From assembly GCA_028873975.1 (NCBI GenBank), contig JAPPMO010000049.1, positions 48,934 through 112,933 on the forward strand: a DNA stretch of 64,000 bases, written 5' to 3'. The notes beneath the pieces are model-generated. The model made no database searches. It was not told where the DNA came from and saw nothing but the letters and a program-made list of their open reading frames with translations. Origin of the DNA: Chloroflexota bacterium (GTDB lineage: Bacteria; Chloroflexota; Anaerolineae; Aggregatilineales; Phototrophicaceae). Shown here piece after piece: positions 1 through 64,000 of the stretch (the first letter of the stretch is position 1; every line of letters begins with the position of its first letter). A program made the position numbers and the translations under genes.

Positions 1-288
1 TACGATAAAGAACGCTTGACTGACGAAGGGCTGGCTGGCACGGTATTCACAAATCCTTCCAATGATCGGTTGTCCTGGGAAGGCAATCCAGTGTCGCTGG
101 CGGGGCGCATTCGCATGCTGCGCGATCTTCGCTGGAAATTAGTTGACGAAGAAAACGGCGGCGGCGAACTCTATGACTTGCAGAATGATCCACACGAATT
201 GAGGAATCTGTGGGATAATCCGCAGTATTCGGCTATCCGCGGCGACATGCAATCGCAATTGGAAAACTGGCAGGCGTCTATAGCCTAA
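1..288 (+). CDS. Sulfatase, C-terminal fragment (cut by window edge)
   Basis: The reading frame is open from base 1 (it begins Tyr-Asp-Lys-Glu-Arg) and ends at the TAA at 286-288, so only the last 95 residues are present. The segment has the typical end of a type I sulfatase: a phrase in which the local copy is told apart by its display of RMLRDLRWKLV, then ELYDLQNDPHELRNLWD, the conserved C-terminal strand and loop, followed by a short amphipathic helix. The catalytic formylglycine site must lie to the left of the window. The gene is followed after 11 bases by an FAD oxidoreductase on the same strand, with a second sulfatase at 6657-8072, so it is probably part of a cluster for desulfating sugars. 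Family confident from the C-terminal signature; substrate unknown. Confidence 0.8.
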   Translation, partial: YDKERLTDEGLAGTVFTNPSNDRLSWEGNPVSLAGRIRMLRDLRWKLVDEENGGGELYDLQNDPHELRNLWDNPQYSAIRGDMQSQLENWQASIA

Positions 289-299
289 AAGGAAAGTAC

Positions 300-2588
300 A
301 TGAAACAAGACAATCAAATCCCCAGAATGCTTAGCGAGCCATTTTCCGCTGAAGCGCGCGCGCCTAAGACCGTCCGCATCGACAGCGATTTGGTGATAGT
401 CGGCGGCGGACTGGCCGGAACCTGCGCGGCTATCACGGCGGCGCGGGCCGGCATCAAGGTCGTGCTGGCGCAAGACCGTCCCGTGCTCGGCGGCAACGCC
501 AGCAGCGAGGTGCGACTATGGGCATTGGGCGCGACCTCGCACATGGGCAATAACAATCGCTGGGCGCGCGAAGGCGGCGTGATCGACGAGATCCTGGTCG
601 AAAACATGTACCGCAATAAGGAAGGCAACGCGCTGATATTCGACACTGTGCTGCTGGAAAAAGTCGTCGACGAGGACAATATCACGCTGCTGCTGAATAC
701 GGCTGCGGTCAGCGTAAGCAAATCCGACGGCGAGACCATCGCATCGGTCAGCGCCTTTTGCAGCCAGAATTCGACGCGGTACGAATTATATGCCCCACTC
801 TTCTGTGATGCTTCCGGCGATGGCATCGTCGCCTTCCAAGCCGGCGCCGCTTTTCGCATGGGCGCGGAAGCCAGCGACGAATTCGGCGAGAAATTCGCGC
901 CAAGCGACGAATACGGCTACCTGCTGGGGCATTCGATTTATTTCTACAGCAAAGATGTCGGCGCGCCTGTCAAGTTTGTGCCGCCCAGCTACGCGCTCGA
1001 AGACATCACCCGGATACCGCGCTTCCGCAGCTTCAACACGGCGATCGACGGCTGCCGCCTTTGGTGGATCGAATATGGCGGGCGACTCGACACGGTGCAC
1101 GAAACCGAGACCATCAAATGGCAACTGTGGAAAGTCGTCTACGGCGTTTGGAACTATATCAAGAATTCGGGAGAATTCCCCGATGCCGAAAACCTGACCC
1201 TGGAATGGGTCGGGCAGATCCCGGGCAAGCGAGAAAGCCGCCGCTTCGAAGGCGATTACATGATGATCCAGCAGGACATAATCGAACAGCGGCAGCACTA
1301 TGACGCCATTTCCTTCGGCGGCTGGTCCATCGACCTGCACCCCGCCGACGGCGTCTTTAGCGAGCGGCCCGGATGCGACCAGTGGCACGCCAAGGGTGTT
1401 TATCAAGTGCCATATCGCAGTCAATACAGCAAGAATATAGGCAACCTCTTCATCACGGGCCGCATCATGAGCGCCTCGCATGTCGCTTTTGGATCGACCC
1501 GCGTGATGCTGACCTTGGCCTCGGCAGCGCAGTCCGTTGGCATGGCAGCCGCGCTGTGCATCAGACATCAACTCCTGCCGCGCGACATAGCCGACGAAGG
1601 CAATATCAAGCTGCTGCAGCGGGATTTGCAGCGCGCAGGCCAGTATATCCCGCAGTTCAGGCTCGAAGATGACGAGAACCTGGTCAGGCATTCAAGAGTG
1701 GCAGCATCCAGCAAACTTTGCCTTGAGGAAATACCCGACAATGGACCACGCTTTAAGTTGGAACGTCCCTATGCCCAGATGATCCCCATGCAGCGCGGTC
1801 GCGTATCGCGCATGTCCATCACTGTTGATGCGGAAGCGCCAACCCAACTCGACGTGCAACTGCGCATGAGTTCCAAGCCGGACAATCATAGTCCCGATAT
1901 CATCTTGAAGACCTGCGCATTCGATCTCGATGAAGGTGATAATCAGCGCGTTGAGCTGGATTTTGACCAATTGCTGAATCGGAATTGTTATGTCTTCGCG
2001 CATGTGCTGGAAAATCCGTTAGTGCATCTGCATCTGAGCGACCAGCGCCTTACCGGATTGCTCGCGCTGACCCATCGCCGGACGCAGCAACCCAGGCACG
2101 ATATCGGCGTCGAAAGCTTCGAGTTTTGGACGCCGCTGCGCCGCCCGGATGGCCAGAACATCGCCATGACCTTCAGCCCGCCGGTTAATGGTTTTGATCC
2201 GCATAACATTTGCAATGGTCTGGCCCGCCCAACCGCGGGAGCGAATGCCTGGGTGGCCGATCCCGATGATCCGCAGCCAGCCCTGGATATCGAGTGGCAA
2301 GCGCCGCAAAGCTTGAGCGAGATTGTATTGATGTTCGACACGGACTGGGATCACCCCATGGAAACCAGCCTTTGGGGCCATCCGGAGGATGTGGCGCCTT
2401 TTGCGGTCAAGGACTACCGCTTGACGGACGGCAATGGCAGAGTCTTCGCCGAGGTGGCCGGCAACCACCAGACGATCAATAGAATACGCTTCGACGAGCC
2501 CGTCGAGACCAAGCGCTTGCGCCTGGAAGTCCTCGCCAGTCACGGCGATGCGCCCGCCGCTGTGTTTTCGGTACTATGTTACGAATAG
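300..2588 (+). CDS. FAD-dependent oxidoreductase with C-terminal carbohydrate-binding-like domain
   Basis: Protein of 762 residues starting at ATG 300, preceded by AAGGAAAG. Residues 31-60 form a Rossmann FAD site (VIVGGGLAG, glycines 35-40), followed by GGNASSEVR, typical of the FAD-dependent oxidoreductase family PF12831 found near sulfatases and glycoside hydrolases. Residues about 560-762 look like a separate beta-sandwich resembling the F5/8 type C (galactose-binding) fold, with a final strand ending in AVFSVLCYE. No signal peptide is visible, so a cytoplasmic role is likely. The coding end overlaps the upstream extension of the next gene but not its chosen start. Substrate not deducible; oxidation of a sugar or sugar derivative is an inference from context. 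Confidence 0.85.
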   Translation: MKQDNQIPRMLSEPFSAEARAPKTVRIDSDLVIVGGGLAGTCAAITAARAGIKVVLAQDRPVLGGNASSEVRLWALGATSHMGNNNRWAREGGVIDEILVENMYRNKEGNALIFDTVLLEKVVDEDNITLLLNTAAVSVSKSDGETIASVSAFCSQNSTRYELYAPLFCDASGDGIVAFQAGAAFRMGAEASDEFGEKFAPSDEYGYLLGHSIYFYSKDVGAPVKFVPPSYALEDITRIPRFRSFNTAIDGCRLWWIEYGGRLDTVHETETIKWQLWKVVYGVWNYIKNSGEFPDAENLTLEWVGQIPGKRESRRFEGDYMMIQQDIIEQRQHYDAISFGGWSIDLHPADGVFSERPGCDQWHAKGVYQVPYRSQYSKNIGNLFITGRIMSASHVAFGSTRVMLTLASAAQSVGMAAALCIRHQLLPRDIADEGNIKLLQRDLQRAGQYIPQFRLEDDENLVRHSRVAASSKLCLEEIPDNGPRFKLERPYAQMIPMQRGRVSRMSITVDAEAPTQLDVQLRMSSKPDNHSPDIILKTCAFDLDEGDNQRVELDFDQLLNRNCYVFAHVLENPLVHLHLSDQRLTGLLALTHRRTQQPRHDIGVESFEFWTPLRRPDGQNIAMTFSPPVNGFDPHNICNGLARPTAGANAWVADPDDPQPALDIEWQAPQSLSEIVLMFDTDWDHPMETSLWGHPEDVAPFAVKDYRLTDGNGRVFAEVAGNHQTINRIRFDEPVETKRLRLEVLASHGDAPAAVFSVLCYE

Positions 2589-2620
2589 CCCGGCAAAGGC
2601 GAGGCGGAGATAAAAGAGCG

Positions 2621-3439
2621 ATGGCAAGCGATAGAGAGATTTACTTTTTCGATCTTAACGGATTCCTCGTGCTGAGGGGCGCATTATCCAAGCGGGAAGT
2701 CGCCGACATCAATGCTGGTATCGATGCGCTATTGCCCATTGAGCCCGGCGAGTGGAAGGGCTATGTGCATGGCCACAACTACGGCGACGATGATGGCTTG
2801 AACCTGCAGCAGATTTACGAGGGCGGCGAAGCCTTTGAAAAACTGATCGACCACCCGTCGTGGATCGAAAAAGTCAAGTATTTTGTTGGCGGCGCCGACA
2901 CCTTTGATTACAACCATGGTCCCTTGTTCATTGATGAGTGCTTCGCCAACATCCGCGGTCCCGGAGAGGCGATCGGCTTGCACAGCGGCGGCCACGAAGG
3001 CACCAAACGCACCCAGTTTCGTTATTACAACGGCCGGTTCCATTGCGGGCAAATCAACATCCTGATGGCGCTGACGGATATCGGACCTGGCGACGGCGCG
3101 ACTATGGTCGTGCCCGGCAGCCATAAGTCCCACTTCCCCCACCCCGATAGCGAAGCGCATCGAATGCGAGGCGAAGAGGCGTCGGTTGATCGCGTGGAAG
3201 GCGCTGTCGAGGTCCGGATGGACGCCGGCGACGTCCTGTTATTTGTGGATGCGCTGTGTCATGGATCGGCAGAGCGGCGCAACCCGGGGGATCGTCGGAT
3301 CATCGTCTTCCGCTATGGTCCCTCCTGGGGCAACTTCCGCTTTGGATATCAAGTGTCTCAAGACCTGATCGATCGTTTGACGCCGGAAAGACGGCAAATC
3401 GTGCGGCCAAAAGCGCCGCTTGTCCCCAACTCATCATAA
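2621..3439 (+). CDS. Phytanoyl-CoA dioxygenase (PhyH)-like protein with altered iron motif
   Basis: The frame is open from 2576, but the ATG at 2621 is chosen because GGCGGAG lies upstream and the earlier TTG-type start would overlap the preceding gene; this gives 272 residues. The protein has the PhyH double-stranded beta-helix signatures: a GDGATMVVPGSHKSHF segment (about residues 157-172), a distal histidine in ALCHGS (H214) and a following arginine-rich strand (RRIIVFRY) expected to hold 2-oxoglutarate. The proximal motif reads LHSGGHEG (H121, G123), so the usual metal-binding carboxylate of H-x-D is replaced by glycine. Related proteins of sulfatase-rich bacteria, as I recall, also have H-G-G here. 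Its stop codon abuts the stop of the convergent gene at 3440. Probably oxidises a sugar or lipid-like metabolite; substrate unknown. Confidence 0.8.
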   Translation: MASDREIYFFDLNGFLVLRGALSKREVADINAGIDALLPIEPGEWKGYVHGHNYGDDDGLNLQQIYEGGEAFEKLIDHPSWIEKVKYFVGGADTFDYNHGPLFIDECFANIRGPGEAIGLHSGGHEGTKRTQFRYYNGRFHCGQINILMALTDIGPGDGATMVVPGSHKSHFPHPDSEAHRMRGEEASVDRVEGAVEVRMDAGDVLLFVDALCHGSAERRNPGDRRIIVFRYGPSWGNFRFGYQVSQDLIDRLTPERRQIVRPKAPLVPNSS

Positions 3440-4594
3440 TCAGGCTTGTAGCTCTCGCAGGCGCTTCTCGTCCAATTCGACGCCGAGGCCCGCGCCGCGC
3501 GGCAATTCATAACGTCCCTTGGCGCAGATCAGCGGCTCGGTCAAGAGCATGTTGGCGACCTCAAATACTGGCGGTTGATATTCCAACAAGTACAAATTCG
3601 GTATCGCCGCGGCGACATGCAAGGTCGCTGCGATACAAATGCCCAGGCCGACGCTCAAGTGCGGCGCCATGCGGACGTTGAAGGCTTCCGCCATGCTGGC
3701 GATCTTTGCCACTTCAGAGATGCCGGCTCTGCCGACATCGGGCTGCAGAATGTCGGCGGCTTTTTGCATCAGCCAGGGACGGAATTGATAACGTGTGCGT
3801 TCGGTCTCGCCGATGGCGACGGGGATGGCGATGGCGCGCGCCAACTGCGCGTGAGACTCGATATCTTCCGGGTTGATCGGCGCTTCAAAGAATCCGACAT
3901 CCAGTTCTTCGAGGCGCTTGCCCAAGCGAACCGCGTCATCGAGATCGTAAACCCAGTGCGCGTCCAGCAGCAGCGTCGCTTCGTCCCCCAAGGCATCCCG
4001 CAATGCCTTGACGCTATGCGCGTCCGCCCGCAAGCCATGCCCAGCCGCCAGCTTGAAAGCGCTAAAGCCCTTATCGTCAAAGGACAAGGCAAGTTCAACG
4101 CGTTCTTCCGCTGTTGGTCTGGGCAACCCGGAAACATAACAGGGCACGGAGTCTCGATAGGCCCCGCCCAGCAGTTGATAGACCGGTCGGGACAGCATCT
4201 TCCCGCGCAGGTCCCAAAGCGCGGTATCGCAAGCGCTGATGGCATCAAGCATGAATCCGCCATAATAACCGCGCTCGCGCATCAAGTCGTACATGACATT
4301 CCACAGCACATTGCCATCCAGGGGATCGCGACCGACGAGGGCGGGCGCCAGCAACTGCTCGACGATCACCCCCACCGTTTCCGGCGCAACCGGCGCCAAG
4401 GCTTCGCCCCAGCCAATTAAACCGTCGTCGGTCGTGAGCTTGACGAAGACCGTCTCGAAATAAGCGGAGTAGAGCGCGCGGTATGGCGGGCGCAAGAAAT
4501 AAGCCCCTGGATCCGCGGAGGCCGGCAGACTGCCCAGGTAAGCTTCGTCTCGCTTGATGCGGAGGGGCATCACTTCGACCTTGGATATGCTCAT
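3440..4594 (-). CDS. Mandelate racemase/muconate lactonizing enzyme family, probable sugar-acid dehydratase
   Basis: Protein of 384 residues, ATG at 4594 behind AGGGGA. It has the enolase-superfamily capping domain (1-120) and barrel. Metal ligands are visible as D211, E237 (FFEAP) and E263 (IGETE). The second strand reads FKLAAGH, lacking the KxK acid/base pair, while D211-A-H213 and H312 (MAPHLSVG) match the D-x-H plus His arrangement known in the galactonate and mannonate dehydratase groups. This favours a sugar-acid dehydratase rather than a racemase; the exact acid cannot be read. It is transcribed away from the DHDPS-family gene at 4963, which would suit the next step on a 2-keto-3-deoxy acid. 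Confidence 0.85.
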   Translation of the reverse strand: MSISKVEVMPLRIKRDEAYLGSLPASADPGAYFLRPPYRALYSAYFETVFVKLTTDDGLIGWGEALAPVAPETVGVIVEQLLAPALVGRDPLDGNVLWNVMYDLMRERGYYGGFMLDAISACDTALWDLRGKMLSRPVYQLLGGAYRDSVPCYVSGLPRPTAEERVELALSFDDKGFSAFKLAAGHGLRADAHSVKALRDALGDEATLLLDAHWVYDLDDAVRLGKRLEELDVGFFEAPINPEDIESHAQLARAIAIPVAIGETERTRYQFRPWLMQKAADILQPDVGRAGISEVAKIASMAEAFNVRMAPHLSVGLGICIAATLHVAAAIPNLYLLEYQPPVFEVANMLLTEPLICAKGRYELPRGAGLGVELDEKRLRELQA

Positions 4595-4962
4595 GATTTT
4601 TCCCCTGATAAAGCGGATTTAGTGGGAGTGTTTCCAAACTAAGGGTATAGTTTATGAGAACGGAAGCAACTTGGCAATGAATTGAGAAACTATGGGCGCA
4701 TTTCAATATTTTTGCAGATGTCCACAGGGCAATCGCTTGAAAAATGGTATCTTGTGGAGCAATGCAACGAAGAAAATAAAAGTTCACCACAGAGCCACAG
4801 AGCGCACAGAGAAATACAAAAGATCATTTCTGTTGCGGGCGTTTCAGCGAAACGCCCCACCATCGCCTCCATTTTGGCAGGCAAGAGCTTAAATCTCGGT
4901 GTCCTCGGTGGTTAAATTGCCAATAATCTTAATTACACCCAGAAACTGTGACGAGGTGAGCC
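4595..4962. other. Divergent intergenic region, 368 bp
   Basis: This gap separates the divergent dehydratase-like gene (minus) and the DHDPS-family gene (plus). It contains a degenerate member of the dispersed repeat family (4783-4919, listed separately). Close to the minus-strand gene, around 4628-4650, there is a GTTTCCAAACTAAGG stretch that shares TGTTTCCAAA with the operator-like site upstream of the GH127 gene (32447-32464), but only one half-site is clear here. No small gene is supported; the short open frames are read from the repeat. The GAGGTGA at 4953-4959 serves the GTG start at 4963. Confidence 0.6.
4783..4919. repeat. Dispersed palindromic element, copy R1 (degenerate)
   Basis: The left arm reads TTCACCACAGAGCCACAGAG and continues with GCGCACAGAG; the right arm reads CTCGGTGTCCTCGGTGGTTAA. 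The arms are the inverted repeats shared with the other copies in this window. The outer CAGGGCAATCGCATC ends are not recognisable, so this copy appears truncated or old. The internal part between the arms, including GGCGTTTCAGCGAAACGCC, forms its own short hairpin and does not match the other cores. Confidence 0.7.
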
Positions 4963-5868
4963 GTGCTGGCAGGCATCTTTCAAATCCTACATACACCCTT
5001 CGACGATGATGGAACGATCGATTGGAGCAGCTTTCAAACGCAGATCGACTACTGCATGGCGGCCGGCGCCCACGGATTGGTCGTGCCGGCTTTGGCAAGC
5101 GAATTCTTCACCTTGAGCGACGCCGAGCGCTTCCGCGTCGTCGAATTCGCGGCAAAATCGATTGACGGCAGGGCGCCGCTGGTAGTCGGCGTTCAAGGTT
5201 TGACGCTGTCGGCCGCGCAGGCATTCGCCAGCCAAGCCTGCAAGAATGGCGCCACAGCGCTGATGGCGATGCCGCCCTATCTGCGCAAAGCCCCCAAAGC
5301 CTACGTGAAAGACTACTATCGCGCGCTGGCTCAATTCGATCGCCCGCTCATGATTCAGAACGCGCCGGCGCCAATCGGCAGTCCTTTGTCGCCCCGCGAA
5401 CTCGTCGAACTGCTGGCATCCGAGCCAAATATCGCATACATCAAAGAGGAAACAATCCCGATCTTGCAGCACATCAATCAGATCCTGGCATTGGACACGG
5501 GGCATTGCGCGGGCGTCTTCGGCGGCGCCAACGGCGCCTACCTGATAGACGAACTGACGCGCGGCGCTTGCGGCAATATGCCAGCCGGGGGCGTCATGGA
5601 CGTCCAGGTCAAAATCTACGAACACTATCAAGCCGGCGAGCAAGAGAGGGCGGAACAGATACATTTTCAGTTGCTGCCGCTTTTGAATTACGCGGCCGTC
5701 TATGGCATTTCTTTCCACAAATATGTCCTGTGGCGACGGGGCGTCTTGCGCTCTCCATACGTCCGCGATCCGCAGAAGATCAGCCTCAACGCCGATGACA
5801 TCCGAGCCATCGAGGGACTCTGGGATCGCATTGCCGAATTCGCGCTGAGCGATTACCCCTTCGTCTAG
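4963..5868 (+). CDS. DHDPS (DapA)/N-acetylneuraminate lyase family protein
   Basis: Protein of 301 residues starting at GTG 4963, supported by GAGGTGA just upstream. The (beta/alpha)8 family is recognised from TPFDDDGTID at the N-terminus, the GLVVPALASEF loop and the Schiff-base lysine K161 in YIKEET. The usual catalytic tyrosine of the Y-N-x-P motif is replaced: the sequence reads IQNAP (Q132), so classical DHDPS chemistry is doubtful. The gene is 2 bases from the SDR gene at 5871, clearly an operon. With the dehydratase-like gene next door it could act on a 2-keto-3-deoxy sugar acid, which is an inference. Confidence 0.85.
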   Translation: MLAGIFQILHTPFDDDGTIDWSSFQTQIDYCMAAGAHGLVVPALASEFFTLSDAERFRVVEFAAKSIDGRAPLVVGVQGLTLSAAQAFASQACKNGATALMAMPPYLRKAPKAYVKDYYRALAQFDRPLMIQNAPAPIGSPLSPRELVELLASEPNIAYIKEETIPILQHINQILALDTGHCAGVFGGANGAYLIDELTRGACGNMPAGGVMDVQVKIYEHYQAGEQERAEQIHFQLLPLLNYAAVYGISFHKYVLWRRGVLRSPYVRDPQKISLNADDIRAIEGLWDRIAEFALSDYPFV

Positions 5869-5870
5869 TC

Positions 5871-6647
5871 ATGGACCTGAACCATCGCTTACGCGACAGA
5901 GTTGCGATCGTCAGCGGCGCCGGGAGCGGCATCGGGGCCGGTACGGCAAAGGAATTGGCGGCGCAGGGCGCGCGCGTGATCATTGCGGAACTTGATCCTG
6001 AAAGCGGCGCGGGCGTCGCCGCAGAGATTCGAGCCGCAGGACATGAAGCTGCCTTTGTCGCATGCGATGTGCGCGAAGAAAAAAGCATTGCTTCCATGAT
6101 TGAGGCCGCGATCAGGCAGTACCAGAAGATCGATATCCTGGTGAATAATGCCGGAATAACGCAGGTCGTCAATCTTGACATGATGTCGCCGGAAGAATGG
6201 GATCAACTGTTAAGCGTGAACCTGAGGAGCATGTTCTTAATGACAAGAGCCTGTCTGCCCTATCTGCGTCGAAGCGAGGGCGCCGCCATCGTGAACATGT
6301 CGTCGGTCAACGCTTGGGTAACGCTGGGCGCTTTGAGCGCCTACGCAGCTTCGAAAGCGGGCATCGTCGGTTTCACCAAGAGCCTGGCGGCGGAACTTGC
6401 GCCGCGTATCCGCGTCAATGCCATCGCTCCCGGCGCCATATTGACGGATGCCTGGAAAGATCGAGACAAGCTCGATCAAGTCTTGGCGCATCGGCTAAAG
6501 TACATCCCGCTCGAGCGGATGGGCGCCCCGAAAGATGTCGGTCAGGGCGTGGCTTTTCTCGTCAGCGATCACGCCGCCTACATTACGGGAACTGTGTTGA
6601 CGATCGACGGCGGTATGACCGCACGGCTCTACGACGGCCAGGTCTGA
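5871..6647 (+). CDS. Short-chain dehydrogenase/reductase
   Basis: Classical SDR of 258 residues. The NAD(P) site is GAGSGIG (16-22), with NNAG at 92-95 and the catalytic Ser145, Tyr158 and Lys162 (SAYAASKAG). D42 after the second strand (AELDPES) favours NAD over NADP. The C-terminal TGTVLTIDGGM motif is complete. It starts two bases after the DHDPS-family gene and ends 9 bases before the convergent sulfatase stop. Its probable role is oxidation of a sugar, sugar acid or polyol intermediate in the same pathway; the substrate is not deducible. Confidence 0.92.
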   Translation: MDLNHRLRDRVAIVSGAGSGIGAGTAKELAAQGARVIIAELDPESGAGVAAEIRAAGHEAAFVACDVREEKSIASMIEAAIRQYQKIDILVNNAGITQVVNLDMMSPEEWDQLLSVNLRSMFLMTRACLPYLRRSEGAAIVNMSSVNAWVTLGALSAYAASKAGIVGFTKSLAAELAPRIRVNAIAPGAILTDAWKDRDKLDQVLAHRLKYIPLERMGAPKDVGQGVAFLVSDHAAYITGTVLTIDGGMTARLYDGQV

Positions 6648-6656
6648 ATGCCGAGC

Positions 6657-8072
6657 TCAGTAAACCCAGGTACGCGCTAGCGGGCGTTCCATTTGCAGCA
6701 GACGCGCCAGCAGTTGATGGCGGCAGCGCGCCAGCGCCGGCTGATGCGCCGGCTCGTCGACAACATCAGCATATTCGCCCGGATCCGTCTCGATATGCCA
6801 AAGGCGCTCTCTGCCGTCGCTGTGAATCAGATAGCGATAATCCCGATTCCGCAGACACTTCCAGCCATCGCCCTCGGTCAACGCCGCCCGCTTGGGGACT
6901 TCCGCGCCGGTCATGACCACATCTGCCAAGCTGATGCCCTGCAAACTCGGCGGCGCTTGAATGCCAGCCAAGCTCAACAAGGTCGGCAGGATATCCACTG
7001 CTTCGACGATCCCGTCAATCCGCTGCCCGGGCTCCTCATTTGGCGCGGACAGGATCAAGGGCACGCGGCTGACGGCATCATCGGCTGGGTAGCCTTTGCC
7101 AAACTTGAGATGCGTCCCTAACCACTCTCCATGATCCGATGTGAAAACGACAATCGTATTTTCCCGTTGACCGGCTGCATCCAAGGCGGCGAGGATCTGC
7201 CCGACGTAATGGTCGACTTCGCTGATCATGGCGTAATAACCGTGTTTGGCGCGACGCAGATGCCCATCCGAGAACTGTTCACCGGGTTCAACTGGCCGCT
7301 GACCGTCGATTTCCGGCGGAAACTCCGGTACTGACAAGCTCGCGGGATCGTAAAGATCAAGGTATTTCTGCGGCGTCATCCAGGGCGCGTGCGGGGAATA
7401 AAAACCAGCGATGCACAGAAATGGTTGATCTCTCGCTTGCCGAATGAATTCGATGGTCTGCTCGGCGACAAACGCGCTATGCGTCAGGCTATCGTCTGCC
7501 CCAAATGGAATGCCGCCCTCAAAGTCGAAACGCCCCTCCGGATCGCCACGGTGCGCGACCTCGTCCTTGATGCCCAGCGTGCGATTCCAGATTCGCGTAC
7601 CGGGTGGGATGCCGGCGCTGATAGCATCCATTGCTTCCGGCGCGCGCTGCCGTACCCAGGCGCGATAGGCGTCTTCGTAGACGCCCGGCTCATCCGAGAT
7701 TTCCAAATGGTCAAAGCCATAATCCGGATGCGGGCTACGGTGATCGCGGTTGGCGTGCGGCAGAAAGTGCAACTTGCCGATATTGGAGCAGCGATAACCG
7801 TAAGTTTTCAAAATGCGCGGCAGCGTCAGCAAGTCTTCCGGCGCCGGAACACCCATCCGCGTGATGCCGAGGCTGGATGGATAGCGGCCCGACAACATGC
7901 TTACGCGGCTGGGCATACAGACCGGGTTCTGCACGAAATGATGTGTGAAGGTCACGCCAGAAGCGGCAAGCGCGTCGAGATTCGGCGTCAGTATCTCGGC
8001 ATTGCCGTTGGCGCCCAAGGTATCCCAGCGTTGCTGGTCCGTGTACAAAATGAGGATATTCAGCCGTCGCAT
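6657..8072 (-). CDS. Sulfatase (type I, formylglycine-dependent)
   Basis: Protein of 471 residues. The frame is open up to 8213, but the extra N-terminus is read out of a repeat element (copy R2), so the start is placed at ATG 8072 where the conserved MRRLNILILYTDQQRWD begins. The formylglycine motif is C52-M-P-S-R56, and metal ligands are visible as D12 and D313-H314 (TSDHGEWLG). No signal peptide is seen, so the enzyme probably acts inside the cell on imported oligosaccharides or monosaccharides. It is a second sulfatase besides the fragment at 1-288. Substrate not assignable. Confidence 0.9.
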   Translation of the reverse strand: MRRLNILILYTDQQRWDTLGANGNAEILTPNLDALAASGVTFTHHFVQNPVCMPSRVSMLSGRYPSSLGITRMGVPAPEDLLTLPRILKTYGYRCSNIGKLHFLPHANRDHRSPHPDYGFDHLEISDEPGVYEDAYRAWVRQRAPEAMDAISAGIPPGTRIWNRTLGIKDEVAHRGDPEGRFDFEGGIPFGADDSLTHSAFVAEQTIEFIRQARDQPFLCIAGFYSPHAPWMTPQKYLDLYDPASLSVPEFPPEIDGQRPVEPGEQFSDGHLRRAKHGYYAMISEVDHYVGQILAALDAAGQRENTIVVFTSDHGEWLGTHLKFGKGYPADDAVSRVPLILSAPNEEPGQRIDGIVEAVDILPTLLSLAGIQAPPSLQGISLADVVMTGAEVPKRAALTEGDGWKCLRNRDYRYLIHSDGRERLWHIETDPGEYADVVDEPAHQPALARCRHQLLARLLQMERPLARTWVY

Positions 8073-8150
8073 AGGCTCGATTCTCGTCGGATGCGAGCGA
8101 GGCGATTTTATCGCGTATATGTTGGAAAAGCGAAAGTCATCCCATGATAC

Positions 8151-8578
8151 CCAGGGCATTTGCATCAAATTTTTTCGCCTCAGAGGCGCCGAGGACACCG
8201 AGAAAAGCAACAAAAATCAATGCTCTTGTCTTATCTCAGACATGCTTTTGAGCGACGTAGGTGGTTTCTTTGGCAACTTTGTAATATACAGGTGGCGGAT
8301 TTAGAGAATAAGTCGTCAAAACACCCTCAACCCTGTGACCTCAGTAGTTCCAAGTAAGTAATGAGAATAGCGAAAACGCCGCTTTTCTACCCCATCCCCG
8401 GCTTGTGCCCCCTCGGTCCCCCCGAATCATCAGGGAAGGGTGACTCGACGTTTTTATTTGGAATGTCCAGCAGAATTCGCACGATTAACTTGGTTCTACT
8501 TCTGTTTTCTCTATGATTAGATTATGGTTTGAATTCTTGACCATTCTGCGAATACCCGATGTAATGTTGATTGCCCTG
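8151..8578. repeat. MITE-like element, copy R2 (core type A1) with nested insertion
   Basis: The left end reads CAGGGCATTTGCATCAAA and the right end is ATTGCCCTG, the terminal inverted repeat of the family. The left arm carries GAGGCGCCGAGGACACCGAG. The A1 core (CAATGCTCTTGTCTTAT, then ACAGGTGGCGGATTTAGAG) matches copy R5 nearly base for base, and R4 in the opposite orientation. The 10 bases before the element (8142-8151, CCATGATACC) and after it (8579-8588, CCATGATTCC) agree at 9 of 10 positions, so they look like a target-site duplication. Element B1 interrupts the right part. Confidence 0.8.
8343..8500. repeat. Palindromic element B1, inserted in R2
   Basis: Comparison of R2 with R5 shows about 160 extra bases here. 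The ends are inverted repeats (AGTAGTTCCAAG against CTTGGTTCTACT, 10 of 12 paired). Inside are ATGAGAAT, TTCTACCCCATCCC, CTCGGTC and ATCAGGGA, in the same order as in element B2 at 50588-50733. Together the two define a second repeat family distinct from the CAGGG elements. Confidence 0.65.
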
Positions 8579-8590
8579 CCATGATTCCTG

Positions 8591-8619
8591 TTAAGCATGG
8601 ATTACAAATATGATATAAA
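8591..8619 (+). promoter_or_regulatory. Possible glgP promoter
   Basis: TATAAA (8614-8619) lies 17 bases after TTAAGC (8591-8596). The -10 is good and the -35 poor. It sits between the end of repeat R2 and the glgP start at 8716. The AGGAC at 8706-8710 is the likely ribosome binding site. Confidence 0.35.
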
Positions 8620-8715
8620 TAACGTAGCGGCGACAATAGATTAAGGGAAACGTGTTTTTGTCGGCGTTGCGGATTCCCGCAGTTCCTTATGAAGATAAAG
8701 AAAATAGGACAAATC

Positions 8716-11190
8716 ATGGTGATCGCGAATTTCGATAACATTACACCGGTTGAACTCACGCAAGAAGCCTTCGCGCAGGCTTTTGCCGACAACCTATATT
8801 ACACGCGCGGGCAAGCTATCTACACAGCCACGCGTCACGATCTGTATATGGCTTTGTCGCATACCGTGCGCGACTACATGATGTTCAACTGGCAAAAGAA
8901 TGTCGACGCCTACTTCCGGCAGAATCCCAAGTTCGTCTATTACCTGTCGGCGGAGTATCTGATTGGTCAGCAACTGGAGAAGAATCTGCTCTACACCGGC
9001 ACCTACGGTTTCGCCCGCGAAACCATGCGCCAGCATGACATTGATCTGGCGGACTTGAGCCGACTGGATATCGAGCCGGGCTTGGGCAACGGAGGCTTGG
9101 GACGACTATCGGCTTGTTTCATGGATTCGCTGGCGACGCTCAATATACCGGCTGTAGGCTACGGAATACGGTATGAATATGGCATCTTCCGGCAAAGCTT
9201 CCGCGATGGCTGGCAGGTCGAGAGCCCGGATGAATGGCTCCACTATGGCAACCCTTGGGAGTTCCCGCAGCCGGACGATATGGTTGAAGTAGGTTTTGGG
9301 GGCCATACCGAGAGCTACCACGACAGCGAAGGAAACTACTATGTACGCTGGATCCCGGCGCAGACCATCCTGGGGCAGCCGTATCATACCCTGGTGCCCG
9401 GTTACCGGACCAAGACCGTCAATATGCTGCGGCTCTGGGGCGCCCGCGCCACACGCGAATTTGACCTCCAGCTATTTGACGTCGGCGACTACACGCGCGC
9501 GGTGGAACAAAAGACCAGTTCTGAAAATGTTACAAAAGTGCTCTACCCCAACGACAATACGCCGCAAGGCAAAGAACTGCGACTCAAACAACAGTACTTC
9601 TTCGTTGCCTGTTCGCTGAACAACATCATCAAACGATTTATGATCAAAAATGTGGAGTGGGAGAAACTGCCTGAGGTGGCGGTCATCCATCTCAACGATT
9701 CGCATCCGGTGATCGCCATTGCCGAATTGATGCGGCTGCTGGTCGATCTCTATAAACTGCCATGGGAGCGCGCTTGGGATATCACGACCCGCACCTTTGC
9801 GGCTACACAACATACGCTCCTGCCCGAGGCGCTCGAAAAATGGCCCGTATGGCTCTTGGAGCGCGTTTTGCCGCGTCATCTGGAGGTCATCTACGAGATC
9901 AACCATCGCTTTCTCGACGAGGTACGCATGTCTTACCCCAACGATCCGGAGCGAGTGAGCCGCCTGTCCATCATTGAAGAGGGTCCGGAGAAGCAGGTGC
10001 GAATGGCAAACCTGGCTTGCGTCGGCAGCTATTCAATCAACGGCGTTGCCGAGCTGCAGTCTGATCTTTTGCGGACGAAAGTCTTCCCCGATTTTGCCGA
10101 AATGATGCCGGAAAAATTCGGCAACAAGACCAACGGCGTCACGCCGCGCCGCTTTATCCAGTTGGCGAATCCTATTTTGGCGGATCTCATCACGGAAAAA
10201 ATCGGCGCTGGCTGGCTGAGCGACCTGGATGAATTGCGCGGATTAGAAGCGTTTGTTGACGATCCAGCTTTTCGGCAAGCCTGGCGCGCGATGAAAACGG
10301 CGAATAAAGCGCAGTTGGCGGACTATATCGAAAGCGTCCTCGGCTTGAGCGTCAATACGGAGTCCATGTTTGACGTTATGGTCAAGCGTTTACACGAATA
10401 CAAGCGGCAGTTGTTGAAGACCTTGCATATCGTCCATCTCTATCAAAAGCTAAAGACCGATGGCGCGACGGCGCTGCATCCAGTTACCTTTGTCTTTGGC
10501 GCCAAGGCGGCGCCGGGCTACTACATGGCAAAGTTGATCATCAAACTGATCAACTCGGTAGCGGAAGTTGTCAACCGGGATCCAGTTTCCGCGGACGTTT
10601 TGCGGGTCGTCTTCGTGCCAAACTTCAACGTCACTGCGGGACAGCTTATCTACCCGGCGGCCGACATCTCCGAACAGATTTCGCTGGCGGGCAAAGAAGC
10701 TTCCGGCACGGGCAATATGAAGTTCGCGCTGAACGGCGCATTAACCATCGGCACGCTGGACGGAGCCAATATCGAGATCCGGGATCGCGTCGGCGCGGAG
10801 AACTTCTTCCTCTTTGGCTTAACTACGGAAGAGGCCTACGCGGCCAAAGAGGGCGGTTATCATCCCTGGCATTACTACGAAAGAAACGATGACCTGCGCA
10901 TGGCAATTGACTGGATCGCCAACGGGCAGTTTTCCGGCGGCGACACCCGGCTCTTCCGCCCAATTGTGGATTCTCTGCTGCATCACGATGAATACATGCT
11001 TTGCGCCGATTTCGCCAGTTACCTGGAATGCCAGCAGGCGGCGATGGAGGCATTTGCCGACCGCGAGCGCTGGACGACCATGTCGATTTTGAACGCGGCG
11101 CGTTCGGGCTTCTTCTCTTCGGACCGGACAATAGCCGAGTACAATCGCGATATCTGGCGGGCGTCAACGCTTAAGCTGGGCGAAGACTAA
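8716..11190 (+). CDS. glgP: Glycogen/maltodextrin phosphorylase (GT35, long classical type)
   Basis: Protein of 824 residues from ATG 8716, chosen over the in-frame ATG at 8689 because AGGAC lies five bases upstream. It releases glucose 1-phosphate from alpha-1,4-glucans. Family marks are [15 protein letters not shown] near residue 120, the [17 protein letters not shown] loop and the PLP-lysine region [19 protein letters not shown]. Length matches E. coli GlgP (about 815). A second, different phosphorylase is at 46957-49524, so this genome has two phosphorylase types. The glycogen synthesis genes are 41 kb away. Confidence 0.96.
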
Positions 11191-11213
11191 TCCCGGCGGC
11201 ATTGGAAGAACCG

Positions 11214-12263
11214 CTAGAGCGGCAAGGGCTGCGTTCGCAGGGCGATTCGCCGTCCCTGCGCGTTGGAGGCGATCGCCGCGGACATGATCTCCGTCACGTG
11301 GCGCGCCGCCCACAGATTCGCTAATTCGGGCTGGGTTCCCGATTCAATGCAACGCAGCCATTCCAGATGCTGGTTGGGTACCCCGGGCGCCGGCAAGGTC
11401 TCTATAATTGGCGCAGCCCACTCTCGATCAGCCGAGCCGGGGCGTATGTATTGGAGCGATTCACCGTCTTGCAGCAACTTTCCAGTTGTGCCATGCACGC
11501 GCAAGTAGGTCGATCTCGCCGGATCGCACCAACCGGTTTCCGCAGTCCCCAGGGCGCCGTTCTCGAAATCCAGGATGAGTGTGGCAGTGTCCTCCATGGC
11601 AGTTGGTTTGTTAACCGTCGTCATGCGCGCCGTCACCCCAGCGACTTTGCCCAGCAGGGCGACCAATGTCGCGATCGCGTAAACGCCCATGTCGATGAGG
11701 GCTCCGCCGCCCGCTGTATCGGCGTCGAAAAACCAGAAGTCGTCCGCGGCGCGCGGCTCTTCAAAAGTATCGGCCACTTCCGCGTAATAGACCTCGGGTC
11801 CGCCATGGCTGTGGCGCGCCAGCGCGCTTGAGACAAGCCCTATCGCGCCAGCGGCAATCTGCCGTCGTATCTCGTAGACGATCCCCCCAAAAGAGGGCCG
11901 ACAATAGACTATCCGCTCGGGCTGAGCCTCGCTGGCGGCGACGAGTTGATCAGCCTCTTCCATAGTTGTGCAGAGCGGCTTCTGCATGAAAAGGTGCAAA
12001 CCGCGCTCGAGGACTGCCAAACCCGCCTCGGCGTGCAGCGGATGCGGCAATGCCACGATGACCGCGTCCAAGTCCTCGTCCTTGAGCAGATCCTCCCAAT
12101 CGGTCGAATAGCGCGGAACCGCAAAGCGATCGCAGAGCAGCCGCAAGCGCTGTTGCCGGCGTCCGCAAATGTGCGTCACTCGCATGCCATCAATCGCGGC
12201 GATTTCCGGCAGGTGGCTTAGCGCGGCTATGCCCCCCGCGCCCAGGATACCGACCCTAATCAT
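11214..12263 (-). CDS. Gfo/Idh/MocA family oxidoreductase
   Basis: Protein of 349 residues. The N-terminal Rossmann domain shows GILGAGGIA (5-13), and the EKP-like motif reads MQKPLCTTMEEA, with the expected lysine. The C-terminal half contains the GGGALIDMGVYAI helix (about residues 185-197) that carries active-site residues in this family. The start overlaps the end of the upstream sugar isomerase gene by 8 bases (12256-12263), so the two are translationally coupled. This family with a TIM-barrel isomerase is a common pairing for inositol or rare-sugar catabolism; the specific substrate is not readable. Confidence 0.92.
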   Translation of the reverse strand: MIRVGILGAGGIAALSHLPEIAAIDGMRVTHICGRRQQRLRLLCDRFAVPRYSTDWEDLLKDEDLDAVIVALPHPLHAEAGLAVLERGLHLFMQKPLCTTMEEADQLVAASEAQPERIVYCRPSFGGIVYEIRRQIAAGAIGLVSSALARHSHGGPEVYYAEVADTFEEPRAADDFWFFDADTAGGGALIDMGVYAIATLVALLGKVAGVTARMTTVNKPTAMEDTATLILDFENGALGTAETGWCDPARSTYLRVHGTTGKLLQDGESLQYIRPGSADREWAAPIIETLPAPGVPNQHLEWLRCIESGTQPELANLWAARHVTEIMSAAIASNAQGRRIALRTQPLPL

Positions 12264-13089
12264 CGAGATAGCGCCTCAAGAACTGGTAGCTGCGGCCGAT
12301 GGAATCGACCATATCTTCGTTGCCGGTCTCGTCTTCAATTGCCAGGACGCCCTCATAACCGATCTCTCCAAGCGCCCCTATGTAACCGTCCCAGGGCACC
12401 AGCCCCTCGCCACAGGTCGCTTGCATCGTCTCGGGATTCCAGTCTTTGGCATGGGTGTGGATGATCTTGTCGCCCAGGATATGAACGCCTTGAACAGTTC
12501 CCGCCTCCGAACCGAAGCGCAATAGATTGCAGGGGTCATAATTCACGCGCAGCCAGGGATTGCCGATCTCGTCGATGAAGTCATTGAGCGCCTGTGGAGA
12601 TTCTTGCCCGGTCTCGAGCGCGAAGTATACGCCGACCTTGGCGCTATGTTCCGCGATCTCGCCGACCGAGCGCAGCAAGGTCTGATAGGCGGGATCGGAA
12701 CTGTCTTCGGGCAGCAAGCCCGCGTGCGTGGTAATGATATTACCCCCTAGCTCGGCCGTGGTGTCCAGGGCTTCCTTGGTCTTGTCGATCCGCCACTGCA
12801 AGCCCGCTTCTTCTTCCAAGCCGCCATAAGTCGCCGCGCCTTGCAACTGCGCGCAAAAGGCGCTGAATGACAGGCCGAGCGACTCGGCAATCTTGACGAT
12901 TTCGCGGCGGTCCGCCGCGCTGCCCACTTCAGGGTCCAAAATGCAGGGACGGTATTCCACATTGACGATCCAGGGCTGTACCGATGTACAGCCGATCTCG
13001 GCGGCGATCTCCATTTGCCGCGCCAGCGCGCCAACATCGGGCGTCGCGCCCAGGGTCCAAAGGGCGCATCCAATTGAAAAGCTGCTCAT
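12256..13089 (-). CDS. Sugar phosphate isomerase/epimerase (AP endonuclease 2-type TIM barrel)
   Basis: Protein of 277 residues starting at ATG 13089 behind AAGGTGAGAGG; the in-frame GTG at 13098 lies inside that ribosome binding site and is rejected. Xylose-isomerase-like barrel features include FALETGQES, NYDPCNLL (metal-binding D), the HTHAKDWNPE histidines and AIEDETGNED near the end, giving the expected Glu-Asp-His-Glu metal set. It is the first gene of a two-gene unit with the Gfo/Idh/MocA oxidoreductase. Probable isomerisation or epimerisation of a keto-sugar. Confidence 0.88.
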   Translation of the reverse strand: MSSFSIGCALWTLGATPDVGALARQMEIAAEIGCTSVQPWIVNVEYRPCILDPEVGSAADRREIVKIAESLGLSFSAFCAQLQGAATYGGLEEEAGLQWRIDKTKEALDTTAELGGNIITTHAGLLPEDSSDPAYQTLLRSVGEIAEHSAKVGVYFALETGQESPQALNDFIDEIGNPWLRVNYDPCNLLRFGSEAGTVQGVHILGDKIIHTHAKDWNPETMQATCGEGLVPWDGYIGALGEIGYEGVLAIEDETGNEDMVDSIGRSYQFLRRYLDD

Positions 13090-13177
13090 GCCTCTCACCT
13101 TTACCTTTATTGGGGATTCTGGTCACCTATGATAACAAAGCTCGCAAAGTCTGGCATTCTTGCGCGATTTGAACAGC

Positions 13178-14998
13178 CTATGAACTCAACAAGTACTTTG
13201 AGAACCACTGGACTATCGCGCTCACGCTTCTTATTCGATTCCGCTCCTTGCGGAAGCCGTGTCCCTCGTCCGGAAACAGAATATACTCAACGGGTACATT
13301 CCGCCTGCGCAATTCTTCCACCACTTGTTCCGCTTCGTGGACCGGCACGTTGCTATCGTTGGCGCCGTGCAGTACCAGCGTAGGCGCTCTAACGCGATCC
13401 AGCTTGTGAATCGGGGACAAGGCATCCAACAAATCAGCTTCCGTATCTGGATCGCCATATTCGATCTTGGAGATGCCCGCCATCCAGGGTTCCGTTCGTT
13501 CGAAAAACGTCTTGAAATTGACGACGCCATACAGATTCACGCCAGCGGCAAACAGCTCCGGAAAAGCCGCCAAGCCAGCCATGGTCATGTAACCGCCGTA
13601 AGAGCCGCCCATGATGCCCAGCTTGCCCGCTTCCGCGATGCCGGCGTCGAGCAAATAATGTACGGTCGACGCGATGTCTTGAATCGCGTCGAAGCGCAGC
13701 GCGCCATTATCCAGATTGACGAAACGCTTGCCAAATCCAGACGAGCCGCGCACATTCGGGGCGAAAACGGCGATACCCTTCGACAGCAAAGCCTGATAGT
13801 CATAGCGGAAGCGCGGCTGTTCCTGGCCTTCCGGTCCGCCATGAAAGCTGAAGACCGTGGGGAACGGCGCAGCAAGGTCGGGCGGCGTGTACAGCCATCC
13901 CGTCAATGGCAACCCGTCATGCGCCGAATATCGCAGCAGCCGCGCAGGGCCCAAGCGCTCAAGTTGAACTCCTATGCGAGGACTGCGCGTCAGTTGTCGC
14001 AGCGACAAGGTCGCGATGTCCAGCACCCAAATGTCTTGCGGCAGCCGCGAGCCGCTGAGGCACATTGCCAACTGGGAGCCGTCGGGCGCATAGCGCAAGT
14101 CCTCGACGATCTCGCCCGGCAATTCAGTATCGCTTAGCTTGTCCCCATTCGGCAAGTTGATCAGTTCCAGTTCATGCCGCCCGGCGATATTCCAAATGAC
14201 AGCCGCCGATTGGCCGCTGGGGCTGAGCGCGAATTCGACCAGCTCGGCGTCGTCACGCGCTTGCAGAACCCGCCATTGCGCGTCTTCGCCGAGGGACAGC
14301 CGACAGAGACATGCCAAGTCCTGATCGCGGTTGGAGATCAGATATACCTGGCGCTCGTCGGCGGAAAAGCGCGGGTTCTCGAAACTTGCGGGCGGGTCAT
14401 GAGGCGTCAGCATCCGTTCTTGGTTCTCAAGCAGGTCTAGCAGATGCACATTATTGTCGCCGCGATAGACGATACGCTTGAGGAGCGCGCGGTTACCGTC
14501 GGCGGTCAGGTCTTCAATGACGCCCGTACCAGCGTTCTTCGCCAGTTTTTCCGCCGCTCCACCCTCGACGCCAATGCGAAAACTATCCATCGAGTCACTC
14601 TGATCCATATTCGACGAAAAGAGAACAAAAGCGCCGTCTTTCGTCCAGACATTGAGCCAATTGTTGGTCGATCCGTCTTTTGTCAGCCGGCGGCGCTCGC
14701 CCCCGTTGGTCCGCACCAGGTCAATTTGCGCATTCATGCCGCCGCCAGGCGCCGATTCAACCGCCAACCAGTCCCCAGCCGGCGACCATAACACCTTGTT
14801 GACTTGTTCATCAAAAGCCGTTACTGCTTCGGGGAAGCCTCCTGACAGGGCAATGCGCCAACCCTGAGGACTGCCCGTCAAGTCACTGACAAAGGCTAAT
14901 TCCCGCCCATCCGGCGAGAAGCTCGGCGACCAGCACCTGCCCGCCTTCGCCAGCAACAGGGTAGATTCGTCGACCGCCCATTTGTTTTTGGCATTCAT
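13178..14998 (-). CDS. S9 family serine peptidase (prolyl oligopeptidase/acylaminoacyl peptidase type)
   Basis: Protein of 606 residues. The N-terminal 350 residues form a beta-propeller with TolB/PD40-like blades (SPSFSPDGRELAFVS, RFSADERQVYLIS). The C-terminal alpha/beta-hydrolase domain has the nucleophile S466 in GGSYGG, D548 (HGANDSNVP) and H580 (DEGHGF). There is no signal peptide, so it should act on imported peptides in the cytoplasm. The start overlaps the stop of the upstream membrane protein by 4 bases (14995-14998). It is the last gene of an operon that begins with a peptide-binding protein, a logical uptake-and-degrade arrangement. Confidence 0.95.
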   Translation of the reverse strand: MNAKNKWAVDESTLLLAKAGRCWSPSFSPDGRELAFVSDLTGSPQGWRIALSGGFPEAVTAFDEQVNKVLWSPAGDWLAVESAPGGGMNAQIDLVRTNGGERRRLTKDGSTNNWLNVWTKDGAFVLFSSNMDQSDSMDSFRIGVEGGAAEKLAKNAGTGVIEDLTADGNRALLKRIVYRGDNNVHLLDLLENQERMLTPHDPPASFENPRFSADERQVYLISNRDQDLACLCRLSLGEDAQWRVLQARDDAELVEFALSPSGQSAAVIWNIAGRHELELINLPNGDKLSDTELPGEIVEDLRYAPDGSQLAMCLSGSRLPQDIWVLDIATLSLRQLTRSPRIGVQLERLGPARLLRYSAHDGLPLTGWLYTPPDLAAPFPTVFSFHGGPEGQEQPRFRYDYQALLSKGIAVFAPNVRGSSGFGKRFVNLDNGALRFDAIQDIASTVHYLLDAGIAEAGKLGIMGGSYGGYMTMAGLAAFPELFAAGVNLYGVVNFKTFFERTEPWMAGISKIEYGDPDTEADLLDALSPIHKLDRVRAPTLVLHGANDSNVPVHEAEQVVEELRRRNVPVEYILFPDEGHGFRKERNRIRSVSAIVQWFSKYLLSS

Positions 14999-17235
14999 GT
15001 TTCCGCCTGTCTATGCACAAATATCAGAATCAAGGTCGCAAGGACGTAGGCGACACAGCCGAGCCACAGAACCGAAGCGAATCCAGTTGTTATCGAAAGC
15101 AGGACGGCGACGACAGAACCCGCGACCGTCATCAGTCCGTTCACGGACCATGCTACCGCCACTTGCCGCCGGTCGCCCCGGCCGATGAAATCAAGAGCCT
15201 GTGGAAAAGGAATGCCCATGCACATCGCCAGCGGAAGCGTGAGGATTATGACAGCCGAAAAGCGAAGGAGCATGCTCGCGGCAAGTAGTTCTTGAGCAAT
15301 TAGGGGCCAGACCAGGCTCCATGCCAGCGCGAGGATCGCGATGCTCGCGGTGGCCGCCGCATTGGTCAAATGAGGACGCGCCTCCAGATGATCGCGGAAA
15401 AAGACTTGGCTCATGCCGCTGCCAAGCCCGCCGCCCACAAGAAATGTCGCCAGAACAATTGTCACGGCATAAGTCGGATGACCGAGGAAGAGACGTGTCT
15501 GCTGGATCGCATAGATTTCCAGCGCGATGAAACCCAAGCCCAGCATGGCGAAGAACGCGGGCATTAGTCTCGTGGCTGGAGCTTCCCGCCGACTCCACTG
15601 GCGAATATGGAGCGCCAGAAGAACAAGAATCACGAACGCGACAACAATTGTCAATGGGATCAAAGTCTTTGGTATCCCGCGTTCGAACTGGAAGAAATAG
15701 GGGCGATTGTCTGTAGGCGGGCTGATGTCGTCGGGGCTGGCGTCAACCAGCGTAGCAAAGGAGGCCTCGCCACTGTCCACCGCATCCAGGGGCGGGCGCG
15801 CCAAGACATGGGGCAAGAGCAAGGGCCTGAAACCAATCTCGCGCGCGATCGCGCCTAATACCAAGGAATCGTCTTCGGTATAGGGGGCCGCTCCGATCAT
15901 CAGCAGCGGAATCGGCGGGTCGCTTTTCTCATCGACTATCGCCACGAGATGTTTCATAGCCTCCTGATCAGTCAAGCCCAGGCCGCGCAAAGCCGAAAGC
16001 GCCGTCGATACGGCGCGCGTCAAGGTGATCTCGTCGTAGAGCTTGAGCGCGATCTGCCCGCCGTCCTTGAGGCGCGCCAGGTAATCGGCAAAAGCCTCCG
16101 CGGTGTAAATCGTGTTCTCGGAAAGCGCGTAGCCGCCCCGCTCCGCGGCTAATGTGACAACTTGAGACAAATAGATCAGATCATAGTCCTCGGTCGCGCG
16201 GCGCAATGCGCTGCGTCCATCGTCGATGACAAGCTCGACTTCCGGTTGATTGTAAAGATCGCCGTTGAGGCCGCGCCATTCGTCGACGAGGGCCACGCTG
16301 GCCGGGTTGACCTCCACAGCCGTGACCGCCTTTGCGTTCCCCTGCAAGGCGAAATAAACATCCAAGCCAGCGCCCGGACCGATGATAAAAACGCGTTCGG
16401 GTTGCTCTGTCGCAAATGGGAAGAAGCCGACGTCTCTAATCAGGTCTTGCCGGGCCCCTGCCGAGGGCATGATTGAGGCGGCGCCGCCGTCCACATAAAT
16501 ACGCAGGGGACCGCCATCGCCCGGTTCAACCAGGTCAGTCCGCGCAAAGGCGTCCCAATGACTTTGCAGTATCCTTCCGCCCGCGTTCAAGGGAGCGGTA
16601 ATTGCTTTTCTTGTCGCCAGCGACGCCATATCGATTTCCAGAAACGGCGCCCCAAGATTGCCGCCAAAGAGCAGGGCGGACAATCCAATGCAGAGCGCCA
16701 CGATCCAGCGGTTGCGCCGCCGTACCAGGTAGAGCCCGGCAATGGCAAAGCCCATTGCGGCGACCAGCGCGGCGTTGATCGCGCCGAAGCGATCCAGCAG
16801 CGGGATGGCGATCAGCGCCGCGACGCCGGCGCCTAATAAATCACTCATATACAGCAGGCGGCTCGCCCCGGGGCTCTGGCTGAACAGGGACGACATTGCC
16901 AAGCCGAAGAAAAAGTAGGGAGTGGCAAGCAAAGGAAAAAGAATGATTTGCAGATCCAGCGAGGCGCCCAGTACCGCAAAAGCGAGCAGCAGCAGGGCGC
17001 TCAATGTTCCGCCGCAAGCATAAAGCGGGAGGCGGTTAGCCCCCGCCATCGCCGGGCGCAGCGCGGGGGCAGCCGCGCCGATGCCGATCCCGAAGATGGC
17101 AATTGAAATGACCAGAAAGACGTATGGCGGGAAAAAGAGAACGGAGAATAAGCGCGTAAGGACAATTTCCAAGAGCAGGGCGCTCGCCGAAAGTACTGCC
17201 GCCCCGATGAGGCGCTGTGGATTGGCGGGCGCCAT
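14995..17235 (-). CDS. Polytopic membrane protein with embedded spermidine-synthase-like domain
   Basis: Protein of 746 residues. About seven hydrophobic segments occupy residues 8-190, followed by a soluble domain (about 205-500) with the SAM-binding loop GPGAG (286-290) and the acidic strand AVEVNPASVALVDEW typical of polyamine aminopropyltransferases. More membrane segments follow to the end (about 520-740). This is the fused membrane/spermidine synthase architecture; the true reaction of these fusions is generally unknown. It lies between the dipeptide-type permease gene (10 bases away) and the S9 peptidase gene (overlap 4), so it is cotranscribed with peptide uptake. Confidence 0.8.
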   Translation of the reverse strand: MAPANPQRLIGAAVLSASALLLEIVLTRLFSVLFFPPYVFLVISIAIFGIGIGAAAPALRPAMAGANRLPLYACGGTLSALLLLAFAVLGASLDLQIILFPLLATPYFFFGLAMSSLFSQSPGASRLLYMSDLLGAGVAALIAIPLLDRFGAINAALVAAMGFAIAGLYLVRRRNRWIVALCIGLSALLFGGNLGAPFLEIDMASLATRKAITAPLNAGGRILQSHWDAFARTDLVEPGDGGPLRIYVDGGAASIMPSAGARQDLIRDVGFFPFATEQPERVFIIGPGAGLDVYFALQGNAKAVTAVEVNPASVALVDEWRGLNGDLYNQPEVELVIDDGRSALRRATEDYDLIYLSQVVTLAAERGGYALSENTIYTAEAFADYLARLKDGGQIALKLYDEITLTRAVSTALSALRGLGLTDQEAMKHLVAIVDEKSDPPIPLLMIGAAPYTEDDSLVLGAIAREIGFRPLLLPHVLARPPLDAVDSGEASFATLVDASPDDISPPTDNRPYFFQFERGIPKTLIPLTIVVAFVILVLLALHIRQWSRREAPATRLMPAFFAMLGLGFIALEIYAIQQTRLFLGHPTYAVTIVLATFLVGGGLGSGMSQVFFRDHLEARPHLTNAAATASIAILALAWSLVWPLIAQELLAASMLLRFSAVIILTLPLAMCMGIPFPQALDFIGRGDRRQVAVAWSVNGLMTVAGSVVAVLLSITTGFASVLWLGCVAYVLATLILIFVHRQAET

Positions 17236-17244
17236 CGACGATGC

Positions 17245-18150
17245 CTAGCGCCGCAATTTGGGATCGAGCGCGTCTCTCAATCCGTCGCCGAGGAAATTGA
17301 AACCCATCACCGTGAAAAAGATAGCCAAACCCGGGAAAACACCCATCCAGCCGGACTGACGGAAAAAGTCGCGCCCTTCGGAAAGCATCCTGCCCCAGCT
17401 CGGGTCCGGCGGCTGCGTGCCCAAGCCGAAGAAACTGAGCGCCGCTTCCGCCAGGATGGCGAAAGCCAGGCTGAGCGTGATTTCCACGATGATCGGCGAA
17501 AGGACGTTGGGCAGAATATGCGTCAGCAGGATGCGGATATCGCCGGCGCCCATCGCCTGCGCCGCAATGATGAATTCTTCATTGCGAATGCCCAATACGG
17601 CAGCCCGCGCGATGCGCGCGAAGATCGGGATATAGACGATGCCAATGGCGATCATGGCATTGCCGATGCCTTTGCCCAATGCGGCCATAATCGCAATCGC
17701 CAGCAGAATCGCCGGGAAGGCGTAAAGCACGTCCATGGCGCGCATAATGACTTCGTCGGTGAGTCGGGTGCTGTAGCCGGCGATCAAACCGAGGCTGACG
17801 CCAACGATGGTTGCCACACTGACGGCGACGAAACCCACCTGCAAGGAAACGCGCGCGCCGATGATGATGCGCGAGAAGATGTCGCGACCAAAGTCGTCCG
17901 TGCCCATCCAGTGGTCAAGCGATGGATTGGCAAAGCGATCGCTGAAATCCATGCCGTTGGGATCATAGGGCGTGATCGCGGGACCAAATAGACCCATCAC
18001 CACAACAATGAGCAACACGAAGGCGCCAAACATCGCCAGATGATGCCGGAGCAAACGGCGGAAGGCGTCCCGCCAGAGCGTGTTTGCAGGACCCAGCGCC
18101 TCATAGGACTGTTCTCTGAGGCTGCTGGAACTATCTGACATCTCGATCAA
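17245..18150 (-). CDS. ABC transporter permease, DppC/OppC type
   Basis: Protein of 301 residues with an N-terminal hydrophilic region, then the first membrane helix (about 38-58), the GTDDFGRDIFSRIIIGARVSL motif of DppC-type permeases, and the EAA loop around EEFIIAAQAMGAGD. Five further membrane spans. The start at 18150 is a TTG with AGGCGA eight bases upstream; an in-frame ATG at 18141 is a reasonable alternative. Partner of the DppB-type permease 12 bases upstream. No ATPase genes are present in this operon. Confidence 0.93.
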   Translation of the reverse strand: MIEMSDSSSSLREQSYEALGPANTLWRDAFRRLLRHHLAMFGAFVLLIVVVMGLFGPAITPYDPNGMDFSDRFANPSLDHWMGTDDFGRDIFSRIIIGARVSLQVGFVAVSVATIVGVSLGLIAGYSTRLTDEVIMRAMDVLYAFPAILLAIAIMAALGKGIGNAMIAIGIVYIPIFARIARAAVLGIRNEEFIIAAQAMGAGDIRILLTHILPNVLSPIIVEITLSLAFAILAEAALSFFGLGTQPPDPSWGRMLSEGRDFFRQSGWMGVFPGLAIFFTVMGFNFLGDGLRDALDPKLRR

Positions 18151-18162
18151 GGAATGATTCGC

Positions 18163-19110
18163 CTAAACATATTCGATACGCGGATCGAGCAAGAAATAAA
18201 GCAGATCAACGAACAAGTTCACCATTGTAACCATGACAGCCACGACCAGGACCGCTCCTTGCAGCAAGGGGTAATCCCGCTCTTCCACGGCGTTCAGCGC
18301 CAGCCGACCCAAGCCGGGCCAAGAGAAGACCACTTCGACGATGACGATGCCGCTGAAGAGCGCGGTGATCTGCAAGCCGATAATGGTGACGATATTAATC
18401 AGCGCGTTGCGTAGGGCATGGTTGACAACAACGGCGCGTTCCGCCAAGCCCTTCGCGCGCGCGGTTTGCACATAATTCGCGTTAAGAACGTCCAGCATGG
18501 CGCTGCGGATGAAGCGCGTCTGTATCGAGGCGCTGACGAAACCAGCGGTGAAGGCGGGCAGAATGATATGCGCCAGCCAGTCGCCCGGATCTTCGGCGAG
18601 AGGCGTGTAGCCGCTGGGCGGCAGCAAGCCCAGGTTCAAGGAGACAACGATGACCAGAAGAATGCCCATCCAAAAGGTCGGGACGGACACGCCAATCTGA
18701 CTGAACAAGGTGGCCAGGACGTCAATCACGCTGCCTGGTTTCAGCGCCGAGATCATGCCGATCGGGAAGGCAATCGCCAAGCCAATGGCCAGGGAAACCA
18801 TCGCCAATTCAAATGAAGGACCGATGCGCCCCCACAATTGCGCGGCCACTTCTTGGCCATTGAGCAGGCTCTGGCCCAGATCCCCGCGCGCGGCGCGCCC
18901 CAGCCACAAGATATATTGTTCCAGTATCGGTCGGTCGAGTCCCAGGCGTTCTCGCAAGCCCAGCACTGCCTCGTCGCTGGCATAAGGACCCAGCATCACG
19001 CGCGCCGGATCGCCCGGCACGATTTGCACAATGATGAAGACCACAATTGTTACGCCGAGAACAACAACAATCGCTGAAAGCAAGCGCTGCAGAACGTACT
19101 GATAGTTCAA
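18163..19110 (-). CDS. ABC transporter permease, DppB/OppB type
   Basis: Protein of 315 residues with the family N-terminus (YVLQRLLSAIVVVLGVTIVVF), a PGDPARVMLGP motif after the first helix, DLGQSLLNGQEV, and an EAA region (ANYVQTARAKGLAE) followed by the final helix pair. It begins with TTG at 19110; no clear ribosome binding site is visible, but the alignment to the family start is good. It follows the binding protein gene across a 101-base gap containing a hairpin (19172-19204). Confidence 0.93.
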   Translation of the reverse strand: MNYQYVLQRLLSAIVVVLGVTIVVFIIVQIVPGDPARVMLGPYASDEAVLGLRERLGLDRPILEQYILWLGRAARGDLGQSLLNGQEVAAQLWGRIGPSFELAMVSLAIGLAIAFPIGMISALKPGSVIDVLATLFSQIGVSVPTFWMGILLVIVVSLNLGLLPPSGYTPLAEDPGDWLAHIILPAFTAGFVSASIQTRFIRSAMLDVLNANYVQTARAKGLAERAVVVNHALRNALINIVTIIGLQITALFSGIVIVEVVFSWPGLGRLALNAVEERDYPLLQGAVLVVAVMVTMVNLFVDLLYFLLDPRIEYV

Positions 19111-19171
19111 GCCGGTGTTGTCCCGAATCTTGGTTGCGGCTTACGGGTTGCTGCTTAACTGTGGAGAAAAA

Positions 19172-19204
19172 GCGGGCGCAAATGAATGATCGCGTTGCGC
19201 CCGC
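19172..19204 (-). promoter_or_regulatory. Intercistronic hairpin after the peptide-binding protein gene
   Basis: Perfect 10-base inverted repeat GCGGGCGCAA/TTGCGCCCGC with a 13-base loop, starting 8 bases after the binding protein stop codon. No T-run follows, so it is more likely an mRNA-stabilising or attenuating stem than a terminator. Similar stems lie at the same position in the other two importer operons (22766-22797 and 28868-28899). Confidence 0.6.
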
Positions 19205-19211
19205 AAGACAA

Positions 19212-20732
19212 CTAGCCTTCCAGATAGGTATTCATGTACAGGTTGGCATTGTCAGAACGCAAGACATATCCCTTGACGTTCGTGCTCATGACCCGCACAA
19301 AGGCCGGGTTGTAGAAGTAGACGTAGGGTACGGCGTCAACCAGAATTTGATTGGCTTGTTCATAGATGGTGTAACGCTCGTCGAAATCGGAAACTTGACG
19401 GCCCTGATCAACCAGCTCGTCAAAAGCCGGATCGCTATAACCCGTGAAATTGAAGACCTCATCGGTACGGTGCTGGAGATAGTAATAATGCTCGACGTCG
19501 GTGAGACCGTTCCAGCTGCATATATAGCCATCGTAGCGATAGTTGCCTTCAAGTTCGAGCCATTCCGCCCATTCCGGCGCATTGATGGTGGTCCGGATGC
19601 CAATAGCGCCTAGCTGAGCCTGAAGTACCTGCGCTTGACGCACGGTATCCTGGTAGGTCGAGGTCGGCATCAATTCCATATCGAAGCCATCAGCGTAGCC
19701 GGCTTCCGCCAACAATGCTTTCGCCTTTTCCACATCTTGCGAATAGGGCGCGTAGTCGAAGTGCCAGGGGCTGCCCGTATCAATGGGACCGCCATAAAGC
19801 GGGGTGCAGAGACCGAAGTCGCCCGCCGCGCAGAGGTCGTCGCGGTTGATGGCGTAAGCGATGGCTTGACGCACGCGCGCATCGTCGTAGGGCTCGCGGG
19901 TCAAGTTCAAGCCAATGTACTTGTATGCCAAGGCAGGCGCGACATGCACGACGATATCGGGATTGCCTTGCAAAGCTTCAACCGCCTGTGGCGCGACGCT
20001 GGTGACGAAATCAACCTCGCCGCCCAGGAGCGCGGCTTCGCGGGCTGCGTCTTCCTGGATGACCGAGATCTCGACGGCGTCGAGAAGCGGCAAGCCCTCT
20101 TGCCAATAATTCTCGTTCTTGACCAAGCTCATGCTGATCGTGCCATCGAGGTCTTCCACGGTGAAGGGACCCGTGCCAATCGGAACAACAATCACGCCAT
20201 TTTCGTCAACGCTGTCTTGATGCACAACCGACGTGGCGCGGCTGGCCAAGAGAATGGGCAGAATTGCATTGGGATCCGGGGTGGTCACGGTAACCGTATA
20301 GTCATCCATTGCTTCCCAAACCGCATCTGGACCGCCAACAGAAGCCACGCGCCCGGAACCCGTCGCCGGGTCAATGATGCGATTCATCGAAAATACAACA
20401 TGCTCCGACGTCATTTCTACGCCATTGGAGAAATGGACGCCTTGCCGCAGGTTGAATGTCCAGGTGAGGCCGTCTTCAGATTGCGACCAGTCTGTCGCCA
20501 GCAAGGGCGTCAGTTCGAGGTCATCGTTATTGGTCGTCAAGGATTCCACGACATTGGCCAGTACATAGAAGCTGGAAACGGTGCTGGCGACATGCGGATC
20601 CAGTCCCGTCCATTCGGCGTCGTGCGCCGAGCGCAAAACTTGCTCCGACATTTGCGCCATTGTCGACAGGCTTGCCCCAACGACCAGCAAGACGAGCAAT
20701 AAGAGTGGGACGATAAGTTTGACTTTCTTCAT
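19212..20732 (-). CDS. Peptide-type ABC transporter substrate-binding protein (family 5)
   Basis: Protein of 506 residues with a signal peptide (MKKVKLIVPLLLLVLLVVGA, then cleavage near STMAQ), so it is exported. Family 5 marks: LATDWSQSEDGLTWTFNLRQ near residue 90, EMTSEHVVFSMNRI and the RQAIAYAINRDDLC region. The start at ATG 20732 has a perfect AGGAGAG ribosome binding site. It is first in an operon with two permeases, the membrane spermidine-synthase-like protein and an S9 peptidase. Peptides are the likely ligand, though family 5 proteins also bind glycans or nickel. Confidence 0.95.
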   Translation of the reverse strand: MKKVKLIVPLLLLVLLVVGASLSTMAQMSEQVLRSAHDAEWTGLDPHVASTVSSFYVLANVVESLTTNNDDLELTPLLATDWSQSEDGLTWTFNLRQGVHFSNGVEMTSEHVVFSMNRIIDPATGSGRVASVGGPDAVWEAMDDYTVTVTTPDPNAILPILLASRATSVVHQDSVDENGVIVVPIGTGPFTVEDLDGTISMSLVKNENYWQEGLPLLDAVEISVIQEDAAREAALLGGEVDFVTSVAPQAVEALQGNPDIVVHVAPALAYKYIGLNLTREPYDDARVRQAIAYAINRDDLCAAGDFGLCTPLYGGPIDTGSPWHFDYAPYSQDVEKAKALLAEAGYADGFDMELMPTSTYQDTVRQAQVLQAQLGAIGIRTTINAPEWAEWLELEGNYRYDGYICSWNGLTDVEHYYYLQHRTDEVFNFTGYSDPAFDELVDQGRQVSDFDERYTIYEQANQILVDAVPYVYFYNPAFVRVMSTNVKGYVLRSDNANLYMNTYLEG

Positions 20733-20901
20733 GTCTCTCCTCTTTCATTCAGAACAGTGTCAATTTGCAATCCTTAAAGTTACGCTGCGCAAATCATCCG
20801 CAAGGCGCCTCCTTCCAGCAACAGCTTCTCTTTAATGAACCCGCGATAAATGGCACAGATTAAGCCAATAACTCCATCTGTCGCCCGAGCCGTAAGCAGG
20901 G

Positions 20902-20930
20902 ACTATACTATCATCGCAAGCGCTTGTCAA
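20902..20930 (-). promoter_or_regulatory. Strong sigma70-type promoter of the peptide importer operon
   Basis: On the minus strand TTGACA (20925-20930) and TATAGT (20902-20907) are separated by exactly 17 bases. The palindrome CAAGCGCTTG begins within the -35 box and fills half of the spacer, the expected position for a repressor operator. It is about 170 bases upstream of the start codon at 20732. Confidence 0.75.
20917..20926. promoter_or_regulatory. Palindromic operator candidate O1
   Basis: CAAGCGCTTG, a perfect 10-base palindrome overlapping the spacer of the promoter above. The AAGCGCTT centre is like operators of LacI-family regulators. An identical copy is 270 bases away. Confidence 0.5.
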
Positions 20931-20990
20931 TTCTGGCGATCCAGCGGGTAGTGTATCGAATTCGGTTGAAATTCAAATGAGCCACATTCA

Positions 20991-21096
20991 GTTTCACCAC
21001 AAAGACACGAAGGGCACAAAGAAAACGACTATTTCGCAACCAATTCTCGGTGTCCTCGGTGGCCTCGGTGGTTAAAAATCTGGTGCGATTGCCCTG
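20991..21096. repeat. Dispersed element, copy R3 (left end missing)
   Basis: Left arm TTTCACCACAAAGACACGAAGGG and right arm CTCGGTGTCCTCGGTGGCCTC, then GGTGCGATTGCCCTG, the family right end. The left CAGGGCAATCGC terminus is absent, so this copy is truncated. The internal part is only about 45 bases and holds neither of the two cores. Confidence 0.65.
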
Positions 21097-21186
21097 CCCG
21101 CTTTTTGCGCTCGCTTGACATCAGGCATTGCACAGGTTAACCTAATATAGTGAGATCCGCGGGAATCGGCGCTAAACTGTTTGTTA

Positions 21187-21196
21187 CAAGCGCTTG
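21187..21196. promoter_or_regulatory. Palindromic operator candidate O2
   Basis: Second CAAGCGCTTG, flanked as TTACAAGCGCTTGCCA, 178 bases upstream of the livJ-type start codon at 21374. Its identity with O1 on the other side of the same divergent region suggests one regulator acting on both operons. Confidence 0.5.
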
Positions 21197-21373
21197 CCAG
21201 CATTTCAGGTAGTGTGAACAAACGCGTCGCCTCATTCTGAAAGACCGAGGTCTGTTTACGATGCTTGCGCGGCAATGCCCCCTGCTGATCTCGCCCCCGG
21301 CGCGGACCGTCTCCAGGCGGTTTGGCGACCGAATTGCAAGAAATGTCCATTTATTCTCTCAAAGGAGACCGAC

Positions 21374-22711
21374 ATGAAAGGTAAATCATTACTCGCCAGC
21401 CTGGTAATTTTGCTGGCGCTGCTCGCTCTAATGCCATTAAGCGCGATCCGCGCCGATGGCCATTGCGAATTCGCCGATGAAGCCATCACGATTGGCGCCT
21501 TGGTGCCGCTTTCGGCGCCCGGTTCGGTCGAAGGCGGCATCTCCATGCAATGGGCGATTGAACACGCCGTAGAAGGCATCAACGCGGATTGCGGCATACA
21601 CATTGATGGCTCGCATTATCGCATGGAGGTCGCCGTCGGCGACTCGGAAGGCAGCCCGGAACGCGGTCAAGCCGCAGTCGAACGGCTGATTTTTGAATCT
21701 GAAGCTGATGCCGTTGTTGGCGTGTACCACAGCGCGGTTGGATTAGCCACGATGACCATGCTGGACCAAAACGGCGTACCGACCGTCTTCTCGGAGCCCT
21801 GGAACGACAACGTGAGCGCCAATGGCATCATGGAATACGACGGCAGGCCGCCCAGGATAGCTGATGGCATTGATCACGTCTTCCGTATTTCCCCAACCTC
21901 TACCATGGTCGGTTCCGTTGTCGTGGATTGGCTGCTATCGCTAGGCGTCGAAAACGTGGTCCTGATCGCTGAAAATACGGACTACGGTCAACCGGCGGCG
22001 GCGGACGAAACAGCGCGGCTCGAAGCGGCCGGCGTCACGGTAACGCAGCTGAATGTCGAACTTGGCACGGAGGACTTCGTGCCGATATTGAGCCGAATCC
22101 AAGCGAGCGGCGAAACGCCTGACGCAGTCCGGCTGCATGTGACCGGCGAAACCTCGCTCAATCTCACGCAGCAAATGGCGGAACTTGGCATCGCGCCCAC
22201 GGAAGATACAGTCTGTGTAACGAATCAGTATGCCTTCCAATCGGACACATATTGGGGAACCGTGCCAGACGGGAATTACTGCGCGTTTAATCGCGTTGGC
22301 ATTATTCCCAGCTTGTTCAACGAGCAAGGCACTGAATTGAACGAGGCGTTCGAAGAAGCCTGGGGCAAACTCGTGCCCAGCTTCGCGATGGCCTCTTACG
22401 ACGCCGTGCATATTGTGGCGGACGCAATGGAACGCGCGGGCAGTTACAGTGATGCCGCCGCCATCGTGGAAGCCATTGAAGCGACGGATCTCGAGCTGTC
22501 ACAGGGTCGTTACCACTTCATGTACGGCAGCCACAATCCGGAACTGCCGGAAGGCACGCCGGCCTTCATGTGGCATCAGTGGCCCGATCCGATCGTGACG
22601 GTCATGCAGTACTTCGAGCCCGAGCAGAGCGCTCTGAATGCCGCCGTCATCTTTCCGGAAGTCTATCAGACGCATGGCACTTCCTATATCGTGCCGGGCA
22701 CTTCGCCCTAG
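21374..22711 (+). CDS. livJ: Branched-chain amino acid-type ABC substrate-binding protein
   Basis: Protein of 445 residues. The frame is open from 21275, but ATG 21374 is chosen because AAAGGAGA precedes it and a clean signal peptide follows (MKGKSLLASLVILLALLALM, cleavage near IRADG). The mature part has the receptor-ligand-binding (periplasmic binding protein-like I) layout: ITIGALVPLSAPGSVEGG at its start, DADAVVGVYHSAV-type loop and VLIAENTDYGQPAA in the second lobe. First gene of a complete livJHMGF-like operon. Ligand could be branched-chain amino acids, amides or urea-like compounds. Confidence 0.93.
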   Translation: MKGKSLLASLVILLALLALMPLSAIRADGHCEFADEAITIGALVPLSAPGSVEGGISMQWAIEHAVEGINADCGIHIDGSHYRMEVAVGDSEGSPERGQAAVERLIFESEADAVVGVYHSAVGLATMTMLDQNGVPTVFSEPWNDNVSANGIMEYDGRPPRIADGIDHVFRISPTSTMVGSVVVDWLLSLGVENVVLIAENTDYGQPAAADETARLEAAGVTVTQLNVELGTEDFVPILSRIQASGETPDAVRLHVTGETSLNLTQQMAELGIAPTEDTVCVTNQYAFQSDTYWGTVPDGNYCAFNRVGIIPSLFNEQGTELNEAFEEAWGKLVPSFAMASYDAVHIVADAMERAGSYSDAAAIVEAIEATDLELSQGRYHFMYGSHNPELPEGTPAFMWHQWPDPIVTVMQYFEPEQSALNAAVIFPEVYQTHGTSYIVPGTSP

Positions 22712-22765
22712 CGCACGGCTCTAAAAGCCGCAGAACTCTATGTGCGGTTTGATCAGCAAATTGGG

Positions 22766-22797
22766 ACGAGAGGCGGGCGCAGCGCTCGCCTCCTCGT
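22766..22797 (+). promoter_or_regulatory. Intercistronic hairpin between livJ and livH
   Basis: ACGAGAGGCGGGCGC pairs with GCGCTCGCCTCCTCGT nearly perfectly around an AGC loop. It lies 55 bases after the livJ stop and 40 before livH. No T-run follows; the stem probably raises binding-protein mRNA relative to permease mRNA. A smaller stem (CGGCTCTAAAAGCCG) occurs at about 22716-22730. Confidence 0.6.
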
Positions 22798-22836
22798 TCG
22801 CCTAAAACGAAGCGTCGCTATGCAGGATACAGGAAT

Positions 22837-24375
22837 ATGGAATCGGTTTTTACATCTTGGCTGCTTTTTGCCGGTCCGCTGTGGGCGGCGATCGGGCTGT
22901 ACGTGTTGCCCAGAAGCCAGGGCAAACTCAAGCGCGATGAGGCAATCAGCCAGACCAGACTGCAAATCGCGGGCTTGATCGCCGGCTTCGCCCTGGGACC
23001 CATAGGGCTTGGGCTGTTTTACCTGCTGCCGAATTTGATCCGGCGAGCAACCCTGATATTGGGAATCTTGATCGCCGTATTCATTGCATCGCAAGTATTG
23101 GCGCGTGTCAGCGATCCGAACGTGCCCTCGATCATGTGGCTGCTTCTCGCCGGTCCATTGTGGGCGGCGCTGGCCAGTTATTTTATCCCGCGGCATTATC
23201 ATGATGTCGACGCCGATGACGACAATGCGCTGACGGCAGCGGCTTTGGGCGGCTTCGCGATTGGTCCGCTCATATTCGGGCTCATGTGGAAGCACAGTCC
23301 CAAGATCAGCCGCGACTGGATGATCGCGCTGGGTTCGTTGGGCGCCTGGCAAATCTACACAATTTTTGCCATCCATAATCCCAGTAATCCCTGTGTCGCG
23401 TCGCCGTACCATGTGACCTATTTGACGCAGCAGACCGCCAATGGCGTCGTTATCGGCACGATTTATTCTCTGATGGCGGTCGGATTGACATTGATTTATT
23501 CGGTTCAAGGCATTATCAGTTTCGCGCACGGCCAACTCTACATGATTGGCGGTTATTTCTCCTATTACTTCCTGTTGCACGGCGCGAACATCCTCGGCGA
23601 CTTGACTGGCGCGGAGGTCGCAATCAATCCCATTTGGGGCATCCCGGTGGCGGCGGTCATCGTCTTTGCCATAGGAGCGGCTTTTGAACGCGCCTTTCTG
23701 AAGCCGATGCACGACGGGCTGATTGAACGCGTAGCCGAGTATGCGATTCTGATTACATTTGGCTTTGGTTTCTTCCTCGAGTACACGACCTTGGCCATCG
23801 CCGGTCCCTTCCCGCAGCGCGCCGATCGCTTCATCGAGATCAGGCGCTTCACGCTGCAGCGAATGCAGATCACCGACGAGTTCGCCTTTGGACCGATCAA
23901 CATCATTGGCGATCGCGTCTTCGCAATGGTGATTGGCATCGTCCTTATTTTTGCTCTGCTTTATTTCTTGCAGCGGACCTGGATTGGACGCGGTCTGCGG
24001 GCGACCAGCCAGGACAAGCAAGCGGCGGCTGTAGCCGGCATCAACCCTACCAATATGAATACCTTGTCCTTCGGCTTGGGCTCGATGCTGGGGGCGATGT
24101 CCGGCGCGGCGCTGATCCCGATCTTCGCTTGGGTGCCCTGGGTCGGGGCGGAGATGGTAGGCCGCTCTTACGTGATCGTCGTGCTGGGGGGCCTCGGTTC
24201 GGTGCCGGGGGCCTTGGTCGGCGGCATCGTTGTCGGCATCGTCGAAGCGCTGGGCGCCGGCTGCTATCCCGATCCCAGCAAAGGCGCGGCGTATAAGGAG
24301 GCTTTCGCACTGGTGATCTTTGCGCTGGTTCTGTTGTTGAAACCGACCGGTCTCTTCGGAAGGGAGCAGAACTGA
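22837..24375 (+). CDS. livH: Branched-chain amino acid-type ABC permease with duplicated N-terminal membrane extension
   Basis: Protein of 512 residues, longer than the usual 290-340 of LivH. ATG 22837 has ACAGGAAT upstream. The LivH domain proper starts near residue 195 (GVVIGTIYSLMAVGLTLIYSV) and contains GLRATSQDKQAAAVAGIN, the EAA-like loop, and GGLGSVPGALVGGIVVG. The first 185 residues are extra: two similar halves each begin LL(F/L)AGPLWAA followed by (L/F)(V/I)(L/I)PR and a later LGPIGLGL/IGPLIFGL segment, so they arose by internal duplication. The function of that extension is unknown. Confidence 0.92.
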   Translation: MESVFTSWLLFAGPLWAAIGLYVLPRSQGKLKRDEAISQTRLQIAGLIAGFALGPIGLGLFYLLPNLIRRATLILGILIAVFIASQVLARVSDPNVPSIMWLLLAGPLWAALASYFIPRHYHDVDADDDNALTAAALGGFAIGPLIFGLMWKHSPKISRDWMIALGSLGAWQIYTIFAIHNPSNPCVASPYHVTYLTQQTANGVVIGTIYSLMAVGLTLIYSVQGIISFAHGQLYMIGGYFSYYFLLHGANILGDLTGAEVAINPIWGIPVAAVIVFAIGAAFERAFLKPMHDGLIERVAEYAILITFGFGFFLEYTTLAIAGPFPQRADRFIEIRRFTLQRMQITDEFAFGPINIIGDRVFAMVIGIVLIFALLYFLQRTWIGRGLRATSQDKQAAAVAGINPTNMNTLSFGLGSMLGAMSGAALIPIFAWVPWVGAEMVGRSYVIVVLGGLGSVPGALVGGIVVGIVEALGAGCYPDPSKGAAYKEAFALVIFALVLLLKPTGLFGREQN

Positions 24376-24377
24376 TC

Positions 24378-25544
24378 ATGGCGCTCTTCAAGCGAATTCA
24401 ATCGGCAATTGACAGAGGCATCGGGCGCCGCAGGCTGGGTTACCTGCTGCTGGGCTTGGTGGTATTGTTTTTTCTCTGGTTTCCCAACGATACTTCGCAA
24501 TCGAATTACGCCAAGACGGTATTCATCAGCGGATTCTTTTACGCCATTTTATCTTCCAGTTGGGCATTGCTGGCGGGAATCGCCGGTCAGTTTTCCTTCG
24601 GGCACATGGCTTTCATGGGCATCGGCGCCTATGTGGCCGGTTTGTTCGCCCGCGATGGCATCACTTTCGCGGCGCTGGGCATTGCGCTGAGCCCGGAATC
24701 CATCTCGGCCGTTGGCGCCATCATCATTGGCACGACAGCGGCTGGCCTGGTTGGCTTGGTCATCGGCTGGCTGCTGCTGCGGCTGCGCTCATCGTATTTG
24801 GCGCTGTTCACGATCGCCTTCTCCGAGCTTTTCCGCATCGCGATGCTGACCGAGTACGACTTCACGGGCGGGTCCAATGGCTTGTCCTTGCGGCCGCTGC
24901 TTGAGGTGGCGGATGTCGATACCGCGCGCCAAATCGAATACTATTTGATGTTTGGCTTGCTCATCGCCTGTCTCTTGGTCATGTATCGAGTCACGCATTC
25001 GCCCATCGGCATTTTTTTGCGGGCGATGCGGGAAGATGAAGACGCGGCTTCGGCTTTGGGCGTCAATGTCGTTCGCTACAAGATTCTGGTCTTCGTATTC
25101 ACCAGCATGATTGTTGGTTTGGCGGGGGCGATCTTTTACAGCGATGTGGGTTCGGAGCGCATCATCCCCGAACAGTTGGAAGTCCTGCAAATGTCGCTGA
25201 TCATCGCCTACGCGTGCATTGGCGGCATGGAAAGCCTGCTGGGCGCGGCGGCGGGCGCTTTCATTTCGCGCTATTTGCTGGAAGCCATGCGCCAGGTGGT
25301 CATCACCCTGCCCTTTGGCTTAACCATGGCGGACGGTTCCGACGCTTTCGTTTGGGAGACCGGCGCCTGGCGCTTCGCGCTTTTCGGTCTGGTGATGGTC
25401 TTGACCCTGCGCTACATGCGCAATGGATTGCTGTATCCGATTTTCACCTGGTTCAGCGGGCGCGACTTGGTCATGAAAGAGACCGTCGCCAAACGCAAAC
25501 ACGACGAAGATCACGCAGCGATGCTGGAGGACCAGGATGAGTGA
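24378..25544 (+). CDS. livM: Branched-chain amino acid-type ABC permease LivM
   Basis: Protein of 388 residues beginning two bases after the livH stop, with GGGAG as ribosome binding site. LivM marks include LLAGIAGQFSFGHMAFMGIGAY after the first helices, the loop MREDEDAASALGVNVVRYK that contacts the ATPases, and SLIIAYACIGGMESLLGAA. A hydrophilic, charged tail (KRKHDEDHAAMLEDQDE) follows the last helix. Its end overlaps the livG start by 8 bases. Confidence 0.95.
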   Translation: MALFKRIQSAIDRGIGRRRLGYLLLGLVVLFFLWFPNDTSQSNYAKTVFISGFFYAILSSSWALLAGIAGQFSFGHMAFMGIGAYVAGLFARDGITFAALGIALSPESISAVGAIIIGTTAAGLVGLVIGWLLLRLRSSYLALFTIAFSELFRIAMLTEYDFTGGSNGLSLRPLLEVADVDTARQIEYYLMFGLLIACLLVMYRVTHSPIGIFLRAMREDEDAASALGVNVVRYKILVFVFTSMIVGLAGAIFYSDVGSERIIPEQLEVLQMSLIIAYACIGGMESLLGAAAGAFISRYLLEAMRQVVITLPFGLTMADGSDAFVWETGAWRFALFGLVMVLTLRYMRNGLLYPIFTWFSGRDLVMKETVAKRKHDEDHAAMLEDQDE

Positions 25545-26271
25545 GATCAACCTGGAACTGAACAAGATCGCCAAGCGCTTCGGCGGCAACCAGGCGGTGG
25601 ATCATGTGTCCTTCAGCGTTACGAAGCCGCAGTTGATCGGCATGATCGGTCCTAACGGCGCGGGCAAGACGACCTTGACCAATCTGATGAGCGGAATGCT
25701 CAAACCCAGCAGCGGCACCATCTATCTCAATGGCCTGCGGATTGACGGGCGCGCGCCCTACCATGTAACCCGCGCGGGCTTGGGGCGCACCTTCCAGATT
25801 ACGCGCGCCTTGAACCGAATGACCGTAATGGAAAACATGATGGTGCCGGGCCTGGCTCACGAACCGGGGGCGCGTCAATCCGACCTGGAGGATCGCGCGC
25901 GGCAGATATTGTCTATGCTGACGATTGATCATTTGACCAACGAATACAGTCGCGCGCTCAGCGGGGGCCAGCGAAAACTGCTCGAGTTAGGCCGCCTGTT
26001 GATGCTGGATCCGTCGGTGATCATTTTGGACGAGCCCTTTGCCGGGGTTCATCCGCGGCTGCAAGAAACGATCTACAACTACATCCACCGCGTGCACGAG
26101 GACGGCAAAGCCATTATCTTTATCAGCCACAATATGGGCGCCGTCTTTGAATTGAGCCAGAGGCTGATCGTGTTGAACTTTGGCGCCTTGATCGCGGACG
26201 GAGAGCCGCAGCAAGTCAAGAATGATCCGGCCGTGATTGACGCCTACCTGGGCCACGACGAGGATGATTAA
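25537..26271 (+). CDS. livG: Branched-chain amino acid-type ABC ATPase LivG
   Basis: Protein of 244 residues. Walker A is GPNGAGKTT, signature LSGGQRKLLELGRLL, Walker B VIILDEPFAG, then the switch histidine in IFISHNMGA. It has the LivG-type ARTFQ-like loop (GRTFQITRALNRMTVMENM). The last residues (YLGHDEDD) match the family end. Translation is coupled to livM by an 8-base overlap, and livF starts 3 bases after its stop. Confidence 0.95.
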   Translation: MSEINLELNKIAKRFGGNQAVDHVSFSVTKPQLIGMIGPNGAGKTTLTNLMSGMLKPSSGTIYLNGLRIDGRAPYHVTRAGLGRTFQITRALNRMTVMENMMVPGLAHEPGARQSDLEDRARQILSMLTIDHLTNEYSRALSGGQRKLLELGRLLMLDPSVIILDEPFAGVHPRLQETIYNYIHRVHEDGKAIIFISHNMGAVFELSQRLIVLNFGALIADGEPQQVKNDPAVIDAYLGHDEDD

Positions 26272-26274
26272 CCT

Positions 26275-26976
26275 ATGCTTGAGATCAGAGACCTCACCGT
26301 CGGCTACTACGAAGATCTGCATATCTTGCGCGGCCTTGACCTCAAGGCGGAAAACGGCAAGCTGACGGCCATTCTCGGCGCAAACGGCGTCGGCAAATCA
26401 ACCTTGTTGAAAGCCATCTACGGCTTCTTGAAGCCGCACAGCGGCGCGGTCTTGCTCAACGGCCGCGATGTCACCGGCACCCCGACCTACCAACTGATTG
26501 ACCTCGGCATCAGCTATATCCCGCAGCAGCCGGGCGTCTTCAAACACATGAGCGTGCGCGAAAACCTGATGATGGGCGCCTGGACATTCCAAAAAGACAA
26601 GCAGCGCATGGAAAAGAAAATTGAAGAAAATTACCAGCGCTTCCCCATTCTGCGGGAAAAGCAGAACGAGCATGCCGGCAACTTGTCCGGCGGTCAGCAG
26701 CGCATGGTGGAAATCGGGCGCACTTTGATGACCGACCCCGAGGTCATCCTGGTGGACGAACCGACAGCCGGCTTGGCCAAGCTGCTAAGCGAGGAAGTCT
26801 ATCGCATGCTAGTCAACCTGCGGGATCAAGAAGGCTTGACCATATTGCTGGTCGATCAGGAGATACGCGAGGCGCTCAAGATCGCTGACTACGTCTACGT
26901 GCTCGAGTTGGGGCGCAACAAGTTTGAAGGACCGGCCTCGGACTTCGACGATCTGGAAAAGGCATTCTGGGCTTAG
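26275..26976 (+). CDS. livF: Branched-chain amino acid-type ABC ATPase LivF
   Basis: Protein of 233 residues with Walker A GANGVGKST, a LivF-type ISYIPQQPGVFKHMSVRENL segment, signature LSGGQQRMVEIGRTLM and Walker B VILVDEPTAGL. The switch position reads LLVDQEIRE, so the usual histidine (LVEQ in many LivF proteins) is naturally absent from this subfamily. Ends 9 bases before the convergent sugar permease stop. Completes the livJHMGF importer. Confidence 0.95.
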   Translation: MLEIRDLTVGYYEDLHILRGLDLKAENGKLTAILGANGVGKSTLLKAIYGFLKPHSGAVLLNGRDVTGTPTYQLIDLGISYIPQQPGVFKHMSVRENLMMGAWTFQKDKQRMEKKIEENYQRFPILREKQNEHAGNLSGGQQRMVEIGRTLMTDPEVILVDEPTAGLAKLLSEEVYRMLVNLRDQEGLTILLVDQEIREALKIADYVYVLELGRNKFEGPASDFDDLEKAFWA

Positions 26977-26985
26977 CCGACTCCC

Positions 26986-27870
26986 CTAGCCTTTCAGCCC
27001 CGTCATAACCACACCCTGAATAAAATACCGCTGCGCGAAGAAGAAGAGCACGATAACGGGCAAGGTGACCGCCGTCGACGCCGCCAGCTGCAAATCCCAA
27101 TGGATATCGGTCTGGCTGCGGAAGGAAGCCAATCCGACAGCGATGGTGAAGTTATCGGGCGAGCGCAGGTAAGTTATCGGACCGATCAAATCGTTCCAGG
27201 CAAAGAGGAATGTGAAGATCCCAATGGTGATGAGCGCCGGCTTGGACAGCGGCAACATGATGCGCCAATAGACCCCAAATTCGCTGCAGCCGTCGATGCG
27301 CGCGGCGTCCGCGATCTCCTCCGGTATCGTCCGGAAGAATTGCCGCATCAGAAAAATGTTAAACGCCCCGCCACCGAAGAACGGTGGCACGACCAGGGGC
27401 AGAAAGGTATCAATCCAGCCCAAGCGTGAAAACACAATGAAGCTCGGCACCAGCAGCACGGCGTAAGGCAGGAAGAGCGTCGCCATGACGATGCCGAACC
27501 AAAAATCGCGGCCGGGGAAACGCATGCGCGCGAAGCCATAGGCGCAGAAAGAGGAGCTAAACACCACCGCGATCACGTTCAAGCCCGCAACGATAATCGT
27601 GTTGCGAAAGTAAGTGCCGAAGGGTTTGTATGTCAGCGCGTAGACGTAATTCTCCGGAACGATCGGATCGGGAATCAGCTGCGGCGGATACTGAAAGATA
27701 TTGATCTGGGTTTTCAGCGAGCTGGAGAGCAGCCAGATGAAGGGCGTGACCATGACGACGGCGAAAAACACCAAAAGAAAAACCGTCAGCCAGTGAAACA
27801 AGACATCGCCGTATGACTTTGGCCTGCGTCTTGATTCGATGAAATCTGCCGGTTTCTCGCTAAATCCCAC
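26986..27870 (-). CDS. Carbohydrate ABC transporter permease, MalG/UgpE type
   Basis: Protein of 294 residues starting at GTG 27870. Six membrane helices and the EAA loop [30 protein letters not shown], characteristic of the MalG branch. The C-terminus [14 protein letters not shown] is the family end. Third gene downstream of the GH127 enzyme and the sugar-binding protein; it starts 11 bases after the MalF-type permease. No ATPase is encoded in the operon, so a shared MsmK/UgpC-like ATPase encoded elsewhere is expected. Confidence 0.95.
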
Positions 27871-27881
27871 GACTCTCTATC

Positions 27882-28832
27882 CTATTCGCCTGGATTCTCA
27901 TAGTAGACGCGCGAACCGATATAACGAAACACAAAAAACGACAGCAACATCAGGATCGCAAAGAGCAACCAGGAGAGCACAGCGGCATAACCCATTTTTT
28001 GACTGCTGAAAGCTGTGCGCCAGATATGCAGCACCAGGAACAGGGTCGCCCGCTGTGGTCCGCCGTTGGTGATCAATAGCGCGCTGACAAAAACCTGAAA
28101 GGAATTGATGAATCCAATGACCAGATTGAAGAATATAATCGGCGACATCATCGGCAATGTCACGTAAAGCATGCGCTGCCAGCGACCAGCGCCATCGATT
28201 TCCGCCGCCTCGTAGAAAATCTGCGGGATGCCCTGCAAGCCAGCCAGGAAGATAATCATTGAGCCGCCAACGCCCCAGACTGTCAGGATAACAAAAGCCA
28301 GCATCACCCAATTGGGGTCTTGCAGCCAGCCGATCTTGGGTCCGCCAAAGGCGCGGATGACATAATTGATCAGGCCGAATTCGGTGTTGAAGAGCCAAGC
28401 CCAGAGGATGGCATTCGCCACGGCCGGCACGATGCTGGGCAAGAAATAAATCGTGCGAAAGACGGCAATGCCGCGCACCTTGGCATTGATTAGATTGGCC
28501 AGGAAAAACGCGAATACCAAGCCCAGCGGCACGGATATGGCGGAAAAGATGATTGTCACCTTGAGGCTCTGCGCCAGAATCGGATCGCTCAGCATTTTGC
28601 TGAAGTTCGCCATGCCGACGAACTTGGGCGCTGACAAGAAATTCCACTTGTGGAATGTGAGATAGCCCGCTACTGTCGCTGGTCCCATCCACCAGAGCAG
28701 GAAGCCCAAGATGAAGGGCGCGATAAAGACATAACCCATCAATGTGCGACGCTGCCGCAGGGTCAAGCGGTTGTATTGCCGCGTCAGCCAGAAGCCTTTA
28801 CCTGCAGCCTGTTCGGCAGTATGGGCAGTCAT
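27882..28832 (-). CDS. Carbohydrate ABC transporter permease, MalF/UgpA type
   Basis: Protein of 316 residues with an N-terminal basic segment, six helices and the EAA loop IPQIFYEAAEIDGAGRWQRM (the MalF-branch sequence), then LPMMSPIIFFNLVIGFINSF. Starts at ATG 28832 with a weak ribosome binding site. Separated from the upstream binding-protein gene by 117 bases that contain a strong stem-loop. Confidence 0.95.
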   Translation of the reverse strand: MTAHTAEQAAGKGFWLTRQYNRLTLRQRRTLMGYVFIAPFILGFLLWWMGPATVAGYLTFHKWNFLSAPKFVGMANFSKMLSDPILAQSLKVTIIFSAISVPLGLVFAFFLANLINAKVRGIAVFRTIYFLPSIVPAVANAILWAWLFNTEFGLINYVIRAFGGPKIGWLQDPNWVMLAFVILTVWGVGGSMIIFLAGLQGIPQIFYEAAEIDGAGRWQRMLYVTLPMMSPIIFFNLVIGFINSFQVFVSALLITNGGPQRATLFLVLHIWRTAFSSQKMGYAAVLSWLLFAILMLLSFFVFRYIGSRVYYENPGE

Positions 28833-28867
28833 ACAAAGTTGCTCGCCAGCGATTCAATACTGCACGT

Positions 28868-28899
28868 CGAGCGGGAAGGCGTGGCAGCCCTCCCGCTCG
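28868..28899 (-). promoter_or_regulatory. Intercistronic hairpin after the sugar-binding protein gene
   Basis: CGAGCGGGA pairs with TCCCGCTCG, extended by an internal GG/CC pair, with a short loop. It lies between the binding protein stop (28950) and the permease start (28832) without a T-run. Third example in this window of a stem just downstream of an importer binding-protein gene. Confidence 0.6.
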
Positions 28900-28949
28900 C
28901 GCGGATATTACGATTCATTGTGCGTGAAATATGGCGCCGTCGCAGCCGA

Positions 28950-30323
28950 CTACATATCTTCCTTGGCAGCAATCAGGACCTCGTTCGCGCCGCGCACGGC
29001 ATCGGGCATGATGTCCTCAGCCCGTTCGCCGTTTGCCAAGCCTTCAAAAGCCGGATTGATGTAGTCATTGGCCGCTTCGATATAGCCCGGCGGAATCGCC
29101 ACCGCGACGCCGTGCTTCGGCAGATAATCCGTCGCAAACTGCGAATAATTGGGCGGATGGATGCCTTCACGGATCCAACCTTTCAAGCCCTCTTCCGTCA
29201 GCATGGCTGTCTGGTTGGGGATCCACAAGCCAATCTTGCAGAAATGTTCTTGATAGAAGGGCGTCGCCAGGAAGCGCACCCAGCGCCAGGCTTCTTCCGG
29301 ATGATCGGTACCCGCAAGCACGGAATGGAAGTGCGCCTGCATGATGCTGGCCGACTTCTGCATCTTGGGCAGCGCGCCCGTGCCCATCGCCACATTCATC
29401 AGCGACGGATTCATCCAGGACAGCGCCCAGGATCCATCCACCGCCATCGCTAGGCGGCCGCTATCCACCATTTGCACGTTGTTCATGCCCAGGCTGGCCA
29501 AGGCGGCGCTGCGCGGCGCCACATGATGTGTATGGACCAAATCGGTAATACGCTGCAAGCCTTCCATCGCTTCCGGACTGTCCAGACCGATCAAGCCGTC
29601 TTCGGTAAGAAACTCGCCGCCATTGGCATGGGCGGCCAAGCCCAGCGGCATCCACCAGAAGGGCCAATCGACAGCCCATTGAACGATGTCTTCGCTGTCG
29701 AAGCCGGCATCGCCCGGATGACGGCCCGCGCTGTCTTTGGTGAAAACCTTGCAGATTTCCAGGAATTCCTCCCATTCCCAAATCTCGTCATCCTGGAAGC
29801 CCGGCGGCGTGATGCCTTCCGCCTCGAACATTTCGGCATTGTAGTAGAAGTGGTGGGCGACCCAGGTTGAGCCGATGCCGTACCAGCGCCCGTTGACCTC
29901 GCAGCGATTGGCTTCCTGCGGCTCCAGGAAGTAACCCGGCTGACCCAAAAGCGGATCATTCTTGACCAGATCGGTGATGTCCATCAAGGCGCCGCCGACA
30001 GCCAAGGTCTCGTAATTGTCGGACAAGATGAAGCCGGTGTCCGGCGCTGTGCCCGCCGCGATACTCGAAAGCAAGATGCGTCCGTATTCTCCGGCGTCCG
30101 GCGTGTGCAGCCATTCCACATCAATGTCTTCGTTTTCCGCTTCAAAAACTTCGATGGCCGCCTTAACGCCCTCGTCTTCGGCGACGCCGCCCCAACCGCC
30201 GAAGGTGATTGTGGTCATGTCTTGCGCCAGCGCCGGCGGCAGATAGCCAAGCTGCGCCAGCATAGCCGCTGCCGTCGCTGACCCGCCGGTCAACTTCAAG
30301 AACTCTCTTCGTGAAATACTCAT
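28950..30323 (-). CDS. Extracellular sugar-binding protein (family 1), Tat-exported
   Basis: Protein of 457 residues. Start ATG 30323 is chosen because AAGGAG lies six bases upstream; earlier in-frame starts up to 30359 include the ribosome binding site. The N-terminus is a perfect twin-arginine signal (SRREFLKLTGG, cleavage near ALAQD), so it is exported folded. Family 1 features: ITFGGWGG, EFEAENEDIDVEW and the AMAVDGSWALSW region. Part of an operon GH127, binding protein, two permeases. Ligand is likely an arabinose-containing or other oligosaccharide, from context only. Confidence 0.94.
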   Translation of the reverse strand: MSISRREFLKLTGGSATAAAMLAQLGYLPPALAQDMTTITFGGWGGVAEDEGVKAAIEVFEAENEDIDVEWLHTPDAGEYGRILLSSIAAGTAPDTGFILSDNYETLAVGGALMDITDLVKNDPLLGQPGYFLEPQEANRCEVNGRWYGIGSTWVAHHFYYNAEMFEAEGITPPGFQDDEIWEWEEFLEICKVFTKDSAGRHPGDAGFDSEDIVQWAVDWPFWWMPLGLAAHANGGEFLTEDGLIGLDSPEAMEGLQRITDLVHTHHVAPRSAALASLGMNNVQMVDSGRLAMAVDGSWALSWMNPSLMNVAMGTGALPKMQKSASIMQAHFHSVLAGTDHPEEAWRWVRFLATPFYQEHFCKIGLWIPNQTAMLTEEGLKGWIREGIHPPNYSQFATDYLPKHGVAVAIPPGYIEAANDYINPAFEGLANGERAEDIMPDAVRGANEVLIAAKEDM

Positions 30324-30392
30324 TTTCATCTCCTTCATTTCTCCTGCACTATGAATCATTGTCCGGGCGATTAAGCCCGGGAATTGCCCACA

Positions 30393-32348
30393 CTAGCTCG
30401 AGCGAATCCAAACGCGCATTTCGCCCGGATCGCGATTCGCCCACAGGTAATACGGTATGGCTTTGAAGATGAACTCCGATTCAGCGTAAGACGCGCGACT
30501 GTGATGGCGATACAGCGCCGAACTGGCTTCCGCCGGCTCAATTCGCAGCGCTTTACCGGCAATCACCGCGACGCCGCCGAATAGCTCGCTGTCCAAGGAC
30601 AGGTCCAACTCGGAATCCTGCGGGATGCAGACATTCGCCAAGCGCGGCCCGTTGTCGACTTCCTCCAGACAGTAAAGCAGCGGTCCGCGCTGCAGCGCTG
30701 TCTGCCCGGCGGTCTGCCTGATATCCGGGTGCGGCATGACCCGCTCAACCGGCATCGCCAGCGTCAACTCCGCCCGGTCTCCGTCGGACCAGTCGCGGGC
30801 CAGAATGACATAACCCCGTTCAGCCGCCGCCGTCTGCGCCTCGCCGTTGACAGACAGCCGATAGTGGTAGCACCAGTCGGGTATGCGCAGCGCCAGTTCA
30901 AAAGATACAGGCTGCGCCGCATGCACAGTGATTTGAACTGAGCCGTCCCACGGGTATTGCGTCTCTTGGGCAAGCCGAACCTCGCTGCCGCCTAGATCCA
31001 GCGAAACCGAATTATCGTGATACATTTGCACGTAGACGCGGTCGCCCGCCTGCGAATAGGCGTACTCGCCAATGTTGGCGATCAAGCGCGAGATGTTGGG
31101 CGGACAGCAGGGGCAGTGAAACCAGGGCACGCGGCGATGATGCCCTTCCTCCATCGCCTCGTGCCAGCGGCCCTGCGGATTGACGCCCGGGTAAGCCGCC
31201 AGCGGATTGGCGTAAAAGAACTTGTCCCCGGAATGAGAAAGCCCGCTCAAGGACGAATTGTAGATTGCGAGCTCCATGACATCAATGTAACGGCTGTCGG
31301 GATCAAGGTGAAACATGCGCTGCGCCCAAAAAGCCAGCGCGATGGCGGCGCAGGTCTCGCAGTAGGCTGTTTCAGTCGGCATATCATAGGCGAAAGTGAA
31401 ACCTTCGTTATGATGAGACGGGCCCACCCCGCCGTGCACATAGATCTGATGCCGCGTCAGATCGTCCCACAACAGGCGCGACAGTCTGAGCAAGTCTTCG
31501 TCGCCGGTCTCCAGCGCGACATCGGCGATGCCGGCGTAGAGGTAGCAGGCGCGGACCGAGTGACCGTTGGCCTCCGTATGCTCGCGCAGGGGCAAATGCG
31601 CCTGACAATATCGGTAGGTTTGCGCCCAGTAATCCTTCGGGCTATCGCCGCGATCGTAGGCTTCCTGATCATAATAGTGCGGGGCCTGTCCGCGTTCGTC
31701 GATCAAGTATGAAGCCAAGTCCAGGAAGCGCTTTTCGCCTGTTTCACGGAACATCTTGACCAGCGCCAGCTCAATCTCCGGGTGGCCCCCGTAACCGCGC
31801 CGTTTGCCTTCTTCAGCGCCGAAAGTCGCGGCAATATGGTCGGAAAAACGCGCCAGAACATCCAGCAGCTTGCGCTTCCCGGTCGCTTGATGGTAAGCCA
31901 CCGCCGCTTCCATCAAGTGCCCGGCGTTGTACATCTCGTGATTATCGCGCAGGTTGGCCCATTCACCCGCGGGGAAATGCACCGGGAAATAAGTGTTCAA
32001 GTAGCCGTCATCTCGCTGAGCGTCCCCGATGGCGTCAATCAGCGCGTCGGCGGTCGCTTCCAGTTCCGAGTCAGGATGGGTGGCGAGGCTGTAAGCGGCC
32101 GATTCCAGCCACTTGCCCGAATCCGAATCCCAGAATACGCGCACGCCAATCCTAGCATGCGCCTCTGGGGGAGCGGCAGGTCCCTGCATCGACCACGATT
32201 CAATTCTGCCGCTTTCTTCCAACTTTCGGTAGATGGCCGGGATTGTTACCTCGCGATTGACTGATTGCCTTTCGCCCCAGAAGCCGCGGGTGATGGACAC
32301 CTGCTTTAAGGGAACGGGCGCGGCGCGGCTGCCAAAAACTGTATTCAT
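30393..32348 (-). CDS. GH127-type beta-L-arabinofuranosidase-like protein
   Basis: Protein of 651 residues from ATG 32348, chosen because GGAG sits 7 bases upstream; the frame is open to 32387. An (alpha/alpha)6 barrel followed by beta domains. The zinc/nucleophile residues known in Bifidobacterium HypBA1 (Glu, Cys, Cys, Cys) correspond to E331-T-C333 (YCETCAA) and C414-C415 in WFHCPCCPPN. The segment DNHEMYNAGHLMEAAVAY is also typical of the family. No signal peptide, so it should act on imported arabinosides. It heads the operon with the sugar importer. Confidence 0.9.
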   Translation of the reverse strand: MNTVFGSRAAPVPLKQVSITRGFWGERQSVNREVTIPAIYRKLEESGRIESWSMQGPAAPPEAHARIGVRVFWDSDSGKWLESAAYSLATHPDSELEATADALIDAIGDAQRDDGYLNTYFPVHFPAGEWANLRDNHEMYNAGHLMEAAVAYHQATGKRKLLDVLARFSDHIAATFGAEEGKRRGYGGHPEIELALVKMFRETGEKRFLDLASYLIDERGQAPHYYDQEAYDRGDSPKDYWAQTYRYCQAHLPLREHTEANGHSVRACYLYAGIADVALETGDEDLLRLSRLLWDDLTRHQIYVHGGVGPSHHNEGFTFAYDMPTETAYCETCAAIALAFWAQRMFHLDPDSRYIDVMELAIYNSSLSGLSHSGDKFFYANPLAAYPGVNPQGRWHEAMEEGHHRRVPWFHCPCCPPNISRLIANIGEYAYSQAGDRVYVQMYHDNSVSLDLGGSEVRLAQETQYPWDGSVQITVHAAQPVSFELALRIPDWCYHYRLSVNGEAQTAAAERGYVILARDWSDGDRAELTLAMPVERVMPHPDIRQTAGQTALQRGPLLYCLEEVDNGPRLANVCIPQDSELDLSLDSELFGGVAVIAGKALRIEPAEASSALYRHHSRASYAESEFIFKAIPYYLWANRDPGEMRVWIRSS

Positions 32349-32446
32349 AAAGACACTCCAAATGACGTCAAAACCAAGGACGTCCACCGTTGCTTTGACA
32401 AAAGTCGAGAAACAAGCTTAACGTAAAATCGAAGGAGGATAAAATG

Positions 32447-32482
32447 TTTCCAAATTTTAGGAAAAGTATATCCAACTGACAA
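32447..32482 (-). promoter_or_regulatory. GH127 operon promoter with palindrome over the -10 box
   Basis: On the minus strand TTGTCA (32477-32482) and TAAAAT (32454-32459) are 17 bases apart. An inverted repeat TTTCC-N8-GGAAA (32447-32464) is centred on the -10 box, a position expected of a repressor operator. A half-site of the same sequence occurs near 4632 upstream of the dehydratase-like gene. Confidence 0.6.
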
Positions 32483-32510
32483 AGCACATGCAAATAAGGT
32501 CGCCATGTTG

Positions 32511-32799
32511 CAGGGCAATTGCATCAAATTATTTTTCACCACCGAGGACGCCGAGAGCACCGAGTTTAGGGGCCTTTGTCCGCTTTCCCTCTAAATTCCG
32601 CCACCTGAATAAGGCGAGGTCGCCAGCGAAACTTCATTTGTAGCTGAAAAGCAAGCCTGAAACATAAGATGAGCTATGTTCCGTTGCTTTTCTCGGTGTT
32701 GACGGTCAGTGTCTACGCGACCCTCGGCGCCCTCGGTGGTTAATGATCAGTCCAATTTCGCACCATTTCAGTAGCCACCATTTTGATGCAATTACCCTG
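32511..32799. repeat. MITE-like element, copy R4 (core type A1, inverted)
   Basis: Ends CAGGGCAATTGCATCAAA and TTTTGATGCAATTACCCTG are inverted repeats. Arms ACCACCGAGGACGCCGAG and CTCGGCGCCCTCGGTGGTT. Inside, CTCTAAATTCCGCCACCTG and GTTGCTTTTCTCGGTG are the A1 core of R2 and R5 read in the opposite direction. The element is flanked by a perfect 9-base direct repeat GCCATGTTG (32502-32510 and 32800-32808), the clearest target-site duplication in the window. Confidence 0.85.
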
Positions 32800-32916
32800 G
32801 CCATGTTGAAAGGCGATTGCCATGCGAGGGGTGTAGCTTGCGCGCGGCATCCCAGGGACCCTCTCACCAGTCAAGCGCCGCGCGGCTGTGAAAACTAGGA
32901 CGACTTGCAAAAATGA

Positions 32917-32946
32917 AAAGACCTCGTCATTTATAACGAGGTCTTT
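32917..32946 (-). terminator. Rho-independent terminator of tRNA-Glu
   Basis: On the minus strand AAAGACCTCGT and ACGAGGTCTTT form an 11-base-pair stem with an 8-base loop, followed by TTTTCATTTTT-like T-rich sequence. It begins 14 bases after the 3' end of the tRNA. Confidence 0.85.
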
Positions 32947-32959
32947 CCGGCAACTTTTG

Positions 32960-33032
32960 TAGCCCCTACGGGACTCGAACCCGTGTCTCCACCTTGAAAG
33001 GGTGGCATCCTAGGCCGCTAGACGAAGGGGCC
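32960..33032 (-). tRNA. tRNA-Glu (anticodon TTC)
   Basis: The minus strand folds into a complete cloverleaf of 73 bases: acceptor GGCCCCT/AGGGGCT, D-arm starting GTCTAG, anticodon stem CCACC/GGTGG with loop CTTTCAA (anticodon TTC), T-arm ACGGG-TTCGAGT-CCCGT and discriminator A. CCA is not encoded. The sequence closely resembles bacterial tRNA-Glu. Followed by a strong terminator. Confidence 0.97.
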
Positions 33033-33405
33033 CCAAACTCGACATGATAGGCTACAGGTCAAATCGGCGGAAGTCAAGGCTGGGTTGCTCGCAGAGCAAT
33101 CGCACCAGATTTTTTCTAACCACCGAGGGCGCCGAGGACACCGAGAAAAGCAAGTAAAATCAATGCTCTTGTCTTATTTCAGACATGCTTTTGAGCGACG
33201 GATGTGGTTTCCTTGGCAACTTGCAATATACAGGTGGCGGATTTAGAGGAATAGTCGCCAAAACTCCCTAAACTTGTACCCTCTTTGGTTAGATTACGGT
33301 TTGATTTCTTGACCATTCTGCGAATGCGCCATGTGATGCGATTGCTCTGTCTTTGGGGCTATTGCCAACTCGGTAGGCTTAAGCGTCGAGAGATCGGCGA
33401 TGAGG
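33033..33405. other. Intergenic region, 373 bp, mostly repeat R5
   Basis: Between tRNA-Glu and the YgiT-type gene, both on the minus strand. Repeat copy R5 fills 33092-33349. The remaining flanks show nothing recognisable. Confidence 0.65.
33092..33349. repeat. MITE-like element, copy R5 (core type A1)
   Basis: Ends CAGAGCAATCGCACCAGA and TGTGATGCGATTGCTCTG. Left arm AACCACCGAGGGCGCCGAGG and the ACACCGAGAAAAGCAA transition to the A1 core, nearly identical to R2 over about 130 bases. It lacks the B insertion seen in R2, so it shows the uninterrupted form. No convincing direct repeat flanks it. Confidence 0.8.
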
Positions 33406-33681
33406 CTATTCGCCGTAGGAAGAACTTCGCTTCTGCTGTGAAACCGCTGGCATATCTTCGACTGTTGCATCGCCTGCTTGGTCGCCATACAGTTCTTGCC
33501 AAAGGGCTTCAAGCGTCTCCTGCGCAAATTCCACGAAATGACAGACGTCGCACACGTATGCGGGCACATTGGGTATCGCCAGCAGCTGCCCCTGATGCAC
33601 TTCGGAAAAAATCATCTCACGCGGCGAGCAACGCCCTACCGTGCATCGCGGACAAGCATAACCCTTAATCTTTGAATCCAT
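33406..33681 (-). CDS. YgiT-type zinc-finger protein (MqsA N-terminal-like)
   Basis: About 91 residues from ATG 33681 (or 92 from 33684). Two cysteine pairs, CPRC near residue 9 and CDVC near residue 44, enclose the family pattern GQLLAIPNVPAYVCDVC, then a helix (EFAQETLEALWQELYG). This is the YgiT-type zinc finger usually found in antitoxins. The partner gene normally lies next to it, but the neighbours are lepB and a repeat, so it appears to be an orphan. The last 25 residues are polar and probably disordered. Confidence 0.75.
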   Translation of the reverse strand: MDSKIKGYACPRCTVGRCSPREMIFSEVHQGQLLAIPNVPAYVCDVCHFVEFAQETLEALWQELYGDQAGDATVEDMPAVSQQKRSSSYGE

Positions 33682-33693
33682 CATTGCCTGTCT

Positions 33694-34263
33694 TTAATTC
33701 GGTATCATCCCGATAGATGCCAGTGGCCAATAGCGCAACACGACTTGACCGACGATTTTTCCGAGAGGCACGGCGCCAAAGACGCGAGAGTCCCGGCTGT
33801 TGTTTCGATTGTCGCCCATCATGAAGTATTCGTCCTGACCCAGGACCCAAGTCTTGTCGCTACAGCGGTGCCGACAGAGTTCCTTGATATAGGGTTCCTC
33901 CAGCGCATTGCCATCAATGTATACCCGTTGATCGCGCATTTCAACGGTCTCGCCCGGCAAGCCAACCACCCGCTTGATAAGCATGATTCCTCGTTCCGAC
34001 TCGCTGGGGACCAGGGAATTGAAGACCAGAATATCGCCACGCTCCGGCGAGCCGAGGAGATAGTGAATCCGACTGACAACCAAGCGATCGTCCCCGTAAA
34101 ACGTCGGCTCCATACTGTGTCCATCCACCAGGGATCGGGGAATCGCCAAATCAAAGAGCACCGTAACAGCCACGACGAATACCACGGTGCCGACAATCTC
34201 CCGGAACAAGCCCGGCAACTGAAGCGGTGGTCGCGGCAACTGCCCTGTATGACTTCTGAACAT
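33694..34263 (-). CDS. lepB: Signal peptidase I
   Basis: Protein of 189 residues with one N-terminal membrane helix (about 22-42). The catalytic serine is S50 in GHSMEPT and the general-base lysine is K97 in IKRVVGLPGE. Box E GDNRNNSRDSR is complete. It removes signal peptides at the outer face of the membrane. The small size is typical of Gram-positive-type and Chloroflexota SPase I. Stop 10 bases before the YgiT-type gene. Confidence 0.96.
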   Translation of the reverse strand: MFRSHTGQLPRPPLQLPGLFREIVGTVVFVVAVTVLFDLAIPRSLVDGHSMEPTFYGDDRLVVSRIHYLLGSPERGDILVFNSLVPSESERGIMLIKRVVGLPGETVEMRDQRVYIDGNALEEPYIKELCRHRCSDKTWVLGQDEYFMMGDNRNNSRDSRVFGAVPLGKIVGQVVLRYWPLASIGMIPN

Positions 34264-34402
34264 CGTCTTTTCGCTCAGGCAAACGCTGGCGTCATTGTAG
34301 ACCTGGACATTGGCAAGTTTTCATTCTCAATCCGATTATATGTCCCTCGTTGAGCCACCGCAATACAGAGTGCGACCTCATTCTTCGCACTCGTAAATCT
34401 GC

Positions 34403-35830
34403 CTAATCCATTACATCCAGCGCATTGTCCTTCCGCGCCTGCGCAGCCGAAAAAGAACCCCGCTCGCTACGGGCGCGAAAGCTCATGCGAAGCGGCGTGC
34501 CTTCGAATTCGTAAGCTTGACGGAACTGGTTCTCCAAGTACCTCTTATAAGTAAAATGGACCTGCGAGGGATCATTGACATGAAAAAGAAACAGTGGCGG
34601 GTCGGTACGCACTTGCGACGCGTAGAAGAACTTGAGCCGCTTGGTCCCTTTGCCGTGTGGCGGGTGCTTTTCAATCGCATCGCGCAATAAGCGGTTGACA
34701 TCGGCTGTCGGTATCCTGAGGAAGCGAGCCTCCCAGACACGATTGGCTACCTCCAGCACTTGATGCAGGCGTTGACCTCCCAGCGCGCTGATGAAGATTA
34801 TCGGCGCATAGCTTACAAAGTGAAGTCGATCGCGGATATTGTCGATGAAGGCATTCATCGTGTAAGCATCCTTATCGACGGCGTCCCATTTGTTCACGAC
34901 AATGACCAGACTCTTGTATTCCTCAATGACATAGCCGGCAATGTGTTCATCCTGCTCCGTCACCCCAAGGCTCGCGTCAATGACCAGCAGAGCCAGATCC
35001 GCGCGGCTGATCGCCTTCATCGCCCGGATAACGCTGTATTTCTCCACGCCCGCTTCAACGCGTCCCCGGCGGCGTATGCCGGCGGTATCAATCAAAGTTA
35101 TCGTTTCGCCATACCAGGCGATCTCCGTGTCGATCGCGTCGCGCGTCGTGCCTGCAACCTCGCTGACGATCACGCGATCTTCGCCGATCAGCTTGTTCAC
35201 CAACGTGCTCTTGCCCGCGTTTGGACGCCCGACAACAGCGATCTTGAGCTGCTCATCTTCAGCTTCTTCACCCTCATCGTCGGGCGAGCGAGCGCGCAAC
35301 TGGAGCGCGACCTCGTCCAGCAAGTCGCCCACGCCATATCCGTGAATCGCGCTGATGCCCTCCACCACGGACAAGCCCAAACTATAAAAGTCATAGACAT
35401 CCTGCGCGCGCCTCTGGTCATCAATCTTGTTTGCGGCGACGAGGATTGGCCGGTCCGACCGCCGCAGGATTTCCGCAATGGCTTCGTCAGCGGCTGTGAC
35501 CCCATATTGCGCGTCCACGACCATGATGATGAGGTCCGCGCCAGCGATGGCGATCATCGCTTGCTCGATGATCGCCTCGACGAAAGCCGCGCTTCCTTCC
35601 GCCAAGGGCGATTGATCGCGCGAGCCGGAGGGCTGGTACACTTCGATCCCGCCCGTATCAATCACTTGAAACGTGATGCCATTCCAAAATGATTCGCCAT
35701 GCAGGCGGTCGCGCGTGGTGCCGGGTATCTCGTGAGTGACCGCCATGCGTTCGCCCACCAGGCGGTTGAACAAGGTGCTCTTGCCGACGTTGGGTCGGCC
35801 AACAAGCGCAACTATCGGTTTGCTCGCCAT
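34403..35830 (-). CDS. der: Ribosome biogenesis GTPase Der (EngA)
   Basis: Protein of 475 residues. The start is placed at ATG 35830 where the conserved MASKPIVALVGRPNVGKST begins; the frame extends to a TTG at 35917 overlapping the cdaR stop, but that extension is not conserved in the family. Two G domains each have Walker A (GRPNVGKST and GRPNAGKST), DTGG/DTAG and NKID/NKWD motifs, and the C-terminal KH-like domain ends in RMSFRARSE. Essential 50S assembly factor. Follows cdaA-cdaR on the same strand. Confidence 0.96.
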   Translation of the reverse strand: MASKPIVALVGRPNVGKSTLFNRLVGERMAVTHEIPGTTRDRLHGESFWNGITFQVIDTGGIEVYQPSGSRDQSPLAEGSAAFVEAIIEQAMIAIAGADLIIMVVDAQYGVTAADEAIAEILRRSDRPILVAANKIDDQRRAQDVYDFYSLGLSVVEGISAIHGYGVGDLLDEVALQLRARSPDDEGEEAEDEQLKIAVVGRPNAGKSTLVNKLIGEDRVIVSEVAGTTRDAIDTEIAWYGETITLIDTAGIRRRGRVEAGVEKYSVIRAMKAISRADLALLVIDASLGVTEQDEHIAGYVIEEYKSLVIVVNKWDAVDKDAYTMNAFIDNIRDRLHFVSYAPIIFISALGGQRLHQVLEVANRVWEARFLRIPTADVNRLLRDAIEKHPPHGKGTKRLKFFYASQVRTDPPLFLFHVNDPSQVHFTYKRYLENQFRQAYEFEGTPLRMSFRARSERGSFSAAQARKDNALDVMD

Positions 35831-35913
35831 AGCGACGGGATGCCTATTATTTTCAGGAAGTGTGGATTGTAGTGGCTGCGGGCGAAGATCGGTAGGGATA
35901 TCATGAACGGCAA

Positions 35914-37215
35914 TCAACCGCCGTCAAGCGCGGTTGCCGTTGCAATGACTGTTTCGGACGATTCCGCCGCCACAGAGATGATTTCCACGTTCAGTTCGGC
36001 TGGCAACAAAGAGACGTTCGCCTCAGTCAATTCGCTCTGGCTGATGCCAACTACCGGCGGAAGGTCGTAAACACCGGGTTCGAGGCTGTTCAAGTCGACA
36101 ACTACCTGAATGTCGTCGGAAGTCAGCACATCAACCAGCGACACGGGACCATTGACATACGCGGAAACGTTTTGCGGAACGATCACGACGTCAAAGTTCT
36201 CGTCGAGACCGATGACGTTCACCGCGATATTGTCGATCTGGCGGGTGGCGACAATCGGGAGAATTTCGATGGTGACGGTGATGCTGTTCTCCCCGTCCAT
36301 GACAAAAAGATCATCGCTGGGCAATTGCACCGGCACCGACAGTTCAAAATCTGCCTGACGATCTTCAAGACTGATGGGAACTGTGAACAAGGTGTCGGCA
36401 ATGTTCGTCAGTTGCGCCAGCGGCCCGCCCACGAACAAAGATCTGGGGTTCGGGCTCACGCTGGCCAAGGTATAGCCTGCCGGCAAGGTATCGACGCGAA
36501 CATTTGGCCGGACGGCGATTTGCCGCACATCGTCGCGTCTGGTGATGTTGACGACAATCGTCACGGTTTGCGCTTCCAGTTTAATGCCGTTGACACGATC
36601 GCCTTCCGCATTCACAGCATAGGGGCGCAGATCCAAGGCGATGGGGCTGCGATGAGGGGACAAGTCTAAATCAGCGCGTATCTCAACGATCTCCGAGACA
36701 ATGCTGGCTGCGCCGCTGACAGACATCTCCAGGATTTCTGTCTCTGGAATGTCATTTCTAAAGCCCAGCGGAGGCGGTTCAACAACGACGATGTTCAGCG
36801 GTCTGGAGATCGTTTCTATCGGTTCTAGCTCTACTGTTATCTGCGATGGCTGGGTCTCCTCTTGCCTTCGGATACTGATGGATTCAGGCCAGGCAACCTT
36901 GACTTCCAATGGCACGGTATGTGTGCCAGCGCCCAAATTGGTTAGATCGGCGCGCACCACAATGTCCTCGGAGCGCCGCGATGTCACCGCGGATTGCGAA
37001 CCCTGGATTTCCACCGTGACAAAGCGCGATGGATTATTGGTCATGACCGTGGAATCGCTGGGAATGAACTGTATTGGAATGCCGCTAAAGCGGCGGGTAT
37101 CTATGGGATCGGCCGACGTGACGGCAATATACCAGACGCCGGTCGCCAGGATCACCGAAATCACCAGCCAAAGCGCATTGCCGGCCAGATCAGACTCTCG
37201 CAATCGTTGCATCAT
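35914..37215 (-). CDS. cdaR: CdaR-like regulator with YbbR repeats
   Basis: Protein of 433 residues with one N-terminal membrane helix (about 10-30) and four to five YbbR-type beta repeats outside, visible as recurring PL.I.V and V.V.I strands. The first residues overlap the end of cdaA by 4 bases (37212-37215), so the pair is coupled. CdaR modulates the diadenylate cyclase CdaA. The C-terminal 20 residues are Ser/Thr/Ala-rich. Confidence 0.9.
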   Translation of the reverse strand: MMQRLRESDLAGNALWLVISVILATGVWYIAVTSADPIDTRRFSGIPIQFIPSDSTVMTNNPSRFVTVEIQGSQSAVTSRRSEDIVVRADLTNLGAGTHTVPLEVKVAWPESISIRRQEETQPSQITVELEPIETISRPLNIVVVEPPPLGFRNDIPETEILEMSVSGAASIVSEIVEIRADLDLSPHRSPIALDLRPYAVNAEGDRVNGIKLEAQTVTIVVNITRRDDVRQIAVRPNVRVDTLPAGYTLASVSPNPRSLFVGGPLAQLTNIADTLFTVPISLEDRQADFELSVPVQLPSDDLFVMDGENSITVTIEILPIVATRQIDNIAVNVIGLDENFDVVIVPQNVSAYVNGPVSLVDVLTSDDIQVVVDLNSLEPGVYDLPPVVGISQSELTEANVSLLPAELNVEIISVAAESSETVIATATALDGG

Positions 37216-38087
37216 GGGTTTGCCTGTTGCCTGCGCCGAATTTGCATACGAAGCGATAAATCGTGCAGGCTTTCCCGCAGTCGACCCAGGATCGAAACCG
37301 AGGTCTCATCCGCTGGACCATAGTAGGCGCTCAGCACCAGATGCAAACGCTGTATATCCAGGTCGAGGATGAGCCGGCCGCCGTTGGTGACGCCGACCTT
37401 GCCCGTTTCTTCCGACACGATCACGCACAAAGCGTCGCCCACTTCGCTGATGCCGACCGCCGCGCGATGACGCGTCCCCAGGTTCGGGTTGGGCAGGTTG
37501 CGGCTTGCCGTGATCGGCAAGACGCTGGAGGCTGAGGCAATCCTGCCCGCATTGTCGATAATCACAGCGCCATCGTGCAGCTCGGTGCGGGGCCAAAAGA
37601 GCGTCACCAGCAGATCGGCAGTTACAATGCCATCCATCTGGACGCCGGTGCGGATATACTCGGCGAGGCTGCTGTTGCGCTGCAAGACGACGAGCGCGCC
37701 GTGCCGACGTTCCGACAGCTTTTCAGCCGCGGCGCAAATTTCTTTGATTATCGAGACCCTGATTTCCTCCGGCGCTTGTCGACTGCCAAAGATTGTGCCC
37801 CGCCCCAGGCGCTCCAGGACACGTCGAATTTCCGGCTGGAAGATAACCGGAATCGCGATCACCAGCGCCGTCAAGCTGTTGACGAGCAGCCAGCTCAGCG
37901 CCTGCAAATTGAATACGCTTGCAAGCGTGATCAGCCCAATGACGATGAGTGCGATGCCGCGAAAAAGCGTGACCGCCTGCGTGCCGCGAAACAGAAAACT
38001 GATACTGTAAAACAGCAATGTGACGATGGCGATATCCACGATGTCCGACGGCGCCAGGTTTTGTAATACGACTGCTATCTGTTCCAC
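37212..38087 (-). CDS. cdaA: Diadenylate cyclase CdaA
   Basis: Protein of 291 residues: three N-terminal membrane helices (about 13-85) and the DAC domain with D172-G-A and R206-H-R208 (GTRHRAAVG), both needed to make c-di-AMP from two ATP. Coupled with cdaR, as in Firmicutes, where glmM usually follows; here der follows instead. c-di-AMP typically controls osmotic balance and cell-wall metabolism. Confidence 0.96.
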   Translation of the reverse strand: MEQIAVVLQNLAPSDIVDIAIVTLLFYSISFLFRGTQAVTLFRGIALIVIGLITLASVFNLQALSWLLVNSLTALVIAIPVIFQPEIRRVLERLGRGTIFGSRQAPEEIRVSIIKEICAAAEKLSERRHGALVVLQRNSSLAEYIRTGVQMDGIVTADLLVTLFWPRTELHDGAVIIDNAGRIASASSVLPITASRNLPNPNLGTRHRAAVGISEVGDALCVIVSEETGKVGVTNGGRLILDLDIQRLHLVLSAYYGPADETSVSILGRLRESLHDLSLRMQIRRRQQANP

Positions 38088-38339
38088 GGTTCAGCCACCA
38101 AGTCTGTATAATAAGCGCGCAACGGGCGCAATGCGCCTATTTCACGTACATTTACTAACACTTGATACCCGTTTTCGTTATGGAATTCTAACACCGGTTG
38201 CACAGTTGCGCTTTGTAATCCGCACCTAAATCCTTGCGGCTCAAAGGCAGGCTGTTGACAGGCGTTTTTGATTGCAAATTGAACAGTGAGAGGATGCGCG
38301 ACCCTGGCCAGCGCCGGCGATGGTCGGCGAGCCCTGGGC

Positions 38340-39257
38340 TTATGCGAGCAAGCGCGTCAGGACAGCTTTTTGCGCGTGCATTCGATTCTCGGCTTGCTCA
38401 AAGACTTTCGATTGCGGACCGTCCATCACGTCGTCGGTGATTTCCTCGCCGCGATGCGCCGGCAAACAATGCAGCACAATTGTGTCGTCCTTGGCGAATC
38501 GCAATAAATCCCGGTTAACCTGGAAGCCTGCAAATTCGCCTATGCGCTCCTGGGCTTCGGCTTCCTGCCCCATGCTGACCCAGGTATCAGTATAAATGAC
38601 ATCGGCGTCGGCGACAGCTTGCCGCGGGCGCGTGTGCATTTCCAGGGCGCTCCCGTTGCGTTCGGCAAGATCATGGGCTTGCCCGCGAATCGACGGCTTC
38701 ATCTCATAGCCTTCCGGGGTCGCGATGCTAAACGTCACGCCGAAGTGCGCGCAAACCAGCGCGACCGACGCCGCAACGTTGTTGCCGTCGCCCACAAATG
38801 CCAGACGCAAGCCGGCAAGCCGGCCAAAGTGTTCGCGGATGGTCATGATATCTGCCAAAGCCTGGCAGGGATGATAGCTGTCGCTTAGGCCATTGATGAC
38901 CGGGACGCGTGAGAATTCAGCCAATTCCACCACATGGGCGTGGTCGAAGACACGCGCCATGATGCCGTCAACATAACCCGAGAGGACGCGCGCGACATCG
39001 GGCACGCTTTCGCGCTTGCCCAGCCCAATCTCTTGCGGACCGAGCATTATCGCGCTCCCGCCCAAGTGTTTCATGGCCATTTCAAAGGAAACGCGCGTGC
39101 GCAGCGACGGCTTCTGAAAAATCATGCCCAGTGTTTTGTCCCGCAAGATCGGCTGATTGCCGCCGTCCCGCCATTCGCTTTTGAGCAGCAAAGCCGTCTC
39201 AAGCAGATCATCCAGTTCTTCCGTTGAGCAACTTGCCAAATCGAGGAAGTGTTTCAT
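38340..39257 (-). CDS. argF: Ornithine carbamoyltransferase
   Basis: About 305 residues from ATG 39257 (a GTG one codon earlier is possible). Carbamoyl-phosphate motif reads [11 protein letters not shown] (usual S-T-R-T, here S-L-R-T), ornithine-binding [19 protein letters not shown] and the [11 protein letters not shown] loop, which distinguish it from aspartate transcarbamylase. It converts ornithine to citrulline in arginine synthesis. No other arg genes are nearby; 252 bases separate it from cdaA. Confidence 0.95.
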
Positions 39258-39405
39258 CACCCTGGTCCAGTATCGGCATCAGACCTAGAAGGCGCAGTAT
39301 ATCATAGTACAAGCCGCGGGCAACGTCCCATTTCGCGAGCCTAGAGAAAAAAGGGCGCTGGTTTCGCCCCCTTCTCTGTGATCTATGAAACTGCTGTCAG
39401 CGGAG

Positions 39406-42195
39406 CTAATCCATCTCTTCCATGTCGCGCCAGTTGCGCCCGTAGCTGGCGTTGGCGCCCAAGGGAACACGAAGCGGCTTGCCATCGGGGAATGCCGATT
39501 CCATCGTCTCGACAACCAGCGATGTGACCTCTTCGAGCTGATCTTCCTTGACTTCAAGGACCAATTCATCATGGACTTGCAAGATCATCGCCGCGTCGTA
39601 TTTCTCTTCAGTCAGCCGACCCTGCAAGTTGATCATCGATTGTTTAAGGATATCCGCCGCCGTGCCCTGAATGGGCATATTGATAGCGGCTCGCTCTTCC
39701 GCGGCAGTACTGCGGCGGTTGCCGTTGGATCTGATGGCCGGGTAGATGCGCCGCCGGCCGTAGAGCGTTTTCGTAAAGCCGTTTTCCCAGACGAAGGCTT
39801 TGGTGTCCTTGATATATTTCTCGACGCCGGGCATACGCTCGAAGTAGGTCGCGATGAAATCTTCCGCCTCCGTCAAGGTCAGGTCGCTATCTCGCGCCAG
39901 TCGAAAGGCGCCCATGCCGTACATCAAGCCGAAGTTGACGCGCTTGGCGAAATTGCGCTGCTCATACGTGACGTCGACGGGATCAATGCCGTTGACCACC
40001 GCGGCTGTCGCTTGATGAATATCCAAACCGCGATGGAAAGCGTCAATCAGCGTTTCATCTTGGCTGATATGCGCCATCACCCGCAATTCAATCTGGCTGT
40101 AGTCGACCGCGAGCAGAACGTATCCAGGCGGCGCGACAAAGGCTCGCCGCACTTCGCGCCCGACCTCGGTGCGTATCGGTATATTCTGCAAATTCGGGTT
40201 GCTGCTGCTGAAGCGTCCGGTGGCCGAACCAGTCTGATTGTAACTCGTATGCAATCGTCCAGTACGCTCATTGACTAGCTCTGGCAAGGCATCGACATAG
40301 GTGCTCTTGAGCTTCGACAGCTCGCGGAAGTCCACGATCATATTGACAATCGGGTGTTTGTCGCGCAGGGCATCCAGCGTTGTGGCATCGGTCGAATATC
40401 CCAGTTTTGTCTTCTTCAGCCCTTCAACGGGCAGTTCGAGCACTTCGAAAAACACGGTATTCAGCTGCTTGGGACTATTGATATTGAACTTGCCAATCCC
40501 GCCGAACTCAAAGATTTCCGCTTCCAGCTCGGCAATGCGCCCTTGCAGGCGCCCGCTCATATCCTTCAAGAAATCTACATTCAGCGTGACTCCCTTGGCT
40601 TGCATGCCACCGATGATCGGAATCAAGGGCAACTCCAGCGAGGAATAGAGCGGATCCAAGCCCTCCGCTTTTAATTCGCCTTGCAAGGGTTCGATCAGGC
40701 GCCAGGTCATGGCGGCGTCCGCAGCTGCATAAGGCGCCGCCGCTTCGATATCGACCGAGTCCATCGTTTTCTGTGCTTTTCCTGTGCCGAGCAACTCGAC
40801 AATTTCCGTCATCTGGATATCCAGCTTTTGCGAGACAAGCGCCTTGAGACCGAGAAATTTGCTGATCGGGTTGCAGACCCATTCCGCCAACATGGTATCG
40901 AAGCTGATCGGCCGCACATTTATCCCATAGCGCCCCAGGATCATGACATCGTAGACGGCGTTATGAGCGCTTTTGGCGATCTTCGGGTCTTCCAGTGGAG
41001 CGCGGATGGCAGCAATTACCGCATCCAAAGGCAACTGATCGCCGACCGGCTCGGCAAACATATCAGCTTGTCCTTGCCCGTTTGCCCGGGTATGGCCCAC
41101 CGGAATGTAGTACCCTCGGTCGCCAGCGACCGCCAGCGATATCCCGACCAGTTCGGCCGACATCTGATCAATGCCGGTCGTCTCGGTGTCAAAAGCAATC
41201 ACATCCGCAGCCTGAAGTTGAACAAGCAGCTCAGCCAAGCCCCGCTCATCACGGACGATGACCGTTTCGACGACCTCATGCGCGTTGACGATACCGGTTT
41301 CGACTTCGTCGCCATGCAGGCCTGTATATAGCTTTCGCAGACGATCTCGCAATGTCCTGAACTCAAGCTCGGCAAAGATATCGTCGACCGGTTTCAGGGC
41401 AAAATCTTGCCCGATGCAGGCTTCCAAATCCAGCTTGATGGGCAGGTCGCGCATGATCGTCGCCAATCGCTGGCTCAAGAAGGCCTTTTCGCGGCCCTCG
41501 ACCAGCCGATTGCGAACGCGAGTTTTCAACTCATCCAGATGCTCGTAGATCGTCTCCAAGTCGCCATACTGCTGCAACAGGTCGGTTGCGGTCTTTTTGC
41601 CTACGCCCGCCACGCCGGGGATATTGTCCGATGTGTCGCCTTCCAAAGCCTTGAGATCGACCAGTTGGCTTGCTTCCAATCCATAACGCTTGCGGAAGGC
41701 TTCCTCGTCCAAGACTTCATCACCGCCGGAGCGCTGCGGCAATTGAACGCGCACATGCGGGGACAAGAGTTGCAGTATGTCGCGATCGCCGGTGGCTATG
41801 TGCACGTCAAGCCCCTGCTCCACCGCCTGTTCGCTGATCGTGCCCAGGATGTCGTCGGCTTCCATGTTCTCCATGGTCAGCCGCGGAATGTTGAAGGCGT
41901 CAACGATCCCTTCAATGCGGTCAATCTGGATCTTGAGATCGTCCGGCATCTTGTCGCGCGTGGCTTTGTATTCGCTGTAGATCTCTTCGCGTCCGCTCAG
42001 GCCGCGGTCAAACGTGACCGCGATGTACTTCGGTTGGTGATGCTCGTAGACATCAAGCAAGGTGCGCGTAAAGCCGTATATTGCATTGGTGCTTTCGCCT
42101 TTTGAGGTCGTGAAAGCGCCAGCCTTGAGCGCAAAGTAACTGCGATAAGCCAGCGCATGGCCATCAATGAGATAGAGAACCGGGCGCGCTTCCAT
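39406..42195 (-). CDS. polA: DNA polymerase I
   Basis: Protein of 929 residues from ATG 42195 behind GAGGGATACTC. The N-terminal 5' nuclease domain (about 1-300) has the DGHALAYRSYFAL start and the helix-hairpin-helix (VAGVGKKTA). The 3'-5' exonuclease domain keeps its acidic residues (FDTETTG, AHNAVYD and AAADAAMTW), so proofreading should be active. The polymerase domain has motif A DYSQIELRVMAH, motif B RVNFGLMYGMG and motif C QVHDELVLE. Full-length family member. Confidence 0.98.
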   Translation of the reverse strand: MEARPVLYLIDGHALAYRSYFALKAGAFTTSKGESTNAIYGFTRTLLDVYEHHQPKYIAVTFDRGLSGREEIYSEYKATRDKMPDDLKIQIDRIEGIVDAFNIPRLTMENMEADDILGTISEQAVEQGLDVHIATGDRDILQLLSPHVRVQLPQRSGGDEVLDEEAFRKRYGLEASQLVDLKALEGDTSDNIPGVAGVGKKTATDLLQQYGDLETIYEHLDELKTRVRNRLVEGREKAFLSQRLATIMRDLPIKLDLEACIGQDFALKPVDDIFAELEFRTLRDRLRKLYTGLHGDEVETGIVNAHEVVETVIVRDERGLAELLVQLQAADVIAFDTETTGIDQMSAELVGISLAVAGDRGYYIPVGHTRANGQGQADMFAEPVGDQLPLDAVIAAIRAPLEDPKIAKSAHNAVYDVMILGRYGINVRPISFDTMLAEWVCNPISKFLGLKALVSQKLDIQMTEIVELLGTGKAQKTMDSVDIEAAAPYAAADAAMTWRLIEPLQGELKAEGLDPLYSSLELPLIPIIGGMQAKGVTLNVDFLKDMSGRLQGRIAELEAEIFEFGGIGKFNINSPKQLNTVFFEVLELPVEGLKKTKLGYSTDATTLDALRDKHPIVNMIVDFRELSKLKSTYVDALPELVNERTGRLHTSYNQTGSATGRFSSSNPNLQNIPIRTEVGREVRRAFVAPPGYVLLAVDYSQIELRVMAHISQDETLIDAFHRGLDIHQATAAVVNGIDPVDVTYEQRNFAKRVNFGLMYGMGAFRLARDSDLTLTEAEDFIATYFERMPGVEKYIKDTKAFVWENGFTKTLYGRRRIYPAIRSNGNRRSTAAEERAAINMPIQGTAADILKQSMINLQGRLTEEKYDAAMILQVHDELVLEVKEDQLEEVTSLVVETMESAFPDGKPLRVPLGANASYGRNWRDMEEMD

Positions 42196-42264
42196 GAGTA
42201 TCCCTCAAGCAATTGCCTGCATCAGATTGGGGCGAGTATAACCAATCCGCGCCCTTTGCGACAG

Positions 42265-44190
42265 TCAGTTTTCAGCGCGGACGAAGCTCAGAAAGCCCTG
42301 CAACTCGCGCAGGTCAAGATCCCGCCCGGGCTGTAGCACCAGGTATGCGTCCGCCCAAAGCGCCCCCGGCAAACGCTGATCTTCCGCACGGGCGATGCGC
42401 GCCGACCGCGCCATCAAGTCCTTGGCAATTTGATCCGGCGCCGCACCCCCGGGAATGTCCGCTACCAGGTACACGAAGTCCTGATGCACGTCGATTCGGC
42501 GAACCGTCCAGCCCAGATTATTGAGTTGCGCCTCCATCCAAAAAACCAATTGTTTGGCGACGCTCTGGCTGAGCGGGGACGCGGGGTCGGCGACAAGCCA
42601 GACAAAGGCGAGCGCCTGCGTCGATCTCGCCGCACTCTCCGGGGCATCCGCCAATGAGCGCGTCGGTTTGCTGTCCGAGTCCGCTTCTTCCGTCTTTACG
42701 TCGACCGCTGGCACTTGCGCCATGGCTTGCAACATGCGGTCGCCTTGTCTGTTGATCGCGCTCAAGGATTGGTCCCCGGCAAAAACCAAAGACAGGGTCA
42801 AATCATCCAGCGTACCCTTTGAAAACAACATGAATTGCCGCCCGTCATTGGGCAAGGTAAGAAAGCGCAACCGCGATCTGTTCGGTTTCGCCGTCCAATC
42901 GTCGTTAATCGCTTTCCGCAAGGCATTGAGATCATCCGGTTGCAGCGCGCCGGAATAGGCCAGCATGGCATTGTCCCGTGTCAGCAAGGTAGCTTCCGCG
43001 GTCAGCTCGGTCATCATCTGCGTCATGACGACAGCCACTTGCCGGATGTAAGGATCTTCGACTCGGCCGTACAAGGGCGCCTGCATAGAGCCGCTTGCTG
43101 CGGCGCTGCGGGCTGCGGTTGCGGTACTTGCGGCACCCGTTGTGGCCATCCCGCCGGGACCATGCGACACTGCGGGCAATGTCGTCTGGCCAAGGTGCCC
43201 GGGCGCGTCAATGGCCAGTAAATGCTCTTGCGAAACGCTTGGTTTCCGCAAGATGTCATGGCCATAACCTATTTGCGATTGGCGATCAAGTTCATCAGAT
43301 AAACGTCTGCCGAAATCTTCGTATCGCCCGGCGCCAGACAAGTTTTCTATGGTCGTGTTTTCGTTCTCAATATCGCGCAATATCCGTCCCAAGTTCTCCG
43401 TCTCAATGTGCTGCGCATCTGGAACGGTGGTTGCGAATTCCGATAGTCCGAGCGCCGGATTCGACAGCGCGCGGGCCAGATCGCGCACTGTGGTCTGCGC
43501 GTCTGCGCTGGAGAGTGGCGTGTCCTCATCCTCCTTGCCTGTTGTGGAGCGGTCCTGGTCTTCGCTGCGCAAGCGCCGATAGCGTATCGTATCGCCATCG
43601 TCGTCCGGCTCAATTGCCAGTTCAAAGCCATCGGGTGGCGGACCCGCCTTAAGGTCGTCGTCCGTCGGGTGCAGCAGCCGGTATGACGCTTGCAGCTTTT
43701 GCAAGGTATATGACGGCATCGCCTGGTCAACCAGCAAACCATCGACCAAGGATTCGATATTGACGGTGTCTTCTTGCATTTCAATTGAGGACAGTCTTGC
43801 GGTCTGTGGCAGAGCCTCGTATATGTCTTTTATTGATCCTTCCAGAACGGGGATCAGGAATCTTGTGGCCACTGGAATGTCGACCACGCCTTGGGCGCGA
43901 TATTCCTGCGCCAGCTCCCGCGCGGCCCTGTTGTCCGGCGCCAAAACAATAGCGATTTCGCCTTGTCGCGCGCGGATCAAGTCAATCATCACCGCGGGCG
44001 CAATAGCAAGGTTCTCAATATCCAGCAGCACCAGGTGATGTGGCTTGCGACGCAATTGCTCGATAGCGTTGCGCGCTTCCGTGACCGGCGTTACGGCATA
44101 TTCGCCCAAGGATTCCAATGCGCGTTTGACGTTGATGGCAAACTGCACATCGCGGGTAAGCAGTAAGATGCGCTTGACCGCGATGGTCAT
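42265..44190 (-). CDS. Receiver-like, roadblock-like and IS200/Y1-transposase-like fusion protein
   Basis: Protein of 641 residues, ATG 44190 with GAGGTGAG upstream. Residues 5-125 look like a response regulator receiver (RILLLTRDVQFAINVKRALE, D57 in LVLLDIEN), though other acidic-pocket residues are weak. A charged linker (200-375) follows. Residues 380-490 resemble a roadblock/LC7 or GAF-like domain (VVMTQMMTELTAEATLLTRD, AMLAYSGAL). Residues 525-635 resemble the IS200-type Y1 transposase: VRRIDVHQDFVYLVADIP aligns with the H-x-H strand, and ALWADAYLVLQPG with the LW..Y strand. The HUH histidines are replaced (F572-V-Y574) and no catalytic tyrosine is seen, so it is probably a binding, not cutting, domain. 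Function unknown. Confidence 0.6.
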   Translation of the reverse strand: MTIAVKRILLLTRDVQFAINVKRALESLGEYAVTPVTEARNAIEQLRRKPHHLVLLDIENLAIAPAVMIDLIRARQGEIAIVLAPDNRAARELAQEYRAQGVVDIPVATRFLIPVLEGSIKDIYEALPQTARLSSIEMQEDTVNIESLVDGLLVDQAMPSYTLQKLQASYRLLHPTDDDLKAGPPPDGFELAIEPDDDGDTIRYRRLRSEDQDRSTTGKEDEDTPLSSADAQTTVRDLARALSNPALGLSEFATTVPDAQHIETENLGRILRDIENENTTIENLSGAGRYEDFGRRLSDELDRQSQIGYGHDILRKPSVSQEHLLAIDAPGHLGQTTLPAVSHGPGGMATTGAASTATAARSAAASGSMQAPLYGRVEDPYIRQVAVVMTQMMTELTAEATLLTRDNAMLAYSGALQPDDLNALRKAINDDWTAKPNRSRLRFLTLPNDGRQFMLFSKGTLDDLTLSLVFAGDQSLSAINRQGDRMLQAMAQVPAVDVKTEEADSDSKPTRSLADAPESAARSTQALAFVWLVADPASPLSQSVAKQLVFWMEAQLNNLGWTVRRIDVHQDFVYLVADIPGGAAPDQIAKDLMARSARIARAEDQRLPGALWADAYLVLQPGRDLDLRELQGFLSFVRAEN

Positions 44191-44358
44191 GGCTCACCTC
44201 GGGGCGCTATCGTAAGAATGAGGAAGTAACAAGACAAAGAGCGATTCCTGGATTGCGTCAAGGCGAATCCACAACTTGAGTTGGCCATCGCGCATTCCCG
44301 ATTGTCGTATTCATTTTATCATATTCACTATCGCTGACCACTGAATCAGCCTAACTTT

Positions 44359-44614
44359 CAGAGCAATCGCATCAAATTTTTTTTCAACACAGAGAGCGCA
44401 GAGCGCACAGAGTGCGTTGGTATTCAGACGACATTTCTCCTAAAATCCGAGACTAAGAATAAAGAGTGATAAGCGAAACGTATTTTTTCACTCGAAAACA
44501 CAGTTGAAACAAGACATTCTATGTTTTTCTCTGTGCCTTCTGTGTTCTCTGTGGTTAATATTTGGTTTAGATTCCCAGCATTTCAGCCGCTATCATTTTG
44601 GTGCGATTGCCCTA
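44359..44614. repeat. MITE-like element, copy R6 (core type A2)
   Basis: Ends CAGAGCAATCGCATCAAA and GGTGCGATTGCCCTA. Arms AACACAGAGAGCGCAGAG and CTCTGTGCCTTCTGTGTTC, then GTGGTTAA. The inner core (TCAGACGACATTTCTCCTAA, then TCACTCGAAAACACAGTT) matches R7 in the opposite orientation. It is flanked by CCTAACTTT (44350-44358) and CCTAACCTT (44615-44623), 8 of 9 identical. Confidence 0.85.
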
Positions 44615-44624
44615 CCTAACCTTC

Positions 44625-44652
44625 CAGGGCAATCGCACCAAATTACTTTTTT
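44625..44652. repeat. Solo terminal repeat of the CAGGG element family
   Basis: CAGGGCAATCGCACCAAA followed by TTACTTTTTTTC, just after the R6 target-site duplicate. Only the left end is present, so it is probably a remnant of a second element. Confidence 0.55.
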
Positions 44653-44674
44653 TCGAGCGCTGCGGTTGCCCCGC

Positions 44675-45412
44675 CTACGGTTCGGCAATAACCGGGAGCT
44701 CGGCGCAATCGCCGTATTCGGTGGTGAAGTCAGCGCTGACCCATCCGCTCCGCCCGTTAAGATCTAACTGCCACCATGTATTGGCGCTATTGCGCCCGGT
44801 TATCGGCCTCAGCGTACCGCTGTCCAGGACAGTGATTATCGCATAGCCAGTACTTGGTCCTGTGCGAAAATTCAAGCCAACGTTCACTAGCGCGCGGCAA
44901 ATATCGTCGTCGGGAATGAAGGGGAGATTGGAGGAATTCGCGGGCGTCGCAAGGATATCGGCCGGCGATTGACGTACGACCACGGTGATTTCATCAGCCG
45001 CGCCGACCACCGTATCTCGATAAGCCAGCACCCGCAATTCAATGCTGCCCAAATCAGACGCCTGCGGGACGTAATTTAGAATAGCCCCCATTGACAAATC
45101 GCCTTGCAGCGACTCCGATGAAACGGTACGCACGATCTGGTTGTCTACAAAAAGCTGAACGCGATTGACGCCAATGCTGTCGGAGGCATTCACCGATACC
45201 AGGATTTCCTCACCGACTACAAATTCATCGCCGTCGCTCGGCGAGTTTATGATGACCACAGGCGGTCCATCCGGCGTATTGGTCGCCGCGCCGCTGTCGG
45301 GCAGGGCAGACCTGCTGCGCAGGTTACAGGCTGAAAGAACCAGAAGGGAACAGGCCAGGAAACCGACTCGGACGCTGGCGATTGAACTCCCGCGGCGCAC
45401 GAGCGAAATCAA
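44675..45412 (-). CDS. Lipoprotein with Ig-like and SH3b domains
   Basis: About 245 residues. The N-terminus is basic, then a hydrophobic segment ending in LVLSAC (lipobox Cys29), so it should be lipid-anchored. Residues 45-150 form an Ig-like domain with bacterial DGDEFVVGEEILVSVNASDS and VQLFVDN features. Residues 170-235 are an SH3b domain (VNVGLNFRTGPSTGYAIITVLDSG, WWQLDLNGRSGWV). The start is uncertain: the frame begins with TTG at 45412, overlapping the miaB stop by 4 bases; a GTG four codons in is possible. Probably a cell-wall binding protein. Confidence 0.8.
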   Translation of the reverse strand: MISLVRRGSSIASVRVGFLACSLLVLSACNLRSRSALPDSGAATNTPDGPPVVIINSPSDGDEFVVGEEILVSVNASDSIGVNRVQLFVDNQIVRTVSSESLQGDLSMGAILNYVPQASDLGSIELRVLAYRDTVVGAADEITVVVRQSPADILATPANSSNLPFIPDDDICRALVNVGLNFRTGPSTGYAIITVLDSGTLRPITGRNSANTWWQLDLNGRSGWVSADFTTEYGDCAELPVIAEP

Positions 45413-46797
45413 CTGGCAACAACAACTAGCGGATCATGCGCCGACGCCGGCGACTGTTCTTCCCGAGGCAGCCGCGCCTGCATGCTCCAGGGACCGGTCC
45501 AGGTCACTTCAACCTGCGCCAGTTTGCCTTTCCAGTCGCCTTCCGCTTCGAAGAATACGAGTTTGTTCTGAGGACTGCGGGCGCGCCATCGCCCCTTGTG
45601 ATTGTCCTCAACCAGGACCTCGACCATTTGGCCCAGGTATTGCGAATTGATCTCCGCGACTACCTGCGCCTGCAAATCCTCCAGCATCTTGTGGCGCTCG
45701 CGCTTTTCTTCGTCCGCGACATCGTCTTCCATTCGACGCGCGCTCACCGTTTGCGGGCGCGGGCTGTAACGCGCCAGATGCGCCTTGTCGAGTTTTAGCT
45801 CTTCCAACACGTTATATGTCCCCATGAACTGCGCGCGCGTTTCGCCCGGGAAGCCGACGATGATGTCGGTGTGGATAGCCACGTCTGGGATGATTTTACG
45901 AATCTTGCTTACCAGCTTGCGATATTGCTCGGTCGTATATCCGCGTCGCATCCGCGCCAGCACTGCGTCATCGCCGGCTTGGACCGGCACTTCAATATGC
46001 GGCATTACCCGAGGCAAATCAGCCACTGTATGCAGCAGCTTGTCGGTCATCCAATTAGGGTGGCTGGTCAAGAAGCGAATCCTCTCAATGCCAGCCTCTT
46101 CAGCAATCTCGTGGGTGACCCGCAGCAGGTCCGCCAGATCCGGTCCATCCGGAATGTCCTTGCCGTATCGGTCCACGATCTGGCCCAGGAGCGTAACTTC
46201 TTTGACGCCCTGCGCCCCCAAACTGCGAACATGGGCGACGATCTCGCCGACGCTGCGGCTGCGTTCGACGCCGCGTCGAAAGGGAATGATGCAGAATGTG
46301 CAGGCATGCGAACACCCATATACGATTGGCACATGCGCCGTGACCAATTGCCCGCGTTCATGCCGCGGTAAAATGAGTTGACCATCCTGCAAGGCGTCCC
46401 GATTTTGACGGGCCCGCGCCTCAAGCTGCAGGACTTCGGCTTCATCCATGCGCTCTTCAAGGAAACTGACCATCGGGGACGGGTCGGAGGGCGGCATGAA
46501 GACATCGACGTAGGGCAGGCGCTGGCGCATCCAAAGGGGATCGCGCACGCCAACCATACAGCCCATAACGCCAATTACCTTGTCCGGATGGATCTCCTTT
46601 AGCTTGCTCAACAAGCCCAGACGCCCCAATCCTTTGTCCTCGGCGCTCTGCCGCACGACGCAAGTATTGACCACCATGATGTCGGCGTCTTCGCCATGCT
46701 CTGTCGAACGATGCCCCAGCTTTTCCAACTCTGAGGCCAGCAGTTGGGAATCTGCAACGTTCATTTGGCAACCAAGGGTCCAGATGTGATATCGCAT
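45409..46797 (-). CDS. miaB: tRNA-2-methylthio-N6-dimethylallyladenosine synthase
   Basis: About 462 residues from ATG 46797 (a TTG two codons earlier is possible). N-terminal cluster cysteines C10, C46 and C80, then the radical-SAM triad C162-x3-C166-x2-C169 (GCSHACTFC) and a C-terminal TRAM domain (VEVLVEDNHKGRWRAR). The LGQIVDRYGKD motif differs at one site from the common LGQNV form. Adds the methylthio group to i6A37 of tRNAs. Its stop overlaps the lipoprotein gene start. Confidence 0.94.
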   Translation of the reverse strand: MRYHIWTLGCQMNVADSQLLASELEKLGHRSTEHGEDADIMVVNTCVVRQSAEDKGLGRLGLLSKLKEIHPDKVIGVMGCMVGVRDPLWMRQRLPYVDVFMPPSDPSPMVSFLEERMDEAEVLQLEARARQNRDALQDGQLILPRHERGQLVTAHVPIVYGCSHACTFCIIPFRRGVERSRSVGEIVAHVRSLGAQGVKEVTLLGQIVDRYGKDIPDGPDLADLLRVTHEIAEEAGIERIRFLTSHPNWMTDKLLHTVADLPRVMPHIEVPVQAGDDAVLARMRRGYTTEQYRKLVSKIRKIIPDVAIHTDIIVGFPGETRAQFMGTYNVLEELKLDKAHLARYSPRPQTVSARRMEDDVADEEKRERHKMLEDLQAQVVAEINSQYLGQMVEVLVEDNHKGRWRARSPQNKLVFFEAEGDWKGKLAQVEVTWTGPWSMQARLPREEQSPASAHDPLVVVAS

Positions 46798-46956
46798 GTT
46801 CAAAGTTTCGCTTGATCGCTACCGGATGCCGCTATTCTAGCCGAGGCGCGGAAAAGGGTCAATGCGCCCTGCTCTCGTTCAGTCGCGACAGCGCGCTGCC
46901 TGCCTCGGAAAGACTTCAAACAGCAAACACAAGCGACCGCGAGTTCCCCGCGCTGT

Positions 46957-49524
46957 TTATGCCCAAACGATTTTCTGCGGCATGAACAAACTATGCAAAT
47001 GGTCGTGGTATGGCAGTATTCTCACGGAAAAACCGACGTTGCCAGTCGTGTCATAGGTGTGTTCGGTAACGAAGGTGTATATGTTGTCGCCGTCTTCGGA
47101 TACGATCGCCATATCGACCGACTGTCCTTCTCGGATATTGCCGATGGTATCCAGCATACCGTAATAGAGTTGCACGCGAACGTCGCAAGGCTGCAAATCG
47201 CCAAGCCTGACAAGGGCGCGCACTTCCGCCTTGCTGCCAATTTCGACGTCCCCGCTGTCGATATCCACCTCCAATACCGCGACATCGGACCAGACCCGGT
47301 CGAGCTTTGCCTTCCAGTCCGCGAATTGAACCGCGTCCGCGAAGCCGCAAGCGCTCATGTCTTGACTGACGAGATAGCGAGGGATATAGAACTCTTCGGT
47401 GTATTGCTGCACCATGCGATGCGTGTTAAAGACCGGGGCCAGGCGCCGCATGCTGCGCTTGACACGACGAATCCAGTCGCGCGGCAGCCCGTCGCGCGAT
47501 TGCCGGTAAAACAGCGGCACGATGTCTTGCTCCAGCAGATTGTAAAGCGCCTGGCTCTCGATATAGTCTTGATCAGCCCAATCGTGATCGGCATACTCCT
47601 CGCCATGACCGATTGACCAGCCAATATCGCGTCGGTAAGCCTCGTCCCACCATCCGTCAAGTATGCTACAGTTCAGACCCGCATTGTAGATCACTTTCAT
47701 GCCGCTGGTGCCGCTGGCTTCTGTGGGTCGGCGAGGATTGTTCAGCCAGATGTCGACGCCCTGCACCATGTAGCGCGCCACATTCAGGTCGTAATTTTCC
47801 AGGAAAACAATCGAATCGCGAAAATCGGGATCCCGCGCGACGTTGACGATGGTGCGGATGAATTCTTTGCCTTCGTTATCATGCGGGTGCGCTTTGCCGG
47901 CGAAGATGAATTGCACGGGTCGCTCCGGATCGGTGAGCAATTTGCGCAGGCGTCCCAAGTCGCGGAAGACCAATGTCGCACGCTTGTAAGTGGCAAAGCG
48001 GCGCGCGAAGCCGATCGTCAGGGCATCCGGATTCAGCACCTCATCCGCTTCTTCAATCGCTGTTTGCGAGACGCCGCGCCGCTGCAATTGCTCCCGCAAG
48101 CGATCGCGCGCGAAAGCCACCAGCCTTTCGCGGCGACGCACATGCGTCCGCCACAGTTCCGCATCCGGTATGCTGGACACGCCTTCCCAGATCTCCGGTC
48201 GCGATTCTTCCGCGCGCCAGGCTGGATCCAGGTAACGATCGAAAAGCTGCGCCATCTCCTGGCTGACCCAAGTCTGTACGTGTACACCATTTGTGATGGC
48301 TCGAATTGGCACTTCGTGAACCGGCACATTTGGGTAAACCCACTTCCACATATCGCGCGAGACTTCGCCGTGCAACCGCGCGACGCCGTTCGAGCCCGAC
48401 GACAGGTTCAGCGCCATCACCGACATGGAGAACAACTCGTGGTCGCCCATGTTTTCGCGCCCTAAATCGAAGAACTGATCGCGACTTAGCTCCAACTGAT
48501 GCATCAAATCCGTGAAATGCTCATCGATCAAATCGAAATCGAAGCGCTCCAGGCCGGCCGGGACGGGCGTGTGTATGGTGAAGACGCTGCTTGCCGCAGT
48601 CAGCGCCTTTGCCTGTTCGAAACTCAGCTGATGGTCGCGCATATAGCTGCGGATGCGTTCCAGCAGCAAGAAGGCCGAATGACCTTCGTTCATGTGATAA
48701 ATGTCAGCCTCGATACCGAGAGCGCGCAAAGCGCGCACGCCGCCGATACCCATCAGAATCTCCTGCCGGATGCGCGTGCGGCGATCGCCGCCGTAGAGGC
48801 GGTCGGTCAGGTTCCGGTCTTCTTCAAGGGCATTCTTGTCGATATTGGTATCAAGCAGGTATAGCGAAACCCGCCCCACTTGCACCTTCCAGATTTGCGC
48901 CCACAATTCACGACCCGGCAAAGGCACGGAGATCTTGATCGTCCTGCCGTCCGGTCCTGTCTGCAATGTGACCGGCAAGTTGACGTAGTCGTTGATCGGA
49001 TAGGACTCCTGCTGCCAGCCGTCGGCATTGAGATACTGCTGGAAATACCCTTCCTGGTACAAAATGCCCAGGCCGACCAGCGGGATATCCAGGTCGCTGG
49101 CGCTCTTGAGATGATCGCCGCTCAAGACGCCCAAACCGCCCGAGTAATTCTGCAAGCATTCCGTCAATCCAAATTCCATAGAGAAATAGGCGATGACAGG
49201 CTGGTGGGGCAGATCGCCGTACTTGTTCGCGAACCAGGTATCTTGTGATCGCATGTATTCGTCGTAAGAGCGGCAAACGCGCGCGTAGTGCGCCATGAAC
49301 GACGTGTCATCAACCAGCGCGTTAAGCCTTTCTTGGCTCATCCGCCCCAGCATCCATTCCGGATTATGCTGCGTTTCTTCCCACAGCTCGGGGTCGAGCC
49401 GCCGAAACAAGGAAATCGCTTCGTGATCCCATGCCCAGCGCAGGTTGTAGGTTAATTCGTGCAGGCGCCCCAACTGCCGCGGCAATTTGGGGGCGACTTT
49501 GACTCGCGCTACAGGTTGTACCAT
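46957..49524 (-). CDS. glgP: Alpha-glucan phosphorylase (short-N-terminal, archaeal/bacterial type)
   Basis: Protein of 855 residues, ATG 49524 behind TTGGAGCG. Belongs to the second phosphorylase type (TIGR02094-like): an N-terminal domain of unknown function (ELTYNLRWAWDHEAISLF), YFSMEFGLTECLQNYSGGLGVLSGDH, and the PLP region EASGTSGMKVIYNAGLNCSILDGWW. It releases glucose 1-phosphate from glucans, complementing the classical enzyme at 8716. It is divergent from the CBM48 gene at 49839, and glgC and glgA are within 6 kb. Confidence 0.94.
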   Translation of the reverse strand: MVQPVARVKVAPKLPRQLGRLHELTYNLRWAWDHEAISLFRRLDPELWEETQHNPEWMLGRMSQERLNALVDDTSFMAHYARVCRSYDEYMRSQDTWFANKYGDLPHQPVIAYFSMEFGLTECLQNYSGGLGVLSGDHLKSASDLDIPLVGLGILYQEGYFQQYLNADGWQQESYPINDYVNLPVTLQTGPDGRTIKISVPLPGRELWAQIWKVQVGRVSLYLLDTNIDKNALEEDRNLTDRLYGGDRRTRIRQEILMGIGGVRALRALGIEADIYHMNEGHSAFLLLERIRSYMRDHQLSFEQAKALTAASSVFTIHTPVPAGLERFDFDLIDEHFTDLMHQLELSRDQFFDLGRENMGDHELFSMSVMALNLSSGSNGVARLHGEVSRDMWKWVYPNVPVHEVPIRAITNGVHVQTWVSQEMAQLFDRYLDPAWRAEESRPEIWEGVSSIPDAELWRTHVRRRERLVAFARDRLREQLQRRGVSQTAIEEADEVLNPDALTIGFARRFATYKRATLVFRDLGRLRKLLTDPERPVQFIFAGKAHPHDNEGKEFIRTIVNVARDPDFRDSIVFLENYDLNVARYMVQGVDIWLNNPRRPTEASGTSGMKVIYNAGLNCSILDGWWDEAYRRDIGWSIGHGEEYADHDWADQDYIESQALYNLLEQDIVPLFYRQSRDGLPRDWIRRVKRSMRRLAPVFNTHRMVQQYTEEFYIPRYLVSQDMSACGFADAVQFADWKAKLDRVWSDVAVLEVDIDSGDVEIGSKAEVRALVRLGDLQPCDVRVQLYYGMLDTIGNIREGQSVDMAIVSEDGDNIYTFVTEHTYDTTGNVGFSVRILPYHDHLHSLFMPQKIVWA

Positions 49525-49838
49525 TGCTTCGCTCCAATTTTGTCGACGAATGAGTCAAGCGTCGGAAGCGTCCATTCTACCGTCAATCCATGACGATTAA
49601 AGCTCGAAAATGGAGTCGATAGCCATGTCCTGAAATTTTTCCTATTAGCTCTCGGCAAGCCGGCGCCGACCGCCTTGTTGTCGCATTTTGCGCGTATAGC
49701 CTTAGCAATTCCGCACAAAGAGATTGCTAATATTCTGTTATGGCGCTCCATATTACTTTAATGAGATGTTTCAGTATGATATGATGAAAATGTCGCCAGG
49801 CCGCATTGTGACCATCGCGCATCAATTGGAGAGCTTAG
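49525..49838. other. Divergent intergenic region, 314 bp
   Basis: Separates the second glucan phosphorylase (minus) from the CBM48 pair (plus). A weak plus-strand promoter, TTACTT (49753-49758) with TATGAT (49775-49780) at 16-base spacing, lies upstream of the first CBM48 gene. GGAGAG before 49839 is its ribosome binding site. Nothing else recognised. Confidence 0.45.
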
Positions 49839-50135
49839 ATGCTGAAGAAGAAATACTTGAAGAGGAAGGACATCTGCAAAGTGACCTTCTACACGGCGCC
49901 GGAACTCACTGCCGAATCAGTTGCCCTCGTTGGCGAATTCAACGACTGGAGCGAATCCGCCACGCCGATGACAGCGCTCAAAGACGGGCGCTTCAAAGCG
50001 ACTGTCGACCTGCCGCGAAACAAGCGCTATCAATTCCGTTATCTTATCAACGAATGCGAATGGGATAACGACTGGGCGGCTGATCAGTATGTCCCTAATC
50101 CCTTTTACGGAGATAATTCAGTAGTCGAGGTATAA
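49839..50135 (+). CDS. Standalone CBM48 (glycogen-binding) mini-protein 1
   Basis: 98 residues, ATG 49839. The whole protein is a single CBM48/AMPK glycogen-binding-like domain: VTFYTAPELTAESVALVGEFNDW, MTALKDGRFKATVDLP, YQFRYLINECEW and DQYVPNPFYGDN. Such domains bind alpha-glucans and usually are attached to branching or debranching enzymes. A 98-residue paralogue follows after 5 bases. With the adjacent glycogen genes it is probably a glycogen-binding accessory protein. Confidence 0.88.
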   Translation: MLKKKYLKRKDICKVTFYTAPELTAESVALVGEFNDWSESATPMTALKDGRFKATVDLPRNKRYQFRYLINECEWDNDWAADQYVPNPFYGDNSVVEV

Positions 50136-50140
50136 GCCTT

Positions 50141-50437
50141 ATGCTCAAAAAACGTTTCCTCAAGAGCAGGAATATGGTCCAGGTGACGTTTTATACCGCG
50201 GCGGCGCTCAACGCGAGCGAAGTCTGTCTGGTGGGCGACTTCAACGATTGGGACGAAACTGCAAGCCCAATGAAGGCGCTAAAGGACGGACGCTTCAAAA
50301 TCGTCCTGGAGCTCGATCCGGACAGCGAATTCCAGTTTCGTTATCTGGTCAATGGAGAGGAGTGGCATAACGATTGGGAGGCCGATCAATACGTGCCCAA
50401 TCCCCATGGGGGCGACAATTGCGTCGTTTGCACTTGA
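50141..50437 (+). CDS. Standalone CBM48 (glycogen-binding) mini-protein 2
   Basis: 98 residues, ATG 50141 behind GAGGTATAAG. Same length and domain as its neighbour (VCLVGDFNDWDETASPMKALKDGRF, FQFRYLVNGEEW, ADQYVPNP.GGDN), with the same start MLKK(R/K). The pair arose by tandem duplication. Both end in a hydrophobic strand (VVEV and CVVCT). Function inferred as glycogen binding. Confidence 0.88.
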   Translation: MLKKRFLKSRNMVQVTFYTAAALNASEVCLVGDFNDWDETASPMKALKDGRFKIVLELDPDSEFQFRYLVNGEEWHNDWEADQYVPNPHGGDNCVVCT

Positions 50438-50779
50438 ACCGGCGGCGCTTGGCAAAAGCTGCGCGCCGCGCTCCCAGCTGGATCCGACTACCCCGCCTCG
50501 ACAGGGAGGGAGCAGGTCCAAGATAAGACACCCGAGCTCCCGTAGAGAGATCAAGGGCGCGCTTGGCGTAACGCCATTCTATTCGTCACAGTAATCCCAA
50601 AAAACTGATGAGAATCTTGGAATCGCCGTTATTCTACCCCATCCCTAGCCCGCGCCTTCTCGGTCTCCCGCGTCACGGAGAAAGTATCCCGAAGCATCAG
50701 GGATGGGGAGCGTCGTTAGTAATTGGGATTATAATTGCTGAAAGAAGCGCAAGGGAAGCCGCCGGCTGCGGGTCGCAAG
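50438..50779. other. Intergenic region, 342 bp, with element B2
   Basis: Convergent gap between the CBM48 pair and the secreted protein. Element B2 fills 50588-50733. Small inverted repeats around 50490-50515 may act as a terminator for the CBM48 operon, but there is no T-run. Confidence 0.5.
50588..50733. repeat. Palindromic element B2
   Basis: Ends AGTAATCCCAA and TTGGGATTATA are inverted repeats. Inside are TGATGAGAAT, TTCTACCCCATCCC, CTCGGTC and ATCAGGGATGGGG, in the same order as in B1 (8343-8500). CCCCATCCC pairs with GGGATGGGG, so the middle forms a strong stem. Second member of a small repeat family. Confidence 0.65.
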
Positions 50780-51358
50780 CTAGCGCACTTTCCCGTAGAC
50801 CACTTGTCCGCCACCCATTTCGCTGCGAATGTCAGGCGTTCCAGCTTCACCGAAACTCGGCAATTTGACCCTGAATGTTTTCGAGACTTGGCCGCGCCGG
50901 CCATTCTCTTGGACAGCGCGCAGGCGGATTTTGAGCGTCTGATTCTCCGCATAGCCGCAATAATTCGCAAAGACCCATCTTCCGCTATCAAGAGCCCCGA
51001 CCGCGCCTCTGCGACCGTCGTCCCCAATGCGGGCCCATTTTGAATGATATGGCGCCTGTTTGCCATACATGCGCTCATCAGCAAACTTGGGCGCGTTATT
51101 GCCTACGGTCCAAACCCGCAGGGCGTATGCCCGAGAAGACCAAGAAGGCGATCCCCAAGAACTTATCTCTTCGGTCGGCGGTGACGCTCCGTCGACGGGT
51201 TCCCAACCCAATTCCACGCACCAGTAGCGACTGCCCTGCTCCGTGAATTCGCCAAACCAGACCCATTTTACATTTGGCACGGGCAACCGGTTTTTCGCCA
51301 TCACCGGCATAACAAGCATGAATACGAAAGATAGAGCCAGCAAAGTTCTGAATTTCAT
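50780..51358 (-). CDS. Secreted protein of unknown function
   Basis: Protein of 192 residues, ATG 51358. Signal peptide MKFRTLLALSFVFMLVMPVMA with cleavage after AKN-type site. The rest has no recognised motif; it contains several aromatic-rich strands (WVWFGEFTEQGSRYW, WSSRAYALRVW) and looks like a beta-sandwich, perhaps fibronectin type III-like. No neighbours point to a role. Open frame, signal peptide and codon usage support a real gene. Confidence 0.7.
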   Translation of the reverse strand: MKFRTLLALSFVFMLVMPVMAKNRLPVPNVKWVWFGEFTEQGSRYWCVELGWEPVDGASPPTEEISSWGSPSWSSRAYALRVWTVGNNAPKFADERMYGKQAPYHSKWARIGDDGRRGAVGALDSGRWVFANYCGYAENQTLKIRLRAVQENGRRGQVSKTFRVKLPSFGEAGTPDIRSEMGGGQVVYGKVR

Positions 51359-51452
51359 GTTGTACCTTTCTCACTGCGTTGAGATGAACAAAGTGCTTGC
51401 TAGCGAGCAAGTATACCGAATAGAGAGGCATTGCGCAACTTGATGCTCTTCC

Positions 51453-52232
51453 TCATCCATTGACCGTATTACGCCAGGAAACCAGCGCTTCGATTTTGGC
51501 GTAATCCGCGGGAAGCCCCATTGGCAAAATGAAGTGACTGGCGCCGGCCGCATGGTAAGCATCCAGGTTCTCCGGCACGTCCTGCTCGCGGCTGATTGAA
51601 ACGGTGCGCTCGATTTCCGCCGGGTCCCGCCCCACTGCCTCGCACCAGTTATCCAATATCCGACTCTTGCGCGCCCAGGTCTGCGGCGGACCGAAGCCAT
51701 TCCAAAGGTCGGCGAAGCGCGCGGTGATCTTCAGGGTTACTTTCTCGCCGCCTCCGCCAATCATGATGGGAATGGGATTGCGCACCGGCGCCGGGACCTC
51801 CTTGCCCATCCGCGCCTTGATGACGGGAAGCGCTTCTTCCAGGGCGCGCAGCCGACTGCCCGCGGTGCCAAATTCATAACCGAATTCCTCATAGTCCTTC
51901 TCGAACCAGCCCGCGCCGATTCCCAGGATCAGACGCCCCTTGCTGATATGATCCAGCGTATTGGCCATGTGCGTTAGCAAGGCCGGATTCCGATAGCTAT
52001 TGCAATTCACCAGCGTGCCAATTTCGACCCGCTTCGTCATCATGGCGATTGCCGTAAGCAGCGTCCAGGCTTCGAAATGGTTTTCATTGCCCTCGCCATA
52101 CAAAGGGAAAAAATGATCCCAGTTCCAGATCGAGTCGACTCCCAGCGCCTCAATCTCGCCAATAGCTTCCGCATAGGCGTCGTAGCTGACATGTTGCGGG
52201 TGCAATTGTACGCCTGCCTTAACCTTGCTCAT
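51453..52232 (-). CDS. LLM-class flavin-dependent oxidoreductase (F420 or FMN)
   Basis: About 259 residues from ATG 52232, with AAAGG nine bases upstream; the frame is open to 52256. Luciferase-like barrel features: VSYDAYAEAIGEIEALGVDSIWNWDH, ALLTHMANTLDHISKGRLILGIGAGW and IPIMIGGGGEKVTLKI. The style of GAGWFEKDYEEFG suggests the F420-dependent branch, so F420 may be made by this organism (inference). Adjacent to glgC but transcribed as a separate unit. Confidence 0.88.
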   Translation of the reverse strand: MSKVKAGVQLHPQHVSYDAYAEAIGEIEALGVDSIWNWDHFFPLYGEGNENHFEAWTLLTAIAMMTKRVEIGTLVNCNSYRNPALLTHMANTLDHISKGRLILGIGAGWFEKDYEEFGYEFGTAGSRLRALEEALPVIKARMGKEVPAPVRNPIPIMIGGGGEKVTLKITARFADLWNGFGPPQTWARKSRILDNWCEAVGRDPAEIERTVSISREQDVPENLDAYHAAGASHFILPMGLPADYAKIEALVSWRNTVNG

Positions 52233-52276
52233 GTCTTCGCACCTTTCATTTGTCATAGCAAAAATACATCAAAGCG

Positions 52277-53548
52277 CTAGTTTCGCCGCGACCGAATCCG
52301 GAAGTCCACTTCGGCGCCGGGCGGCACTGTCATATCATCGAAACGCGAAAAACTGGCATGCGTGCAGTCGGCGCCAACGACTGATCCCGCGCCAATGGTG
52401 AACTGCGGCGGGATGCGCGCGTTTTTGCCGATACTGGTTATCTTCAAATCGCCAATATCCTGCCAGGATCCGACTTTTGCCGCCTTGCCGATGACGGCGA
52501 TCTTGTCAATCAGCGCGCGTTCAATCACCGCACCGGTCTCGACATAGGCATCGTTCAGAACGACGGACTCCCGCAGGACCGCCCCCGGGCCGATAAACAC
52601 GCCCGGTGACAAAATGGAACGCTCGATGACCGCGCCCGCGCCGATCACCGAGCCGTCCGTGATCATGCTGTCGACGATCTGCGTGTCGGGACCGATGCGC
52701 ACCGGCGGACGTTCTTCGCTGCGGGTATGGATCACCCAGGTGCGATCGTTCAGATTCAGCGACGGCGGGCTTGACAGCAGGTCCATGTGCGCTTCCCAAT
52801 AGGCGTCGACCGTACCGACATCAATCCAGTATCCGCCGTAAGGATACGCGAAAACATTCATGTCCGCCGCGACCATTTTGGGCAATATGTCGTGTCCAAA
52901 ATCGTGGGACGAGGCGGGATCTTCCTGGTCCTCCTGCAGCGCGCGCTCCAAAACGCCGTATTCAAAAACATACACCCCCATATTGGCCAAATTGCCGGGC
53001 GGCTGGCTTGGTTTCTCAATAAACTCCGTGACCTTGTACTCTGCGTCGGTATCAACAATGCCAAATCGGCTCGCTTCGTCCAAAGGCACGCGAATGGTGC
53101 AAACGGTCGCGTCAGCGCCTTTATCACGATGATATTGCACCAGCATGTCATAATCCATTTCGTAAATGTGATCCCCGGACAAGATCAACACGTATTCGGG
53201 GCGACCTTGTCGCACAAAATTGAGGTTCTGCGCGACTGCGTCCGCGGTGCCGGCATACCAATCCGTGTCATAGCTGCCTTGATAAGGCTGCAGCAAACGC
53301 ACCCCGCCAGTGAAAGACCGATCCAGATCCCAGGGCCGCCCTTTGCCAATGTGGTCGTTGAGACTGTGCGGGCGATATTGCGTCAACACCAGCACATCAA
53401 AGACGTTGGAATTAACGCAGTTGCTCAGCGCGAAGTCGATGATGCGATACTTGCCGCCAAAGGGAACAGCCGGCTTGGCTCGCTTGATAGTCAATACACC
53501 CAGTCTCGTGCCCTTGCCGCCCGCAAGTATGATTGCTTTTATCTTCAC
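52277..53548 (-). CDS. glgC: Glucose-1-phosphate adenylyltransferase (ADP-glucose pyrophosphorylase)
   Basis: Protein of 423 residues. Nucleotide-binding [24 protein letters not shown], then the [14 protein letters not shown] motif, the [10 protein letters not shown] segment and a left-handed beta helix at the end ([20 protein letters not shown]). It makes ADP-glucose for glycogen. The start overlaps the glgA stop by 4 bases (53545-53548), so glgA-glgC is one unit. Confidence 0.97.
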
Positions 53549-55020
53549 GACTCGCTCCTCCGCGCCTGTAACCTGCTTCGCGCCAGTTTATAAAGCGCGA
53601 TATATTCGCCGCCGCTTTTTTCCCAGCTGAAATCCATCGACATGCCGCGCTTCTGCATACGACGCCAAGCCGCCGGGTTTTGGTAATAGACATCAAGCGC
53701 CCAATCCAGCGTGCCCCGCAGCGCCGAAACCTCTTGCCAATGGAAGACGAAGCCCGTACCTGTTTCCGCATCTCCATTATCGTAGTTTTCGACTGTATCG
53801 GCCAAACCGCCAGTTTCGCGCACCAACGGCAACGCGCCATATCGCATCGCCATCATTTGCCCCATGCCGCATGGTTCAAAGTGGCTAGGCATCAAGAATA
53901 AGTCGCAGCCGGCATAAATCTGATGCGCTAAAGCGCTGTCAAACTGCAGAAAGGCCGTGGCTTGGTCCGGGAAGTCTTGATCCAATTGCCAAAACGCGTA
54001 TTCCAGTTCGCTTTCCCCCGCGCCCAGTACGACCAATTGCGCGTCGCGCTCTCCAAGCAACTGACGCAGCGCTGGCAGAGCCATGTCAAAGCCCTTCTGC
54101 GCCGCCAGCCGGCTGACAATGCCAATGAGCGGCAGATCGGGCGCTACCGGCAATCTGGCAAATGACTGCAAATGCCCTTTATTGGGCGGGCGCTTCCCTG
54201 CAAAATCGCCGCTGTCGAAATTCTGGAACAAGCAGGGATCAGTGGCCGGGTTCCAAACCTCCGTGTCCAGTCCATTCAAGATCCCGCGCAAATCGGCGCC
54301 CCGTTTGCCGATCAGCGGGGCTAATTCGTAGCCGGCATAGGGATATTTGATTTCCTCGGCATAGCGCGGACTGACCGTCGATATCATTTCACTATATGCG
54401 ATGCCTATCCCCAACAAATTGTCCGTCAAATCAAAAGACGCCAAGTCGGTCTGCTCGCGACCGTCGATGCCCGCCTGAAACAAGAAGCCCCCGGCGTGAT
54501 TGCCTTGGTAAGCGATGTTGTGAATCGAGAGCACTGCCGCCACCGATGCCCATTCCGAGACGTCGCTGTTCGAGTGAACAAGAAAGGGCAGCAAGCTCGT
54601 GTGCCAGTCATTAACATGAAGCAATTCCGGGAACCAGTTGATTTCTTCCTTCAGCCGCCAAACCGCCGCCATCAAGGCTTGGTTGAGATAGATGAAGCGC
54701 TCCATGTCCCAATTCCACTGGGAATAAATTTCGCCTTCAAGTCCAAAATAGGGTGGCGACTGCAAAAGATAATAGGGCGTGCCGTCGTACAAGCAACTAT
54801 ACACCCTGACCTCGTTTGTCCCAAGGCGATGCGGGAAGTCGAACGAGGTCAGCGGTTCAATTGCGTATTCGACATGATTGATGAAACCATAGCCCGGGAT
54901 TATGACGCGCGCGTCTATCCCCAGCTTGCGCAGCGCGACCGGCAAGGAGCCAAGTACATCGGCAAGCCCGCCAACCTTGGCAAACGGGACCGCCTCCGCG
55001 CTTGTGAGCAAGACCTTCAT
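53545..55020 (-). CDS. glgA: Glycogen synthase (ADP-glucose, GT5)
   Basis: Protein of 491 residues. N-terminal [19 protein letters not shown] (ADP-glucose binding), [12 protein letters not shown], then the C-terminal GT-B half with [12 protein letters not shown] and the E-x7-E-type [28 protein letters not shown]. Elongates glycogen. First gene of the glgA-glgC pair, with the phosphorylase and CBM48 proteins nearby. Confidence 0.97.
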
Positions 55021-55407
55021 TCCTGGAACCGACTTTCGCTACCAGTTCCCGCCACGGCGATTGTAACTGAACATCCCCGTCATGAGTACAATAACTTGCG
55101 TCGCCTCGTTGCCAGCCTCAATGCCCTGTGCTAGTATCATATGGGTACACTACAGCCGCTCGGCGGCAGCGAATTTGGGCTACCGCGCTCACACAAAATA
55201 ATAAACTTTCTCGGCTACCGCAGATCGCGGTTCATTAAATAAGTGAACGACATCGTTCCATTGCGGACGTCAACAATTGTCCTTCTCTAATTTGACAAGC
55301 CCTTATTCGCGCGAGGAGAAGGCTTATCTTTTTTTGTGTGAGCGCGACATTCTTGCGGACGATTCGCCGCCGATTGGCTACCCCGATTTATCGGGTTGGA
55401 ATTGCTC
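55021..55407. other. Divergent intergenic region, 387 bp
   Basis: Separates glgA (minus) from the LysM/LTD gene (plus). It contains a palindrome GTTCA-TTAAATAAG-TGAAC at 55230-55248, a possible operator. No gene or repeat element is recognised in the rest. Confidence 0.5.
55230..55248. promoter_or_regulatory. Possible operator palindrome between glgA and LysM gene
   Basis: GTTCA and TGAAC flank an AT-rich 9-base spacer. The symmetry and location in a divergent region are compatible with a regulator site. No second copy was noticed. Confidence 0.35.
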
Positions 55408-56346
55408 ATGATTCAGAAGCAACGTAGCAAACGACGGTTCAACTATCTGCCGCCGATCATTTTCCTCGCATTAACATTCGCAACCGCGGTCAGCGGCACT
55501 TACATCGCTTTGAGGCTCTTTGGCGACAATGCGGGGGCCGAAACCGTTCCCGAGATCATCACAGTTGAGATCATCATCACAGCGACTCCCGCGCCAGCCC
55601 AGGCAGCAACTGCCCAGCCCGCTGCAAGCAGCGCCGATCAAGTGGACCTGCCAGCGGATATTGCCGGCGCTGGATCCGGATCCGTTGCCACGGTGGACGC
55701 CGCGCGGCTCGGCGCAGTGGACGCCGCCATCAGCACGCCGACGGTTGAAGCCGGCGGCGAATTCTTGTCGGACAACTGTAAGTTTTACACCGTTCAGGGC
55801 GGGGATACGCCCTTCGGCATTGCCGAGCGCTGGGGCGCCAACCCCTATCTCCTGCTCGAAGTAAATAATCTCACGCTCGAGACCGCCACCAGTTTGCAGA
55901 TTGGGGACAGACTGATTGTCCCGCTTCCAGGCTGCAATGTCGAAGGACAAATCATCGACGCTGGCGGCGCGACATCCGCCGCCAATAGCGCGGCGGCCGC
56001 AAATGCAACGAGCGCCCCTGCCCAGGTCCTGATAGAAATCGCATCGGTGGAGGGAATCGGCGATATTACGGCGGAGGGCATACGACTGCGCAACACCGGC
56101 GGAGAGATCAATATCAGCGGCTGGACCTTGAATGATGCCGACGGCAATACCTATACTTTCCCCGGGTTGCTTCTATTCGCGGACGCGGTGATAGCGATCT
56201 ATACACGCAGCGGCGCCAGTACCGAAGGCGCTCTGTTTTGGGGCAGCGACCAGGCAGTTTGGCAAGCGGGAGAGCAACTCACGCTCGCCGACCGCGATGG
56301 CCAGGTACGCAAGACCTTGCAGATCCCAACTGATGCGTCCAACTAA
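55408..56346 (+). CDS. Membrane-anchored LysM and lamin-tail-domain (LTD) protein
   Basis: About 312 residues from ATG 55408; the TTG at 55396 is also in frame but the ATG fits GGTTGGA spacing. One membrane helix (about 15-37), an Ala/Pro/Thr-rich spacer, a LysM domain (127-173: FYTVQGGDTPFGIAERWGA, LQIGDRLIVPLPGC) and an LTD domain (about 210-310: GIRLRNTGGEINISGWTL, FWGSDQAVWQ). LysM binds peptidoglycan; the LTD role in bacteria is unknown. An outer-surface structural or enzyme-anchoring protein is likely. Confidence 0.85.
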   Translation: MIQKQRSKRRFNYLPPIIFLALTFATAVSGTYIALRLFGDNAGAETVPEIITVEIIITATPAPAQAATAQPAASSADQVDLPADIAGAGSGSVATVDAARLGAVDAAISTPTVEAGGEFLSDNCKFYTVQGGDTPFGIAERWGANPYLLLEVNNLTLETATSLQIGDRLIVPLPGCNVEGQIIDAGGATSAANSAAAANATSAPAQVLIEIASVEGIGDITAEGIRLRNTGGEINISGWTLNDADGNTYTFPGLLLFADAVIAIYTRSGASTEGALFWGSDQAVWQAGEQLTLADRDGQVRKTLQIPTDASN

Positions 56347-56395
56347 TCATTAGCCTGGCATTGTGTTTTAACAGTAATCGTCCGGGGGAGCGCGC

Positions 56396-56887
56396 ATGCA
56401 AAAATGGGAAAAGATTGTCGATCACTTGCTTCAAGAGGCCATCGGCAACGGTGATATCTCCCATTTGCCGGGCGCGGGCAAGCCGCTGCGCCTCGACAAT
56501 AACAGCCATACACCCCCCGAGTTGCGCGCGGCGCACAAGATCCTGGACGACCACAATGTGATTCCCGATTGGATCGCAGATCGCGAAGCGCTTGATCAAA
56601 CAGAGAGCAAACTATGGCGACGGTTGCTGCATAAAGCCGCGCGTTACCAAGCGGACAGGCGCGCTGCGATAAAGGCGGAACGAGCCAAGCTGGAAACAAA
56701 AATTGAAGGGGACTGGAAACGCTTCAAAAGCGGATTCTTGGAAGCGACGGACCGCTACAATCGCGCCCTGCTGGAACATAATCTAACGTTGCCGCAGGGT
56801 ATCGCGCACAAGCCCCAACTCCGTGGCGAGGAAATGATAGAGCGCGCTTTGCAGGCAAATGCCGGCAAAGCGGACAATACGAATTAA
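56396..56887 (+). CDS. DUF1992 (DnaJ-related conserved domain) protein
   Basis: 163 residues, ATG 56396 behind GGGGGAG. The N-terminal half is the DUF1992 domain: IVDHLLQEAIGNGDISHLPGAGKPL, then AHKILDDHNVIPDWI. This domain is found in the DnaJ-C28 family, but there is no J domain here. The C-terminal half is a charged helix (RRAAIKAERAKLE). Function unknown. It overlaps the 3' end of tatA by 4 bases tail-to-tail. Confidence 0.9.
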   Translation: MQKWEKIVDHLLQEAIGNGDISHLPGAGKPLRLDNNSHTPPELRAAHKILDDHNVIPDWIADREALDQTESKLWRRLLHKAARYQADRRAAIKAERAKLETKIEGDWKRFKSGFLEATDRYNRALLEHNLTLPQGIAHKPQLRGEEMIERALQANAGKADNTN

Positions 56888-57078
56888 GCGTTCTCTTCAA
56901 TCGGATTGCTTGGATTGTTATCTTCTGGTTTCGCCTTGGCGCCTTCCTGCAATCCCTTGCGGAAGTTGGCCACGGCCGAGCCGAGTTCGCCGCCGATGCG
57001 CGAAACGCGGCCGACGCCGAATAGAAGCACAACAATGATCAAGACGATGAAAAGTTCAGTTGGGCCCAAATTTGGCAT
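56884..57078 (-). CDS. tatA: Sec-independent translocase subunit TatA/E
   Basis: 64 residues, ATG 57078 behind AGGAAAAG. One membrane helix followed by the amphipathic helix FGVGRVSRIGGELGSAVANF, KGLQEGAK, and an acidic tail. The TatA family normally has an F-G motif at the end of the helix, present here (LLFGVGR). It supplies the pore component for twin-arginine export; the sugar-binding protein at 28950 carries such a signal. tatC is not in the window. Confidence 0.92.
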   Translation of the reverse strand: MPNLGPTELFIVLIIVVLLFGVGRVSRIGGELGSAVANFRKGLQEGAKAKPEDNNPSNPIEENA

Positions 57079-57483
57079 GGTCTTTTCCTATTCCACGATT
57101 TCGATCTCACGACAAGTATAACACGCTTCGCCTAGATTGCGACACGGCATCTATTTTGGTCACGGCAATCGCATCAAATTTTTTTCACCACAGAGGCACT
57201 GAAGTAAAACCAATAAAGTAATGCAACGAAAGCGAGCCTTGTAGGGGCGACCAATCTGGTCGCCCGTTGCCGCCGCGACTTGTGGTTTCGGGCGACATGG
57301 TATGTCGCCCCTACAGATCGTTGCTTTTGCAAAATTTGCATGACTTACTTGCACTTACTGAGGGCACAGAGAAAAACATAAAAAGTCTTATTTTAACTGT
57401 GTTTTCGAGTGAAAAATCACGGTTCGCTTATAACTCTTTCTTATGCTTAGTCTCGGATTTTAGAAGAAATGTCGTCTGAACAC
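57079..57483. other. Intergenic region, 405 bp, mostly repeat R7
   Basis: Gap between tatA and the histidine kinase, both minus. Repeat R7 (57161-57542) fills nearly all of it and runs 59 bases into the kinase gene. Element C (57241-57314) sits inside R7. Confidence 0.7.
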
Positions 57484-57542
57484 CTACGAACTCTGTGCGC
57501 TCTGCGCGCTCTGTGTTGAAAAAATTTGATGCAATTGCCCTG
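57161..57542. repeat. MITE-like element, copy R7 (core type A2, inverted) with nested element C
   Basis: Ends CACGGCAATCGCATCAAA and ATTTGATGCAATTGCCCTG. The right part, read on the minus strand, gives ACACAGAGCGCGCAGAGCG, TCAGACGACATTTCTTCTAA and TCACTCGAAAACACAGTT, nearly identical to R6. The left part is interrupted by element C. Its right end overlaps the 3' end of the kinase gene (stop at 57484). No convincing direct repeat flanks it. Confidence 0.85.
57241..57314. repeat. Palindromic element C, inserted in R7
   Basis: GTAGGGGCGAC and GTCGCCCCTAC are a perfect inverted pair at the two ends. Two inner stems (CGACCAATCTGGTCG and GCGACATGGTATGTCGC) follow. The flanks (ATGCAACGAAAG left, CGTTGCTTTTGCAA right) are also partly inverted, so the insert may extend further. 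Similar GTAGGGGCGAC palindromes are, as I recall, common dispersed repeats in Chloroflexota and cyanobacteria. Confidence 0.65.
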
Positions 57543-58794
57543 CATTGGCAATGCCAGTTGCCGGGGCAGACGCCGCTTCCACAAGGGCGGGCTGCGTTTC
57601 TATCTCGAAATTCGCGTCAGCTTTCAGCACGGTGAACAGGAAATGACCGCCTTCGCCGCGGCTGTTCCCTTCAGCCCAAATGCGGCCGCCATGCGCTTCA
57701 ATGATATGTTTGCAAATTGCCAAGCCCAAGCCCGTTCCGTCATCGCCGGAGCGCGAAACATCGGCTTGATAAAATCGTTCGAATATGCGTTCTCGCAGGT
57801 CTTCTGGCACGCCAGGTCCCTTATCGAGAATAGACACTGAGACTTCGTCTCCAAGTTCGGCCGCCGTAATCGTGATCGCTTGCTTTGAAGGCGACCATTT
57901 GATCGCGTTATGGATCAAATTGCCCAGCACGCGCTTCAGTTGATCGGCATCGCACAATACCGCAAAACGCCTGGGAACATGACTGACTATTGTCAAGTCT
58001 TTCATCTCCGCCTGCGGCATCAAGCGCTCGATGGCTTCGTCCACTACCTGGGTCAGGGATGTCGGCACCAGGCGCATAATGGCTTCGCCGGATTCTATCA
58101 TAGAAAGATCAAGCAATTCTTGAGACAGCCAGAGCAAGGCGTCGGTCTCCATGGCGATCTCTTTCAGCGATTGAATGCTCGCTTTCCGTTTCGGCCGATC
58201 AGCATCAAGGAACAGTCCCTCGATGATCAGGCGAATACGCGTGATTGGCGTGCGCAACTCATGGGAGATATTGGCGACAAGATCGCGCCGGGCCCGATTC
58301 AGGTTTACAAGATTGGTGACGTCCTGCATGGCGACAGCCACATATCGCCGCCCGTCGGCCATCGACGCAACTTGCGTTCGAGCGCGATAGGTAACATCAT
58401 CGATCACGAACTGTTCTTCAAGATTGTCATGATCGTTCAGCGTGTAGTTCACAAGGTTGGCAAGATCCCCTGAGTTAAGGACATCGCAAAGCTTTGCGCC
58501 GACGGCAGATCGATCGCCAAATATACGTCCCGCTGCCTGATTGTGCGCGTGAATCACACCGGCTTCATCCAAAACCAGCGCCAGATCGAAAGCAACTTCC
58601 GATAGCGCGGAGTAAAGCGCCCTCGTCTCGTTGTGCAGGCATTCGGCTGAAATACGCTGTTGGCGGAAATCGTCGATTTCGCTATCCCGGCTGCTGACGG
58701 TCTCTTCCAAGGATTGGACCTTCCGCCGCAGCCGAAAGGCAGCATACGCCAGAACGATGAACGCGGCGCCGAATATGACCGGTAGCGATTCCAT
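57484..58794 (-). CDS. Sensor histidine kinase (PhoR-like: membrane helix, PAS, HisKA, HATPase_c)
   Basis: 436 residues. One N-terminal helix (about 3-20), a coiled coil, a PAS domain (about 60-160), HisKA with H178 in NISHELRTPIT, and a catalytic domain with the N box (NLIHNAIKWSP), G1 (DKGPGVPED) and G2 (GTGLGLAIC). Two bases separate it from the upstream response regulator. The last 18-19 residues (ending QSAQSAQSS) are read from repeat R7, which supplies the stop codon. The N-terminal sensor is minimal, suggesting an intracellular or partner-derived signal. Confidence 0.95.
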   Translation of the reverse strand: MESLPVIFGAAFIVLAYAAFRLRRKVQSLEETVSSRDSEIDDFRQQRISAECLHNETRALYSALSEVAFDLALVLDEAGVIHAHNQAAGRIFGDRSAVGAKLCDVLNSGDLANLVNYTLNDHDNLEEQFVIDDVTYRARTQVASMADGRRYVAVAMQDVTNLVNLNRARRDLVANISHELRTPITRIRLIIEGLFLDADRPKRKASIQSLKEIAMETDALLWLSQELLDLSMIESGEAIMRLVPTSLTQVVDEAIERLMPQAEMKDLTIVSHVPRRFAVLCDADQLKRVLGNLIHNAIKWSPSKQAITITAAELGDEVSVSILDKGPGVPEDLRERIFERFYQADVSRSGDDGTGLGLAICKHIIEAHGGRIWAEGNSRGEGGHFLFTVLKADANFEIETQPALVEAASAPATGIANAGQLHQIFSTQSAQSAQSS

Positions 58795-58796
58795 GC

Positions 58797-59489
58797 CTAG
58801 CCCTCGAAGCGGTAGCCCACACCGCGAACTGTGCTGATAAGCCGAGGATTGGAAGGATTGTCTTCGATCTTTTCCCGCAGCCAGCGGATATGGACATCAA
58901 CCGTTCTCTTGTCCACAAAATAGTCATACCCCCAGACTTTGGTCAAGATCAGATCGCGTGACAAAACAGCGTTTTTGTTGCGCATCAGCTCTGCCAAGAG
59001 GTCGAATTCCTTGTTGCTCAGCTTGACTTCATCACTTCCTTTGAATATTCGGCGCCCGGTCAGGTCAAGCCGCAGATCCCCGGCAATCAGCTCGTCCTGG
59101 ATCTGTCGCCTGGCCGGCGACGGGTGGCGCAGTTGAACTCGGACGCGAGCCAGGAACTCGCCCAAACCAAAGGGCTTAACAATGTAATCGTTGGCGCCGC
59201 TCTCCAAGCCGAGGATTTTGTCGTTTTCAGTGCTCCTGGCGGTTAACATGATGATGGGCGCTTCGGCTGATTTACTGTTTTTACGGATCATGCGACACAA
59301 GCTCACACCATCCAAGCCTGGCAACATGATATCCAATACGAACAAGTCGTAAGTGTCGCGCTGGGCACGTTCCCAGCCGCTCTCGCCATCGCGCGCAATG
59401 GAAACATCGTAGCCCTCGGCGCGCAGTTTGTCGGCGAGATTGGAGGACACTTTCTCGTCGTCTTCGACGATTAGAATCTTCTTTGTCAT
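58797..59489 (-). CDS. OmpR/PhoB-family response regulator
   Basis: About 230 residues from ATG 59489, with TAGGTGC upstream; the frame is open to 59513. Receiver with D53 (LDIMLPG), TARS and VKPFG, then a winged-helix DNA-binding domain (KEFDLLAELMRNKNAVLSRD, VHIRWLREKIEDNP, VRGVGYRF). Forms a two-component system with the kinase whose start is two bases after its stop. Targets unknown. Confidence 0.96.
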   Translation of the reverse strand: MTKKILIVEDDEKVSSNLADKLRAEGYDVSIARDGESGWERAQRDTYDLFVLDIMLPGLDGVSLCRMIRKNSKSAEAPIIMLTARSTENDKILGLESGANDYIVKPFGLGEFLARVRVQLRHPSPARRQIQDELIAGDLRLDLTGRRIFKGSDEVKLSNKEFDLLAELMRNKNAVLSRDLILTKVWGYDYFVDKRTVDVHIRWLREKIEDNPSNPRLISTVRGVGYRFEG

Positions 59490-59611
59490 GCACCTAGCCT
59501 GAAGGTTGACCAAGTCCCAGTCAGCCTAACACAATAGTGCTAAATACTTGTTAAGACACAAGACCATTCTTGTAAAGCCCAATTGGACAAAGTCTTAATA
59601 TCGTTGCCCGT

Positions 59612-60592
59612 CTAGTCGTCGGAGATGGCTCGGACGCCCCCAAGCGATGTCGCGCGCCGAACGGCGTCACGGATAGCGCTTGCAACCGCCTCCGCAGCAT
59701 AGGCGCCAACAAGGCTTGTGTCCGCAGGGATTTCACCGGTAGCCAGCGCGAAAATTGTATCGCCATCGTACATCGTATGCGCGGGATTGACTGCTCGCGC
59801 TATGCCGTCATGAGCCATCTGCGCGACTTTCTGCGCCCCCGCTTTGTTGAGCAGCCCATTGGTCGCTACTACGCCGATGACCGTAGATTCGTTGGCCGGG
59901 GCCGCGGGACTATCGCTGCTTGCTGCGGCGATGGTTTCCAATACAGAGTCGAATCCTGCCCCGTCGTTTTTGCGCAAACCTGCCAGGATCTCGCCGCGTT
60001 CGTCGTAGACATTGCCAACAGCGTTCACAGCCATCAGCGCAGCAATCACCAAGCCGTTTCCCAGGGCAATCGCGGCGGATCCAACCCCGCCTTTTGACGC
60101 GCGTTCATTGCCCGCTATGGCGCCGACCCTGGCGCCGGTTCCTGCTCCCACGCTGCCCAATTCAAGGACCCCGGTTGCAGCGTTCTGGCAAGCTTGGTAT
60201 CCAGCATCGCTGTCCGGGAATACATCCTGTCGTCCAAGTCCCAAATCAAAGAGTATGGCTGCGGGGACGATTGGCACAGTCAAGCCGCTGCGCGATTGGT
60301 ATCCCAGCCCGCGCTCGATATGCCAGCGCATGACACCGTCAGCGGATGACAAACCGAAAGCGCTGCCGCCGGAGAGCGCAACAGCCGTCACCTCCGTCAC
60401 CAGATTATGCGATTGAAGCAGATCGGTTTCTCGTGTGCCGGGCGCGCCTCCGCGAACATCAACCGCGCCCACTGTCTTTGGCGGGCAGAGTACGACAGTG
60501 CAGCCGGTCGCTGCTATTGCGTCTGTATAGTGCCCCACCTTGATCCCCGGGACGCGTGTCAGCGTATTATTGTTAATCGTCGTCTTCGACAT
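59612..60592 (-). CDS. P1 family peptidase (DmpA/L-aminopeptidase-like)
   Basis: About 326 residues from ATG 60592; the frame is open to 60958 but the extension is antisense to the DUF2007 gene's other frame and has no family match. N-terminal nucleophile-type family marks: VPGIKVGHYTD, GGSAFGLSSADGVMRW, then GVVATNGLLNKA. The expected self-cleavage point is before T in NESTVIGVV. Processing would leave a Thr nucleophile. The start overlaps the DUF2007 gene by 20 bases. Substrate possibly N-terminal or D-amino acid peptides. Confidence 0.9.
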   Translation of the reverse strand: MSKTTINNNTLTRVPGIKVGHYTDAIAATGCTVVLCPPKTVGAVDVRGGAPGTRETDLLQSHNLVTEVTAVALSGGSAFGLSSADGVMRWHIERGLGYQSRSGLTVPIVPAAILFDLGLGRQDVFPDSDAGYQACQNAATGVLELGSVGAGTGARVGAIAGNERASKGGVGSAAIALGNGLVIAALMAVNAVGNVYDERGEILAGLRKNDGAGFDSVLETIAAASSDSPAAPANESTVIGVVATNGLLNKAGAQKVAQMAHDGIARAVNPAHTMYDGDTIFALATGEIPADTSLVGAYAAEAVASAIRDAVRRATSLGGVRAISDD

Positions 60593-60911
60593 AATATTCG
60601 TCGCCGTCGCCGTCGTCTTGCCAGATGATCCGCATTTTGTCGTTGCTCGCTTCGATTCGCTCCTTCGAATCGGCGAACAAGATGCGCTTCGCCCGCTCGT
60701 AGTCCGCTTGCAGTACCAGAATTTTGATCTCGCCCAGATTGCCAAGCGTAATGCCAAGCGCTGTTGCGCCGGCTTCTTGATGGATAAGCGCGGGTATCTC
60801 GTTCGCCTTGAGTACACCAGCGAGAACATGCGCTTCTTGCAGGTTGTTGGTGATATACGCCGCGATCCATTGCGGACCGTCAGCTTCGTTGTGCAGTTTG
60901 CGAAGACCCAT
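60573..60911 (-). CDS. DUF2007 (putative signal-transducing) protein
   Basis: 112 residues. The small ferredoxin-like DUF2007 domain reads WIAAYITNNLQEAHVLAGVLKANEIPALI, then GEIKILVLQADYERAKRIL. The C-terminal tail is acidic (DDGDGDEYYVEDDD). Start ATG 60911 with GGGAAAG upstream. It overlaps the peptidase gene by 20 bases in another frame, suggesting coupling. Function unknown; such proteins are often linked to signalling or metal response. Confidence 0.85.
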   Translation of the reverse strand: MGLRKLHNEADGPQWIAAYITNNLQEAHVLAGVLKANEIPALIHQEAGATALGITLGNLGEIKILVLQADYERAKRILFADSKERIEASNDKMRIIWQDDGDGDEYYVEDDD

Positions 60912-61112
60912 GGCTTTCCCGATTCTTGATCCACAGCCATTCTATCATGCCTTGTCACCGATTGAATGTAGCTCTAGAAATTAAGCTTGCGCTTGGCTGT
61001 TTAAATATTTCTGCTCAAATTATTGTAAAATAAGGACCGTGCCCTATGAAACTTGAACTCGAATTGATTCCAGTCAGAGCCCGCTGCGCTTTGGCGCCAG
61101 AATAGGGAGCCT

Positions 61113-62327
61113 ATGTCAACTAATAAACTCCCAATTGCGGTGCAGGGACTACTTCCGTACATATTCCTATTCGTGCTCAGCTTGGTCATTTTTGCGCCAG
61201 TAATTGGTGTTGCAGCTCAGCTTTATGTAGACTTTGGCAACCACATAGAAACTGCCGAGAATCTTCCACATATAGTAAAGCGTGTGTCGTATGTTTTGTA
61301 TCATGCCACTTACCGATTGATAAAGAGTTTTCTTCCCACGATCCATAACCCTGATATCGCGCTTTTGGCGATCATGGTATTTATACTGCCTCTGCCGATG
61401 ATTATATTTTCACTCTCAAGAAAACACTCCAAAGGAACGATTTCTGTATACGCGCTCCTCCTTTTATCAGTTGCTTTGACAATTGTGTCCCCAATCACAT
61501 TCTGGATCAACAAAACGATGATTGGGTATTTCAACCCAATCGTATATCACAATCCAACACTGATTGCCCTGCGTCTATTCGCCATTTCTGTATCTCTTCT
61601 TGCCTTGAAAATTTTTAGCAACTATTCATATCAAAGCGCAAATCAGCGGCGATACACACTTCTGCTTTGCGCTTCCTTACTCCTGTGTGCTACGCAGGCG
61701 AAGCCGAGCTATACGATTGTGTTGATACCTGGCTGTTGCGCATTCGCGGTCTGGAGAAGATTGAGAGGTCATCGAGTCGATTGGAAGTTGCTTGTTTTGG
61801 GAATCTGCGTACCGGGATCATTTATGTTGGGCCTTCAGTATCTGATAACGTACTTTAACTATGCTGACGGTTCTTCAATTTCATTTGGTTTTCTCGTGTT
61901 CACCAGGTTATGGTTTCCGGATTGGCGTGTTCCGGTACAATTAGCGCTCTCGCTGGCTTTTCCTCTAACGGTCTACCTGCTGTATTTTGCAGAAGCCAAG
62001 AAGCATCTTTATTTGAATTTTTCTTGGACGGTGTTCGCGGTGAGCGCGATGGCATCATACTGTCTGTATGAATCAGGAGACCGCATCAATCATGGAAATT
62101 TCTTGTGGAATAGCTACATCACGGTTTTCGTATTGATGTTCGCGTCTCTACAGTTTCTTGTACAGCAATATGTGCGGACCAAGTTGGCATGGCCACAAGA
62201 CTGTCGAAGCCGGCCGCCAAAAATATCATTGAAATTGTCTATTTCCTTTGTTTTATTCGGCGCTCACGTTTTTTTCGGCATCGGCTACTACATTCGATTC
62301 ATGACCGGATATGTTCTTTTAACATGA
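61113..62327 (+). CDS. Polytopic membrane protein (GT-C-like), AT-rich
   Basis: 404 residues, ATG 61113 behind AGGGAG. About nine membrane spans. An early acidic residue in QLYVDFGNHIETAENL after the first helix resembles the catalytic loop of GT-C glycosyltransferases, but no firm family assignment is possible. The gene is visibly more AT-rich than its neighbours and uses AT-ending codons, suggesting recent acquisition. It faces the next glycosyltransferase-like gene tail to tail. Confidence 0.65.
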   Translation: MSTNKLPIAVQGLLPYIFLFVLSLVIFAPVIGVAAQLYVDFGNHIETAENLPHIVKRVSYVLYHATYRLIKSFLPTIHNPDIALLAIMVFILPLPMIIFSLSRKHSKGTISVYALLLLSVALTIVSPITFWINKTMIGYFNPIVYHNPTLIALRLFAISVSLLALKIFSNYSYQSANQRRYTLLLCASLLLCATQAKPSYTIVLIPGCCAFAVWRRLRGHRVDWKLLVLGICVPGSFMLGLQYLITYFNYADGSSISFGFLVFTRLWFPDWRVPVQLALSLAFPLTVYLLYFAEAKKHLYLNFSWTVFAVSAMASYCLYESGDRINHGNFLWNSYITVFVLMFASLQFLVQQYVRTKLAWPQDCRSRPPKISLKLSISFVLFGAHVFFGIGYYIRFMTGYVLLT

Positions 62328-62381
62328 ACGAAACCGCGCTTAAGTGCCTGCCAAAAGCCGACTCTTCATTTGCTCCAAGCA

Positions 62382-63923
62382 CTAGCAGGGATCGGAATCG
62401 CGGACATAGCGCTCAACGACGGCATGTGTTTCTTCCAGGTATCTTCCGCAGGATCGATAATAATTGCGCGCCCACCAGAAGATATTGCCCATGGAACGCT
62501 CGTCGGTCTCTTGAGGGTCGTAAAGCAACCAAAACGCAGCGTGCCTGGATACGAATTCGTCGAGCGAGCCTATGGGTTGCCCGGTCGTTTGAATGGTGAG
62601 CCGGCCGCCGCCATCGTAATAGATGTGAACCAGATTGCTTGGCTTGATGAGCTTCTGATAGTAGTCGCCTGTGATCCAGGTGATTTTGCGGGACGGGTGT
62701 AAGCTGAGCACCGATTCTGTAGGTCGAACTTCAATGTTGGGATGGTAAACCAGGGTATAAAAGGGTGGCGCGTAGAGCGATTCCAGGCTTTTGCGTTTGC
62801 TCGCAATATAGGAGTTCTCGTTTTGCGAATACGTGAAGAATGAGAGTATCCAGACAGCCGCCAGCAAGAACTGGGCTGGCACCCGCCTGGGGAGAAAATG
62901 CCAGGCGATAGCCAGGGCGCTGCCCAGCAATGGCGCCAACAGGAGCATATATCGCAGGCGCTTCGCTATGAGTATGGGCTTGATTTCATTCGCCAACAAC
63001 AAAACGGCAATCGCCAGAAAAGTGAGTACCAATAGAAATCGTTGCGGCTTGCCCAACAGCTTGCGATGCCAAGCGATGATGATCAGCGCGCCCAGCGGCA
63101 GCAGCCAGAAATCGTTGCTATAGACATTGCCAAGGCTGACGAGTGATTCGAAGGCGCTCATGCCGCTGAATGACTTGTTAGAGAAACCTTCCAAGCCCTT
63201 GAGCACGGTAGGCAACCAAGGCAAGAAAAGCGAGCCGCCAGCCATCAAGGCAAGAGTGATATGAATCCAACGTCGATTCTTTCGCGCAAACAGAAGATGA
63301 TACATGGCAAGGGCGGCCAAGATGAAGATTCCGAAATAATGCAAGTACAATATCAGCCCGCAGCCCAATGCGAGCGATAGCCAGATCCACCAGTTTACTC
63401 CTCCAATTGCCTCGAGCAGGCGCCAATAGCACCAGACAATCCACACCACCAAGAACGGCAGCAAGGTGTACATTCGTAGCTCGCGCGAATAAAAGAGGAA
63501 CAAGGAATTTAACGAGACGATAAACAGGGCGGCAAGCGCCTGGTGGCGAAGGCGGGAAATCCGAGCGAGATGGTAAATCGCCGCCAAGGATAGAAGAGCA
63601 AAATAAGTCGATAGCAGCCGTAATATGAATAAATCACTCCCGGCGACTCTCGACCAGACATTCAAGAGGAGGAAATACAAAGGCCCGTGTTGCTCGCTAG
63701 TAGTTGCAACGTTTGTGATCGTTTCTTGAAGTGATTGCGGCGTGTTGACGGACCGGCCAAATATGTGCGAAAGCGTCCGCAATTCGTCATGATTTGCCAA
63801 AGGCGCGCGCGTCAGGCTCTTTGTGCCAAAATGCCAGGCAAACAACAAGCAGGCTAGCGCAGCGAGCAAGTGAAGGCTGGATCCGATGAGACGCCTGGAA
63901 GAGGAACCGTTGTGGAATTGCAT
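62382..63923 (-). CDS. Glycosyltransferase family 39-like membrane protein
   Basis: 513 residues, ATG 63923. A dolichyl-phosphate-mannose-type glycosyltransferase layout (PF13231-like): first helix, then ANHDELRTLSHIF with the acidic residues in the outer loop, EQHGPLYFLLLNVWSR, and FYSRELRMYTLLPFL. About ten further membrane spans and a soluble tail of roughly 120 residues. Probably transfers a sugar from a polyprenyl carrier to an envelope component. No ribosome binding site of good quality is seen. Confidence 0.82.
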   Translation of the reverse strand: MQFHNGSSSRRLIGSSLHLLAALACLLFAWHFGTKSLTRAPLANHDELRTLSHIFGRSVNTPQSLQETITNVATTSEQHGPLYFLLLNVWSRVAGSDLFILRLLSTYFALLSLAAIYHLARISRLRHQALAALFIVSLNSLFLFYSRELRMYTLLPFLVVWIVWCYWRLLEAIGGVNWWIWLSLALGCGLILYLHYFGIFILAALAMYHLLFARKNRRWIHITLALMAGGSLFLPWLPTVLKGLEGFSNKSFSGMSAFESLVSLGNVYSNDFWLLPLGALIIIAWHRKLLGKPQRFLLVLTFLAIAVLLLANEIKPILIAKRLRYMLLLAPLLGSALAIAWHFLPRRVPAQFLLAAVWILSFFTYSQNENSYIASKRKSLESLYAPPFYTLVYHPNIEVRPTESVLSLHPSRKITWITGDYYQKLIKPSNLVHIYYDGGGRLTIQTTGQPIGSLDEFVSRHAAFWLLYDPQETDERSMGNIFWWARNYYRSCGRYLEETHAVVERYVRDSDPC

Positions 63924-63961
63924 GGCGAGATTGTACTAAATAAACAAAGAGCAGTCAGGAC

Positions 63962-64000
63962 TGGCGTTGGCGGCGGCATACTCTCCCACATCGTCTCCAA
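63962..64000 (-). rRNA. 5S ribosomal RNA, 3' end (partial, runs off the window)
   Basis: The minus strand reads GGAGACGATGTGGGAGAGTA, then TGCCGCCGCCAACGCC, which matches the conserved 3' third of 5S rRNA (the GGGAGAGTA loop and the GCCGCC closing stem). An rRNA operon read toward the left is therefore expected to the right of the window. The exact 3' end is estimated. Confidence 0.8.

Follow-up and report, generated by a model that had tools for sequence, protein, structure and literature searches.

The CAGGG-ended elements of the window, by which we mean the whole 64-kb stretch of Chloroflexota DNA that was analysed, are supported as non-autonomous MITEs of the ISAs1 family, presumably moved by a transposase of that family, and the inverted arms that they carry point to a second, apparently undescribed partnership between a repeat and a nuclease. 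We think it likely that two systems are layered here, an ISAs1-type MITE shell and arms that would be the recognition repeats of a GxxExxY nuclease unit. The MITE family by itself is a well-documented yet ordinary addition, and the arms matter more, since they are a widespread repeat now linked with a single, little-studied family of small nucleases.

CAGGG-ended elements and their probable mobiliser

The original prediction grouped seven intergenic regions (R1 to R7) into one family with CAGGG ends and 9-10 bp target duplications. The features are listed below by position in the window, with the strand where one applies.

4685..4693: left target duplication of R1, AGAAACTAT; right copy AGAAACTGT at 4941-4949, 8/9 identical (read by eye)
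4694..4940, + strand: R1, MITE of a second family with ends GGGCGCATTTCA...TTACACCC (read by eye)
4788..4811, + strand: left arm of R1, CACAGAG units (arm search)
4895..4910, - strand: right arm of R1, CACCGAG units (arm search)
8142..8151: left duplication of R2, CCATGATACC; right copy CCATGATTCC at 8579-8588, 9/10
8152..8578, + strand: R2, MITE with CAGGG ends, 86-94% like R5 over stretches of its interior
8187..8202, + strand: left arm of R2, CCGAG type (arm search)
20994..21096 (left limit approximate), - strand: R3, truncated CAGGG MITE, right end only
32502..32510: left target duplication of R4, GCCATGTTG; right copy at 32800-32808, 9/9
32511..32799, + strand: R4, complete CAGGG MITE of 289 bp with inverted CCGAG arms (ends, duplication, empty site)
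32540..32564, + strand: left arm of R4, three units (arm search)
32723..32738, - strand: right arm of R4 (arm search)
33092..33349, + strand: R5, CAGGG MITE of 258 bp (ends)
33121..33145, + strand: left arm of R5 (arm search)
44350..44358: left duplication of R6, CCTAACTTT; right copy CCTAACCTT at 44615-44623, 8/9
44359..44614, + strand: R6, CAGGG MITE of 256 bp with CACAGAG arms (ends, duplication)
44388..44412, + strand: left arm of R6 (arm search)
44529..44553, - strand: right arm of R6 (arm search)
44625..44642, + strand: solo CAGGG end, a fragment (end match)
57161..57542, + strand: R7, CAGGG MITE of 382 bp (ends)
57491..57515, - strand: right arm of R7, CACAGAG type (arm search)

Two of the seven regions have to be read differently. 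R1 was rejected as a CAGGG MITE: it has arms and a single CAGGG-like end (4725-4742), which sits within the GGGCGCATTTCA-ended element, and other copies of that second family, also with target duplications, were found. R3 keeps its place in the family as a truncated copy with the right CAGGG end only; its left arm is of the CACAAAG type and its right arm of the CACCGAG type. The duplications described earlier at R4, R6 and R2 are all as stated, and none is recognisable at the flanks of R5 and R7. A nested repeat apparently lies in the interior of R2 (about 8332-8508), and another seems to have broken up the left arm of R7 (about 57200-57360).

Matches to the ends (CAGGGCAATCGCATCAAA) number 466 in the host assembly, against none for the reversed pattern, and 12 in the window at no more than three mismatches, where 0.06 are expected. 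Several of the 119 host contigs start near CAGGG ends. Duplications were scored in 48 unique elements with ends paired by proximity, from stretches of the host's own genome. Most of these stretches were picked for similarity or for exact ends, so that intact copies are over-represented. A perfect 9-10 bp target duplication is present in 25 elements, 6 have one mismatch (31 with at most one), 4 have two and 13 at least three. With shuffled flanks the share of perfect duplications is about 1%, the rate that self-pairing predicts. The window and 200 kb of contig C3, together 264 kb that were not picked in that way, hold 12 pairs, of which 5 have perfect duplications and 7 at most one mismatch, the duplication itself having served as a criterion when the partner end was chosen. 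The predicted family is thereby borne out, and so are its empty sites as far as R4 is concerned, the element that this evidence covers: four of eight relatives have a single copy of the target there, and the other four alignments end before the site. The elements are 110-480 bp long (median 267, n=48), too small for a transposase gene. R4 and R6 fold as the long hairpins that had been expected of the arms (RNA z = -6.2 and -6.0), and an Rfam scan of the window gave tRNA as its sole match.

Target duplications of the ISAs1 family are 8-10 bp, and the earlier guess of a mobiliser of this type is supported by a complete 1,245-bp ISAs1-family IS in another genome of the genus, G030 (L122). Both of its 18-bp ends are identical to the MITE consensus, it has a perfect 10-bp duplication, and its transposase scores 410 bits on NF033564 (cut-off 70). 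G039, of the same order but another family, has three 1.21-kb elements with perfect 9-10 bp duplications, one end identical to the MITE end and the other with two base differences; one copy (L068) encodes an NF033564 protein of 368 bits. The profile is matched in 8 of the 34 genus genomes. The search for a transposase with the same ends thus succeeded in these two genomes but not in the host assembly, where a profile search of the 119 contigs found no NF033564 transposase, and mobilisation there would therefore be past or due to an unassembled copy. The arms were also considered as a part of the ISAs1 IS itself, which was rejected, the five ISs examined being without arms.

Arms around GxxExxY nuclease genes

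Arms pointing inward flank genes of the GxxExxY family (PF13366). Among the best 80 of 295 matches to one query protein, an inward arm is present at 74 loci and a pair of them at 56, compared with 26 and 6 of the 80 for arms in the wrong orientation, and only 2 of 2,471 random intervals are two-armed. These best 80 of 295 bear 18 phylum names, with armed loci in all of them, and in the genus 31 of 32 loci have an arm. Both arms of a cassette agree in unit spacing for 82 of 83 spacers (as good in 0 of 1,000 shuffles) and in unit type in 50 of 56 cassettes (shuffled maximum 45). Arm type follows the nuclease clade, with 8 changes of period on the protein tree against a shuffle minimum of 19, and 17 changes of unit type against 28 (200 shuffles). 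Conservation is visible at the menF-menD site, where the identity of the three-unit arms is 93% and 90%, values that are overstated because the arms were picked there by motif; the adjoining 20-nt stretches are 29-37% identical and third codon positions 48%. The state of the cassette varies between genomes at two sites.

The host's own cassettes have arms of CACAAAG with period 8, CGCAGAG with period 9 and CACAGAG with period 8, none of which matches exactly the arms in its MITEs, which are CACAGAG/CACCGAG and mostly of period 9. Period-9 arm matches occur in 32 of the 34 genus genomes, and their numbers are not correlated with those of GxxExxY matches (rho 0.09; 0.06 without the host) in a count where the latter include fragments and period-8 arms fall outside; G031 has 21 arm matches and zero GxxExxY matches. 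Cassettes are co-directional with parallel neighbours in 58 of 62 cases, and ordinary triples in 41 of 51. Such strong co-directionality is not expected from inverted-repeat DNA insertion alone.

GxxExxY is a small PD-(D/E)XK nuclease, RecB/Cas4-like. Its nuclease domain is matched by PF13366, the L063 protein scores 147.6 bits on TIGR04256 (cut-off 35) and the host cassette genes are far over this cut-off. Residues D77, E87, K89, Q101 and Y105 are invariant in all 57 rows of an alignment that omits 24 of the 80 loci, including the divergent L227, L231 and L241. An AF2 model has a mean pLDDT of 91, and the best Foldseek matches in the PDB are SSO0001 and lambda exonuclease, both weak, with an rmsd of about 12-16 Å and no match reaching E <= 0.001. 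PADLOC gave weak matches to Cas4, Cas4b and AbiEii, and a sequence search of the PDB, with a best E of 0.005 and mainly designed repeat proteins, was uninformative. No account of repeats flanking GxxExxY genes was found in the searched open-licence papers, and among the matches listed for the short arm motifs the titles look unrelated.

Explanations of the arms

In the layered reading, an ISAs1 transposase given in trans would recognise the 18-bp ends and insert the CAGGG element, leaving the 9-10 bp duplication. The GxxExxY nuclease would bind and cut the iterated 7-mer arms or their hairpin, with DNA or RNA as the substrate, and repair could copy arm-bearing DNA into further arm-bearing sites. 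This copying would spread cassettes and hairpins, as has been proposed for RAYT and REPs. At least two MITE shells, whose ends are unrelated, would have picked up the arms and carried them along, a hint that the recognition repeats of one system can travel on a transposon that has no relation to it. We hypothesize, tentatively, that GxxExxY and the CACAGAG-type arms form a selfish system found throughout the bacteria, a counterpart of RAYT/REP that relies on a minimal Cas4/RecB-like nuclease, in which 7-mer arms of clade-specific period are cut, cassettes and bare hairpins are spread by repair, and unrelated transposon shells, ISAs1 MITEs among them, absorb arms. If so, it would be one source of the spurious ORFs with TEDTE or HREH strings, which by direct reading are translations of the 9-nt arm repeats. 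The proposal that these widespread strings are shadows of CAGGG elements found no support: arms flank GxxExxY genes across phyla and are missing from the five ISs examined.

That arms and ends are both part of one ISAs1 MITE, the arms as its internal hairpin and all others as decayed copies, would agree with the arming of 46 of the 48 own-genome elements (36 on both sides), with the distance of 26-31 or 60-61 nt between element end and arm start in 78 of 82 arms, and with arm and end counts that rise together weakly across the 34 genomes (rho 0.39, p 0.02; 0.33, p 0.06 without the host). This single system is already disfavoured and highly improbable, given the armless ISs, the arms in the second TIR family (R1 type) and in bare hairpins made of arms (L310, L320), the spread of armed loci over 18 named phyla in the best 80 of 295, and the 32 genus GxxExxY loci, none of which has a CAGGG end within 350 bp, yet 31 are armed. 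G018 has 100 arm matches against 7 ends, and G009 has 13 against 271. CAGGG MITEs of G057, from another taxonomic family, have other unit types, and 2 of 4 pass the arm motif.

The arms could instead act in RNA, closing the GxxExxY message or a MITE-bearing transcript into one hairpin that would be excised or insulated in the manner of 23S rRNA intervening sequences; GxxExxY would act on this RNA and drive no DNA mobility. A right arm 1-15 nt past the stop codon at all 14 parsed genus loci (18 of 32 are unparsed), the co-directionality of the cassettes, spacers of equal length that keep the helix in register, and direct repeats that are not clearly in excess around two-armed cassettes (14 of 57 have at least 5 bp, against about 9.5 when shuffled) all argue for this. 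Full pairing would however favour covariation, and the spacer letters are not matched between arms beyond chance (0.40 against 0.33 in shuffles, of which 93 in 1,000 reach the observed value), and the best fold matches, although weak, are mostly DNA nucleases, so that we regard it as somewhat unlikely. It is less probable still that the arms are regulatory or terminator-like, bound by another protein, with GxxExxY an ordinary chromosomal gene so regulated. Its rarity on plasmids (8 of 72,556 records) and phages (0 of 50,697), and the menF-menD cassettes in many of the 34 genus genomes, would suit such a gene, but not the 100-260 arm matches against 2-3 GxxExxY matches in G000, G003 and G018, a site at which the cassette may be missing, a remnant or a different one, or the 31 phylum changes over 74 labelled rows of a tree that 124 columns resolve poorly.

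Comparison with known systems

With ISAs1 ISs and MITEs the window elements share CAGGG ends, 9-10 bp duplications, 18-bp ends identical to those of the genus IS, and the transposase type (NF033564 / PF13808+PF01609); they differ in their inverted CACAGAG-type arms, which the five ISs lack, and in that the autonomous IS sits in G030, while the host assembly yielded no transposase. Intervening sequences of 23S rRNA, like the GxxExxY cassettes, hold a small ORF within a large inverted repeat, but the cassettes encode another protein, and no rRNA gene was noticed at three loci whose sequence was read. TIGR02436, a four-helix bundle that we take to be the intervening-sequence protein family, was considered as a second arm cargo and is present in just 1 of the 34 genus genomes.

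The GxxExxY/arm unit resembles RAYT/REP (REPIN, BIME) with a different enzyme, a putative cleavage of the repeat and a putative mobilisation. Both have a low-copy gene for an enzyme of DNA-cutting type between two inverted repeats that are also dispersed, a layout found here with both arms at 56 and at least one at 74 of the best 80 of 295. The enzyme is a PF13366 PD-(D/E)XK protein and not an IS200/IS605-type HUH (Y1) tyrosine transposase, and the repeat is an iterated 7-mer, with armed loci in 18 named phyla among the same best 80 of 295. The repeat and the GxxExxY protein thus each gain a testable partner.

The CAGGG elements and their probable mobiliser

That the CAGGG-ended elements are MITEs with an ISAs1-type shell can be regarded as settled, their activity apart. 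Their 18-bp end CAGGGCAATCGCATCAAA is matched 12 times in the window at three mismatches or fewer, against 0.06 expected, and it is abundant in the host (466 matches across the 4.46-Mb, 119-contig assembly, and 0 for the reversed pattern). A search of 61 genomes at two mismatches or fewer recovered it in 54, among them every one of the 34 genus genomes. Pairing of ends by proximity in stretches of the host genome yielded 48 distinct elements, 110-480 bp long with a median of 267, and the target duplications recur: 25 are perfect at 9-10 bp, 6 have one mismatch, 4 have two and 13 have three or more, while shuffled flanks give about 1% perfect duplications, the level predicted by self-pairing. 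Most of these stretches were picked by similarity or exact ends; 264 kb picked otherwise hold 12 pairs, 5 of them with perfect duplications and 7 when one mismatch is allowed, the duplication itself having helped to choose between possible partner ends.

The window list of seven intergenic elements (R1-R7) stands in part. The duplications first noted at R4, R6 and R2 are present in the sequence, and four relatives (G016, G032, G020, G008) lack R4, with one ...CATGTTG target copy directly joined to the downstream sequence; in the other four of the eight genomes examined (G006, G021, G009, G011) the alignment ends before the site. R5 and R7 show no duplication at their ends, R3 is without a left end, and R1 was rejected as a CAGGG MITE, having GGGTGCATTTCA termini and its lone CAGGG-like motif internally. 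The flanks of R1, read by eye, are AGAAACTAT/AGAAACTGT. The GGGTGCATTTCA-ended family has four full copies in the host stretches, three with perfect duplications of 8, 9 and 10 bp and the fourth with none.

Places of the second MITE family (GGGTGCATTTCA ends, 8-10 bp duplications; G000 contig C3; single internal CAGGG-like end)
L110, 17642-17909
L111, 7864-8140
L113, 9702-10067

Two genes for glycogen/alpha-glucan phosphorylase, assigned to separate subfamilies (TIGR02093, TIGR02094), also lie in the window, at 8689-11190 and 46957-49524.

A candidate for the suggested ISAs1-type mobiliser was found in a relative of the same genus, G030, as a complete IS of 1,245 bp (L122) in which both ends equal the MITE end and the duplication AATCTGTGCC lies at both sides. 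Its 399-aa transposase scores 410 bits on the ISAs1 transposase profile NF033564 and matches PF13808 and PF01609. A profile search with NF033564 gave no match in the host assembly and a match in 8 of the 34 genus genomes, 7 of them above cut-off. Three 1.21-kb elements in G039, from another family of the same order, have perfect 9-10 bp duplications, one end identical to the MITE end and the other two bases off; the L068 copy has a 319-aa ORF (368 bits on NF033564, beginning at profile position 32). Host contigs C4, C15, C22, C39, C77, C78, C96, C105, C109 and C113 start at most about 370 bases from a CAGGG end, so the assembly probably fell apart at these repeats, and the gaps could conceal an autonomous IS.

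Arms in MITEs and at GxxExxY genes

Inverted arms of iterated 7-mer units are carried by 46 of the 48 MITEs (both arms in 36), and 78 of these 82 arms begin 26-31 or 60-61 nt from the MITE end; a motif scan of 264 kb detected 29 arms of three units, and none after one shuffle. They are probably a module of the unit formed with the GxxExxY nuclease gene, taken up by MITEs. The arms are absent from the five ISAs1 ISs examined (L122, L094, L095, L115, L116), present also within the second MITE family, and found as bare hairpins at L310 and L320. The CAGGG MITEs of G057 have arms built of different units: two of the four satisfy the motif, and in the remaining two related units can be made out by eye. 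The numbers of period-9 arm matches and of ends diverge between genomes: G018 has 100 arm matches and 7 ends, G003 165 and 47, G009 13 and 271, and G027 7 and 151. Over the 34 genomes the two counts have a rank correlation of 0.39 (p 0.02), which falls to 0.33 (p 0.06) with the host removed; the arm pattern used overlooks period-8 arms and scores four-unit arms double.

Two further repeats were seen by eye. One, roughly AGTAANNCCAAGTAAGTAATGCAA ... TTGCATGACTTACTTG... (window 57200-57360 and 8332-8508; L113:9775-9960), often has TGTAGGGGCGA...TCGCCCCTACA palindromes and seems to be nested in or to adjoin CACAGAG arms, as if these were its target. In G018 (L313, L314, L315) some arms lie within a recurrent shell with CTGCGCAG and, farther outward, AGGACGTG...ACATCGCCGATATTGTCC, and thus a third MITE-like shell may carry arms.

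Three GxxExxY genes (TIGR04256) were detected in the host, and each lies between inverted arms. Matches occur in 31 of the 34 genus genomes, and an arm stands at 31 of the 32 genus loci read, with a CAGGG end within 350 bp at 0 of 32. Among the best 80 of 295 relatives of one host protein in the genome_contigs collection, an inward arm (at least two units, at most 160 bp away) was found at 74 and both arms at 56 (left 67, right 63), against 26 and 6 in the wrong orientation; random intervals from the same loci gave both arms in 2 and either arm in 101 of 2,471. A phylum name, mostly that of a metagenome bin, is attached to 74 of these 80 records; 18 phyla are named, one of them archaeal, and each has at least one armed locus. 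Of the six armless loci (L205, L227, L231, L241, L247, L266), L227, L231 and L241 have long branches.

The alignment covers 57 proteins, with 24 of the 80 loci left out; all keep D77, E87-x-K89 and Q101-x3-Y105, which match the PD-(D/E)XK + QxxxY pattern of RecB-like nucleases. The AlphaFold2 model (mean pLDDT 91, pTM 0.83) has as top solved-structure matches lambda exonuclease and SSO0001, a Cas4 protein (E 1.5e-3 to 1.2e-2, TM 0.44-0.52, large rmsd), in agreement with weak Cas4 profile matches. GxxExxY matches are rare in plasmid records (8 of 72,556) and were found in 0 of 50,697 phage records.

Conservation and descent of the arms

At the junction of two genes that from their sequence we take to be menF and menD, G029 is empty, G005 and G023 have remnants, the host and G021 have a CACAAAG-armed cassette, and G008, G020, G016 and G032 have a CACCGAG-armed cassette with an adjoining leftover CACAAAG-type arm. 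The leftover is on the right in G022 (L187) and on the left in L165 and L166; that the cassettes directly adjoin it suggests that CACCGAG cassettes were inserted into, or replaced others via, the older arms. In nine CACCGAG cassettes at this junction identity between three-unit arms reaches 93% on the left (6) and 90% on the right (7), values overstated because the arms were located by motif, against 29-37% in the adjoining 20-nt stretches and 48% at third codon positions (16 of 36 pairs); even so, the arms persist beside non-conserved sequence. At the L063 site the host, G021 and G008 carry the cassette; G016 retains a short piece of an arm, G032 has arms around other content, and G020 is split across contigs. 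G009, G011 and G006 are without the cassette and have a lone CACAGAG beside the downstream start codon, at L278, L279 and L280 directly 5' of it (CACAGAGGAAAA..ATG), either the leftover of an arm or a coincidental match to a ribosome-binding region. The states at both sites are equally compatible with gain, loss or replacement.

From the outside, an arm mostly reads T-T-[AT]-[GA]-C, CACAGAG units (exact in 229 of 293) and an A-rich stretch; past position -6 there is only A/T richness. Direct repeats of at least 5 bp at 57 two-armed cassettes (14, about 9.5 shuffled) are in no clear excess. Across the 56 cassettes with two arms, 82 of 83 spacers have the same length on either side (68% in shuffles, and none of 1,000 did so well), and the two arms share their unit type in 50 cassettes, where shuffling gives 40 on average and 45 at most, while spacer letters match at 40% against 33% shuffled, equalled by 93 of 1,000. 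Unit sequence and spacing are therefore conserved and the intervening letters free, a pattern that fits a protein reading spaced 7-mers or a hairpin with symmetric internal loops, and does not favour full-length pairing.

Both arm characters track the protein tree (124 columns, many unresolved forks): period needs 8 changes on it and unit type 17, where the lowest values among 200 shuffles are 19 and 28. In the rows from outside the genus this agreement is lost for unit type taken by itself (12 changes, shuffled minimum 11), since most such rows are CACAGAG. Shared descent of gene and arms accounts for the agreement equally well as co-evolution.

Possible reading or spreading of the arms

The most economical reason for the conservation and co-inheritance of the arms is that the nuclease reads them. 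The main rival is a role of the arms at the RNA level; the hairpin with symmetric internal loops fits their pattern as the spaced 7-mers do, and cassettes between parallel genes are co-directional with their neighbours in 58 of 62 cases, ordinary triples in 41 of 51. In the open-licence papers searched, family names, the 15-mer CACAGAGACACAGAG and shorter motifs brought up no description of the arm-nuclease unit; the 15-mer had no match there, and the matches listed for short arm motifs no evident relation.

Against a spreading of the arms by the GxxExxY enzyme stand the missing copy-number link with arms, the missing target duplications, and host cassette arms that do not match the host MITE arms. 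It would be the boldest step to propose that this nuclease spreads the arms much as RAYT is thought to spread REPs (PMC2817692).
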